In this document: positions 1 through 64,000 of the stretch, in pieces
Numbering within the stretch: position 1 is the first letter of the stretch
Layout: each line of letters opens with the position of its first letter
From: Owenia fusiformis
Taxonomy: Eukaryota; Annelida; Polychaeta; Sabellida; Oweniidae
Length of the DNA: 64,000 nt
Reading direction: 5' to 3'
Assembly (NCBI GenBank): GCA_903813345.2
Contig: CAIIXF020000004.1
Location: forward strand, 10,734,196 to 10,798,195
Program-made: the position numbers and the translations under genes
Notes under the pieces: generated by a model
What the model saw: only the letters and a program-made list of their open reading frames with translations
What the model was told of the DNA's origin: nothing
Databases searched by the model: none

Positions 1-525
1 TGGCTTATGTCATTCCTTTTCATGTCTATTTTCTAAAAATCCCCAAAGTGCACACTTTATTTCAGGAAAACTAAAGATTTTTATAATAATGTACCATTTT
101 TCTATAAGAATGGTTACCATTATTATTATTTGGGAAAATTTAAACATTTTTCACCCATTTTTGCACTTTAAATCCTCAATAACTTTACCAGTTTATAACA
201 TATCGTGAATCTTTTGGGAGATATTGTATTTGAGATTGTAAGGAATAGATTGGTAGATCAATTTTACATATTGCTTGTAATTTTGTCACCCCCATAGATC
301 TGATTCTGCCTTTAATTGACATTATTATATTATGTTCCTGAAATGAGAATCTGTATATCAAAGAATATGAAAGTGATAACTATATATGAAGTGTAGCATC
401 CGTAATAGAGACCAAGTAAATAAATTGTCATGGGAAACATATATACTGGAAAAAAATAAAAGATCTATACTGGTGCATGATACTATGTGAATACATACTG
501 GGGTAAGTGTCATGGGTAAAATATA
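1..525. other. Non-coding flank, no gene seen
   Basis: AT-rich sequence without a credible exon. The right part (about 440-525) has words such as ATACTGG and AATAAAAGA that recur to the right of the MITE at 526-1343, so it may be related repeat sequence. Confidence 0.5.
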
Positions 526-1343
526 CACTCCCCTCCATAAGTTTGGCAACCTTAGCTCCCCCATTGAACTACGTGTTAAAGCCTCTCTACATTTGAATTT
601 TTATTTACTTTATACTATTGATGGAAACGTAATTTGACTTCATATCCAATACCTCCAAATTTTCTCTATTTTTTCCTCAATTAAAATAAGTCGAAAATTG
701 ATGAATTTTTGAAAATCAACATTCCCATATTAACCAATGGGAAATGGTAGGTTTGCTGCAAGTCATATGACAGAATATCCATCCATCCGAGTCCTTGCAA
801 AAAATATGAGTTAGCCAGGCAATTAAATTTGCTAACTTTATTTAACAAAATAAATGATATGTTTCTTCAGGTTAAACAAAGTTATAGAGCTTTAAAGTCA
901 AAATTGTTTTTCAAAAAACCTCTCCCATTGAAATAACACAGGACTTTGAAGCGCTCTAACTTTAGTATTCACCAAATAAACTAAACACTTAGTGTACAAA
1001 AAGGTAGACAATTCAATTTTCTATATAAAGATATTTTTGGCTGAATCTTTTACTGAAAAGATATCCTGATTTCTCATTTTCCCCTGAACCCTCCATTTCC
1101 CATTGGATTACATGGGAATGAAGATTTTCAAAAATTAAACAATTTTATCATCAATTTTCGACCTACTGTACGAGGAAAAAATTGAGAAAATTTGGAGGTA
1201 TTGGAAATGAAATCAAGTTACGTTTCCATTAATATTATAAGTTATTACATCGCTGGTTAAGTAAATAAAAATCCAAATGTAAAGAGGCTTTAACACGTAG
1301 TTCAATGGAGGAGCTAAGGTTGCCAAACTTATGGAGGGGAGTG
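526..1343. mobile_element. Tc1/mariner-like MITE with long inverted arms
   Basis: The left end starts CACTCCCCTCCATAAGTTTG and the right end is its reverse complement. The arms of about 200 bp can be followed inward to roughly 735 and 1135. Both ends are flanked by TA (524-525 and 1344-1345), the target duplication expected of the Tc1/mariner superfamily, and the AAGTTTGG-like word also fits Tc1 termini. The element is 818 bp with no transposase, so it is non-autonomous. Family assignment is inference from the ends only. Confidence 0.7.
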
Positions 1344-1345
1344 TA

Positions 1346-1583
1346 TACTGGAATAAATAAAAGAACATCAAAAATTCAACTTTATCATCAATTTTCGACC
1401 TATTGTAATTGAGGAAAAAATTGAGAAAATTTGGAGGTATTGGAAATGAAGTCAAGTTACGTTTCCATTAAAATTATAAGTTATCACATTGCTGGTTGAG
1501 TAAATAAATATTCAAACGTAAAGAGGCTTGAACACGTAATTCAATGGGGGAGCTAAGTTTGCCAAACTTATGGAGGGGAGTGT
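1346..1583. repeat. Duplicated right arm of the 526-1343 MITE
   Basis: After the first right end the sequence repeats the right arm almost exactly, from the ATCATCAATTTTCGACCTA word through to a second terminus ending GGGGAGTG at 1583. This makes a tandem copy of about 240 bp. The spacer words ACTGGAATAAATAAAAGAAC follow both copies, so the duplication took in flanking sequence. Confidence 0.65.
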
Positions 1584-1744
1584 ATACTGGAATAAATAAA
1601 AGAACCATACTGGTGAAAGATTCAAATTACAATCTGAATACTGGAGTAATGGATGATATAACAAGGCATTAACGTGCAAAATGTCACAACCTGCTATCTG
1701 TTACAGACGCCAATCTTGAAATTTTTTTCGATTTTTAATAAAAT

Positions 1745-2060
1745 ATGTGTCACTACCTTAATATCAATCAGAATAATTTTTACCACTTTGACACATTTTT
1801 ATGTTTAACATTTACTACATGATCTGGACTGTACATTGCTTAATAGGTGATGTCACTTACTTATTGATGAATATAAAAAATATTTCTTATTATTTTGGCA
1901 CATAATGCTCTACCATTGCAAGTTGAGATTTAAAAAAAAGAATTTGTAGAAAAAGCCTAACTTTGGCATTTAGTAGGTGATGTCACTATATCAATTAATA
2001 AAAATATAACTTACCATTTTAGCACACAACTTTCAAAGTTCAACATTTATTAAAGGATCT
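1745..2060. repeat. Diverged short tandem repeat, about 100-135 bp units
   Basis: The phrase TAGGTGATGTCACT followed by an AT-rich run and TTTTGGCACA/TTTTAGCACA occurs at about 1845 and 1980, with a weaker copy at about 1745. No coding potential. Confidence 0.45.
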
Positions 2061-2133
2061 GAACTAAACATAAATGAAGGAAAACCTCATACAAAATGTT
2101 TAATGAAAAATATGAGAAAGGGGAACAAAAATA

Positions 2134-2149
2134 GGGGGGGGGGGGGGGG
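2134..2149 (+). repeat. Poly-G tract (16 G)
   Basis: Uninterrupted G run. Similar G or C runs of 8 or more occur at about 22852, 23108, 24916, 25028, 26788, 26820, 28543, 38428, 53169, 57150 and 57738, an unusual density for so AT-rich a region. Confidence 0.8.
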
Positions 2150-2206
2150 TTTGGGGGCGCTTTTGGATAAATAACAAATAATGCACCCAATGTATAGTAC
2201 AATGTA

Positions 2207-2300
2207 CAGGGTGTTCCAAAAGTAACAGGACTGGTGCTGGCATTTTGTCTATTCTGAACTGAGTACTTTGAAGTATTGCAACTAAAATTGTTATCAAGGG
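2207..2300. mobile_element. Solo end of a mariner-like element
   Basis: TA followed by CAGGGTGTTCCAAAAGTAAC looks like the terminus of the CAGGGTG-ended elements that are complete at 48867-51246 and 57125-57771. I found no matching right end nearby, so this is probably a fragment. Confidence 0.45.
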
Positions 2301-2720
2301 GACTCATCTCTGACCTAACTGATTTTTTGGTGTCCTGAATGTTCTGTTTCTGTTTGATTTTTGTATTAACGGATATCCGCACCGCTTGCTTAGAGGTAGC
2401 ACATTTTCATTTAATGTATCAAATTTTGTATAAAATGACAAAGAAACCTTTCAACTTTCAAAATGCAAATATAATTTGTATTGATATGTCATTTGATCAC
2501 CAATATTGAATGAATGCTGTTAACGCTATGTAACAGCTGCAATTTCACATTATTTCCACAATAATTTACGCACTGCTTGTTTTCGTATAGCACAGTCTGC
2601 ATAGGGTGATCAAGGGAAATTGGTCTCAATTGATCCTAAATTTGCAGCTCATTAAGGGGACTCATCTCTAACCTAACTGATTTTTGGGTGTCCTGAATGT
2701 TCTGTTTGATTTTTTCAGAA
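2297..2720. repeat. Direct repeat pair of about 62 bp
   Basis: The stretch beginning AAGGGGACTCATCTCT and running through TGTCCTGAATGTTCTG occurs at 2297-2360 and again at 2655-2720, with few differences. The spacer is about 300 bp and holds nothing recognisable. Confidence 0.6.
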
Positions 2721-4085
2721 GGGGATCATATATACTTTCATTATATATAAAGTAAATTAGATCTTCACTGTGAAAATATTTCAGTACATCGTCTTAAAGA
2801 TTACAGGAGTATGACGTTCCGGAAAAAAAACGCCTCAATTTACCCGCTTTGCTTGAACAGGCTTGCTTTAAAAGCGACACATTCTTAATTTAGCGATGCA
2901 AGCTAAGGAAAATCGTCATACGGTCAACAAGATTGTTTTTAATTTACGGCATTTGATAAGCTGAAGTGTTTTGGTGCCAATTATTTTTCATGAGTACTAA
3001 TAAAGCATAGCAATAACAGGATAGATATAGGATTTTGACTCCTTACCCAAGTTCGGCAGTACAATTGACGCCATTTCAAATTTTAATTGACTTTCAATTT
3101 TCATAAACTTTGACATTTTTGAGAAAAAACTAGAAAATTGACATATCGTTTTTATTGTTTTAAACAAGTTAGATCATGTACCCCTGAAAAAATTTGAAAA
3201 TATAAAAAGGTTCCACCGTCAATTTTTTCTGTTAGTTATTTATAACCAGAGTTTTGCTTTTTTCTGACATTTTTAGAATTTCATTAAATATATTTATTTC
3301 AATAAACTTTGATATTCTTTGAGATAGGTGGAACCTTTTTTATTTTTAAGTGTTATTAAGGAGTTCACTTACTACACAATCTTGCTGCCCATTCCATATA
3401 ATGATTTTCTTATACATCTAATCAGAGACATATAAAACTAGAACTATAATGCGGAAAACAAAATATTTTTTTCTCATGCTAATGGCATTTAGCAGAAAAA
3501 GCAAGTTACATGATAGGGTTGTCATATGACTCATAATGTCTGTAAAACATTTGCAAACATATGTAGATTCTGCTGGAATATAATGAATGAAATTGAAACA
3601 ACTTAGGAAAACAAATAAAAGCAATGTTCCAAATTATGCAATGGGATTTGAAAAATCAGTGACGTATATTTCGTTTGTTTGTTTAATTGTTGATGGGGCA
3701 ATGTGTCACTGATGTCACAGATAATGGTACCATAATCCGAGAATTTGTAAACAAGAGCGTTATATCACGTCATGATAAAACAATGCTGAGGGGCTCATAG
3801 TTGCTATGAGTTACTATGTCGTAAAACGTCATTGACATTTAATATAGAACACTCGTAAAATGTGAAGTTAACAAACAAGCTTTTCCTAGAGATGTTTATT
3901 CTCAGTATTTCTTCACTTGGCAAATATATCACCATTGTCGTAAGGATTAGAGATGAGTCCCCTCAATACATAGTATGGACATTAATGCAATCATGGGCTT
4001 CCAATTCCCATGATTCAATCCACCTATCAAAATTCAGATTAAGAATTAAGCCTTATTGAACCAGTCTTGAAGTTTCAAAAAGTCA
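2721..4085. other. Non-coding, short inverted repeats only
   Basis: No gene recognised. A short inverted repeat (AAAAAGGTTCCACC near 3205 and GGTGGAACCTTTTT near 3330) suggests a small MITE. On the minus strand, 3373-3417 has an acceptor and a strong donor but codes for nothing I recognise. Confidence 0.4.
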
Positions 4086-4095
4086 ATGAACACAG

Positions 4096-4999
4096 GGGTT
4101 TGTGTAAAATCCGGGTTACTGGGTAACTGGGTACCCAGTCGACCGGGTACCTAACGTTCCTAGCAGGGTTACCAACTTTCAAAGTTCCACATTTCCCCCG
4201 ATATATAGTAGCGAATTGACTTGACAGACTTAGCCTACCGAGTGTACTGCTGTTCGATATTTTTACCATATACGAGACAGAGCACTTTTTAAAATAATCG
4301 ATCCATCAAACAATGACGTCCATGTCACGTTGCTCATAAGTAGCATATAAGTTCCTAGAAGACGTTGCACATTTTCGTTCTTTACACACAAGGCAACGTA
4401 AACATGAGACATCTATTGATGGTATAAAAAGAACGTTGTTGTAACGTGTCCGTAAAGTTCGTTAGTGTGGAAAACATAACAAACAGGAACGTTTGATTTT
4501 TTACTATATTGGTCCATATGTGACGTAACTCAAACGTTAAAACATGACAAAAACTTTGTGTTCTCACTAAGTCGGTTCATTTCCAACGTGTTGTTAACGT
4601 TAAAATTTAACGTTTCGATTTGAAATAAACTAAAAATGTGACGTCAATAATGACGTTCATGGACCGTATTGATCTGACGTTATTTAAATATTCAGTTAAA
4701 CGTCGATGGATGGTTGAATTTCAACATTGTGGAAATGGCTTCAAATTATTTGTGAGTAAAGGAAACGTTACAAAGATGTCAATATGTTCTCACTAAACAG
4801 GTTCATTACCGACGTTATTTTAACGTTAAAAGTTAACGTTGTCAAAACGTTCTTACGATGTGAAATAACCTCAAAACGTGACGTCGAAAATAACGTACAT
4901 GTATCGTCCAGATCCAAAGTTATAAATAAAAAAAATCCTAACCCTGCTAGGAATGTTAAGTACCCGGTTACCCAGTTATCCGTTTTTTTACACAAACCC
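4096..4999. mobile_element. Mutator-like MITE with 10-bp target duplication
   Basis: The left end starts GGGTTTGTGTAAAA and the right end is TTTTACACAAACCC. The imperfect TIRs run about 75 bp. The 10-bp word ATGAACACAG flanks both sides as a direct repeat (4086-4095 and 5000-5009). A duplication of 9-11 bp is typical of Mutator-like elements. The interior is dense in AACGTT and TGACGT palindromes. No transposase is present, and the 79- and 105-residue ORFs inside are chance. Confidence 0.75.
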
Positions 5000-5009
5000 A
5001 TGAACACAG

Positions 5010-5590
5010 TCCTGAAATTCCACTTTGATTTGAGCCCAAGACCAAATCAGTTTTACTATTCCAAGTCCTTGGCTATTCTAATCTTCCTCATCTTTAGTTA
5101 GAATAAATTGAAAGCCCAAATCAAACTGGGGTCTAGGCCTATAGGCCTAGTCTATTGAGTCGACGCCACAGGCCGAAAAGTGATTGACGGGGAATAAGAC
5201 TCTAGACTAATTATTTTACAATACAGAGGTTACAAAACCAGCATTTACATACAATTAATTTATTACAATAATATCTTATAAGGTAGAGCACAACGACTGC
5301 ATTTATAATATCACAACATCTCCAAAATGATTCAACTTGAATTTGAATTGAACTTACCAGATTTCTCAACTTTAACTCCTGGCTCGATTACGCGATCCCT
5401 CTGAACGAAACAAATAAAGAATTCCCGGGATGTAGTTCCTCAAGTGTAGCTTAAATGCGTAACGCTTCCTTGTTTGTAGGAAACATGGTGATAATGGTGC
5501 CAACGTACTATGCTCTAAAATGTACCTTTTCTTGACATTTAATGACATGATATAGTGATATGCTAATATCTGCATTAATGTAATATATCT
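5010..5590. other. Non-coding, no gene seen
   Basis: AT-rich. A 43-nt minus-strand segment (5358-5400) is bounded by a good acceptor (TTTCGTTCAG) and donor (GTAAGT) and reads RDRVIEPGVKVEKSG, but it cannot follow the last known exon of the main gene in phase, so I do not call it an exon. Confidence 0.4.
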
Positions 5591-5665
5591 AATATGTTTT
5601 CAGCTAACAGTTTCAAGACCAGTAGCCTAATGGGTGGCCTTCAGACTGTTAGCTGAAAACATATT
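5591..5665. repeat. Perfect 21-bp inverted repeat (hairpin)
   Basis: The arms at 5591-5611 and 5645-5665 are exact reverse complements, with a loop of 33 bases. The arms read AATATGTTTTCAGCTAACAG plus T. It could be a tiny MITE or a structured RNA; sequence alone does not decide. Confidence 0.75.
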
Positions 5666-6625
5666 ATATCTTTTGTAATGTTTTGAGTTTTGTCCACCGT
5701 TGTTGAGACACTATATATTCTATCATTTACTGAAACAAATTTGTTTAGAAATTAGAGATAGTGGATCTCAAAGTTCACCAAACCATTCAAGCAGGGATTT
5801 TTGTGTGGATGATAACTCCAATACCTGTTATCAGATTTATTTGAAATTTCAAGCGTTATCTGGATAACAAGACCATGTATTTGTGTGCCAATTATACAAC
5901 CAATTAATAATTAGAGAGATTAAGTTCAGGTTTACATAGATAACGTAGCTTTTATTAATAGGTAGATTAAATGTGACATTTGATTTCTTTAAAAAATAGG
6001 TTGTTTTGCTGTGCCAAATTATATACAATGTAAGGAAACAGTAGGTTTTTGGATACGTATTTACAACCGATATGTTTTAAACTCTTCAATAATCGTGAAA
6101 CCAAAGTACAATTATGAATAATTTACTTCTAATAGATAAAATTAAATAATACAGATATGTGTTCAAAATCAACGGACGGGCACCATTCGTAATCTTAAAA
6201 TAGGCCTAGCGCTTTCATCAATTGAGCATCTTATGTATAATTTTTCTTAAATGCGTGTCTTTATTGTATAAACATATTTACAAATGTATATTGGGGCTAT
6301 TTTTCGATAATATGATTATACAACAAAAAAATCAAAAAATAAATAAACGATGAAAAACGCTCGTAACTTGGGGTAAAGTACGCGTAGACGGGCAAGCATT
6401 TCTTAATCTAGCGTATTCATTAACGTACTGTGTTCTGGCAAAGTACATCAGAAGTTTGTATTTTATTAGCCATGATTTATTTAATGTATTTATACAGGTA
6501 TAATATAATGTTTTGAGACTTTAATCTAAACAATTATCGTTTTACGAAAAACGCTCGTAACATGGGGTAAAAGGAGCGTAAATATCAATCTCGATTACAT
6601 CAATTTTCTCAAAATATATTTTAAT
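5666..6625. other. Non-coding; direct repeat pair
   Basis: The phrase GAAAAACGCTCGTAAC followed by TTGGGGTAAA or ATGGGGTAAA occurs at about 6350 and 6546. No other structure or gene was recognised. Confidence 0.4.
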
Positions 6626-6937
6626 GTGGATAAATTCCTGTCAAGGAGATGTTCCTTAGACTATATTCTCAAATCTGACGAAGTTTTAGCGGAAGAATCG
6701 AGCGAGAAAGATATTAAAAATAATTTCCATCAATTTTCTGATCTCATGAAAGATAGGTCAGAATGTTACAACAAGATAGGTTGCATTTTTTCGGTGGACG
6801 GAGGAAACCGTATTCTATACGTCATTGTTTTTATGTGTGATCAGAACCATAAAATAGGGATTCAAAAACGCTTTCCATTGGTGTATACGGCTATTTCCAG
6901 CGATGTTAGGAACAATGTTTTTGAGCCACGCGCCTGA
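6626..6937 (+). other. Unrecognised open reading frame of about 100 codons
   Basis: An open frame runs about 104 codons before a stop. It begins with a GTG codon, so a true start is doubtful. The predicted protein is mixed in composition rather than low-complexity and has a hydrophobic stretch (ILYVIVFMC), but I recognise no domain or splice context. It could be a remnant of a transposase or chance. No function is proposed. Confidence 0.2.
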
Positions 6938-7129
6938 TACCCCAGTCAAAAAATTTTGAAAGGTAATAACTTGCGCTTAAATCATTGTTGCTGCTCAAAT
7001 TGCCGTTTATAGGTGCGTGGGGATATATTCTATTGTATCTGATTGTTAAAACTACATTTTAAAACAAAATAATTGAAATATTGCAAAAAAAGTTTTTTCC
7101 GAAAAGTGGACGGAGAAAACATGGGGTAT

Positions 7130-7196
7130 TGTATTGAGGGACGGACGGACCAACGGACGGACGGACGCCTGGTCAATCCCATAGGCTCACTGTGTG
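7130..7196 (+). repeat. (ACGG)n plus hairpin tail of a pearl/Helentron-like element
   Basis: A run of GGACGGACGGAC units is followed by a 17-base hairpin (GGCTCAC-TGT-GTGAGCC) and an A-run. The same tail occurs at 19376-19441. An ACGG microsatellite next to a 3' hairpin is a feature of the pearl family of Helentron-related elements. Only the tail is recognisable here. Confidence 0.5.
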
Positions 7197-7539
7197 AGCC
7201 AAAAAGTATTTACACACATTTAAATCAAGTACTGTGCTTATGCTTCATTATGAACAAAACAAAGCTGACATGATGTCATTAAAATGCGTGTTCTAACCTC
7301 TAGAATCGTTTGAAGTGATCTCACCGTAGCATCATTTGAAGCAATAGTTAAAGAGGAGCATATGTCTTGATTAGTTTAAAATACCATTGCTGAAAAAACT
7401 CCCGGCTTTCGGATCGAAGAATGTATTTCATCACCAGGGGTCAAAAAGTAAATATTTTGATTCGAACATTTATACATTTTATAAGACACAGACCATCATT
7501 CTGAACATACGAGCAAAAATGGATGATCATAATGTAAAA

Positions 7540-7730
7540 ATATACTATACTTTTACTGTAGATGTCGGTGTTTAATTAGTGTAATTATGCAAGTGTGTTT
7601 TTCAGATTTTGTTTGATTTTTCAAATATGAGCCAAGTCTATTCAACCAAATTGTGTGAAATATTTAGGTAATTTATGATTGGGAATATATTAGCTTTCTT
7701 ACTATTTAAAACATTTTATGACAAATATAA
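7540..7730 (+). repeat. Dispersed repeat shared with 61150-61355
   Basis: About 190 bp, including GCAAGTGTGTTTTTCAGATT and TTTCAAATATGAGCCAAG, matches the reverse complement of 61150-61355 at roughly 85-90% by eye. The two copies lie 53 kb apart in opposite orientation. Unknown family. Confidence 0.6.
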
Positions 7731-8455
7731 TATACAAATTGTGGCTCACTCATGGCGGAATTCCAAAATTCCAATTCCAATTTGTGAAAAAATAGCTGAC
7801 CAGTTCATTAGTTTTACCGCTGATTTTCGAAAAGCTGATGCAATTCCATGTAGTTTTTGAAGAAAACTTATTGTTTAAACTGCACAGAGTAAAATATATT
7901 AATTCAGATACAAGCTTTATATACAAATTATTACATACGTTAAAAAGGCATTGTCAACTATATAAGAAAACTGTGTGTAAAATTGACTGGCAAAATTAGA
8001 TATTTTTTACTGTAGCGCCTTTAGCGAGAGAAGGACGAGTTAACGGGAGATCGCTTGTGATGTGTTTGACCCGAGTATGTTCTAAACAACTTTAATCGAA
8101 AGCTCTGTATTATTCGTTTGATTTGTATTTCGTATTTGAATCTGCTGCCCCACGCTAGACAAAATATTAAACATTATTCATGAAAAAATTAAACCGACCC
8201 TATAATCTAGCTTGGTAATACCTTCAGATTTATGACGAGAACATATGTGAATACAATGTCACAAAAATCTAAAAAGAAATGCTACATGATACTTTAGCGC
8301 CGTTTTCAAAAGCGTTGCTCCTAAAGTTATCGCACTACAAACAGATTATATCCAAATGATTAAAATTTCAGTAACATTACTTAAAATTTTGAAATATTGT
8401 TGGTAGACCTAGTGATTCCTGATCAATAACGCGATAAGAAATGCTAATAACTTAC
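7731..8455. other. Region expected to hold the next exon; none identified
   Basis: The next exon must enter in phase 1 (codon beginning T). Candidate acceptors here give stops or non-VWA peptides. The rest of VWA2 may be left of the window or too short to see. Confidence 0.4.
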
Positions 8456-8677
8456 AAATCTCGAACTCGGCAACCAGCGCAGCTGTGAATGCTTTAACCG
8501 TTTGTAGTTCTTCTATAGGGGTACGTTTGCGCTCTTCAAACGATATAGATGAAAACGATCTCATTACAGCCAGTTTACTTAGGCTCTGTGTAGTGTCGAA
8601 GACAAGAACCAGATTAACTTTACGTTCACAAGGTGGTACGGTTACAGTGGTTGGTACTTCAGTAGTCGTAGATTGTG
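8456..8677 (-). CDS. CA-VWA gene, exon 15 (VWA2 start)
   Basis: 222 nt, acceptor TGATTGTAG, donor GTAAGT. Begins with more linker (QSTTTEVPTTVTVPPC) then VNLVLVFDTTQSLSKL, a VWA first strand with DxTxS metal motif. An unusual segment MRSFSSISFEERKRTP sits in the following helix region. Ends AALVAEFEI plus one base, so at least one more exon must follow; none was found at lower coordinates. Confidence 0.9.
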
Positions 8678-11600
8678 CTACAATCAAATATCATTTAAAA
8701 TATGTGCAATGCCTGGAACTATAAGATGATCTAGATATCGATGTTGTTAACTGCACTTGAGCGTTTTGAGATAGTTGCATTTTTAGATTGCCCTTTTTTA
8801 TTGCCAAGTACCATTGCCATTGCCATTGCCAAATATAAATAGCTGGCAAGAAAATGAACGAAAGATCTAGAAGGGATAGACGGACGGACGTGTGGTTTCT
8901 CTATACCCCCTCGAATTTCGTTCGATTGGAACATTTTAAAGATGTGCTGGTCCCTATCCCTTTAGGCACGGCAGTCACATGGTAAACTAATGACGTAGTC
9001 ATGGTGTCTTTTCAGGTCGTAGTTTTGGTTTTACTGCAACAATTACTTTTTCTTAAAACTTAAATGAATAAACACAATACAAGCAGCCCACGCGTCTCAA
9101 ACTCACAAGGTACACAGTATACAAATAAAATGTCTGGTACTTACTAATCATTGAAACGTATATGAACCGTTCTTACCATCTGTAATAGGAGTAGCACCAG
9201 TGACGGTTTCGGTAAGTGGTTCAGTGGTAGTTGTAGGTTTAGATGTGGTTGTGGTACTATCCACACACGGCTTAAAATGGTTTATCACAAGGGTGAGAAA
9301 ATGATCGACTGATTCTACGCTAGCGTCGAGCCTACGTCCGAATCTGTTTCCTAAATAGCCCTGAATCTCGGTCTCTCCCTCCTTTCCCCATCTATGGACA
9401 AAATATCAAAATGTATATATTTCACTTGCTTTCCCAATTCAAATCGAGGTATAGTACTACTTTTTAATTAATTGGCCAACACCTACTTGTTATCTAATTT
9501 TATCACATATAGATCCGTTGTTTTTTGTATTGCCTGAGCCTCAAGGATCGTACCTAAAAGAAAATAATTTAAAAAATAAGTCCTCTTTCGAAGGATTGAA
9601 AAAATATTGAAACACTTTTATTTGAAAAGAGAAAACAATCGCTGGATACCATGGTCCTTTTTTCTTACATCATAGATTGCTATGGCATTTGGCTAATAAA
9701 GGCACTTTTGATTTAGAATTGGTGAAATCGACGGACGAATCAATTTTTTTTAACAAACATGTGATTTAAACGTCACATCTCAAAAGGAAATCTCTTAGCA
9801 ACGGTATAATAAACACTATCCAATTGACAAGGTCAATTCATGGCAACGTTCTATAAGTATTCACTTATTTCTAACAGTTCCTATGAACTATTATATATTT
9901 TTCATACGAATGAATTCTTATACCATTAGAAATAAACATTTAATAAATTGTGAATTTAAACGGAAGGAAATACGAAGATTCTTTAAAAAAGTACGTCAAC
10001 TTTTTACAAGAGTAAACCCCCCGGGAATTTTAAGATTCTATGGAAAGCCCCGACTACTCTATCAGTGGGATTGGCACGGAAAATCAGAGATACTGAACAC
10101 AGACAGGTTTTTAGGAACGATGTGTATCGGAATCGTGGAAAACATGTATTTTGTTATTAAAATTCATTTTTTCAATGTGTTTTTTATAAAAATAACCTTG
10201 CCATTGCCGAAAAATCATTTACATTCGTATTTCTGTGTGAGTGACTGAGTATTTCTGTGAATGAGTGTTCAAAATCTGAATAAATAGGCAGACGAGTCGT
10301 TTTTTGAATATGTTTGAAACTATTTTTCGCCGTGTCACTTTTTTCCCCTGGTTACGTCACTAAAAGATTCTTTTGTCAATAGACGTATTTTAAAATACTC
10401 ACGCCTTCTGCCACCATATGGGAAAGTCCTGCCGTCTGTGAAAATAATCACTACATCTGTTGACTCTGGTAGTTTTCGTATACCATACTCAAGACGCGAA
10501 AGGCGACTTTCGAAAAATCTGAAATAATAATTATTTCTAAAAAGCATGCATATTATATGGAACGGGTGGAGCTTTTGTTTTCGTAATGTCAGAGTTGTCT
10601 TCCATGGATGACTAATTGACAATAGATTTCGATTTCCGAAAGTCATCGTGACGTTAGATTTAAGCGGACGGTTTCCGAACATTTTCTTGGTGTGAGAGTT
10701 GACGTTAGAGGTTTATTGAATCCTTCTTACTATGTCATCGCCTTCTAGAATCCAAGACCCATTCAAACGCGAGTATGGTATCATATGACGATGGCGATTG
10801 CACTGAGGAAATACGAGATTTTCTACACCCCCACATTTCCCGCGCCCCTGCACCTCCTATAGGATATCACCTATCAATGATTCTCGAACGTTCTACATCC
10901 CCTCAGCTCCAACGTCCCCACACAAGTATTATTATAAGGTGCCCTGATTGGTCGAATGATTTCCAGAGTGACATAAGTGTGAATTACCTGTGATAGGACG
11001 CTCTGATTGGTCAAATACAAATGACGCAGTTTAATAAAAGTAAATCGATTCTCCTACGTTCAGATGATTTCCGAATGTTTTTGTGACATCAATTGTCCGT
11101 GGATGACTGATACTCCGATCGGCCAATTCATTTTCAGAGACGATTGATAAAATTACTAGATTGGTGAAAGTTCAATTTAAGACTCCAGATTTCAGATTTT
11201 CTATTAAAAATATGATTTTGACGTCTGATATTGATGAATAAATGAGAAACAAAATGTATATGTTCTATCCTACCCAAATTGAAACCAGAATATTAGACTT
11301 TTATAATCGTCGAAAAATAATAAACCATACCAAGGATAATTGACGGAATGTAATTTTGTCATAGATTTGGACCTTTGAACTAGATAAAAATTTGAAGTAA
11401 TTTCCGAGAGACTTGGTCATATACCATTCTAGTTACTCAGAAAACGTACAAAGAAAAATAACTAGTTTGGTAAAATTGAACAAAGTTCAAATGAAGACTC
11501 CAGAATCAATTTTTTCTTTGTGTAAAAACAATTTTGAGATCTGATATTAATGAGAAAAAGAAAATGTTTATTACATTTTCCTCGCACAAAAATATTTTTC

Positions 11601-14600
11601 TCACAAAGTTAAAAGCAAAAGAAGGACGGAAAGTATGGCATTATATTTCAGAGAGTTGTATGTTGGATTTTGGCTATTTTCTGAGGATTTTAAGGTGCAT
11701 ATGTAAGGCTAATACATTTCATCCAGGAAAATCACTCATAGAGATGATTAAAATGTTTCGAGTTTGAGACTGGGTAGATGGAAACAACCTTTCATCCCTC
11801 CTTTTTCAATTTTTATTGAATCGATATGTTGAGTTTAGAGACAAAGTTAAACCCCGACAAGACTCGGCCTTACTACTTATACGTAGAACTGGACAAACAA
11901 ATAACAATATAATGCTGTTGTTTTTTATATACAGTACTATGTTCCCTAAAACATACTTACCACTTCGAAAAAACTGTTTTTTCTGTACATTGAACCTAAA
12001 CTTGATAAGGTTACAATATCAACCCCAGTGCATATTAAAAAAATAATAATAACGAAAATGTCCGGAAATCGTCGGAGGACGCAACGTCCACGCCAGGGTC
12101 ATGCTAGCGTTAGGGAGCATGTCATACTCAAACTATACATACATTTAGTGACCCATTCTTTTAACATTAACCTAAATCCACTGTAACTAAGGCGATTTCG
12201 TGAACTGGTAATATAATGATCTGGGAAACACCCAATTAACTGCGTTAATTTTCATAAAATCTTTTTTTTATAAAATACCATTCAAGGATCAAGATAAATG
12301 AATTCCAAATCAAATGCATTAAATGTCCGGAAAATCTTTATCTAAAAATCTAAAATCTTTTTTTTTATAAAATACCATTTACCGGATTTTCTCGCATATA
12401 AGCCCTGGGCGTATAACTGAAAGAAGGGGTAATTTCGTCTGTTATTTTACCTCTTATTTTTCGCCCATGGGCGTATAAGTGTACTACTTTCGATTTTTGG
12501 CCCAGTGGGCGTTAAGGTGAGAAGAGCAGATGAATACCGTACCTACTGTTGTAGTCCTACCGCATGTTTTGTAAGAATTATAAAGGAAATGTCACCTACA
12601 ACCTTGGACTTAACGTTGAAACAAAGTAACAACAGAACGATCCACCGCTGCTACTTACATGACTTACGGCACAGCGTTGAACTTAATGTTAAAACAAAGT
12701 AACGACAGAACGATCTACCAGTGACAAAATACTCTTGAATTTATTGAAAAAAACATTAAATAGTCATTTTTTATACGCCCATGGGCGTATAAGCGTACTA
12801 CATTCGATTTTTGGCCCGTGGGCCTAAAGGATCTTGTACACCTGCCATTATGATCTCCCCATGAACAAAATGAATCATTTTAGGTGTGATATAAAGAATA
12901 CAATGTTACATAATACTTTGGAAAACATTTAAGCGTTTGGCCCCACATGGGCTGAGGTTGGGGTCATTAAGTTCAGCAAGGGTGTATTGACTTGACATTG
13001 GATGTGTTCTATTGACTTAACATGTGGATACCATCAGATTCCAATGGAGGCCATTGGTTTTTATTGATTTTCACAAAAATACCTAAAATACACTATGACC
13101 TGAATCGATTGCAAATTAAATAATTTCACAGTATGACACAAATGGTATTTCAGATCAGATGTGCAAATATAAAGTTTGCAATCGATTCAGGTCATACTTC
13201 AAATTAAAAGATTATTCATTTTTTTCATCATTTTTTTCCTACAAAATGGCTATAGAAAAATGCTTCAAAAGCAACTTTTACACTTATGAAATCCCATACA
13301 ACTTTGTAAATCCAAAGATTATACTGTTATGATTCATTAATTAATAACATATTTTGATAAGATGTAGGGATGTGTAGGATGCAAATGGATTTTGACAGAC
13401 ACAAAAAGACTTCCTGGTTTGGCATCTCTACCCCTGTACACTTTATGATTGAATATTGCCCTAAAAAGTGGCCCATTCATCAATACAGTGCTGAATATTA
13501 TAGGTCAACAAGATACTAGTGTACATATAAATGTAATAATAAAAGCAGTATATTTATTTTGAAAAATCAGATGAATTTATTTTTGTTCATGGGGAGATCA
13601 TAATGGCAGGTGTACAAGATCCTTTAGGGGGGCGTATATGCGAGAAAATCCGGAATTCCAAATCAAATGCATTTTCTAGAATAAGACTTCAAATCCCTTG
13701 ACTTTAATCCCTTCCAGTAAACAACCTTAATATCTTACCGTTTTCTCACATCAAAGAGGGCTCTGCCTGTCCTAGTTTCGCAAGTTTCATTTTGACCAAT
13801 CTGTGTATTACTTATTAGTTTTTTCGTCACTTCATTATTTGTTGTGTCTCTTGCATAAAATTCGAAATATGGGTTTCTATCATATCTAAATAAATATAAC
13901 AAAGATTTGTAATCGTATAAAATATTCAAGCCCAAATAAATATAACCAAATCAATTTAATTTTGGATTGTACTGTTTTCATGTTTGCATGACATGGGTTA
14001 ATCATAAATTTCCGGGCACTAAGTAATTTGATTGGCTTTTTCGGTTTACAGTTCTTTCAATATGTTACATATAATATGAGATGTTCTGATTATTATCAGG
14101 TACTCAACGCAGTGGATTAAAATTGATCAATTTGCATTCATAAAACAAATTGAGTGGATCATCACATTGCAGGCATGTCAAGTAAATCAATCAATCAAAA
14201 TGCCCATATTCACTTTAACATTGTCTTCACTACCAATTTACGGCTAATTATAACATACTCACTTTACCAGCGTCATTAGAACGGAGTCACGACCAATTAT
14301 AACTTTTTCTGTGACGTTGAGAAGTAATTGTTTTACTCTATCCATTTGATCATAAACTGAACAACTTTGATCTATTACCCAAAAGACATTCGTGCAAGCT
14401 GAAATAAAATGTTTTAAAATCAAGTACTAAAGCTTTGATTTTTAAGAAATTCAACTCTAAGGGTTTTCTTTAAAAAAAGATGACAAGTTCAGAATCAAAT
14501 AATTTGTCCAAATCCTTTAAAGATCCCGTTTCTCTATTATACTCATAGCACTTGCTAATGTTACCTTAACTTTCCTCAATAATAATTTTCAAATAATTCG

Positions 14601-17600
14601 ATCTTTTTTTGAGAATATGCTCGTTAAAACAGCTATTTTTGGGACAGTCAATATAATTTATTTCTAAAATGTGTTAATATCAAAGTTTCTTACATTTCTT
14701 CAGTGGGTCATGTAGATCATCAAAACGGGGATACCATTGTAACTCAAAATTCCGTGTTACCTCGCGTTCATTCAGGCTCTGTACGGGCCTACTGAGACCA
14801 TCAAGAGTTGGACTTCCATCGGATCCTTTAAGCCTTCGGAAAGCCTCAAACTAAAACTCCAAACATTTTAATTATGATATGAAGGACGATTATAGATTCA
14901 AATTGTCATTTAAAATTAACATAAAAAAGCCACATGGTGTACAGAATCGCACCCTTGAACAGAATACACTTTTCGGGATGAAAAATCCAAAAGTGCCACC
15001 TTAACATTTACCCAGAATGCCGAAAAACTAATCAGTTATAAACTTTCACACTAGGTAGAAACATCCCTGAGAATTTCAAATTAATCCCTCAAACGGTTTG
15101 GCTGGAAACCTGTAGACAAGCCTTGACAGACACGATTTTAGGATGAAAAATCCAAAATGGCCACCTTAACATTTACCAAGAATACCGAAAAACTAATCAA
15201 TTCTAAACTTTTATAGGTAGAAACATCCCTGAGAATTTCAAAAGAATCCCTCAAACGGTCTGGCTGGAAACCTGTAGACAAGCCTTGACAGACAAGATTT
15301 TAGGACGGAAAATCCAAAATGGCCGTCTTAACATTTACCCAGAATGCCGAAAAACGAATCAGTTCTAAACTTTCAAAGGTAGAAACATCCCTGAGAATTT
15401 CAAATGAATCCCTCAAACGGTTTGGCTGGAAACCTGTAGACAAGCCTTGACAGACAAGAATTTAGGACGGAAAATCCAAAATGGCCGCCTTAACATTTAC
15501 CCAGAATGCCGAAAAACTAATCAATTCTTAACTTTCATGGGTAGAAACATCCCTGAGAATTTCAAATGAATCCCTGAAACGGTTTGGCTGGAAACCTGTA
15601 GACAAGCCTTCAAAAACAAGATTTTAGGATGGAAAATCCAAAATGACCGCCTTAACGTTTACCCAGAATGCCGAAAAACTAATCAGTTCTAAACTATCAC
15701 AGTCTGAAACATCCCTAAGAATTTAAATTGAATCCCTCAAACGGTTTGGCTGGAAACCCGTAGACAAGATTACTCGGGACGCCGGCCTGCCGGGCAAACT
15801 GATTACAATATAGCACCTAAGGGTGCGATAAATATGAAGCAAGTCTCTATCATTAAATTTGAAGAAATAAAATCTGAAAGAACCATTCACCTGAATATCG
15901 GCTATAAATCTATTTTCCTTAAATACGATTCGAAGAATACCTTCATCACAGGATGGTGAAGAGAGACTTCCGTTGTATCGATAATATCTGTAATAATATA
16001 GTTATTAACGGATACTTCGGAAAGTTGTGAACCCCTCAAATCCACTGTACTATTGCAATGAATATACATGTATCATGATTTAGAAATAAGATTTAGGAAC
16101 ACAAGGGTTCTCGGATGATCTTGATTTGACTTTGCGGTACAGAAATGTTAATTTAACTGTGGCTCCAAAAATAATTAAAAGGATTATAGGCCATCTTAAA
16201 AAGATTTAAAGAAATGGCCTCCGTTATTCGCACTAAATATATCCTTTGAATCATACTTATCTCATTTTCCCCGCCGATTCAAATTTACCTAGCCTATTAA
16301 CTTTTTTATCATCGAATTTGCCACTGACATTGATCGTATTCCTTTTATATTTGACTCTATGTATAGACCAATCAAACTAATGAAACAATAAACAAATTGC
16401 AATAGCTTTCAAATTAGGTTAGTTGATTACATGAATTAACCTTGAGATGCACACTAAAAATCTACCAAAATTAAAAATGATGGAACAATTTAAAAAAAAT
16501 AATCAAATACACCCCCTACCCCACCCCCTTCAATTTATGAGTGTATTACTAAAAATACATATTTCTTAAAGTCGAGGTCTTATTTCTACATACTTTAGCT
16601 TGACCACGACTGGATATTGTTTTTCCGAGATAATAAAATTGTTTTAAGAAAAATATCATTTGTCTTCTTTTTAACCCTTACAAACCCAGAAAAAAACAGA
16701 AAAAACTTAAATTACACATATACTAATTGAAAGGTGTGTTTTTTATTACTTGAACCTTCTAGAAAATGTTCTATGATTTATAAAGATGGACCAGCATTAT
16801 AAACTTATTATTCCCATGTAATATTGAAATGATAAGTTTATTGAGTCTTGAGAAATATATTTCTTGATACCGTGTGGTTAGGCTACTAGAATGAAGGACA
16901 GAAAATGCGATTTATACAAACGAGAAGAAAGGGAAGAATAAGGTAATGTTGGCGTTTCATATTTCTTGTCACCACGATTCAAGGAAAACCACTTTATGGA
17001 TTTAGTTCAAATTTTAACACTTATTACATAAAAGAGGGTTCTAGAGTTGATTAACTTTCGGTGGCCATCTTGAATTATGGTGGCCATCTTGTAAGTTTTG
17101 AAGATAAATATTATCATCACGATTTGAGGAAAGCCGATCAATGGATTTATTTAAAATTTCTTCATATGTTACATTGTAGGAAGTACAAGAGATGATAATA
17201 TTTTCAGCAGCCATCTTGTTTTCTGGCGGCAATTTTGGAAGTTTTTTTAATCTTGCCGTCACTATTCCAGGAAAACCACTGGCCGGAATTACATCAAATT
17301 TAACATATGTAATTACATGATGAGATGTTCTACAGCTGGTTAAACATTATGGTTGCCATCTAGCTTTCTGGGTAAACAAGCCCTTACTGTTATTTTTTGG
17401 GTACTATATTGTTTATCCTGTGCCTTGTTCTACATAGTACTCATATATTTAGACACATTGTTGATTGGTATGGTAAAAGTTACTATAAGACTATGACTGC
17501 AATATGTAAGCACGAGTGCTGAAGGGTACGGACCGAAAAATGATCAGGACACAATAAGAAAAATAAAACATTTAAGTATACATCAATCAGATGACACCCC

Positions 17601-20600
17601 AACTTTCTCAAACCATAAAAATGTACATTTGAGGTTCCGACATTTTGTTAACAAACAAACCATTTCGGTAATCAGCTTAATCGAGTGGATCACCAGTGAG
17701 ATACACTGAATACAATATTAATTAAATTTACTGAAAGCACATTAATCGATGAAAACATGCCATATTATATACCGGTGGAAAGGGGGTTTACTCATCTTTA
17801 ATTTGGTAATTCATAAGTTCAAATCAATTATAACGTCTATCAACTAGCGCCAATAATATAAATGGCGCCATTTTCGTTCCAAAACGGGTTTTGCAAAACT
17901 TGCAAAAACACGTTTTTTGTCAACTTTATTTACATAAACAGAGCATTATTTTGTCCACCATCTTGATCAATTGTAGAGCTAAATTTTTGCCTTAGCTGGT
18001 CAATACCACCATTGATATGCTGTTGAGACAATGAATTTCACTTCAGAACAATTCTGTCCTCGCATATTTATGGTACACCAATTTTGTTAGTTCTCCCCAT
18101 ACGTGGTAGTAACAGACGTTGGGCGATCAGGTAATCTAGGGATTTGACACTCTTGTGGGATCTATTGCTTGGAGCCCGATCTTGTTGAAAATGTAATAAT
18201 TTAAAGAATGATCTCATATTTAAGTGGTCAAAAAACAACATCATTGGATCATCTCATGGTGTACCATGACCTGACATTTATTTAGTCCCTTGAGGATAGG
18301 TTGTTGAGAAGTGAAACCCATCGTCTCAACAGCATATTAATAATGCTATTAACCAGTTTTGGCTAACATTGAGGACTATAATTGATCAAAATAGTGGACA
18401 TATTGAACGTCTGTTTATGTAAATAAAGTTGACAAAAACTTGATTTTTGTAATTTTTGGAAAACCCATTTTGAAACTATGAAGGACCCACGGTCCTGTGC
18501 TCACACAGTTTGGAACCTTCAGAGGAATGTATATCCTGACTTTCAAACAAAAAATTGATTTGGATTTGTAGTCTCGAACTTTGAGAAACTTAGATGGCAC
18601 AGTTGTGTGACCTAGTTTGATGACCTTTGACCTTGAAAAGTTACTTATTCAGAGCTCAGTAAGGTATTTTGTGATTAAGCTGATCAAAATTTACATCCAA
18701 AAATCAATTTGAAATCTCAACTTTTTTTACCTTTCCAAGGTCACTGAAGGTCAAGTAAAGGTCAAATCCTAAATCTGATGTCAGATTTGAACTCCTGGCA
18801 ACTTGTAGATGATTTTCAAAAAAGAATTGGTCAAATTCAAGCAAGTTGAAAAATAACTTATTTTTCTTTTTTTGACGTCAAATATCTCAAAAACGGTAAA
18901 CATTTGATGCTGGCATATATTGAGCAATATGTAAGGAATGCTTAAAGCTAGTAGTGATGTAATTTATTGCAAGAAATTATCAAGTATAAGGCAAACTTTA
19001 AGAAACTTGTCAATCCCAAAACCTGCCATTGACGTTACATGTATACATGACAACGTTTCCTGATAATGAGTCCTACTTTTTGTCAAATTTTATAGAGTAA
19101 ACACCAAAAACTGTAATTCCAAGAGCTTTGAAATCTTCAGAGGACATAAGTTGCATATACAGCATCTACTAAAAGTTATTTGAAAGATCTGCTTCAACAA
19201 AGTGTCTAGTATTTACAGAAAATTTGACTTTTTGACGTCAAAATCCGCAATTTCTCTGAAACCGGGCGAACTTGGGAAATGGCGATGATAGGTCAAATAG
19301 GCATTATGGATTTGCATAAAATGAATGTGGATATGACTCAATCCGAATAGCAGTTTGAATTTGTGCGGCCAATGTTGACGGACGGACCAACAGACTGACG
19401 GACGCCTGGTCAATCCCATAGGCTCACTGTGTGAGCCAAAAATTACGTCATTTATATTATTGACAGACATTATAATAAATCTCAACTTATGATATACCAA
19501 ATTGAGGATAAGTAAATTCCCTATCCACAGGTATATATTGACATTTTTCTATCAAGAAAAACAATATCTATTTTTGAAATACGAGTATCCCCATTTTGGA
19601 CCACCCTGTCCTTTTGAAATATGTGCGGTAAGTAAGCCAAAAACAAAAAATCCAAAATGCAACGTTTGAGGTGTCAAAATAATGGCAAATTTCTGAAGTC
19701 AGAATTCAAATCCGACTTCCCGTTGTGATTCTTTGATGTTTTGAAATCTCGAAAAGTGCATATGATGAAATCCTCTTTTTCGAAATTCAATGGTGCGAAC
19801 TTGGTCAGCAACCAACTAAGCTACTAATTTAGCTTCTTACACAGCTACCTACTAAGCTTGTTACTTAGCTACCTATATCATATGTAAAGTGTACATAATA
19901 TTTAATCAGATTTCAAGTACACAATGGTGAGTACTGGTCTCGATTTGCAAAGTGATTTGAAAATAAGTGAAGGCCTACCCCTATTTTTCATTTTCATTTT
20001 TCATTTTTTAAATGACTTTTTATATATTTATATCATATATTTGATTTTTTCTTCAAGTCCTCAGGGGCTAGTGATCTAAATTCTCCCAAAGATTTAAACA
20101 TAAGTGAAGCGAATAAAAGTCTATCTCTAATTTTTTTAACATTTTCGAAAGTTATGGTTTTTTCTCAACAACTAATAAATGTACAATTATCTTGCTTTGC
20201 AAACATATAGGGTACACAACAAGGTACAAATTGGACTTTTGATACACGGTTTATTACTTTTGAAATATAATTGTGTTCACGTAAATTACTGTGTGCATTT
20301 AATGCAAAATTTCAGATGAATAAGGGTTCAAAACATTCACTCTTAATTCCAAAGTTAAAGAGATACACAGATGGGATTTCGTATTATATATATCACGGTG
20401 TATAACCCAAACGCTCCTACATGCACGACGGAGCGTTTCATTTACGCGGAAACGCTCCGAAGAGAAATAAAATGGCGGCTAATGAAGATTCCACTATGAC
20501 CGTAAGTATTGTTTCTCTCGTTTCTCTTACATATCATATGTTATGGTGAAATATTATGTACCATTCGATGAACAATACCGTGAGCAAAGATCTTATTTAT

Positions 20601-23600
20601 TCAACTTCTGGTGGTAAACTGTTATTTGCTTGATCAAAGCTCCGTAGTGTAGATCGAACGAATCTGAAGATGACGATTTGACCACAAATTACGAATTAAA
20701 CTAGTATTTCTATGAAAACGTTAATATTTCTGTTAAAGTAGTAGATCACAAACCTGTATATTCTCATTTCTTAAAATCCCAGTCCAAATCCATTACTTGT
20801 TCTCAAGAAATCGATTGTTTTCCTCGAAACGCTCCGTCGATTTAGAACACAATTTTAGAAACGCTCTTACCATTTTGTTTTGATATCATTTTCAGATTAT
20901 TAGAGAAGAGTTCCGAATCGAATCTATCCTTCAAAAACGTGTTGTACTTGTTAGGCAAATTGAAACATCTGAACCTGGTGGTGCTAAACGTGCAACTAGC
21001 TGATTTAAGCCTACATTAGATGATGTCATGCCTACATGTGTGCTAGATCATAAAACTATAGAAAAAAACGAAAATTATTATGTTAATTAATCTTTCTTCT
21101 TTTGATGTCAAGGGGTATAATAGATCTTAATTTCTTTCTCTTCCTGAAAAGGAAAGGCAAGCTATATATTTCCTAAACAGATCTAGACTACCGGAGCGTT
21201 TCCAGTTCACTGTGTTAACCAGATCGGAGCGTTTCTTGAATATGAGAATGTCATCATTTTTAAGACTGGATTTTCGGTCATCAAATCACTATTACGATAA
21301 TGTATGGTGCGTTGAAGCAATGGAATTTGACTAAAATATACGTTGGTGCTCTAATCTTGGCTCAACTAATCACATGTATCGACAAAATGGGTTTTGACCG
21401 GTAGAATGACAAATACGTTTTTGGATTTCGTTAACTTTACTGCTTCGTACAGCTCTTCCTAATTGCTTCAAACGTCAACAGCCAGCCAAGTACAACATGA
21501 ATATCACACCCATCGAATGGTATACTCGAAATATGTAACTCATACCTCTTGTTCCCATTATTGAGGAAATCGTCAGACGGCTCATCATTCCCGCCAGCCA
21601 GTTTTCCTACTCTGGAGCGTTTCTTTGTTTAATTTCAGTAATGAAACGCTCCGTCGTGCATGTAGGAGCGTTTGGGTTATACACCGTGTATATATATATC
21701 TTTTATTGACCCTTTAGATGTCATATCATGACATATTAGTCACTAAGGTAGAGCAGTTCTTTCCATTGTCGAGTTGAAGAACTGGTATCTTTATCCTGGC
21801 TAGAACCATAGACAATTCTAGCCAGCGCCAGCCTTTTATCGAGTTAGCAGCACTCTACACTGCGTGAAATATGGGATTCCAACTCTTGACACGTCTAGAA
21901 ACTGGTCTTTACACGCCGGGTTTCTAGACGTGCCAATTATTTACACCTCTTGACACGCGATGAATTCAACTCTTTACACCTCTTTGCACTTCTTGGCACA
22001 CGCAGTGCAAAGACGTGTAAAGACCATGTCAAAAAGTCTTTACACGCCCTGTGACAATAAATGGAATCTCTTGACACGCTCTTGGCACACTGAACAACAT
22101 AATTATGTGTAAACAACTAACCCAATTACCAATAGCAATACATACAGTATTTTAACGATTGCAAGTATTTTCTCTGATACTTTTAATTGATATATTTTTA
22201 ATCATTCTTTCGCAGACTGTTTGGAACAAGTACATGTAGCAAATATTAAACAGACTATTTTGTATGTACGCTGACACATTGACTTATTTAAACATTTTGG
22301 CAATTTCATGCCGCCTTTTGAAAATATAAATCAGTTACAGGCAATGCTAATCGACGCATTGATCCTAAAGGAAATACATATCATGATAAGAAAAAGAAAG
22401 GCGTTTCAAGGATAAAACGTGCAATAAACTTTGAAAACACTGATACATCAGGCCTATTTATATATTTATTTTGTATTAGCTTAATATAAAGATAACCTTA
22501 CTTTTCGATGAGTATTTGGATTTCGGAGTAATTTGTTTCAAGTTAAGTCAATACAAATTATCGCCGACTTAACTTGTGACCATACATATGATAAATGAGG
22601 GGCATTTTAATACACAATTGGGCAAAACAAGCATATTCAATCGAATGTACCATTCTCTCTACTGTTTTTTCCCAGCCTATCCATAAACAGACAGGTACAA
22701 GTTATCATAGTTTTCGCAACATCTAATTCTATGATCAATTGCTAGACACAGCAAATATACTAATTAATTGTCTGATTGTGATTCGGGAACGTAGGGTTTT
22801 TACATAAACAGGATACTTGGCTGTACATAGCCTGAGAACACTGGATTGACCCCCCCCCCCAATCGACGCCTAGGCGCTGCTTATGTTTTAATAAGAAACA
22901 TTCCCTTGTAAAGAATTATCGGGATATGAATTGATACAAGGTCAAGTATTCTGCCCCTTTTGTGTGATAAAAATATGTATTTAAATGGTGCTTTAACTTT
23001 TTGAACAAAGAAATGAAATAATCGCACTGAATGTCTCAACATAAATCAGTGATGTTTAATTAATAAATGACACTATTATGTCAGTCTACGCACTTCATGG
23101 ACATGGACGGGGGGGGGTGAGTTACCCATTCTAAAATGGTTAAATTTTGTATTAAAGAGTAATCAATAGGTCGTGAACTCCGATTGATAACCAACTGCAG
23201 CATACTGCTTAATTTGTTTGACTATTGATATTAACAAGACACACAGTGATAAATATCGCACTTTGAAGAGCAAACTGGCCACCATGCAATTTACCCAGCA
23301 TGGCCAAAACCTAATCAGACCTTGGCACTAGTCTGCTCTTGCATCTGTAAACATTTCAAGTTGACAAGGTTAGCGGTTTTCCTGCAATTTTGATGACAAG
23401 AATTTATTTGTAGTCTGGAACTTTGGGAAAATTTAGATAACATCGTTTGTGACCTAATTTGATGACCTTCGACCTTGAAAATTTAACTTTTTCAGACCTC
23501 AGTAGGTGTTTTGTAATTAAGCTGACCTAAATTTAAATCCAAAATATCAATTTAGAAAATCAACTTTTTTGACCTTTTCAAGGTCACTGAAGGTGAATGA

Positions 23601-26600
23601 AAGGTCAAATCTGAAATCTAAGGTCAGATTTCAACTTCTGAGAACTTGTAGATGTTTTTAAAAAAAAAATTTGGTCAATTTGGAGCAAGTTGAAAAATTC
23701 AAAATGGCCGCCAAATTGAAAAATTCAAAATGGCCACCATGTAATTCAGCCAGCATACCCAAAACCTAATCAGATCTTGGCAAAAGTCTGCTCTTGCATC
23801 TGTAAAAATTTCAAGTTGAACGGATAAGTGGTTTTCCTGGAATTTTGATGACAAGATTTGTTGAAAAATTTAAAATGGCCGCCACATAGTTTACCCAGCA
23901 TGCCCTAAACCTAATCAGATCTTGGCACTTGTCTGCTATTGCATGTGTAAAAATTTCAAGTTGAACAGGTTAGCGGTTTTCTTGGAATTTTGATGACAAG
24001 AATTGATTTGTATTCTCAAACTTTGAGAAACTTGGATAACATCATTTGTGACCTAGTTTAATGACCTTGACCTTCGACCTTGAAAATTTAACTTTTTCAG
24101 ACCTCAGTAGGTGTTTTGTAATTAAGCTGACCTAAATTTAAATCCAAAATATCAATTTAGAAAATCAACTTTTTTGACATTTTCAAGGTCACTAAAGGTT
24201 AATGAAAGGTCAAATCTGAAATCTAAGGTCAGATTTGAACTTCTGAGAATTTGTAGATGTTTTTTTTAAAAAAATTGGGTCAATTTGGAGCAAGTTGAAA
24301 AATTCAAAATGGCCGCCAAATTGAAAAATTCAAAATGGCCACCATGTAATTCAGCCAGCATACCAAAAACCTAATCAGATCTTGGCAATAGTCTGCTCTT
24401 GCATCTGTAAAAATTTCAAGTTGAACGGATAAGTGGTTTTCCTGGAATTTTGATGACAAGATTTGTTGAAAAATTCAAAATGGCCGCCACGTAGTTCACC
24501 CTGCATGCCCTTAACCTAATCAGATCTTGGTACTAGTCTGCTCTTGCATCTGTAAAAATTTCAAGTTGAACAGGTAAGCAGTTATCCTGGAAATTTGATG
24601 ACAAGATTTGGTTTATGTCCCGCACGCCCGCACACCCGCACGCCCGCCCGCCCAACAGCACAAGACGACGGCAATATAGCACTTTTTCAAAGTGCGATAA
24701 AAAGGAGTGCAAGTGAATTTATGATATTGATAGAGGTACATTGTATTGGTATTAATATAATAATGATATTGGGGACCATAAACCACTTTGTTTCGCAAGT
24801 AGCTTTAGGATCGCGGTTTTATCTTCACATGTTGCCCTTTGTGCAATTCGAAAATGAAATATTTTAATCTATAATTTATATACCATTTGCAAAATAAATG
24901 TAATTAAGAGACATGGGGGAGGGGGGGGGGTTAACGGCCAGAATTTGGAATGTCCCGAGTCTGCATCTGTTTTTCATGCTTCCGATCCACCTTTGGGATA
25001 GAGAGAATAGATGTAGATTTGTAATTTGGGGGGGGGGTGGCATTAAATGTGTTCTCATACAAACTAAAATAAACCCCAAAAAGCCATATCAAATGTCCAA
25101 ACACAAGACCAATGCCATGTCAAACATCCAAATATAGAACCAATGCCATACCCCCGGGTACCAAATATCCAGAATATAAGACCAAGGCCATTCGAAATAT
25201 CGAATGCCCCGAGAAGAAGGCAGATCTTTGAGTAAAATGACCATAAAACAACCTCAAATGAAGGATATGTGTAACAACTAGACCAATGCCCCGGGACCAA
25301 TGCCGTACCACAATTGAGGGGTAACATATTTTCCACACCGATTCTTATACCTGAAAATGGAAAAATCTGTCTTAAAATGTGGGTCCATTGGCTTGACATA
25401 CCAAATGTAAAAAAGGTACCCCACCTGAGCCGAGTGTGAACCCCCGGGGTGAATGGTGAACACACGGGGCAAGGAATTCTTCGATTTTGATTCAAGTAAT
25501 TTTTTTATAAAATTCATACTCATGTTAATAGCGGACGCCTTGGCCAAATAATCTTTCAAATCATGCACTTTCCAAGTGATTTTGTAGCAAAATTGTGATA
25601 ATATATGAACCCCTTGGAATTATTCAAAGACGGACCCCCGCCAGCCCATCCCCCATTCTTACCTATGCTAAACACTAAGATAAACATATAGAATGGTATC
25701 TTACACTTTTTTCTAAATGTTGATATCCAAAAAACATATCTTTTTGGTTTATCAACACATACCGCTCACAATATAACAAGTATACAGATTGTAACATAGA
25801 TAAGCGAATTGGGGAAAATTACAATCCCTTTGATCAAATTATCATAAGATTTAATCTCCAGCTGAGGTGCAATCAAAATGTTGATACACATAATTAGCAG
25901 TCAGAAAGATGCTCTTACCACTGTAGTTTTCAATATTCCCTTTGTTGTAACATCTTATTTCAAAAGAATGGATATTGATGGTTGTATGGAAGTATTCATA
26001 TCAAACATTCACATTATAGTTTACAGTGGAATTCCCTCCATAAATGCAACATATTTACCATTTAAGATTTCATATTGGACTTTCCGCATAATGATAAAAT
26101 GTTGACGATATAGTTTTCGATAAAACCCCAGGGCCGTAGCCAGCTTTCAGTCGGGGGGAGGGGTGATGCAATCACCAAAATATTTTAGGTTTTCAGTCGG
26201 GGGGTGCGATCGTGACATAAATGAGGCAAAAAAAATTTGTTTTGAATTTTTACGAAAATGATGCAACTTCCTTCAAACCTGAGCTAGAAGCTTCAAACAA
26301 AAAATCAATTTAATGCTCTTTTCTTCCTCTACCTTATGGTACCTTTTATTGCTTGTAGGAGGGGGTGCGAACCCACCGCTTCTCCTCGTTACGCTTATAA
26401 ACCCAATAACGTATTCCCAAGGAATCGACTTTATTAATTTATATGTGAAAAATGAGCTTGCATTTACAAATTGCATCGTATGCAAACCTTCCCCTGACCG
26501 ACCCGGTCATGTTTATGTCTTTTGAATGATGTCTACCCCTTGATGCATGCATCCTTTAATAAGTGGTGTTAAGAATATTGGTGTAGGCCCTGGTGAAGGG

Positions 26601-29600
26601 ATATGTCATAAAGATTTCACGTTATCGCAATATACATGTAGCCGCGTCCCCTTTGTCTTTATCCTTCCAAACGCAAACGGCAGATAAGAGGGGTTCTTAG
26701 TGATTGATCTGATGCTTAATAAGCCACTTACAAGATACAGTTTTAAATATTGATATTGTGTAAAGTTTTAACACATAGGCGTAACCAGGGGGGGGGGGGT
26801 GCGATTCGTGAATGATCGCACCCCCCCCCCCCTGCTTAACCAATAGAGAAGGAAGAAGAAAGGAGCTTTGAATGGCTTTCATTTGAAACTTCTAGTTCAA
26901 TTTTGAAGGAATTTGCAATGTCTGGTTCACATTTGCTCAAATTCATCGTCCGGCCTCCGGCCGATTGTGCATTTTGTTTAGAATTGTTTTCATGTTTGAA
27001 AAAACACTCAATCGGCCGGCCCCCGGCCGATGAATCGGAGCAAATATGACCCAGGCATATGAGGGGCAACATTTTAGATATAGTATTGTTTGAAATCCTG
27101 GGAAAATGCACTCCCCCAATTTTGCAAATCTGGTCTGCGGTGCTAATGAACCCTCTAATTTGTTTCCGTTTACATGAGCAACTAACAGATATGTTTATTC
27201 TCATTCTGTCTCAGCTTGATTTTAATTAAATTTTACCCCCACCCTTCGAACGTCTTTGTCTCTCTCATTTTTGCAACCCTACATTCAGTTTCTTTTTAAA
27301 CCAAATCAAGAAATATCCGTCCACATATCAGATATTAAACCAATAGTTGTTCATTATAAGAACAACCATATATTATATTTATAGATCATAAGCTATTTTT
27401 AATTTCAGCTATAAAATTAGTCCTCTCTCCCCTCCTCTATCTCTAGATACGCAGAGTTTCTAGACCGGCTAAGCACGTCTAAAAATTACTAGAAATTCCA
27501 CAATTTATACAGTGATATGGATTTCATGTTTCTATTGAATCCCTTATTTTGAAGTCTAGCTAAATAATCGAGTTTGATTTTAAACGTTTTCGGGGATCCG
27601 GGCAGAACTCAGGATATAGTACTTGAGTACATTTGCATTCAAAATAATTCAAAATTGCAAATATCATGGAAGTTGATTGCAATTATGTTCGATGATCGTC
27701 AACATGAAAGAACAATATGTCTGAATAATTAGCTATTAAACATCTTTATCAAAACTTTCCTACACTTTTAAATGTTGATCTTGTCAAAGAGTACTCTCCA
27801 TCTGAGATTCAGATGTAGATCGAAAATCAAATTGATTTCAAAGGTATTTATAGATGGTTTACATGAGGGGTTCTGTCCATGGTGTATTCCTTTCATAACA
27901 AAGAGTTGTTTTGCCTCCGGGGTCCTTAATTATTCAATTTTAAATAGTAACTAATAAGATTAAACAGATCAAAAAGACTCGGGGCACTGCCGTCGCCCCA
28001 TCATGATCAATACAGGTGACAATAAGCGACACATGTTTCAGCGTCATGATAGTAAACCATGACATCTCAAATCTTCCCAGCCCTTGATTTTTGAGATCTT
28101 TCATCCCAGCTCATATTTAATCTAATTGGGGTCATAAAACTTGTGTAACTGTGCCTGTTGCATCCTCGCTGGAAGGGTATTTTACAAGTATAAATGAAGT
28201 CCTTTGAAGAAGGATGTGCCTGTTGTTAAATACATGTACAATGCCTTACTACATTATGTAATGTATTGACATTAAGGTAGATGATTACATGATAACAATC
28301 ACACTTATTGACATTCATAACTCTTCCCATCTGACATGCTCAGATCACAGAATATGCCTCATTATATCAGAGCATGTTTCAGGCGTTTCAGACCCATAGC
28401 CAGGATTTGCCAAGGGGTGGGTTACTTTTTTAAGAAATTCCAGGGGGAGTTTACTTTTGGCAATGTTAGTTCATAAATGAGCAAAATAATTTAAAAGGTG
28501 CTCAGTATGGGGTAAAAAATGCAATTTTGGTCACGGAGGGGGGGGGGGTCGCTAGAACCAATCTATCCCCCTGTATTCGGGCCTGCATGTGCTATCTACA
28601 TATTTGACAATTTGATTGACACGGTTCAAAGTGGACTTTGTTAATTATTCAAACTGTTTTGATATCTAGGGATATGCGTCCAAGTTAAAATCACTCGAAA
28701 TCAGGGTAGATAAACCTAAGAAAAACACATTTCTTGTTTTCATTTGATCTTTAACATGATCCTGTAAAAATGTCAGATTTAGCAAAATACATAGGCGATC
28801 TCCATCTGCACACATCTACTCATTTCGACTAAGCTATTGCCTATACTTACACGCACACGCATACTTTTAAATTAATTTTATTTTGATAATGATTTAAAAA
28901 ACACAAATTATTATTAACACGAAATTAAAATGATTGTTATATTCCAATCCTAGTAAAGTATAATCAAGCGCGACTATAGGGCATAACAACATATGGCCGA
29001 TCTAATTATACTGTTTGTTTTGATAAGGCTGTGCAAAGAGATATCAAAACTCTTGACACGCTCTTTACACGCGAGGTCTTTGCACCTCTTGACACGTCTT
29101 GGAATCTCTAGATACGCGGAGTTCCTAGACTATCTTTGCACGTCTAGAAATTGCTTGGAATTTCACATTTGACGCAGTGCTAGTAATCGCCGGTATAGGT
29201 CAGCAGTCATAGGTCAAAGACAAATCACAAGAGGTGCTGTGACCTGGGTTTGAACCCAAGACCTCTACTTTTCAGCCTGAAGCCAGACTCCCTGCTTTTA
29301 TAGACCAATGCCTTAACCACTAGGCCAACCCGGCGACCACAGACGTATTCCAATCAAGAAATTGTAAATTTAAATTTCTTTAAAAAAATTCAGATATTTG
29401 AAAAATAATGTTTCCCCGGGAGAGGTCTATTTTCCAAGGGAGGTGGTACCAAAATGATTTTTTTTCATGTTCCACTATAGATTTTGGTCGATTTTTAGTA
29501 TGTTATTTCATATGCATATATGTATTGAAAAACAACATTTAATTACTATTGCAATTAGTTTTGGGTCAAATGTTACTTTGACGGGACTAATAATGAAAAA

Positions 29601-32600
29601 TATTATGTTGGTTTACTACTTTATGTACATCGATGTAAGTGCATGCATTTAAATTAATTGAATTGACACAACTCAAAAATTTAATGTAATGGAAAATAAT
29701 ACCTATCTTTGAAATAGTCAGGTGCTGGCATGCTGTTCCTTAACTCGTATGTGCTGTCGAATAAATGCCACGAATTAAAGGTAGTGAAAATATGGATTTT
29801 CAATGTAATTAAACCCCACTTTGGTAACAACATGACATGATAAACTGTTAACTATCTTAAAAGAACAGTGAACTATTTTATTTTTGTTTTAAAAATTCAT
29901 GAATCATGAGCCATTTACCTTTCATGAGAAATATCGTGAGGTTTAAGTTAAATAAACAATTCGTATTGGATCTTAGAAGAACTAGTAGCCTCGGGCCAAG
30001 GCCGTCGACTATTTTCCTCCTAAAACCAGATGCGCATGGTTTATTCATATCTGAAATAATCAGTACAAGCTTTTTTACTTAATAAATTAGTGAAATATTA
30101 CCACTTAGCCACATTACAGTACTTGCATTTTGAAGGATGCAATTGGTTTGTATATGTCATTTTAACTTCTAGCCGTCCCATGATTGAATGTTAGATTTCC
30201 TTTGAAATTTAAATAACGTAAAATTGATACCCCTGATATCCTCTTTGACCGAGTCGTGGATATCATATACGATCACTTGCTTTGACTTGGTTGCAGCTCG
30301 CGGGAAGATCTGACTTATAAATCCAGGTATATCCTCGAATTATCAGCGTAATTCCTGCGTGTTCATTTCTATTATCCATCATTATGACACATCATTAATG
30401 GAATTGTTAGTAATGTAATGCAATTTAGAATGCCTCGTAATCTGGTATGAAATCATTTTTAAAATTGTTTGTGAAAACGTCGAAGAAAATGACATTGTAA
30501 TGATTCCTAATGAATTTTATGAAATGGTATAACTCTCATAAACTAGAGTAAAGGTTGATTTGAAGTTGTTATAAAATCAGCTTTGAAAATATTCTTACCA
30601 AGCCGACCATAGGCTTAAGTTTTATTGACATTGTTAGTAATATATTATGAACTAACAGTTCTTTGTAAAATGTGATTTATATGAAAGAATAACCTTGAAG
30701 AATTGTTTTTGAAAAATTCAAGGGAAATAACATCGTCATAATTCCACTCGGATGTAATGAAATTTTAACATGTCTTATGAACTTGATGTCAGATTATGAT
30801 GAAATTGTAATGAAATCCAAAGTATATGAGAAAATTCATCTTGTTGTGATACCCATTAGATGTAATGCAATCCTAAATTGCCTCAGAGTCTGGATTTTGA
30901 AAACATCAAAAGAATAACATTGTATTGATTTTCATTGGATGTTATGAAATGTCAAATGCCTCATAATCCAGAGCCAAGATTGAAATTAAATTGAAATGAA
31001 TTCAACTTTGTAGATAACATTGAAATTAGTTGTAATGAACTTTTCAAACGTCTCTAAATCTGAATTAAAGATTGTTAAAAAGTTGTAGTTAAATTAATTT
31101 GGAAGAATTGGAATCAATCGAATAAAAATAACATTGCAATGATTCTTATTTGATGTTTAAATTATAATCTTCCTCGTAATCTCAATTCAAGTGATTTTGT
31201 AGTGAAATTGTAATGAATCGACCTAGAAATGGCATATGAAAATAACAATGGACTTCAAAATGTTAGTTCTCTAATCACTAATAGGCAGTGTGTAAAGTAT
31301 AAAAAGCGTGTACATATATTTCAGTACAATTAAAAATCCAAATTTCTAATACCCCCCTAGCTTGACATAGGTGTTGCTGTCGTCATCTATCTGAGCTTCG
31401 TCGCCTTGATAACATAAAAGTCAAAATTTAGGATATTACAACATCACTTAATGCTTATAAAGGTTATATTATACATTACTAAAATTTATGTTAGCAAATA
31501 GGGTAAAAAAAAGTAAATGTCCAAAACATAATTTCCGACATTACGTATATAACGTGTGTACACCAATGAAACAATTCTGTGTAAAAAGCCTCAAAAACAC
31601 GTTCAATGATTAGATTGGCTTTCACAAACCATCATGTAATAACAATGTTTTTGTAAGATCCTTCCAATAAGCAAAATATGTTGATTTCGACATTGAAAAT
31701 CACATTTGAAATAAAACACATACGCTTAACGTATCACATTTACCATTTCGTTAGATACTAAAATGATAATTAAATGAATGGTACTTCGATCAAAAAATTG
31801 TGCTTTTTATATAGAAAATGCAATTTAACAGCTAAAAGATCCCACTTAAGCTGCTTCTTTCTTTTGAATAGAGACCATTATGTTATACTTTCGATTATTC
31901 ATTTCTTCAAATCCAATCTCCAGATCTAGGGAAAATATAAGCCCACGGTTTTTGTCCTAAAAATGTATATCTTATGATGTTAATCTACCACATGCATACC
32001 CTTTATGGTAAACAAAAACAATGTGTTGTTTTTTATAGGAAAGTAAAAAATGCATTAAGAAGTCTTCGTCGTGCTACCTTGACCTACTTTTGACCCATTC
32101 GACCTATTTTTGAGATCCGACTGCCCCACTATCCATTAGTGTTATAAATACGGTATCCACATTAAGGCAAAAAGTACAACAACGAATTCGTTTTGCGATA
32201 ATAATAATGGCCCTTATGAGTATCTATTACAGGTCACGTAATCCATTGTTGCCTGATTTATAGCAAAAAACATTGACTTTTGCAGGCCGGTGACGATGCG
32301 CTTTTTAATAGATCTAATATATTAGAAGCAAATGGGTAAAAATAAAATTGATACCATACCATACGCCTATTCGTTTAACAATTAAATAGTAAAGCATTTT
32401 TTGAAAACATAGATCTGCCAGATTATTTGCAAAAACTTCCCACTCAACTCCCTTCGTCTAATAACCATAATGCGTTTTAAGGCATGTGCATTACTTACCT
32501 GGATTTGTTATTGAGTATAAAGTTGTGTTTAATTTCTTTAATCCGTCATCAAGATATAACCTCGGCGATTCCATGTGGTTGTAAACCTGAAAGGAATCAT

Positions 32601-35600
32601 TGGTTTCATAAAAAACACGTTTCGACCCTTAGTTTCAAAGTTAGATAATTCTCAATTACTTCAGCTAGTGTTATATTCACAAATACAATTAATATAATTC
32701 TATACCGTACATAAACAAACAACAAGGACCACCATGTCTAAAATGCAATAATTGCTATGTAACATCGACCTCCTCATAGAAATCTTAAGTTAAACGTAAT
32801 TATTTGCTAACACATTCACAAAAGAAACCTACTATTACTTCTCATATCTAAAATGTATTAAAATGTAATGCAGCAATTATAAGAAATATAGTTTATTTGA
32901 ATCAATACATTTGTAAAAAAACTTCCAAATTCAGACTGAACCTTTCTTCATCTTGTGGCAAAAATTACAGGTCGCTGAATGGATTGAAGAGCCATATGGC
33001 TCTGACCCATGGTCTAAAATATTTTGTCCACATCTTACAGAAAATGTCAAAATATGATTTAACTTGACTCTTCTCGTGACATTGTAATATAATAAAAATA
33101 AAAAAAAATATCGTAGATTATATAGCATATTATCTATTTATTGGCTTTGAATATGAGAACTGTAATTCTAAATCCCTGGAGAGACTATCACTTTTCCTGT
33201 CTAGGCATGCTCTTCGTGAAATCATCCAGATATGTTCGAAAATACAATTTTCTATCATCGGAACTTAGCCATTTTTGCTTTCTCATATTAATAATATGGC
33301 ATATTTGTCCATTTTTCGTAAATAGTTTTGTCAAAGGTCCTTGTGCAGTATGGCAAGTGATTTTAGGCAGTCATATATTTCACCTTGAGTACTTTCTCGC
33401 CATAAATACAATGTTTTTTTTTTATTAAAACAAAATGTTTTCTTTCAAGTAAAGTCCCCGTGATAGTAAAATATAAATCCAACTCTTTAAAAAAGGTTAT
33501 GGATTATGGTCCCAGCACCTTGGCACTTTTTAAAAAATGCTAGGCTTATTTTCTAATAAAAAGAGGATCTCGTTTTTCTCAATTTAAACATATCAAAAGT
33601 TTATTCTACACTATATTAACAATTTCTGAAAAGGGGATGCGTATTGAAATGCGTTAAAGTTAAGAACTGCATACCCCATGTTATTTTCCCGTAGGGAAAA
33701 CTCGTGCTATCCATTGTTTTCAGCATCATTTTGTTAATCGAAATTGATATCTTCAAAACTAGCATTTCAATACCACTATAATTTTGAAGATGTTTCGATC
33801 CCTTGTTGAATTATCTTTTCATGCAATAAAAGTCAGAAAAATAAGATCCTCTTTTGAGTAAATAGGTTCAATTGGTTAAAAAATGTTGTCATCTCTATTC
33901 ATAATTTTTCGAATTGTTTGATATTTTTATCATCATGGGTAATTCACTTGAAAGAAAACATATTGTTTTAATAAAAAAACAATATATTTATGCCCAGAAA
34001 GTACTCATAGTGAAAGACGTGACTGTCTAAAATCACTTGCCATACTGCACGTGGTCTTTCGATGTACTGACTGGTTTATTAGGTAAATTCCAAGAAACAC
34101 AGATTTTTTTATTATAGTTTTGAATGATTTTATGTTGGAGAATGTCTCCAAGGAAAATGATATATCTCTTAGTTTCCAAAGTTGATGCTATGCAAGCATA
34201 GTAATTTTTTCTCCATTGAACATTCCTTAATTTTTGAGAGAGTTATTCCAAAATTAGTAGGTGGCATTTTTGTGTCACCCTGTACGATATTTGTTGAATT
34301 TTCAGCAGCCATTTTGAGAAGAAGACTTGAAAAATACAGTATACATAGAAAGCAAATGCTCGATAAACTTGAATCACACGGCAATCCAATTAAACACCTT
34401 TTCAACATGGAGGACGATTCCTTTTTTTCCATTATTGTATGTCTTGTGAAAATAATGTATGTATCTTTATTTCCCACATATATGTGGATTTCATATAAAC
34501 TTATATTACAGGCGCATTGACACTAGTATTCTGCTAGCGTCATTAATAATAACATCACAATTTTAAAGGTACAAGGTTAAATAAGAAAACAATACAATCA
34601 TGTGGTTAATTTTGTGCAGTGTTCGGAAATGGAGGTACCAATGATACATTATTTTCCCTTATCAATCAATCAACATAGTGTAAATACTCTGTAACTACAG
34701 TTGTTGAGATCTCTGTGTTTGAGTATGGTGGTTTGCAGATCATAGCACTGACGTTCGGTAAACGACTGAATTCTTCATCTTGGTTTAAGTTGAGGGCTCT
34801 GATTACTTTCTCTCTTTGCGAGTTGTGGTTGGCGCACTCTTGAAGAATATGTGAAATAGTGTCATTGTAAAGCATTCCACATTTTTCACACAAAGATTCC
34901 CTATTTTCGAGTGGCATTGATATCACCTTCGCCATTGTTAATGATTCTCTCAGTATCGTATGGTCCTTTAGAGCAGTTTTCCATAATTGGTGTTCTCTTA
35001 ATCTGTTTGTTGGTATCCGTGCATCTGTTCTGTTTGCTCTATTTTCAGAGCATATTTGTGTCTGTTTTACCTGATATCTGCAGATTTTATTCCATAGCTT
35101 GTTTGGTGGAAAGTATCCATTGTCAAGATAGTTCAACAATAGTCTTCAAGGTTGTGCTTTTCGAGCACATTCCATATATCCGGTATATAACCTTTCTGTA
35201 CAATTTTATTGGTTTTTAGATGATTTGAATGTGCTCTGAATAAGAAAACGTCCTTAGTTATTGAGGTTTGATTCATGTTGCATAGCCTTCCCAGGAACGA
35301 AAGTTTCCTACTGTGCTTTCAATGGGCATGGTGTCTGTGAGGCCATGAACATCATCTGTTCTGGTTGTTTTACTCAATTCTAGGAGATTTTTAAGTACTA
35401 GCCTTTGGGCTCTCTCTAGTTCAAGTATATTGCTGTTAGTTAGATTGTGCCAGAGTTCACATCCATAAAGCGCAGACGGTATGCAAATTGAATTTATCAG
35501 TTTGAGACCAGTTAGCGGATTAAGACCCTTGGGATGTACCCCTATGCCAACTAGGGACGCAAACGAGCCTCTCATCTTCTGACACGCATTGGTGATAGTG

Positions 35601-38600
35601 CGTTGGCGCTCTAGTGTTGATTGAAACAAGTTTTCAAGATGTTTCATTTTTTCCGTTTCATTCATCTCCCCTATTTCTGTTGTCCATCTTCGAGTTAGGC
35701 GTAATTTTTCATTTGTCTGTTTTGATTCTCCAAAAGTCATAATTGATGGTTTTCCTACTTTGAAATTAAAACGCCATTGTTTGGAGTAATCAATGACTAT
35801 TGACATCATGCGATCTAATGCTTGTTTGGTGTTAGCTATTAGAGCAATGTCGTCCGCATATGTCGCAATGCAGCAACGGATGTCGTGCATCATTGTTCCG
35901 TAACCTGAGTTTTCTATCATAATCAGGAGTTCGTCAATGTAAATGGTATACAGCCAGCCAGATAGAATTCCGCCCTGCCTCACAGATTGTTCAATTGGAA
36001 ACCACTCTGACTGATACCCTTTAAATACTATAGCACCCGTGTTTATATTGTTCATCAAGGATGTTCCAGAAGCGCCCGCGGATTCCTAGATGATGCAGCT
36101 TTAGAAACAGACCAGAGTGATACACGGTATCGTAGGCTTTGGCGCTGTCAAAACAGGAAATAAACGTTTTTTGACCGCGTTCTTTGTTATAATATATTGT
36201 CTCCAGAATGTTAAAATTACATGAGTATCACAATCACCATGCATGTGCTCATACATGATACATATTTATTTGTTCATTTATTTACTTATTTATTTATTAT
36301 GAAGTATTAACTGTGTGTGTTGTTATATACTGTTTTCTGTTGTATATTGTAAAATTAGTGTTTACTTTGTTTACACTTAACCCTTTATGGGTATGCATGT
36401 GTAATAAAGTTCATGAATCTAAATCTATGTGAGAACTACAGACCATTAATTTTCTATTAATTTTCCATTGCTTTTTGAAAATAATATTATTATATTGTTT
36501 GAATCACTATTACTATCACTATATTTTAAAAGCCCTAACGAAATTTATGGACCCGTGACTTCTATTTTAGCTAAGAATCGTTTCCTTAGGCTCTAGGTCA
36601 GATATGGTCACGCGTAGGCATCCGAAAGGGGAGGGATACGTTTCTATTTTTAAGTCGCGGAATTTGTCCATACATGAAGCTTAGAAAAAATGACACTCGA
36701 AGGAAAAAAGATTGTGCTCTGGCGAAAGAGTTTTCGAAGTCACTTTAACGGGTGGTCTAGCTACACGCCCTTGTGACACCATTAGGAAATGAGTTAGAGA
36801 AGTGAATGATTAAATCCATCTGTTTTCAACTAAAAAAAAAATTAATTTCATGAAAGATATATGGTTTTAAATGGACTATTGACTAAACAAAATACCTTCA
36901 TACTTTTCTGTTAAAGTTGACTACGAAAGGGAGTGCAAAGTGTACCATAATTTTACTGCTTCCCGTATAAGTCATCTCACAAGGTGTTGCCTGATCAGCC
37001 AACTACTGACAATGCGCCTCAAACCATTCGTGCCAATAACATGTCACTTACCGTAAAAAGAACGCTAAATATAGCTCTCCCATTAGGTTTTCCCACCGCG
37101 TCCTTGTATTCGACATACATATTTGTATTCCATGTCATAATTTGCAACTGTAAAATATGAAAGTAATACTACATGACGTTAATCAGACATAAAATTTAAG
37201 TAAATACACTCGCATTTAGAGAGGTTTCGCACAAGGGTTAGCACCCGTATCTCGTTGCGTTTATGGATACGTATTTCAATAAATTTCGGTTCGCAGTATT
37301 TTTGGAAATATGAATTAGAAATGCATCTCAATCTGCGACGAATAGTAGTCCGAACAAGAGTCAAATAAATGATTTCATCTGCATTAAGATTTCACAATGT
37401 GCAGATTAAACATAGGGATACGACCTATGACGTACATTTTCTGCATCGGTTTTCTGAAGCAACGGCCGTCGAAGAGAAAAATTATTGTAAGCTTAAAATG
37501 CGCAGTAACACTAGCTTGTGTTCTTAACTCTTCCAACACGGAGCCACAAGTGACCAAAGGTCAAGGCCGAAAGTGTATAAAAATCGAAGTAAGATAAATA
37601 GCCATATATGATTGCAACCGGTTAGTATGAAAGTAAACATATGATTAAACTTATGAAGAATTGCTATCTTGTTACAAATACATTCGGATAAGTAAACATT
37701 TTACCTCAAGTGGTTTTTGTTCGCCATCTATGATGTGCTCTGCAGGCCACTTAAATATGGACTCATGTACCCTGTACTGTCCGGGCAGGGCACCAAGGTC
37801 GTAAAACACCAAATAATGCTTCGTTGGAATCGTCATTAGAACTGAAGTATAGAAAATGAGAACGTAGTGATCATTTTAAATGTGTATATTTTATATATTA
37901 TGTGTTACTATAATTTTATAATAGAGTCGTTAAAACAGCTTCCTTTGATGAGGGCTGTCAAGGTCCATACATAACGGCTGTACATAATAGATGTATTCAA
38001 TACCAGCGAGTTCCATCAATCCTATACCTTTTATATGTTGTATATGATCTTAAGGTCAGACTTGATTTTCTCGAACGATTTTCTTTTTTTGTTATTTCAC
38101 GAGTTGTAAGCAGAATTCCCAAGACATTTGTATCACAAACCTGTCATATATTCTAGAAAAGCTACAAGTTTGCGAACAAATAGTTCAAGTTCAACGGAAT
38201 TGTCGATTTTATACTTCACTTAGACAGCGAAGCATTTTTGGCACTCAAAAATTTATTGTGAAAGATAATTGACAATTTACCATATAATGTCAAAAATATA
38301 CCTCCCTAGGTCACGTTAACCTCAATTTGTTGACCTTTGTTGACCTCATTAAAAAAACTTTCTTGGGTAGGTTGAATGGTTTATAGAAATACCAGCAATA
38401 TTGAAATCAGACAAGTGATAAAAAGCCAGAGGGGGGGGGGTCAGAATGACTTCATAAAGGTTAAAAAGAAAGTTAATCGACAATTATTCGCGAATCGCGT
38501 TCTCTTCACGAATTTTAGAAAAACGTTTAATTAAAAAACTACTTGAGGGACGAAGAAAATTACATTTTAATTAATTGTCTAATTAGTGTATTTTGGCACC

Positions 38601-41600
38601 TTGTTTATCATGTAAAATCTCATTAATCTTTTGTTATATATAAGTGATTATTTTGATATAGGTCTCTTGCCTGCTCGTTAAAATATAAGTGCGTTTACTC
38701 TTATAATCATATTGCTCTAGTCTAGAAATATAGTTCGAAGATATTCATTAAAAACAAAATATTGAACAGTTGTGTGATTAATGTGAAAATTAAAGAAAAT
38801 GACCTGGACTTTGATCTTGACCTTTGACGCTAAAAACTCTTATATAGTCAACTGACCTTTTAAGATCTTCTTGGATTGATGTATCTTATTTTATATAGTT
38901 AAAATGACGATCTTGCAGGCAGCAGGCAGGCAGGCGGGCGGGTAAGTGTGTAGAGCAGGGGCGTGCAGGCATTTATTTTCGATATTGTCTTCTTGACTCT
39001 TGACTTTGTATCAGGATATAATCATATTCATATTTTATAATTTTGAAATTTGGCTTAGAATCTGAACCAGAAATCTGAACTCTTCATTACTGGAATCCTG
39101 AGACTTTGTCAAGATGTTTGTAAAACATTTTTGGTCAAATTGAAGCAAGTTCAAATTGGCCTATGTTACCGTTTTTGCGTCAACTAACCTTCGAGGTCAT
39201 TTTGTATAGCAAACGCTCATTACTGTATTTTATTTGCATTCAACCTGTATTTCATATTTTTACAATCCATAATTTTCTTTGGTCCCACTGACTTAACATG
39301 GGATACCATAAAATAGCGCTTTTTCATATTTCGAAACAACACAACACCTAAACGGGAAATCAGATCGAAATTAAGTTTTCATATTCGGATTCCTGAGAAA
39401 ATAGTACACCTTTTCATAACTCACACGTTAAATTTAGAGAAGTTTGTTTTGCACTTCATTTTGCACACCATACCTAAAATTCTGGTCAAAATACTGTCTG
39501 ACGCCAAAGGCCAAATCCTATTAACATACCCTTGGCTATCGGTATACTAAATGTCGAAGACTGTCATTAACACTGTTCCACAGCTGGATGACTGCAACTG
39601 CAGTTAGAGTCACGCTGAAATCCTTTCGTTTTCAATAAACCTCCGATTCCGATTCTAACCTACAGTGGGGATCATAAAGAATTGCAAAAGCTATGAAAAT
39701 TACATGCTGTCGCACATGTAATAAATTCTTACCTCAGTGTATTCAGTGCTCTATTTTCTCCGTCTTAGTAAGTCCAAATATAGTGGAATTTGTGTCCCTA
39801 ATGACAAATAAGAACTTCAAAAGTCGAATTGGATATTCACATGTTATGCCGACTCTTCAAATGTTGAGGTGATTTTGTCGCCCGATTGCGCCGGAACAGA
39901 GGATTGGCTCCCAGAATGCAACATGACACGTGCCAGCTTTCAAAATGCTGTTCCGCCATTTTGAAACCTGTCATGAGTAAATATGGTTAACTGATGTTGC
40001 ATTCTGGGAGTCAACCGTCTTTGGATAACAAACATGGCGATTCATGAAAACATTCATTCGATTTGGTAGGGATTTATCCATTATTTGCAGGTATGAAGCT
40101 TTGGATTCATTTATTGTGCTACTTTAGTGAACGGGAATTATTTTTCTACCGCTTGGGAGAGTTTGAGACACGAAACTTGGAAATAAGCTCATTGTGACAA
40201 CTTGTGAACGTTGAGTTTTATTTTTGTCCCCCACTGTAAGTAGAATCCGGATTCCAAAAGCCACGATTGTAAATAACCACAAATAAATGCTCAAACAACC
40301 GCAATATTGGAGAATTTTAAAGGAAATGGCTTCACTTAGAATAACTCTAACTGACGTTGATGATGGCGTAATCATGACGTAGCTAATCAAATTCAATTAG
40401 AGTCATTCTCATTGAAGCCGTTTTTAAAATTCCAGTTTCCAGTCTGTATCTCGTATTTCACAAGTCATGATTTTCGTAAGCCTCGGTCCGTTGTCTTAAC
40501 ATTGGAAATCATTGAGATTTCAAAACGCTTTAAGTTCCGAATCAGAAGTCGAATCGAATTTTGGTTTGCATATTTATATTCCTGGTGAGTCTTACAACTT
40601 TTGCATAACTCATAAATTAAATGTGGAGATATTTTTGTTTACCTTCTTTTTGACACTGTTTTTTCATTAAACGGTACGAGTTATTTACCCTCCGGACTGA
40701 GTTTTTTTGGAAGAAACATGATGGCAAAAACAGAGCAAAAACATTAAAGGACAACTGATAAATGTGGTCAAATAGTAAAAAGTCAAGATTTGATCTAGTT
40801 CTTGAAAAAGAAGAAGAAGAAGAAGAAGAAGAAGAAGAAAAAGAAGGAGGAGGAGAAGAAGAAGAAAAAGACGAAGAAAGAGGGGAATGAGAAGAAGAAG
40901 AAGAAGAAGAAGAAGAAGAAGAGGGAGGAGAAGAAGAAGGAAAATACGAAGAAAGAGGGGAATGAGATGAAGAAGAAGAAGAAGAAGAAGGAGAAGAAGA
41001 AGGAAAACACGAAGAAAGAGGGGAATGAGAAGAAGAAGAAGAAGAAGAAGAAGAAGAAGAAGAAGAAGGAGGAGGATGCCTAGGAGAAGAAGAAAAAAAG
41101 ACGAAGAAGAAGAAGAAGGACGAGAAAGAGAAGGAGGAGGAGAAGAAGAAGAAGAAGAAGAAGAAGAAGAAGAAGGAGGAGAAAGAGAATGAGAAAGAGA
41201 AGGAGAAGAAGAAGAAGAAAAAGAAGAAGAAGAAGAAGAAGAAGAAGGAGTATGAAGAGAAAGAGAAGGAGGAGAAGAAGAAGAAGAAGAAGAAGAAGGA
41301 GAAGGAGGAGGAGGAGGAGGAGGAGGAGGAGGAGAGGAAGAGGAGAGGGGGAGGAGGAGGAGAAGAAGAAGAAGAAGAAGAAGAAGAAGAAGAAGAAGGA
41401 GGGGGAGAAGAAGGAGAATAATAAGAAGAAAAAGAAGAAGGAGGAGGAGGAGGAGGAGAAGGAGAAGAAGAAGACGAAGAAATGATGATATTGTGAAAAT
41501 AAACATGACTCCATCTGTCGATCAAAAAATATTTTAAGTGTTTGTAAATATTCAAATCTAGCTGAAAAGCTGAAAACAGCTGAAAACTCCGGAAAAGTGT

Positions 41601-43716
41601 ATAGTTTATTTCTACAAAATACCAAAGCAGTCCCTGGTCAACCCTTGTAGTACATGCCAGTTATGCAATCGTGATCCAAATGACAATTTGTAATGCAACG
41701 ATATACCAGTGGTTATATGATAGATGTTTAATGGTCCAATTTTCATCGTTGGTCAATGCTTATTTTCAACATAACGGGCGGTAGAATTCTCATAGTTATG
41801 TAATAAATCACCCTGCCCACTCCGACACAGACTTGCATTGCTATATATACAACTTAAAGGACTATTAGTATATTCGATCAATAAATATTATTTATTTCGT
41901 TACTGACCTCCGTCACCAATGTTCGTCAATGTAGCTCCTGTTAATCGTTTTCTATCATTTAAAAGAAATAACGGGGTGCGGTTGGGGTCTATCAAAGTGT
42001 CCATTGCTCTTATTTCTATTGGTGATTGGTTCTGGCCGCCGCATGTTGGATACTTCTCTTTCCAGTTAGCGGGACCTGTAAAATAAAATTTGTTTACGTC
42101 TACTATTTACACTCTCCTCTAAAAGCTTGTCAACTAGACGTTCAATTTTAGATCATGAGTCATTTAAAGACCATTCATATTCCATGAATTAACCTTTATT
42201 ACAATGACACATTGTAACATCAATATTCAATGCATCTTTTGAATTAAAACCATTTTCGTATAAGAATTACAACGTAACAATGTGCCATTTTAATACCTCT
42301 AGATTGTAATAAGCCATACGCCCCCTGGCGTGTCTTTATCACTTTTATGTAAATATGTCACATGATTTTGTTAAAAAAGATGAATAAAAATTGTCAAGCG
42401 GCACAAATCTTACCCAATGGTGAAGTTGGATCGTAATTCCAATCTGAAAATGCAAATATCAAACATGTCTTAACTAATGCAAATGGTATTACAACCTAAA
42501 AATAAAACTAGAACGTTTCGGGCTCACCAAACAATGAAGGGCGCCTTGGACGCAAAGTAACCAACCCGAACATATTTGAATTCTACCCTGTGTGCAGAGT
42601 CTAGTTATGAGCTCTACCAAGTATACAGGGCTTCATGATGACCGTCTCCACATCCATTGCCCATCCAGGCAATACTAGATCACATGCTTCAATAATCCAT
42701 ATACCGTAATAAATTCTGGACCAAAACTTAGCATGCCTGATTTTTAGGACATAATTTATGAACTTGAATTCGGTAGTCACTTATCTCCTCAATTTGCTTG
42801 TTTTATGTCTACTATTCCTGATGAATTTAAAGAGAGGAGTAGAATGCTATATAATCCATTATATCATCTAGTGCTCTCTGGTCATTTCTATGAAATATTT
42901 AATACTTTTGTCTTTCAAATATCATTAAGATATATCCTAAGCATTATACATTACTATTGATATTTGTATATATATTGCATTGAGGCATGGTTACCATAGC
43001 GATTAGCAGGACACATGGCCAATATTGGAAAAAAATGGTTTTCAGATTATTTGTAAAAACCGTAGAGCTTCATCAAAGTTGTTTCAATAAGTCCAGAATT
43101 GAACGAGCTTTCATATGATGTATAACATATGTGGGTCTGCTATTTAGGATTGGTGCTTGATGAGGGGGAAGGTCAAATTATGAAACACCCTGTAGACTAT
43201 GTTACAGTTAAGCAGCCCAGTAATACTATAGTCAAAGGGAATATTACTGTACTTTGTACATTGACCTAGTGTGCCTTTGGATAGAAGGGTTAAAAACCTG
43301 AAACCCAGCATATTCCTATTGGGCAAAATCCCAATTGCCCAATCAAGTCCCACCGTGCCCCATACAGCCCCATAATATCCCTGACACCTTGCTAGCTTCT
43401 CCCAATGGAGTCTCATCGAGTCCTACCATACATTTTCGCTGATACATTGTACATGGCATTCCGATTGCCTCTAAGACCCCGAATGCTAAAAGGGTCTGAT
43501 TTGTAATCCATTAGTTTAGAATTTCAGATTGTACATAATGGAAAATATGAAATCAATTAGACTGATATAAATAGCAAACTAGATAAACATATCAAAATGC
43601 ATGCTAACACGTGTAAAATTCAAGATTAAAACTTTTAACATCGGGTGGATAAGATGGAAGAAGAAAACATTACCTTTTCCATATGCTAGGAGAGGTAGTA
43701 GTAAAAAGACCAACAT
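8456..43716 (-). CDS. Secreted protein: inactive carbonic anhydrase fused to VWA domains (15 exons, 3' end missing)
   Basis: Join of 15 exons (listed separately), 1771 nt, 590 codons, all splice phases consistent. Residues 1-13 or so are a signal peptide (MLVFLLLPLLAYG). Residues 15-275 are an alpha-carbonic anhydrase: WNY and GPANW at the start, CGGQNQSPI, AEHIIDG, YYRYNGSLSS and RPVQSLN. Cys36 and Cys218 match the disulfide of secreted family members. The zinc ligands His94, His96 and His119 are Ile109, Lys111 and Gln128; His64 is Asp79; Thr199 is Ser214; Glu106 is kept (Glu115). The domain should therefore not hydrate CO2. Residues 291-487 are VWA1 with a complete MIDAS (Asp299, Ser301, Ser303, Thr374, Asp412). 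A Thr/Pro linker (490-530) leads to VWA2, whose MIDAS begins Asp544-Thr-Thr546-Gln-Ser548. The rest of VWA2 and the stop were not found. Secreted matrix or adhesion role is inference; the domain identities are secure. Confidence 0.9.
9177..9391 (-). CDS. CA-VWA gene, exon 14 (VWA1 end and Thr-rich linker)
   Basis: 215 nt, acceptor TTTTGTCCATAG, donor GTAAGA. Ends VWA1 with VDHFLTLVINHFKPC and then codes a Thr/Pro linker (STTTTSKPTTTTEPLTE), probably O-glycosylated and extended. Confidence 0.9.
9487..9553 (-). CDS. CA-VWA gene, exon 13 (VWA1)
   Basis: 67 nt, acceptor TTTTCTTTTAG, donor GTAGGT. Encodes TILEAQAIQKTTDLYVIKLD, the helix-strand pair (A..lk..gi.lYvIgi) of VWA domains. Confidence 0.85.
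10403..10518 (-). CDS. CA-VWA gene, exon 12 (VWA1, TDG strand)
   Basis: 116 nt, acceptor TTATTATTTCAG, donor GTGAGT. Encodes LPESTDVVIIFTDGRT, the central strand ending in the conserved MIDAS Asp412. Phase 2 in, phase 1 out. Confidence 0.95.
12382..13653. mobile_element. Non-autonomous TIR element in intron 11
   Basis: The left end starts CCGGATTTTCTCGCATATA and the right end is TATATGCGAGAAAATCCGG. A longer match inside (GGATCTTGTACACCTGCC at about 12829 against its reverse complement at about 13600) shows that the right arm continues inward. In the left arm the two parts are separated by about 400 bp that contain a direct repeat of GGGCGTATAAG units (about 12470 and 12785). No transposase and no clear target duplication. 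Confidence 0.6.
13739..13885 (-). CDS. CA-VWA gene, exon 11 (VWA1 middle)
   Basis: 147 nt, acceptor TATTTATTTAG, donor GTAAGA. Encodes YDRNPYFEFYARDTT and on to ETRTGRALFDVRK. Thr374 in RTG is the third MIDAS residue of VWA domains. Confidence 0.9.
14263..14398 (-). CDS. CA-VWA gene, exon 10 (VWA1 start, MIDAS)
   Basis: 136 nt, acceptor TTTTATTTCAG, donor GTGAGT. Encodes CTNVFWVIDQSCSVYDQMDR, with the DxSxS metal site Asp299-Ser301-Ser303, and the helix that follows. Ends in VLMTLVK, the second strand of the VWA fold. Confidence 0.95.
14694..14850 (-). CDS. CA-VWA gene, exon 9 (carbonic anhydrase C-terminus and junction to VWA)
   Basis: 157 nt, acceptor GGAGTTTTAG, donor GTAAGA. Encodes FEAFRRLKGSDGSPTLDG then RPVQSLNEREV, the C-terminal strand of the fold, then about 20 residues of linker (ELQWYPRFDDLHDPLKK). 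The next exon begins the VWA domain, so the fusion junction is at an intron. Confidence 0.95.
14946..15829 (+). mobile_element. Helentron/pearl-like element with 162-bp tandem core (intron 8)
   Basis: Subterminal inverted words ATCGCACCCTT (14946-14956) and AAGGGTGCGAT (15819-15829) bound the element. Between them are five copies of a core containing CCAGAATGCCGAAAAACT at about 15011, 15176, 15338, 15500 and 15662, that is a 162-165 bp period. The 3' end has a hairpin (GCACCTAAGGGTGC) after a G/C-rich segment. This plan (short ends, tandem core, GC-rich segment, terminal hairpin) is that of pearl-type elements, classed as non-autonomous Helentrons. It ends about 60 bp from the exon 8 donor. 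Confidence 0.65.
15891..15987 (-). CDS. CA-VWA gene, exon 8 (YYRYNGSLSSPSC)
   Basis: 97 nt, acceptor TATTATTACAG, donor GTGAAT. Encodes YYRYNGSLSSPSCDEG, the hallmark SLTTPPC loop of carbonic anhydrases. Thr199 and Thr200 are both Ser here, and Cys218 is the second disulfide cysteine. It is separated from exon 7 by a 15.4-kb intron filled with transposons. Confidence 0.95.
16000..16940. other. Intron 7 sequence, nothing recognised
   Basis: AT-rich intronic sequence without repeats or exons that I can support. Confidence 0.4.
16960..17400 (-). repeat. Fragment of a pearl/Helentron-like tandem core
   Basis: Units of about 165 bp with CAAGGAAAACCACT and GGTGGCCATCTTG, ending TTTTTTGGGTAC at about 17387-17402. 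Similar units lie at 48474-48740 and 51800-52150, and the latter family has GTACCCAAAAAA at its other end, an apparent subterminal inverted pair. Confidence 0.45.
17871..18476. repeat. Large imperfect palindrome in intron 7
   Basis: The left arm (about 17871-18090) contains GTCAACTTTATTTACATAAA; the right arm (about 18250-18476) contains its reverse complement. Arms of about 220 bp match at about 75-80% by eye. Likely an old foldback MITE. Confidence 0.55.
18600..19441 (+). repeat. Pearl/Helentron-like element, 3' part with hairpin tail
   Basis: Contains runs such as TGACCTTTGACCTTGAAAA that recur at 23460 and 24060, and ends in an ACGG-type run, GGTCAATCCCATAGGCTCAC, a GGCTCAC-TGT-GTGAGCC hairpin and an A-run. 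The tail is nearly identical to 7130-7196. The 5' boundary is not clear. Confidence 0.45.
20394..21688. mobile_element. TIR transposon, 1.3 kb, in intron 7
   Basis: The left end starts CACGGTGTATAACCCAAACG and the right end is its reverse complement; the TIRs are about 49 bp and nearly perfect. Both flanks are TATATATA, so the target duplication cannot be sized. The decamer GGAGCGTTTC occurs exactly at least seven times in both orientations (20430, 20449, 20826, 21193, 21226, 21614, 21643), two of them in the TIRs, as expected of transposase-binding repeats. It carries a small two-exon ORF (20472-21003). Superfamily not recognised. Confidence 0.75.
20472..21003 (+). CDS. Small two-exon ORF inside the TIR element (45 residues)
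   Basis: Exon 1 (20472-20501) starts in a strong context (AAATAAAATGG), encodes MAANEDSTMT and ends at a consensus donor GTAAGT. Exon 2 (20896-21003) follows the acceptor ATCATTTTCAG in phase 0 and encodes 35 residues from IIREEFRIESILQKRVVLVR to KRATS and a TGA stop. The product is small and charged, and I recognise no domain. It might be the N-terminus of a lost transposase, a captured host exon pair, or a real microprotein. The splice model is inferred from sequence only. Confidence 0.4.
22110..23240. other. CACTA-like element interior, no gene seen
   Basis: AT-rich, with a poly-C run at about 22852 and a poly-G run at about 23108. No exon or repeat family recognised. Confidence 0.4.
23254..24699 (+). 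mobile_element. Helentron/pearl-like element, second copy type
   Basis: The subterminal inverted words TATCGCACTTTG (23254-23265) and CAAAGTGCGATA (24688-24699) bound it. The interior has repeated units with AAAATTCAAAATGGCCGCCA and CCAGCAT...CCTAATCAGATCTTGG, including a long direct duplication (about 23400-23870 and 24000-24480). Before the 3' hairpin (GCACTTTTTCAAAGTGC) lies a C-rich run of GCCCGC units. Same plan as the element at 14946-15829, with different sequence. Confidence 0.65.
24880..25500. repeat. Degenerate short repeats around ACCAATGCCAT
   Basis: Words such as ACCAATGCCAT, CCAAATAT and GAACCAATG recur through 25080-25310, with poly-G runs at about 24916 and 25028. The 143-codon minus-strand ORF over this is a by-product of the repeats. 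Confidence 0.45.
25560..26130. other. CACTA-like element interior, no gene seen
   Basis: AT-rich sequence without recognised features. Confidence 0.4.
26786..26831. repeat. Poly-G/poly-C inverted repeat
   Basis: A G-run followed by TGCGAT, then ATCGCA followed by a C-run, makes a hairpin of about 17 paired bases with a loop of about 10. The nearby phrase GCGTAACCAGGGGG resembles other copies at about 26130 and 28390 (CGTAGCCAG), a common dispersed repeat. Confidence 0.65.
27440..27514. repeat. Additional CACTA-like right terminus
   Basis: Reverse-complemented, this starts CACTGTATAAATTGTGGAAT and continues with TTTAGACGTGC, matching the right end at 29179. It marks a second, diverged member of the family nested in or next to the larger element. 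Confidence 0.5.
27515..29030. other. CACTA-like element interior, no gene seen
   Basis: AT-rich, with a CGTAGCCAG-type repeat and poly-G run at 28390-28560. No coding evidence. Confidence 0.4.
29225..29340 (-). repeat. tRNA-derived SINE
   Basis: On the minus strand an RNA polymerase III A box (TGGCCTAGTGGTTAAGG, 29311-29327) is followed by a B box (GGGTTCAAACC, 29247-29257). The spacing and T-arm fit a tRNA, but the anticodon and acceptor stems do not pair well, so this is a SINE head or tRNA relic rather than a working tRNA gene. It lies just outside the right end of the CACTA-like element. Confidence 0.7.
29420..30400. other. Intron 7 sequence, nothing recognised
   Basis: AT-rich, no support for exons or repeat families. 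Confidence 0.4.
30400..31240. repeat. Highly diverged tandem repeat, about 80-115 bp units
   Basis: The phrase GATGTAATGAAATTTTAAAT-GCCTCATAATCTGGA recurs in degraded form at about 30411, 30520, 30750, 30858, 30938, 31037 and 31152, usually preceded by ATAACATTGTAATGATT. It ends about 110 bp before exon 7 in genomic coordinates. Confidence 0.5.
31353..31404 (-). CDS. CA-VWA gene, exon 7
   Basis: 52 nt encoding DEAQIDDDSNTYVKLG, matching the segment before the YYRYNGS motif. The acceptor is TGTTATCAAG and the donor is an unusual GTATTA. The boundary is supported because it gives phase 2 and joins exon 8 as LGG-YYRYNGS without a shift. Confidence 0.8.
32499..32586 (-). CDS. CA-VWA gene, exon 6
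   Basis: 88 nt, acceptor GATTCCTTTCAG, donor GTAAGT. Encodes VYNHMESPRLYLDDGLKKLN and NP, the helix after the central strand of carbonic anhydrases. Two N-glycosylation-like sites cannot be judged further. Confidence 0.85.
32590..33330. other. Intron 5 sequence, nothing recognised
   Basis: AT-rich intronic sequence. Confidence 0.4.
33331..34064. mobile_element. Palindromic MITE in intron 5
   Basis: Arms of about 140 bp (33331-33470 and 33925-34064) share GCAGTATGGCAAGTGATTTT, TGAGTACTTTCT and AAAATGTTTTCTTTCAAGTA-like words in opposite orientation. The centre has no coding evidence. Confidence 0.6.
34645..36190 (-). mobile_element. LINE fragment with reverse transcriptase (minus strand)
   Basis: Reading 36190 down to 34666, the frame gives SCFDSAKAYDTVYHSGLF (RT motif), then VRQGGILSGWLYTIYIDELL and TYADDIALIA (the YADD active site), then thumb sequence and a C-terminal zinc-knuckle-like CEKCG...HILQEC. 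A frameshift lies near 36055 and at least one more between 35273 and 35139. After the last codon comes a (TTGA)n tail. The 5' part is missing, so it is a dead, truncated copy. Confidence 0.85.
36208..36425 (+). repeat. LINE or SINE 3' tail
   Basis: A TTTATTTATTTA run and a GTGTAATAAAGTTCATGAAT end followed by CTAAATCTA look like the 3' end of a plus-strand retroposon. The coding part is absent. Confidence 0.35.
36430..37051. other. Intron 5 sequence next to exon 5
   Basis: No exon or repeat recognised. Confidence 0.4.
37052..37147 (-). CDS. CA-VWA gene, exon 5
   Basis: 96 nt, acceptor ATATTTTACAG, donor GTAAGT, phase 0 on both sides. Starts LQIMTWNT where active enzymes have LHLVHWNT, so the third zinc ligand (His119) is Gln128. 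Continues through KPNGRAIFSVLFT, the PDGLAVxGVFL segment of the family. Confidence 0.95.
37705..37841 (-). CDS. CA-VWA gene, exon 4 (zinc-site strand, ligands lost)
   Basis: 137 nt, acceptor ATACTTCAG, donor GTAAAA. Encodes the QYRVHESIFKWP segment, where the family has YRxxQxHxHWG; both histidine ligands are replaced (Ile109, Lys111) while the following Trp112 remains. Then AEHIIDG, corresponding to SEHTxDG, keeps Glu115 (family Glu106). Confidence 0.95.
38880..38945 (+). repeat. GGCA/GGCG short run (pearl-like tail)
   Basis: AGGCAGCAGGCAGGCAGGCG followed by GGCGGG after TGACGATCTTG. It resembles the GC-rich segment before the hairpin of the pearl-like elements; no hairpin follows. Confidence 0.35.
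39240..39450. repeat. Diverged direct repeat (pairs with 40440-40645)
   Basis: CCTGTATTTCATATTTTTAC through CTTTTCATAACTCACACG matches CTGTATCTCGTATTTCACAA through TTTTGCATAACTCATAAA at about 70% by eye. The copies bracket two inverted repeats (39650-40255 and 40312-40432). Confidence 0.45.
39650..40255. repeat. Inverted repeat unit in intron 3
   Basis: Ends ATTCTAACCTACAGTGGGG and CCCCACTGTAAGTAGAAT are inverted copies, and inside are GGCTCCCAGAATGCAACAT (39907) and ATGTTGCATTCTGGGAGTC (39994). Probably a MITE. Confidence 0.5.
40312..40432. repeat. Inverted repeat, about 42-bp imperfect stem
   Basis: GAATTTTAAAGGAAATGGCT near 40312 pairs with AAGCCGTTTTTAAAATTCC near 40414, with a loop of about 35 bases. 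Confidence 0.55.
40805..41486 (+). repeat. Purine tract of (GAA/GGA)n, about 680 bp
   Basis: The plus strand is almost only A and G: GAA and GGA triplets in long runs, broken by a few C or T bases. It lies in intron 3 of the main gene, so the pre-mRNA carries a long pyrimidine tract about 420 nt after the exon 3 donor. ORFs of up to 312 codons on both strands are products of the triplet repeat and are not genes. Confidence 0.95.
41908..42075 (-). CDS. CA-VWA gene, exon 3 (carbonic anhydrase N-terminal part)
   Basis: 168 nt, acceptor TTTTATTTTACAG, donor GTCAGT. Encodes GPANWKEKYPTCGGQNQSPI and onward to LTNIGDG. It holds conserved Cys36 and the QSPI motif. The N-x-G-H segment that carries the His64 proton shuttle reads N-I-G-D. 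Confidence 0.95.
42414..42443 (-). CDS. CA-VWA gene, exon 2
   Basis: A 30-nt micro-exon between GCATTTTCAG and GTAAGA, encoding DWNYDPTSPL. It matches the start of the carbonic-anhydrase fold (the WxY segment). Phase 1 on both sides. Confidence 0.85.
42465..43140. other. Intron 1 sequence, nothing recognised
   Basis: AT-rich intronic sequence without recognised repeats. Confidence 0.4.
43144..43196. repeat. Solo end of a CAGGGTG-type element
   Basis: Read on the minus strand this is CAGGGTGTTTCATAATTTGA, like the mariner-like ends elsewhere in the window. No partner end seen. Confidence 0.3.
43674..43716 (-). CDS. CA-VWA gene, coding exon 1 (signal peptide)
   Basis: Encodes MLVFLLLPLLAYGK plus one base, followed by donor GTAATG. 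I chose this ATG because it opens directly into a hydrophobic signal sequence. Two upstream in-frame ATGs would add MPIALCNFMFTFRTYR. A possible acceptor (CACTTTTAG, then GACCTACAGG) just upstream suggests an untranslated 5' exon. Confidence 0.75.
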
Positions 43717-43788
43717 CCTGTAGGTCCTAAAAGTGAACATGAAGTTACATAATGCTATGGGCACCCCAGTTCATGTAAAGAAACACTA

Positions 43789-44267
43789 ACACCCCAGTCA
43801 CATTTGTCGCACGGCGGCCGCAAGTCCACCGCAGATCAATTAAATCGGTAAATTTCTGCGGCGAGCGTAGAAAAACTACGCTCGCCTTGCGGCCTCCGTA
43901 CGGCTAATGCAGATTTTTACAGGCCGCAGGGAAGGCGTAGAAATTATAACTCGGAGTTATAATATTCGTTCATTTCTGAGGTCCCCGTAGAAATCAACTG
44001 GCTCAACAAGATTGAATCATTATTTATCAATGTTTCACGATCACTTTTCATTTGATATTACATCCTAGCACTATGAATAACATTTTTAAATTGTCCTGAT
44101 GTAAATAAAATGAAAAAAGTATTATTTATCGACAGAAATTTAAAATTCACCGTGCGGCTGCCGTGGGAAATGTGAATGCAAAAGTATGAGAGCGCAGAAA
44201 TTCTGCGGCGAGCGTAGAAAAGCAATGATAGACCGCAAGGTCGCCGTAGGAAATGTGACTGGGGTGT
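43789..44267 (-). mobile_element. TA-flanked MITE, copy 1, next to the CA-VWA start
   Basis: Ends ACACCCCAGTCACATTT and AAATGTGACTGGGGTGT flanked by TA on both sides. 479 bp, GC-rich ends with GCGGCCGC-like words and an internal TATAACTCCGAGTTATAAT palindrome on the same strand. Inverted relative to copies at 45401 and 46016. Its left edge is 72 bp upstream of the main gene's start codon. Confidence 0.75.
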
Positions 44268-44460
44268 TAGTTGGCTATTTAGATTCATCGACTTAGATCT
44301 ACCAAATCAATCAAATTCTCCCAATAAGCTTTCTGTGAAAGATTTACTTTCAAAAAATAACTGACTTAATCACCTACTATTACGCACATCACCCTCCTAG
44401 ACCAATCTTTTTAAGACTTCCGAACTTTTTAATTCAAAAGCAAAAATTCGAGTGAAAGCT

Positions 44461-44486
44461 TACACCCCAGTCACATTTCCTACGGT
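44461..44486. repeat. Solo TIR of the same MITE family
   Basis: TACACCCCAGTCACATTTCC followed by TACGG matches the terminal part only; the rest is unrelated. Confidence 0.6.
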
Positions 44487-44499
44487 AGGTGGTAGGTGT

Positions 44500-45395
44500 A
44501 CCATCTAAAAGCATCAAAACTGACTTAAAAACTCATTAATTATTTTGCCTTCTTAAAAGTGAATTCAAAAAAGGTAAAGACCAATCCGTCAAAGACTCCA
44601 TAATTTTCAATTCAATAGCAAAATATTTCTTTAGAGTCGACATTTCTGTTGTGTACTTCTTTGTCGATATAAATTTCAGATTAACAACGCGCATTATAAT
44701 TACAAAGTTACAGATACAAAGTAAAATTTAACAAGGTTGTACAATTATTTCCCTTTACCTCCCTCAATAAAGTTTATACTTTAAAAAAGGATTAATGTAA
44801 AATTAATTAAAATACATTTCAAAAATAGTAAAATCAAAACTAACAGAATTCGCATTTTCTACATTTAAATATACTGTCTACATTACTTTGGAAAATAATA
44901 AGTTTACTAGTTAATCATATCTGTACTTACCCAGACTCAGGCCTGTAGTCCCTGGTAGATGAATGCATCACATGCAGATTCATGACACATACATTAATAT
45001 AATCACCCTTGATGTAAGGTACTGGGTAATATAAATAACTATTAATTTCAAATAAAGCATTGTTAAGTGCCATTTATGTCATATTGTATTGAATTATACA
45101 TTACTTAATATGTCTACACATCTCACTCTAGCCTAATGATCCGTAGAAAACATTAGTCGACTTTGCTCTAAGGCGGAAGTAGCACATTAAAACCATTTTA
45201 TTTTTTATTTCATGTGATACCATAAAAAATAGATATGAAAATATTGATAGACTAAGTGTAATTGACACATTAAAAATTAGTCAAATGAACAAAAATATAT
45301 GACATATGATGATTATGTACATTTTTACCTTGATCTATATTAATATGGAGGCCGTGGACAATATTAACAAGTTGATTTACTGGATTGTGTTTTCC
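44500..45395. other. Intergenic, nothing recognised
   Basis: AT-rich sequence between MITE copies, without ORFs or repeats I can support. Confidence 0.4.
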
Positions 45396-45400
45396 CAGTA

Positions 45401-46013
45401 ACACCCCAGTCACATTTCCTACGGCGACCTTGCGGTCTATCATTTATGCGGCCAGTAGCTTTTCTACGCTCGCCGAAGAATTTCTGCGCTCTCATACTTT
45501 TGCAGTCACATTTCCCACGGCAGCCGCACGGTGAATTTTAAATTTATATTGATAAATAATTAATTAATTAAAAATATTTTATTCGTCTATAAGTTTTACA
45601 TACATTATATTAATACAATTGGACGAAATGGATCGGACAAGAGGCTTTCGCCTATTCTAAGTCCTCTCCTTATATTGATAAATAATAGTTTTTTTTCATT
45701 TTATTTACATCAGGACAATTTATAAATGTTATTCAAAGTGCTAGGATGTAATATCAAATGAAAAGTGATCGTGAAACATTGACAAATAATGATTCAATCT
45801 TGTTGAGCCAAGACCGGGGACCTCAGAAATGAACAAATATTATAACTCCAAGTTATAATTTCTACGCCTTCCCTGCGGCCTGTAAAAATCTGCATACGCC
45901 GTACGGAGGCCGCAAGGCGAGCGTAGTTTTTCTACGCTCGCCGCAGAAATTCACCGATTTAATTGTTCTGCGGTCGACTTGCGGCCGCCGTGCGACAAAT
46001 GTGACTGGGGTGT
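45401..46013 (+). mobile_element. TA-flanked MITE, copy 2, with a nested insertion
   Basis: Same ends as copy 1 in opposite orientation, TA at 45399-45400 and 46014-46015. It is about 115 bp longer than copy 3 because of an insertion at 45561-45669. Confidence 0.75.
45561..45669 (-). mobile_element. Short retroposon tail nested in the MITE
   Basis: A 109-bp insertion with a 17-bp target duplication (TTATATTGATAAATAAT at 45544-45560 and 45670-45686). Its minus-strand end is A/T-rich (AATAAAATATTTTTAATT), so it is the 3' end of a LINE or SINE. Confidence 0.7.
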
Positions 46014-46015
46014 TA

Positions 46016-46512
46016 CACCCCAGTCACAGTCACATTTCCTACGGCGACCTTGCGGTCTATCATTTCTGCGGCCAGTAACATTTCTACGCTCGCCGTGGAA
46101 TTTCTGCGCTCTCATACTTTTGCAGTCACATTTCCCGCGGCAGCCACACGGTGAATTTTAAATTTCTGTTGAAAAATAATACTTTTTTCATTTTATTTAC
46201 ATCGGAACAATTTATAAATGTTATTCATAGTGCTAGGATGTAATATCAAATGAAAAGTGATCGTGAAACATTGACAAATAATGATTCAATCTTGTTGAGC
46301 CAGTTGATTTCTACGGGGACCTCAGAAATGAACAAATATTATAACTCCGAGTTATAATTTCTACGCCTTCCCTGCGGCCTGTAAAAATCTGCATTCGCCG
46401 TACAGAGGCCGCAACGCGAGCGTAGTTTTTCTACGCTCGCCGCAGAAATTCACCAATTTAATTGATCTGCGGTCGACTTGCGGTCGCCGTGCGACAAATG
46501 TGACTGGGGTGT
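46016..46512 (+). mobile_element. TA-flanked MITE, copy 3
   Basis: Starts directly after the TA that closes copy 2 and ends GTGACTGGGGTGT before TA (46513-46514). It has a small CAGTCA duplication in its left end. Copies 2 and 3 are thus head to tail and share one TA. Confidence 0.75.
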
Positions 46513-46850
46513 TAATAATACTTTTTTCATTTTATTTACATCGGGACAATTTATAAATGTTATTCATAGTGTTAGGGTGTAATATCAAATGAAAAGTGAT
46601 CGTGAAACATTGACAAATAATGATTCAATCTTGTTTAGCCAGTTAATTTCTACGGGGACCTCAGAAATGAACAAAAATTATAACTCCGAGTTTTAATTTC
46701 CACGCCTTCCCTGCGGCCTGTAAAAATCTGCATACGCCATACGGAGGCCGAAAGGCGAGCGTAGTTTTTCTACGCTCGCCGCAGAAATTCACCGATTTTA
46801 TTGATCTGCAGTCGACTTGCGGCCGCCGTGCGACAAATGTGACTGGGTTG
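46513..46850 (+). repeat. MITE copy 4, left end missing
   Basis: Starts in the middle of the element (AATACTTTTTTCATTTTATT) and ends in a normal right terminus (GTGACTGGGTTG) before TA. Together with copy 3 it looks like an unequal duplication of the right two-thirds. Confidence 0.7.
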
Positions 46851-46859
46851 TAAGCCACT

Positions 46860-48470
46860 CTGAAATTTATACAAAAGGTTACTGTCTAACAAGTGAAAAA
46901 GAAGTATTTTTATGAATACTTTCCTAGATATTAGAAAAGGTGCATAATAGGATGATTGGTATATTAAAGGTAAGTAAATCTCCCTTTTCTTAAATATTGG
47001 AGTTACATAATATGTCAAATGAGGAGATCTGTGAGGATACCAAATGTTCAGCTTGAAGCACAATGAGATTGGAGGGGGAAAATAATTCAGATGGAAATGT
47101 CCTGTTCAAACTGAACCGTTTTCTTTGAATTACGATGTTTGTAAACGTTTCAGCATAAATACAGTAGACTGTTGACAGTCAGTTAAAAAGCTGTAAATGA
47201 TTATCATCGTAAAATCCTTCAAATGCACAGTCACTCCCAGCATATATACAAATGTCGTGTAGCTTCCAAGTCGAGGTCTCAGCAACGTATCACAGCAAAA
47301 CAAAACTGACTGAACATCATAACATGTTTCTATCTCTCTCCTTAATCGACCATATCAGTTCTTATTTACAGGACATAACTATAATGTATTGCCCATCACT
47401 CAACAATCAGTATAAAGGTAGTCCCATGTAACATTTTTGAAAGGTTATGCTCCATGGGTAAAGATACTCTACTGTACCTAACACTTAAGATACGATACTT
47501 TGTTTGTCTACTTTGTATTTTTAGTATATTTTTGAAAGTGCCTTGGTAACATCTATCATTTAACCGATAAACCATTAATAAGGAACACACAAAAAAATAC
47601 ATAATCATTACTTATAAGCCAAATGGGTTGCACGTGAACACCAAATGCAAGGTATCGTAGAGTGAAAGAGAGTGGAAGCACTGCGTGTGATTCCATTGAA
47701 CGCAGTTCGAAGACATCACTCAGAAGGTGCAGCAAGAACCTTTGACTGCTAATGTTTTGCTAATTGATTGTTAGCATAATTGCGAAACTTAGTTGTCTCC
47801 TTACAGTTTATATTATAAAAATAACATGTTACATCATTTATTATTGATATACCAAGGTGAATGACAAGGCTAACCTGACCTGGCTTTGCAATTCAGTTTG
47901 AAAAGATCAGTCGATATTCAACTTAAGTATATTAAGTACAAATAACACTGTGACCATGCTTCTTACGCTAATTACGGGAAATAGACACAAAGGAAATAAA
48001 CATAATCTTTTTTTGAAAAATGAGGCTAGACAAGTATTTTTAACGGTTGTCTGGTGTGTGCTCATTTGACTTCTAATATTAATTAATAATAAATTGTTTG
48101 TACACAGTGTGTTAAAATGTCAAGGCTATGAAACGAATAGACCAGCTCGTTAATAAATTGCAGTGATATTTCCTTGTGATTGCGCCAGCATTGCAAATGG
48201 CAAATTCATATTAGATAACAATCGTGTGATCTAATGGCCTTGCAACTCTATAATTGCATCCTGCATTTTTGCATGTTAGTATTTTTAAATACTAGTATAT
48301 TAGAACAACCATATCACAATGATTACATTGTTCTTAAGATTACGTTATCCTCAGATTTGCTTTTTTTCTTTGAACATTGGATTCCCGGAATGCATACTAT
48401 ACCTTAAAGGACTCATAGGTTTACAATCAATCATCTGAATAAAGTATCTACTATTTTTTGAATATATTTC
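46860..48470. other. Intergenic, nothing recognised
   Basis: AT-rich sequence without coding evidence or clear repeats. Confidence 0.4.
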
Positions 48471-48473
48471 TAG

Positions 48474-48740
48474 CGTACCCAAAAAAGATACCATATTGCC
48501 GTCGGCTTGGCGGGCGGCGAGCGGCGTCTAACTTTCTTGTAATTCACAATTCCAGGAAAACCACTCCACGGATTTACTTCAAATGTTCACACATGTTACA
48601 CGGTAAGAAGTTCAAGAGCTGATCAACTTTTAAACAGCCATCTTGCATTCTGGCGGCCATCTTGGCAGTTTTTAGATAAATCTTGTTACCGTGATTCCAG
48701 GAATCTATTTGACGGATTTACTTCAAAGGATGGGTATCGA
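48474..48740 (-). repeat. Pearl/Helentron-like fragment (3' end and core)
   Basis: Reading the minus strand: core unit with GCCGCCAGAATGCAAGATGG, a C/G-rich segment, CCGACGGCAATATGGTATC and TTTTTTGGGTAC. The GACGGCAATAT word matches the 3' end of the element at 23254-24699. Confidence 0.5.
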
Positions 48741-48866
48741 TATTATGACCTTTTTGAACAGACGTTTCTCTTAAATCAGTCATCAACAAATGATAAAAAT
48801 CGTTCCCATTGTCAATTTAATGCTCATCTTTTGAATGGTAACAATATAATTTGAAATAGATATATA

Positions 48867-51246
48867 CAGGGTGGTCCAAATAAAGTGGACCCTTGCAACC
48901 GGCTATCTTTCCCTTATAACCTGCAGGAATCCTTTCATAGTTTCACATGTTGTAGGGGAAGGTCTAACATTTTTGTTGGTTCTATACATTTTTTTAGTAT
49001 TGACATTTTCAGAAATCATAAGCTCTAAAGAAACATCACTGAAAATGCGTCAAATGTGATCTTCAATATCTGCGATTTTTTTTTATTTCAGTTTATCAAG
49101 TACAGTTATACAATAGTTTTACATACATATAGTACACAATAGTTTCACATGACTTTTCTTATATATAGCTCTTGTACCAATAAGTATTCTAAATTTGGAT
49201 GTTGTCCATATTTATACTTGCTAATACAGTTTTTTTGTTATTAATACAATATTATTAACATAATTCTCAATACATGTTTTCTTATTTGTATATTTAAGCA
49301 AAATTTCCATTTTTGTTAATTTTATAGAGCATCCGAATTTTGCATTTATTTTGTTCATTATTTCTTTCCATATATGTTTTACCTTTTTACAAGAGATGAA
49401 GAAATGAACATATGAGTCTTCTTCATTTCTGCAAAATTTACAATTGTTTGAGTTTGTCCCTTCAATTTTCCATTTAAATAGATGAATATTTGTGGGATAT
49501 ACCCTATACAATATTTTGTACTGTAAGCTCTTTAATCTCGGTTCAGCAATATTTTCATTTTCCAAATATCAGACCAATTAATATTTTGATATTCATTATT
49601 CCATCGTTGACAAGCTCCTGGTATGATATTTTCATTTTTAATAATTAATTGTTTAAAATCTTTCGACTTTGATGTTTTTATAATGATGTTATTGTACAAT
49701 GTTTTATTCTGACCAAGTGCAATTGTCTTGTTTTTCAATGCATTTTGAATGACAAAATATTCAAGCGTGATATCTGCATTGTTAGGCATCATTTGTTTGA
49801 AGATATTTATATTCTTTAGTTTCTGTTGATTGTCCACTACATCATTTACCAAGTTGATACCTGCATTTTTCCAATTTTTAAAAAATATAACTTTTCCCTT
49901 GTAAGTTATGTTTAGATTGTTCCAAATATAGCTATTATCAAATATGACATCATCACATGTTTTATATTTGAACCAAGTTTTCAACAGGAATTCATAGAAG
50001 ATGGTTGTATTCCCCCAAACAATGTGAGGTATTATACATTTTAAGTCTGAATTGAAATGAAATATACTGAAATCAAATCCAATCTTTGATAACATCATTT
50101 TACTCATGGTTTTCCAAATTGAGTTTTCATCCTCGATAAAACGCCTGACCCAGGACATAATAAGTGCCGCTTGATTAACAAATACATCAACCATGTTGAT
50201 TCCACCTTTTAAGTAAGGCTGTCTCAACACTCTACGTTTTATTTTCTGAGCCTTTACCAGATTTACTCAATATAAATTTGTGTATTTTTGAATTAACCTG
50301 TTTTAAATATTTGTCTGGACATTTAAAAACCATTAACATATGCAACAATTGTGATACAATCAAATTTTTAACAACACAGACTTTACCAACCAGTGACAAG
50401 TTGCGTTTACTCCGATTTTTCATTAAACATTCCATCTTATCAATTTTTCAGTCCAATTTGATTCTATTAAATTTGCTGGTTTGTGGTTTGAAAAGAATGT
50501 CCCCAGTATTTTTATTTTAGCATTTTCTTAAAATATCTGCGATTCTTCAACCCTTCAACAATCTTCCCATGGAAATCTTTTAAGCTGGGGTCAGGAAAGC
50601 CTAATGTTTTCTGACGATATGATGTGAAATTAGCATCCTACCTCTGTTAGTTGCTAAGTTATTGTGATCAAAAGAAGTGTTCAATGTTCCCAAAGACGAG
50701 AACATCATCCAGTGAAATTGCAACATAACCCTATATTGTCTTAAAATGTCAATATATTCATTAATCATGGACCAAGTCTAATGAAATATGGCTCAAAACA
50801 CTGAATATGAGATATCCTGTTGATTTTTGTAAGATTTTATATGAAGGGCTTCTCAGAATTTGGGTCATAAGGGGTAACTTTGCCCCCCTCTACCTGTTTG
50901 TGCCTCTAAATTGTTGAATGGTTAAAACAGCTTCAAAATGGTCAATGAAAGTGTGAAATGGTTTTCCGCTCAAACAGTGTCCCATTTGTCATTTGGTAGG
51001 GTTTAAACGTATAATCTCTCACTGAAAGCTTTTCATCTAATATTTATCAACAATTTCCGTCAAAAATTTGCACAAAATCTTATTTGAGGCATGTTTGTCA
51101 AAGTCTTGTAATTTCTTCGGAATTCAAGACTGAGAATAACAAAAATGTTAGACTTTCCTCTACAAGATGTGATTATATGAGCAAATTCATGCGTGTATTA
51201 GGGAAAATATAGCCTGTTGCAGGGGTTCACTTTTTGGACCACCCTG
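48867..51246. mobile_element. Mariner-like TIR element split by a LINE
   Basis: The left end starts CAGGGTGGTCCAAATAAAGT and the right end, reversed, CAGGGTGGTCCAAAAAGTGA. TA flanks both (48865-48866, 51247-51248). Imperfect TIRs run 150 bp or more. Without the LINE at 49071-50534 it would be about 0.9 kb. No transposase seen. Similar ends occur at 57125, 2207, 19592 and 43190. Confidence 0.7.
49071..50534 (-). mobile_element. L1/Tx1-like LINE, 5'-truncated, inside the mariner-like element
   Basis: The minus strand codes the region after reverse transcriptase: NLSLVGKVCVVKNLIVSQLL, LKGGINMVDVFVNQAALIMS and a late CxxC...HFFISCKKVKHIW zinc knuckle, the pattern of L1/Tx1 C-termini. It is broken into three frames (50435-50232, 50230-49532, 49565-49221). 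The poly-T at 49078 is the A-tail in reverse. A target duplication of about 13 bp (AATATCTGCGATT) flanks the insertion. Confidence 0.85.
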
Positions 51247-51799
51247 TATTATTTTCCCTATATTGTTTAAGAAAACACATCAGACACTTCCTTTTTTCTT
51301 GGTATCATATGTTCGGAATGAAATCAAACATCTATCCTAATCTTATTTGAACAAAATGACATGAACAAAACGTGTTTAGGTCTCTCAATATTTTAATTGT
51401 ACAAAGGAAAGTGTGGTTGATCAAAAAAGTATCTTGAAAATGAAATAAAGGTTTATCTTATTTTTTATCTATTTTGAGGGGTTTGTTTTAATTTTTGAAT
51501 ACTATTTGTTAAATCAACCAACATTTCCTTTGTATAACTATAATATTAAGAGGTCAAAAAATATTGTATGTGCCATTTTGTTCCAACAAGCTTCGGGAAG
51601 ATATTTTGTTTCATGCTCAAGAGTCGGTAAAAAGGAACAAAAACGATTGCACCAAAAGCCAAAAAATGTTAACAAAAAACAGTTATATAAAATAAATATT
51701 AATTATTTTTGCATTTAATTGTTGTCAATTAGTCAACATTACAGGAAGGACCGTTTTTCTTTACAGAATGTTTTCAATATTTTTTTTTAAGAGAAAAAC

Positions 51800-52150
51800 A
51801 TTGTTGAATTCAGTTCACCATATCGACACCAATTCCTTTCACACAAGTTACATGGTAAGAACTTCTAAAGCTGATCAACATATCGGAAGCCATCCTGCAA
51901 ATTTGAAGGTTTTAGATAAATTTTGTCATTGCAATTCCAGCAAAATCACTTGTCGAATTCACTTCAAATTTGCACACATGCTACATATAGCTGATCAACT
52001 TTTCGGCTGCCATATTAGATTTTGGCAACCGTCTTGGAAGTCTTGGAAGTTTTAAGTATAATTTTGTCATCGCGATTCCAGGAAAACCACTTAACGAATT
52101 TTTCACTCATTTTGCATGGTAAGAAGTTCTAGAACTGATTAACTGTTCGC
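51800..52150 (-). repeat. Pearl/Helentron-like core fragment
   Basis: Units with ATTCCAGCAAAATCACTTG, AGCTGATCAAC and ATTCCAGGAAAACCACTT in a period of about 125-165 bp, related to 16960-17400 and 48474-48740. No ends recognised. Confidence 0.45.
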
Positions 52151-52159
52151 CAACCATAG

Positions 52160-53000
52160 TCCATGGTATGAAGTCTCTAGGACGTCTAATAGAGGAGCTG
52201 GTAGCACACTATAGCGCAGCGATATTTGACTTAACATTAACATACCTACACATGTTCCCTAATATTTCTTATTATAACCGTTAAATATACTTCCTGCTTT
52301 TAGACTGAATTATGCCTGGAATTAGAGGAGGTCAAATAATTCCCAAAAAATAATTAGGAGCACACAATGCATCAGATAATAATACAAATTAAATGATTTT
52401 AAATATATGATATAGGTTTCTAAGCTATAAGTTTGAGGTTATTTTTCTTATCAATACCGACAAATTATCTTAGCAGTGTATCGACGTGTTTTTTTCCAGG
52501 TATTAGTAAGGTAAATCCTAAAAAGTGAATCATTTTATATTAGAATGACAAAATGGGTCTAATACGTTTTGAGATATGTCGTTTTATTCAACGGTGAACA
52601 TTATCAAAAAGGAGGGCCTATTGCTCTTCCTTCACTAATTGGGACTACAGCTGAAATTCTATTTCTCGTAGTTAGATATAGCTCAGTTGCTTATAAAACA
52701 ACCATCAAGTCTTGGTCGAATTTCTGAATAATTGAGAAAAATCGTTATCATTGTCTTCTTAGAATTTGATTGTATCCAGCAGAAAGGTCAAAGAAGAAAC
52801 AACCATCAGAATACTTTTAATGATAGCCAGCAGTAACGGCGAGGAAGAATTCATTATACATTTATTTCAAATTATATTGCAGTAAAAAAGTTACACAGGT
52901 CGCTGCCTAGCGCAATGTGCATTACAGGCTAGCGTTTTGGAATGAACATAAATCAAATTAATTGAGTGAGTTATACAATACAATTGTGCAAACTTTTCAT
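52160..53000. other. Intergenic, probable retroposon tail
   Basis: A phrase TTACACAGGTCGCTGCCTAG at about 52891 looks like a LINE 3' UTR piece, but no coding part is attached. Nothing else recognised. Confidence 0.3.
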
Positions 53001-53002
53001 TT

Positions 53003-53698
53003 TTTATTTATTTATTTATTTATTTATTAATTATCCTCATTCATTACATAACATTTACAAAATCTTCAATCGCCAAATACATGCATGGCATTATAGAAGA
53101 TTTGATGGAACTTAATGAAATATAATATAAGGAGCAATGTTAACAGTAGTTTTGGGGTTGTGTGTGTGGGGGGGGGGTGCTTGGCGTGGGAAACAGTTAC
53201 TGGAGATAAAAGATGTTTAAGGAGGGAAAATCATATATTGGCTTTTATAAAGGAAGCTAGCCTGGTCATCATTTTCGAATTAAGTTCGATAGAGATTTCA
53301 GTTGAGCCATATTTCAGAACTTCAAGATATTTATGCTGAGAGATTTGCCTGTCAAAAATTTCAGGGATCAGGTTTTTCAGGTATTGATTAAATTCATCCC
53401 TGGCATGTGTCAAATGAGCACAGTGGAAAAAGAAGTGTTTAACTGTTTGTGGATGTCAACATGAACAGTTTGGGTTGTCAATATTGCTAAAGTTATGAGC
53501 ATATAGTTGGGCCTTAAATAAAAAGTCGGCCCTGAATTTATTTACTATTATCTCATGGCTCCTTGTGAGGTTCAGTTTGCTGGTTGTGATGACATTTATT
53601 GGATTTTTGAAAAGCAGTTTTTGATGTTTCTTGAAATTCTGGATAGTAGCTTTACTCTTTAATGTATTTGGCAGGGCTAACCAGTTGGAGATTGCAGA
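53003..53698 (-). mobile_element. CR1-like LINE, 3' part
   Basis: The minus strand reads AISNWLALPNTLKSKATIQN, a reverse-transcriptase C-terminal motif, then a knuckle-like C-x-C...H-x4-C (with one in-frame stop) and ends in an (AAAT)n tail at about 53004-53030. It is the continuation of 60494-60990, separated by the foldback element. Confidence 0.75.
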
Positions 53699-55734
53699 TA
53701 CTCGGGGTGGAAGGTGTGAGAATAGTGCAAGAAATGACTTTGTGAGCTGGATGGAGTTTCTCTGTATTTTTCATTTTATTAGGGTTTCCTGCATAAGGGA
53801 TTTCGCCTGCGAAGCATAGAACTCTTGCGAACATATCTAAATACTGGTCCGAAGAAGACATACCTTGAATTTTTTAGAAAAATATGGCTAAAAATGGAAA
53901 CTACAAAAGTCAAAATGTTCAACTCAAACAAAACTCTATAGCCATTTAATATTAACACTATGTATTATTTAATGTTTTTCAGATGTTTCAGGACCTTCAT
54001 TAGTGTACTAGTGTCTAGAAATAAGATAATTAAGGACAAAATTTGGCATTTTTGATCATTTTCGCTTTCAGCAGTAACATATAGTTCCTTATATCTTGAG
54101 TTTAATGCTGACTGGTTGTTGCAATTTTGATCAAATCTGTTCTTGTACATGTATTCTTCCATTTAAGATACAAAAAATGTATATTGGACCACCAATGGTC
54201 ATATTAGAGCTTTCAGATCTCCCCTACCCCATTTATTATGAAAAATTACCGAAACATATGAAAAAGTAAAATAACTTGAATTTATAAACTTAAACAATCT
54301 TTTAGCTATTCTATATCAATATTATGTGTTATTTAGTGTTTTTCAAATATATCAGAACCTTTATTGGTATACAAGTGCCTAGAAATGAGACATTTAAGGA
54401 CAAAACTTTGCATTTTTTAATCATTTTAGCTTTCAGCACTAACATATAGTTCCTCATATATAGAGTTTTATGCTTACTCGTTGTTGCAATTTTTATCAAA
54501 TCTGTTCTTGTACATGTCTTCTTCTATTTAAGGTATAGAAAATGTATATTGGACCGCCATTGGTCACATTAGAGCTTTCAGATCTCCCCTACCCCATTTA
54601 TCATGAAAAATTAAAGAAAAATATGAAAATATAATATAACTTGAAATTATAAACAACTTTAACAAAGATGTAGCTATTTTATATCAATATTATGTGTAAT
54701 TTAATGTTTTTAAGATATTTCAGAACCTTTATTGATAAATTAGTGCCTAGAAATGAGACATTTAAGGACAAAACGTGGCATTTTTTTACCATTTTCGCTT
54801 TCAGCAATAACGTATAGGTCCATATATCTTGAGTTTCATGCTGACTGGTTGGTGCATTCTTGGTCAAATCTGTTCTTGTACATGTCTTCTTCCATTTAGG
54901 ATATAATTAATATATAATGGATGACCAATGCTCATCATAGAGCTTTCAGATCTCCCCTACCCCATTTATTAGGAAAATAGACCGGAAAATATTAAAAAGT
55001 AAAATAACTTCAAATTATGAACTTTTACAAAGTTGTTCCTATTTTATGTCAATACTTTGTATTATTTAATGTTTTCTGATGTTTCAGGACCTTCATTAGT
55101 ATTCTAATGCCTAGAAATAAGACATTTAAGGACAAAACTTGGCATTTTTTCATTATCGCTTTTAGCAATAACGTATATGTATTTAGTTTATGCTGACTGG
55201 TTGGTGCATTCTTGGTCAAATCTGTTCTTGTACATGTCTTCTTCCATTTAGGATATAAAAAATGTATATTGGACAACCAATGTTCATATTAGAGCTTTCA
55301 TATCTCCCCTACCCCATTTATAATGTAAATGAAAAAGTAATTTCAAAACATAAACTTTAACAAAATTGTAGCTATTCTCTATCAATACTATGAATTATTT
55401 AATGTATCCTTCATTTGATTACATTTGTCTTAGGTTTATGGACAAAATTTGGCATTTTTAGCATTCTGCTTTTAGCAGTAGCATATAATTTTCTACAATT
55501 ATAATTCTTTGATGAGAGTTGATATATGTTTTTTATTGAATCTCTCTTCTTTGATTTAAGTTATAGAAAATGTATGGAAAAGATCTCCCCTCCACGATTT
55601 AATAAGAAAACCAACAAAAATGTTATTATTATTGCATGTTAATATTCTTAAAGGTGCATTATACCAAAGGTTTCTCCCCCAGACAATCTATGATGTCCTA
55701 TTGTTCTTGCTCATATAATATTAAATAATATATT

Positions 55735-56640
55735 AATAATATTAATAATATTTATTGACACAACCTCATGTACATGTACAGTGTGGTATCGTCAGGCTAA
55801 CTAAGTATAAGGAAATACATAGAAAATATATATATATATATATGATACAGTGTGTACATTTTTAATATTTTACAGGTTATTGGATATGAATTTCATTATG
55901 TCAGTCATGTTTGTTTTATAAGACATGATGTGGAGAAATTGCTGTACATCTGTCATGGAATAAAATGTTGAACATGATTTAGATATTTTTTCGAATAAGA
56001 TGTTCCTTGTTACAGAATATTTGTTACATTTCATGACAAAATGAAATTCATCTTCAATAGGTTTGTCAGAGTTGTTGCATTTAGTACAGTGACGATTTTC
56101 AAATTTGACATGTTTGCGACGTCCTTTTTCCACCTCAAGATTATGGTCACTTATACAAAGCTTTGTGAATTTTACTCTACTATATACATTTTGTGTTGAA
56201 GTTAAGTATTTTTCTAAAGTCAGTTCTGGTTTAAATTTAACATAAGTCCTTAGTTTGTTATTAAATCGTGGATTTTGACTAGATGAAGATTTTGATTTCC
56301 ATTGTGATTTGATCTTTAATGATAACTTTTGCTCCACCAGTTTTATGAAACGATTCTTAGAGTTTAGGTCAGTCAATTGTATCGTATCAATATCTAAGTC
56401 AATATTATCAAGGATATGTTTAATGTGAGTGTACCATTTACTCTTTGACTTTGTGTGAAGAAACACCTTTTTGACTAATCTCTCATCTGATAAAGTTTGA
56501 ATATGAGCCCAATATTTTAACATGCTGAGTTGAATAAAGTATGACATAGGTAATCTTCCCAGTTCACCTAGAATAGCTAAGTTGCTACATGTTCTCGAGA
56601 CTAATATAATATCTAACATACCATGGATATATCTTGAGAA
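55735..56640 (-). mobile_element. LINE 3' fragment within the foldback middle
   Basis: A 249-codon minus-strand frame ends with a knuckle motif CTKCNNSDKPIEDEFHFVMK and a hydrophobic tail (HIMSYKTN...), typical of the C-terminus of invertebrate non-LTR reverse transcriptases. The 5' part is missing; an AT-rich 3' end lies at about 55735-55860. Confidence 0.7.
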
Positions 56641-57120
56641 TAACTTTTGGGCATATTATTGCCGAAATATTGAAATAATCCACAGAACAACCAACCTTCA
56701 GAATTAAACACAATCTATTCCTCGGCTAGCGAGGGAAATCCCCATTGAGTCACACAAGCGCCCACAAGCGCCTTGAACCAGGCAGCCAATCAGGTTCATG
56801 ATAAACAAATCCAATGACCAATCAGATAACAGGAGGACTTTCCCAGTATATTCAAACTTCAGATTGAATTAATTTCTGCCAAAATAATTAGATCGGCCAG
56901 CACAATCGCAAAAATTTACAATGAAAGAGGGCGATTTGGGACTTCTTCTTTGGTAAGTAGATGGGTGAATATGTGTTGAAACTCAATATGCAAAAAAGTC
57001 CAGAGGGGTCTTGATTGTGCTATCCTATGGTATATTGACTCTTTATAGTGACTCTTTTCACTTTCAGCAATAGTTGTTTATATTTTTAGTTGAATGGTGA
57101 TTAGTTGATATATTTTAGAT
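56641..57120. other. Foldback middle, nothing recognised
   Basis: No gene or repeat recognised. Confidence 0.35.
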
Positions 57121-57124
57121 CATA

Positions 57125-57771
57125 CAGGGTGTCCCGAAAGTATGGGCCCCCCCCTAGGCAGACATATTCCAGTGTCCTCATAGTATGTGTCATATATCAT
57201 TTTAAAGCTTTTCCAAAGTTACATTGATTTGCCAAGTATCATGGTTTAAATCCCAAATGGGAAAAAGTTACAGTCATTTTAAAAGTTAGTGTTTTGTCAA
57301 AATAAAGTTCAATTTTACACCATATTACTAGTCAATGTGTCCCCCCTTGGCCATGTTAACAGCAGCAATTATTTTCAGATATGACCTTAAAAGCCCTTCA
57401 AATAGGGGTGTGGAATTTTATAACCCTCTTAAAACCTGTTAAGGGACTTTAGAAGAGTTTCCTTAGAGTTTCTACCCTCACCGTTCTCTTTTTCCAACTC
57501 AATATCCCTCCGACCCGAAAAGAATTGCTGCTATTAAGATGGCCCGGGAGGACACATTGACTAGTGATTTGGTGTAAAATTGAACTTAATTTTGACCAAA
57601 CACTAAATTTTGAAATGCCTGTAATTTTTTCACATTTGAGAGTTGAACCATGATACTTGGCGAATCAATGTAACTTTGTTTAAGTTTTAAAATGATGTAT
57701 GATACATACTATGATGACACTGGTATATGTCTGCCTAGGGGGGGGGGGGGCTATACTTTCGGGACACCCTG
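57125..57771. mobile_element. Mariner-like palindromic MITE
   Basis: The left end is CAGGGTGTCCCGAAAGTATG and the right end its reverse complement, with TA on both sides (57123-57124, 57772-57773). Arms of about 240 bp pair over CAATGTGTCC and TTGCCAAGTATCATGGTT words. A G/C homopolymer lies just inside each end. 647 bp, non-coding. Confidence 0.75.
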
Positions 57772-58232
57772 TATATATTCAATTATGTGTCTTATTATCT
57801 TCAAAGCATAGACAATGTGTTTTAACACAAATGTACATATTAAAGATAACTACACTACCTAATTTTTAAAAGATTACTCAAAAATAGAATAGTGCGAAAT
57901 AATTTTGTAATTTCACATTTTACTCTCATATGAATCAAAGAATATGTCTATATATAAACATGATTGTTCACAACTCTCGAACCTAATCCAGCAACAGCCT
58001 GAGTAGTATTGATCTACAATAGCGACAACTTTGTTAAAGTCTATACTTTGAAATTGTTTGGTTTTTATATTTCTGGTAATTTTTTCAAAATAAATGGGCT
58101 AGGGGAGATATGTAAGCTCTAATATAATGACAGGCTGTCCAATATACATGTTTAAAAACCTTAAAGCAAAGTAGGCAGGCAAAAGAACAGATTTGTTCAA
58201 GAATCCACCAACCAATCAGCATAAAACTCAAG

Positions 58233-58990
58233 ATAATTAGAGGTTATGTCACTATCGTGGCATATATGCCCGAGGTCTCAGTGATATATGGCCCGACCTT
58301 GGGAGGGACATTGATCTCTGAGAACCGAGGGCATATGTGCCACGATAGTGATATAAACGATTTATAACATACCTATGATGATGTAGACTGGTCAGAGAGT
58401 ACCGTTTTCTTACAGAATTGACAAACAAATTTGTTTGAAAATGATTGAAATGAGTTTAGAAAAATTGCTCGCGCAGTTTTATCTTCGATTGATTGGTTAT
58501 GACGTCAGCGCCTTGACCATTCAGAAAGTTGGCGGGCGCGGGCTTTTCAAAACTTATATTGGCCCGCTGTCTTGTGTACACTTTGCACTATACATCATCA
58601 TAGGTATGTTATAATTAGAGGTTATGTCACTATCGTGGCATATATGCCCGAGGTCTCAGTGATATATGGCCCGACCTTGGGAGGGACATTGATCTCTGAG
58701 AACCGAGGGCATATGTGCCACAATAGTGACATAAACGATTTATAACATACCTATGATGATGTAGACTGGTCAGAGAGTACCGTTTTCTTATAGAATTGAC
58801 AAACAAATGGTTTGAAAATGATTGAAATGAGTTTAGAAAAATTGCTCGCGCAGTTTTATCTTCGATTGATTGGTTATGACGTCGGCGCCTTGACCAATCA
58901 GAAAGTTAGCGGGCGCGGGCTTTTCAAAACTCATATTGGCCCGCTGTCTTGTGTACACTTTGCACTATACATCATCATAGGTATGTTATA
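58233..58990. repeat. Tandem duplication of a 378-bp double-hairpin unit
   Basis: Two near-identical copies (58233-58610 and 58611-58990). Each holds an inverted repeat GTCACTATCGTGGCATATAT / ATATGTGCCACGATAGTGA and then a 251-bp segment bounded by TATAACATACCTATGATGAT and its reverse complement. Copy 2 differs by only a few changes, so the duplication is recent. It interrupts one of the foldback's 365-bp units. Confidence 0.7.
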
Positions 58991-60493
58991 AAAAGAAATA
59001 CAGTATATGTTATTGATAAAAGTGAAAATGATGATCAATTGATGAAAAATGCCAAATTTTGTTATTAAATGTCTAATTTTAGACACTAGTATATTAATGA
59101 AGGTCCTGAAACAGTAATTATACCATTCAATAACATATAAAGAATGGCTTCATCTTTGTTAAAGTTAATACTGGTAATTTTAAGTTATTTTTTATATTTT
59201 CCGGTCATCTTCCCTGATAAATGGGGTAGGGGAGATCTGAAAGCTCTAATATGAACATTGTTTGTCCACTATACATTATCAATACCTTAAATGGAAGAAG
59301 ACATGTACAAGAACAGATTTAATCAAAAATGCATCAACCAGTCAGCATAAAACTCAAGATATAAGGATCTATATGTTATTGCTGAAAGCAGCATTGATTA
59401 AAAAATGCCAAGTTTTGTCCTTAAATGTCTCATTTCTAGCCACTTGAATACCAATAAAGGTTTTTAAAAATCTTAAAAACATTAAATAACATATAATATT
59501 GATATAGAACAGCTACAACTTTATTAAAGTTTATAATTTCAAGTTATTTTATTTTTTCATATTTCTCGTTTATTTTCCATAATAGATGGGGTAGGGGATA
59601 TCTGTAAGCTCTAATATGAACATTGTTTGTCCACTATACATTTTCTATATCTTAAATGGAGAAAGACATGCACAAGTACAGATATGATTGAAAATGAAAC
59701 AATCAGACAGCATAATACTCAAGATATGAGGAACTATATATTACTGCTGAAAGCAAAAATGATAAAAAATGCAAAGTTTTGTCCTTAAATGTCTCATTTC
59801 TAGCCACTTGTATACTGATAAAGGTTCTGAAATATCTTAAAAACATTAAATAACACATAATATTGATATAGAATAGCTACAACTTTGTTAAAGTTTATAA
59901 TTTCAAGTTATTCTATTTTTTCATATTTTTCGGTAGTTTTGCATAATAAATGGGGTAGGGGAGATCTGAAAGCTCTCATACGAACATTGGTTGTCCACTA
60001 TACATTTTCTATACCTTAAATGGAAGAACACATGTATAAGCACACATTTAATCAAAATTGCAACAACCAGTAAGCATTAAACTCAAGATATAAGGAACTA
60101 TAGGTTAATGCTGAAAGCGATAATGATTAAAGAATGCCAAATTTTGTCCTTAAATGTCACATTTCTTGACACAAGTATACTAATGAAGGTCCTGAAACAT
60201 CTGAGAAACCTTACATAACACATAATATTGATATAGAATAGCTACAACTTTGTTTGAGTTGAACATTTTGACTTTTTGTAGTTTCCATTTTTAGCCAATT
60301 CTTTTCTAAAAATTTCAAGGTATGTCTTCTTCGGACCAGTATTTAGATATGTTCGCAAGAGTTATATGCTTCGCAGGCGAAATCCCTTATGCAGGACACC
60401 CTAATAGAATAAAAAATACACAGAAATTCCATCCAGCTCAAAAAGTCATTTTTTCCTTAACGGAGCCTCTTAGAAAATTTTCCACCCCGAGTA

Positions 60494-60990
60494 AGAGGGT
60501 ACCGCTGAATTTCTGTACCGTTCAGAGCATTTTGGTATAATGAACTCATCAGTGTTACGCAAGTTTCGAGTTTCTGGTTTTTTTAACTCATCAAATATGT
60601 CATCAAGAAATTTAGGGTTAGGACCATGTACTATTTTGTACATAAAGTTGTTTATAAACATTTTTCTTCTAGTGTCAAGAGATGGCCATTGAAGTAGCGT
60701 TAGTACTTTATCTGTGCTGCTCCCGTGAATACAACCTGAGCAGTAGATAGCAGCTTTATAATATAATCTATCGAGCCTTTGAAGTAGATATTTGGAAGAA
60801 CTATTGTAAATGATGGTACCATAATCAAAATGGGGCAATAGGAAGGAGTTGAAGATTGTCTCCAAATGACTAGATCCTATTTTGTTTTTGAGTTTTTTAA
60901 ATGGATTCAACATTTTTGTTACGTTATCATAGATGTTACTTATATGGTGCTTGTGTGTTAAGCAGGGATCAAACGTGAAGGCGTAAGGCG
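60494..60990 (-). mobile_element. CR1-like LINE, reverse-transcriptase C-terminal part
   Basis: The minus strand gives HISNIYDNVTKMLNPFKKLK, LLPHFDYGTIIYNSSSKYLL and a stretch ending CSERYRNSAVPS. These are the thumb region motifs of CR1/jockey-type LINEs. The frame continues in 53698-53003 once the foldback and one AGA copy are set aside. The 5' part beyond about 60990 is missing. Confidence 0.8.
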
Positions 60991-61149
60991 TTCGATTCCA
61001 TATGACTCTAATTGATTATTAGACATGCCCTTGGAATATATGAGCATTCCAATACCTCTGTAAAATGTAATAAGATATAAATCTTACCTTTGTTATTGTA
61101 TTATGAAAACATGAACAACAATTTGTTGTTTGACCCCTTGCGTTTATAT

Positions 61150-61355
61150 GGAAAAATTCTGGTAATAAAATGTTTTAAATGGTTAGAAAACTAATATGTT
61201 TCCAATCATAAGAAAATTACCTAAACATTCCACACAATTTTGTTGAATTGGCTTGGCTCATATTTGAAAAGTCAAACAAAATCTGAAAAACACACTTGCG
61301 TAATTACACTAATAAAACACCGACATATACGGTAAACTTATAGTATATTTTACAG
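61150..61355 (-). repeat. Dispersed repeat shared with 7540-7730
   Basis: Reverse complement of 7540-7730, see that entry. It stops next to a CAGGGTGTTAAAAACGC word (61353), another solo mariner-like end. Confidence 0.6.
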
Positions 61356-61359
61356 GGTG

Positions 61360-62410
61360 TTAAAAACGCAATCCAGGGAAACGCTATATCTTTGAAAATA
61401 CTAATTCCTTTATGTTGATTTCCAGGAAAGAAAGAAGAGACTGCGTATGTATAGCTCCCGTTGTTAGTTCTTTGCAAACCATGATGCATTGGACACCTGC
61501 GCAAACTACATTTGTACCAGAAAAATACAAAATGCACAGTCAGGGGAGACTACCAAGCGCAAAAAATACTGAACAAGAGATCATTTTAAAAAATGAAGGC
61601 TCTTGTGAAGGAGATGTTTGCAGTGTTGTAATGAATTGTATTGATAAATAGGGATACAGTCTGGAAAATTGATATTTTATGCATATTTTGAAAGACGTTC
61701 TATAACTTGTGGAGCAGGTGTTCCTTACAGAAGAGTGTTTTCTAAGTAAAGTTTCACTGTATAAGTAAATTGCCAAGCTTACTTTTAAGGCGGTTGTGAT
61801 TTACTGAACGGCAAAAGTAGAAAAAATCCGAACATTTTGAACTGATTGAGATCTTTAAATTGAACTCATCCAAACACATCAAAAAGTGAAGATGGGTCAA
61901 TTTGATTCTCGTTCTCCGAAGATATTAATAAAATAATTAAATGTTCTGGTTTTTTTTAATGCTGTAAATTGTTCACAATTCTAAATCAAGAAGTCGCTCG
62001 TATTTCTGTCGTATCTAGGAAATCATGTTGCCGAAAATAAGTGCACAGTGTTCATGGTGTTGTTGTAAAATATTCGTATATGTCGTTTGAAACCCTCTCT
62101 AACGCAATTTTATTATTAACTAACACCTTAGGGTTAAACTATTGCTCGAGGAATTAACTAATTGTCATCATAAATATTAACCCATCAGGTTTTCTACTAG
62201 TAAACTAACGTTTAATCCTCAGTCCAAGTGAGATATGGCTCTTGCCTCAGCACGAGCCAATAACTTAACGCAACTAACTTAACCATAGTGTTTTGGATCT
62301 TCAAATTTGGCGTAATTCATCTTCATTCAATGTATGGTAAATATGTTGAGTTACTTTAAAATCACCCTAGGGACTTCACAGTCATGGTCGACATGCTTTA
62401 AAAACACAGT
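61360..62410. other. Intergenic, no gene recognised
   Basis: A 79-codon plus-strand frame at 61412-61651 has no recognised domain or splice context. The rest is AT-rich. Confidence 0.35.
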
Positions 62411-62419
62411 CCCATACAG

Positions 62420-62832
62420 TCGTGGGGTTTGGGTAAAAAGCTTTGGGCGTGGGGTCAACAGGGTGTTCAAAAATGGTTTGGGTAAAAACCGTTGGGTGTT
62501 GTATTTAGCAGAACAGCGCGCCTTTGGATATTTGATTGTAAAGGCTACCATTTTTTGGCTTATTCACAAATAGCTAAGAAAAATAATAAAGACCCTACCT
62601 TGGTCGCCTGTCCATCTGCCTGCAAAATACAGAGTGCAGGCTCACAAAAATTGTTTGGTTTTCAAATCTCCAATCGCATCTCATTGCACTTCAATTTTCT
62701 CACTTGAGAATAAATGAAAGCTATACTACTAAATCACATTTGAACGTACTTCCCGCGCCTTTTTACCCAAAACATTTTTGAACACCCTGTAGACCCCACG
62801 CCCAACTCCCAACGCCTTTTTTACCCAAACCC
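62420..62832. repeat. Inverted repeat with TTTGGGTAAAAA words
   Basis: GGGCGTGGGGTC and CAGGGTGTTCAAAAATGG on the left match their reverse complements on the right (62765-62832). TTTGGGTAAAAA occurs four times in all. Probably a MITE. Confidence 0.6.
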
Positions 62833-62839
62833 TTTTTTC

Positions 62840-63330
62840 GTATTTCTAACGCTAATGTGTTTTGAGCAGATGTCCAAGGCATCGGGTTTTACAACTAAAT
62901 AACAACAGGAGATGTGCATACATAGTCTTTTCTTTTGTCCTGAAAATGAACACAATTGGATGAGTATATTCCAAGACATAGCGATTTATTTAAATTGCGT
63001 TTTTTGTGCAGACCATTCAGTAAGCAAATCACTTAAGGTTGAAATTCGACGTCGATTGCACTTTTTACTATAATTCAGATGAAAAAATAGGTGAAAATAT
63101 ATTGATGTATAACATAATATGTGAAAATTAAAAAGATTGACCGTTTGATTATTCCTAAAAAAATATTCTTATTATTTGTCATAAATTGTCTACCTTTAGT
63201 TATTGTTGAAAAGATTGAGAAAAAGTGTAGGTATTAGAAATCATGTCAATTTATCTTTCCAGCTCTTGGAGTATTTTCACATATTTTGCAAATTAGAATT
63301 CAAACAGTAAAAGCACCACATGCTAGCATT
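62840..63330. other. Intergenic, nothing recognised
   Basis: AT-rich sequence downstream of the second gene's polyadenylation signal. Confidence 0.4.
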
Positions 63331-63333
63331 CAT

Positions 63334-63339
63334 TTTATT
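63334..63339 (-). promoter_or_regulatory. Polyadenylation signal AATAAA of the right-edge gene
   Basis: AATAAA on the minus strand, about 90 bases after the proposed stop codon. Confidence 0.45.
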
Positions 63340-63428
63340 GCAATTCAGTACAATACAATGCCATTCTCGCATATCTATTACAATTCGTGGTATCTTTGTC
63401 AATTTATGACCATTCTGTTTAGATTCAG

Positions 63429-63453
63429 TCAAGGGTTACCTTCGGCAGCAAAC
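63429..63453 (-). CDS. Right-edge gene, proposed last coding exon
   Basis: After a strong acceptor (TTTATTTCCTTCAG) the phase left by the previous exon gives VFAAEGNP and a TGA stop at 63429-63431. Short, so the call depends on the phase match, the acceptor and the AATAAA downstream. Confidence 0.45.
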
Positions 63454-63916
63454 CTGAAGGAAATAAAACGAAGTTGGGTTAATCATTACATAAAATTCAT
63501 ATTCTCGCTTTTTCACAAATCGCAGTATTAATGCGACGGAACAGTAAAAAAATGGATTGTTGATTTGTGCGTTATTTTTCTCAGCTTTAAATTAGAGGTT
63601 ATATTTCTCATAAATACAGAAAAATTATGTAAGCAATTTATTAACACTTCGCATTGTTTATCAAATGTTGATGAAACAAATCGAAATGACTCACTTTTAC
63701 ATTATAATGTTGAATTCTAAAACTATACTTGCATGATATGATATGTGATAAAATAAAAGTGCAATGTAGAGGCGATGACCCAATTGGTATTATGACGCAC
63801 ATCCTGAACTTCGTGGACGTGGACATTCTTAACATGATATGTAAGATGCACCTATTTCGCTCAGTGCAAATAATAAATCCTAAGGCATGATGCTAAATTG
63901 AATGAAGCATACTTAC

Positions 63917-64000
63917 ACTTTGTGGGTTTCACAAATTCTATCTTTGATCCTTTCAAACAGGTTATTTGTTCCAAGTTTCATTTCCTGATTGATGTCGTTT
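63917..64000 (-). CDS. Right-edge gene, VWA-like C-terminal exon (partial)
   Basis: From the window edge the minus strand reads NDINQEMKLGTNNLFERIKD and RICETHK up to a consensus donor GTAAGT. The LFERIKDRIC pattern resembles the last helix and cysteine of many VWA domains. It belongs to a gene that starts beyond the window, on the same strand as and upstream of the CA-VWA gene; it could be a relative of that gene. Too little is seen for a firm family call. Confidence 0.45.

Follow-up and report, generated by a model that had tools for sequence, protein, structure and literature searches.

A putative secreted adhesion or matrix protein of Owenia fusiformis joins a carbonic anhydrase fold lacking its zinc ligands to von Willebrand factor A domains

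Carbonic anhydrase (CA) domains without one or more of the zinc-binding histidines are described as carbonic anhydrase-related proteins (PMC2873310), and CA10 is an inactive CA that binds neurexin (PMC8024894). CA10 and CA11 are secreted, and the CA-like domains of PTPRG and PTPRZ are extracellular (PMC8024894). Contact between a CA and a von Willebrand factor A (VWA) domain has been reported from nacre, where a pull-down with the recombinant Pif97 VWA domain recovered the CA nacrein (PMC11291548), and CA and VWA are among the three domains shared by the skeletal matrix of four corals (PMC11959691). A search of the open-access literature for one protein with both a CA and a VWA domain returned no description, which is a weak negative.

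The window, the whole stretch of 64,000 nucleotides under analysis, is C4:10734196-10798195 of a 498 Mb assembly, which was also the genome searched. Its minus strand carries a gene of 15 exons (43716-43674 to 8677-8456; Table 1) that was rebuilt independently by scanning for CA and VWA fragments and then fitting splice sites, and the rebuilt chain, with agreeing phases, was identical to the one proposed in the initial annotation. The coding sequence in the window amounts to 1771 nt, or 590 residues, and stays in one frame without a stop across 14 junctions, with AG before and GT after at every internal exon edge. It encodes a signal-like start, a complete CA domain, a first VWA domain (VWA1), a Thr linker and the start of a second VWA domain (VWA2). 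The N-terminus is hydrophobic and resembles that of both tandem paralogues described below, and is read from its sequence as a putative signal peptide. The span originally given, 43716 to 8456, held for these 15 exons and fell short of the gene's end: the remainder of VWA2 was sought in window positions 1-8409, was absent there, and was found off-window instead. Exons 16-18, which continue VWA2, occupy C4:10719144 to 10710851 (window coordinates -15051 to -23344), 15-23 kb past the left window edge. A 19th exon is likely near window coordinate -25973 and is perhaps followed by a short last exon, and the full protein would run to roughly 800 residues.

Exon 7 is the weak point of the model. Only the first half of this exon matches the paralogue, it ends at a poor donor (gtatta), and it measures 52 nt in the window copy vs 70 nt in the right paralogue. 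A search for a better exon 7 between ~32490 and 16010 (partly from 37000), using the CA consensus and the second half of the paralogue's exon, yielded nothing convincing. We also looked for an extra exon separating exon 9 from exon 10 and dropped it once the paralogues revealed that exon 9 itself extends further. Two introns hold repetitive sequence. The one separating exons 3 and 4 contains a GAA-like triplet in ~225 copies (window 40804-41481), and the one separating exons 5 and 6 contains open frames of a LINE-like element at 34669-36227 on the minus strand, the gene's own, one of them with an RVT_1 match.

Table 1. Exons of the gene and neighbouring features, in window coordinates
Feature	Position	Strand	Evidence
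Exon 1, signal-peptide-like start MLVFLLLPLLAYGK	43674..43716	-	similar exon in both tandem paralogues
Exon 2, WNYDPTSPL, N-terminal CA part	42414..42443	-	rebuilt gene model
Exon 3, CA, first Cys, QSPIEI motif, Asp79 replacing His64	41908..42075	-	gene model
Exon 4, CA, Ile109/Lys111 replacing His94/His96, six-residue deletion after Trp	37705..37841	-	gene model, family comparison
Exon 5, CA, Gln128 replacing His119	37052..37147	-	gene model, family comparison
Reverse transcriptase fragment (RVT_1, 8.8e-13), not part of the gene	35279..36085	-	Pfam match; intron between exons 5 and 6
Exon 6, CA, VYNHMESPRLYLDDGLKKLNTTLYSITNP	32499..32586	-	gene model
Exon 7, CA, GDEAQIDDDSNTYVKLGG; second half without paralogue support	31353..31404	-	nucleotide similarity, first half only
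Exon 8, CA, YYRYNGSLSSPSC, Ser214 replacing Thr199, second Cys	15891..15987	-	gene model
Exon 9, CA C-terminus and link to VWA1	14694..14850	-	gene model
Exon 10, VWA1 start, metal motif DQSCS	14263..14398	-	gene model
Exon 11, VWA1, metal-site Thr region CETRT	13739..13885	-	gene model
Exon 12, VWA1, metal-site Asp, FTDGR	10403..10518	-	gene model
Exon 13, VWA1	9487..9553	-	gene model
Exon 14, VWA1 end and Thr-rich linker	9177..9391	-	gene model
Exon 15, Thr linker end and VWA2 start DTTQS; gene runs on off-window	8456..8677	-	gene model
Late-exon part (VWA2 end) of the right (upstream) tandem paralogue; exon starts at ~64062, off-window	63917..64000	-	sequence comparison

Profile searches agree with this domain order. 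The Pfam CA profile (PF00194) matches residues 25-272 at 8.6e-45 (153.8 bits vs a cut-off of 27) over profile positions 2-254 of 254, and the VWA profile (PF00092) matches VWA1 at residues 293-442 at 1.9e-12 (48.2 bits vs a cut-off of 23.8). The start of VWA2 within the 590 residues, taken alone, gave no Pfam report; joined to the off-window exons 16-18 it is reported at 1.6e-12 (48.4 bits). No collagen match was returned by the Pfam scan of the 590 residues, and no chitin-binding domain by the scans of the window gene and the right paralogue, which covered each up to its last one or two exons. Among the best 60 of 236 matches of the CA domain to solved structures, ordinary CAs stand at the top (1.5e-21), and one structure of a CA-related protein, 2w2j, ranks below them at 7.9e-18. 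For VWA1, the sole solved-structure sequence match at E <= 0.001 was collagen VI alpha 3, at 3.3e-10 summed over many weak stretches of which none passes alone.

The gene is one of several of its kind. A genome search with a blended VWA1 query, in which only the best candidates were scored, returned 17 matches at E <= 0.01, and 13 of these fall at seven loci (three each on C4 and C1, one on C3), a minimum for the family. The other four have lower scores (25-29 bits) and adjoin no CA match. At all seven family loci found, CA exons precede VWA1, and VWA2 matches were seen at six; none was seen at the C3 locus in the genome search. The C4 loci form a tandem array of the window gene and two further copies with the same exon chain, all on the minus strand. 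The right paralogue spans window coordinates 77939 to 64511, plus an exon at ~64062-63917 that reaches into the window, and was assembled into 18 exons and 752 residues without a stop, its 18 phases identical to those of the window gene (Pfam: CA 1.3e-53; VWA 2.1e-26 in two stretches). The left paralogue starts at window coordinate -87750, and its exons were seen individually. As the right paralogue keeps the same phases and no stop, the worry that the window model reflects an assembly or alignment error is answered.

The array also shows repeats of its own. In the left paralogue (L018:4474-4938, on C4), the 3' part of a CA exon, ending in LNKTLYSITNPG, is tandemly repeated with a period of 106 in 4.4 copies at 96% match; the repeat gives five translated matches and represents either alternative exons or an exon that was duplicated recently. 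Two stretches lying downstream of the right paralogue, at window positions 48092-48437 and 52157-52339, show 70-81% similarity to sequence that follows the window gene in matching order; they are not clearly coding. Between the two genes, units of 339-368 bp are repeated 2.0 to 3.8 times in arrays at 46175-46851, 53939-55329 and 59185-60251.

The initial annotation had described a CA pseudoenzyme fused to VWA domains, and this architecture is supported by the CA-VWA1 order at all seven loci and by a spliced frame across the CA-VWA1 junction, which was built at two of them (the window and the right paralogue). It is scarcely credible that a CA gene and a VWA gene have been wrongly joined into one model. 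An unspliced reading beyond exon 9 does meet a stop within a few codons in the window copy, as a separate CA gene would have it, although this is not so in the two tandem paralogues. The conserved order at seven loci speaks against such a join, as does the intron between exons 9 and 10, which is only 295 bases long in the window copy, and exon 9 itself, which is stop-free up to a good donor and has a counterpart in the right paralogue with the same phase. As the unspliced reading ends soon after exon 9, a CA-only product of the window copy through intron retention is possible.

The CA domain of this fused gene has lost its zinc site. Positions such as 94, 96 and 119 are numbered by what we take to be their counterparts in an alignment to CA II. 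In the window copy, Ile109, Lys111 and Gln128 occupy the places of His94, His96 and His119, so the ligand set of an active alpha-CA is not present, and Ser214 stands at the place of Thr199 and Asp79 at that of His64; all five substitutions had been called in the initial annotation and recur at the same positions of the rebuilt protein. By the broad definition (at least one zinc histidine lacking), the window CA is a carbonic anhydrase-related protein. At positions 94, 96 and 119 the family reads I/K/Q in the window copy, I/N/Q and K/N/Q in the right and left paralogues on C4, H/R/Q, H/R/H and N/N/T in C1a, C1b and C1c, and F/F/M in the C3 copy; the exon translations behind this comparison occur verbatim in the genomic DNA, first residue apart. 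His96 is therefore gone from all seven loci, while His94 is kept in two (C1a and C1b) and His119 in one (C1b). Thr199 is likewise gone from all seven, replaced by Ser in five and Pro in two, His64 is kept only in C1a, and Glu106 in just four of the seven. Family members with all three histidines, which the earlier reading had named as a sign of error, were sought in this genome and found at none of the seven loci. The two cysteines it had pointed to, which are presumably the disulfide pair of secreted CAs, are present in the window copy (exons 3 and 8) and kept at every family locus.

Non-fused CAs of the same genome served as controls. Among eight such loci, the best-scoring CA matches, Thr199 is kept in all eight, and the two in which the exon for positions 94 and 96 is present keep both histidines. 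A further non-fused CA, L038 (C3, ~26.073-26.077 Mb), has Arg at position 94 and keeps His96, His119 and Thr199, possibly as a separate loss like that of CA VIII. Immediately after position 97, which is Trp in six loci and Leu in the left copy, all seven fused loci have a six-residue deletion that is absent from the three non-fused CAs compared (L004, L008 and L038). From the shared deletion and the shared CA-VWA1 order we read the fused type as having arisen once, and the residues at positions 94, 96 and 119 suggest to us that its zinc site decayed stepwise. That other residues instead preserve a metal or catalytic role for the fold is very improbable. The His94 of two members, one of which also has His119, could be taken as a remnant of such a role, but His96 and Thr199 are missing from all seven, and the residues that replace them vary among members, as under relaxed constraint.

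VWA1 keeps its metal motif. The MIDAS motif of metal-binding VWA domains consists of DxSxS, a Thr and an Asp, and as a sequence motif VWA1 of the window copy fits this pattern with DQSCS, CETRT and FTDG. DxSxS is found in VWA1 at all seven loci (DQSCS in three, DESCS in four), and the Thr and the Asp are present at every locus where their exons were read (six of six and four of four). At the three loci where VWA2 was read, its motif is DTTQS in both the window copy, where it is not a strict DxSxS, and the right paralogue, and DTSQS in C1a.

Selection was compared among the three tandem copies over 209 CA codons and 190 VWA1 codons present in all three; the comparison excluded exons 1, 6, 7 and 15 entirely, the final part of exon 9, the linker stretch of exon 14 and any codon interrupted by an intron. 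Pairwise dN/dS was 0.43 (window-right), 0.47 (window-left) and 0.33 (right-left) for CA, and 0.38, 0.56 and 0.26 for VWA1 in the same order; codon sets chosen pair by pair gave 0.43, 0.47 and 0.32 for CA and 0.38, 0.57 and 0.22 for VWA1. None of the six pairwise values has a bootstrap range that reaches 1. Of the three branches, that of the window copy is highest (CA 0.58, 95% 0.34-1.21; VWA1 0.62, 95% 0.36-1.10; 5% of resamples at or above 1), that of the left copy intermediate (CA 0.38; VWA1 0.45, range up to 1.57) and that of the right copy lowest (CA 0.26; VWA1 0.14). The pairwise and branch values together indicate that the tandem family is constrained, the window copy least. With the highest branch value and half of exon 7 unsupported, the window copy may be drifting.

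It is rather unlikely, all the same, that the window copy is a pseudogene in decay within a family that otherwise works. Its branch dN/dS, the shortened exon 7 with the weak donor, and introns holding the GAA-like run and a retroelement are what decay might leave, but 18 exons without a stop or frame break and remaining splice sites with AG and GT are not. Random substitution of the 590-codon sequence, in 1000 runs each at an assumed 0.1, 0.2 and 0.28 per site, yielded a mean of 6.9, 12.1 and 15.1 stops, and 1, 0 and 0 runs of 1000, respectively, were free of stops; about 7-15 stops would thus be expected in the part of the gene within the window, which has none.

The six further CA-VWA genes in the same genome show that this is a real family, more likely of matrix or adhesion proteins than of enzymes. 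As one of seven members, the gene probably encodes an adhesion or matrix protein that is secreted and consists of a zinc-less CA fold, two VWA domains and a Thr-rich spacer. Secretion and extracellular work in adhesion or matrix are what we infer for the protein. Its CA domain, held by the kept cysteine pair and the core motifs, would offer a surface for binding protein or glycan, the VWA domains would capture partners through a divalent metal, and the Thr spacer, probably glycosylated, would keep CA and VWA apart; such a protein would not hydrate CO2. By analogy, the binding role of the inactive CA domain might resemble that of CA10. An adhesion or matrix role with a metal site in VWA1 had been put forward in the initial annotation; the metal site fits the DxSxS seen at all seven loci, and the role stands as a proposal. 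Where the protein would act is our guess: the tube, a gland or the epidermal matrix.

A tie to biomineralisation had been raised as well and found no support, as nothing links the gene to mineral. As a biomineral matrix protein, the fusion would fix the CA-VWA partnership of pearl oyster shell within a calcified or cemented structure, an idea for which the pull-down of nacrein by the Pif97 VWA domain (PMC11291548) and the occurrence of CA and VWA in the skeletal matrix of all four corals compared (PMC11959691) can be cited. We consider it improbable, as nacrein is described as an enzyme (PMC11291548), whereas the window CA is without zinc ligands. No chitin-binding domain appeared in the Pfam scans, which ran up to the last one or two exons. 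The host, moreover, is an annelid, and Owenia fusiformis builds sand tubes, not shell. Its genome gives three above-cut-off matches to the erythrocruorin linker domain, a marker of annelids; 14 control genomes, which are hardly informative about animals, gave none.

More tentatively, the family could be an old animal CA-VWA lineage in which the zinc site was lost ligand by ligand (His94 with His119, His94 alone, none) while the VWA metal site stayed fixed, metal use having shifted from an enzyme to an adhesion domain to give an adhesin of tube, gland or matrix. The fusion may, by analogy, be a covalent form of the CA-VWA contact seen in the oyster nacre pull-down. Seven genes in one genome display intermediates of zinc-site loss together with the joining to VWA adhesion domains, so that the change from enzyme to adhesin becomes testable residue by residue within one animal. 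In addition, a protein annotated as CA in a matrix proteome does not necessarily carry out CO2 chemistry. Each part is known separately; the search of the open-access literature returned no report of the joined CA-VWA architecture, which here occurs at seven loci and shows steps in the loss of zinc ligands.

The nearest described systems each share a part of this design. VWA1 resembles the VWA domains of collagen VI alpha 3 (3.3e-10, summed over weak stretches), and collagen VI has, to our knowledge, no CA domain. The window protein differs from CA VIII, X and XI and from PTPRG and PTPRZ in joining VWA to CA, as we know of no VWA domain in any of these; its deletion was compared with three non-fused CAs of the same genome only. 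The likeness to them lies in a CA domain without at least one zinc histidine (PMC2873310). Nacrein is a CA of an extracellular matrix, as we propose by inference for the window protein, but PMC11291548 presents it as an enzyme that bears a Gly-Xaa-Asn repeat, and the 590 residues of the window protein contain no such repeat. Pif/BMSP proteins are described with chitin-binding domains and without mention of CA (PMC3374290, PMC11291548), whereas the window protein has a CA domain and no chitin-binding match. Like the window protein, they bear VWA domains, and they are matrix proteins of molluscs and other lophotrochozoans; the VWA domain of Pif97 binds nacrein (PMC11291548).
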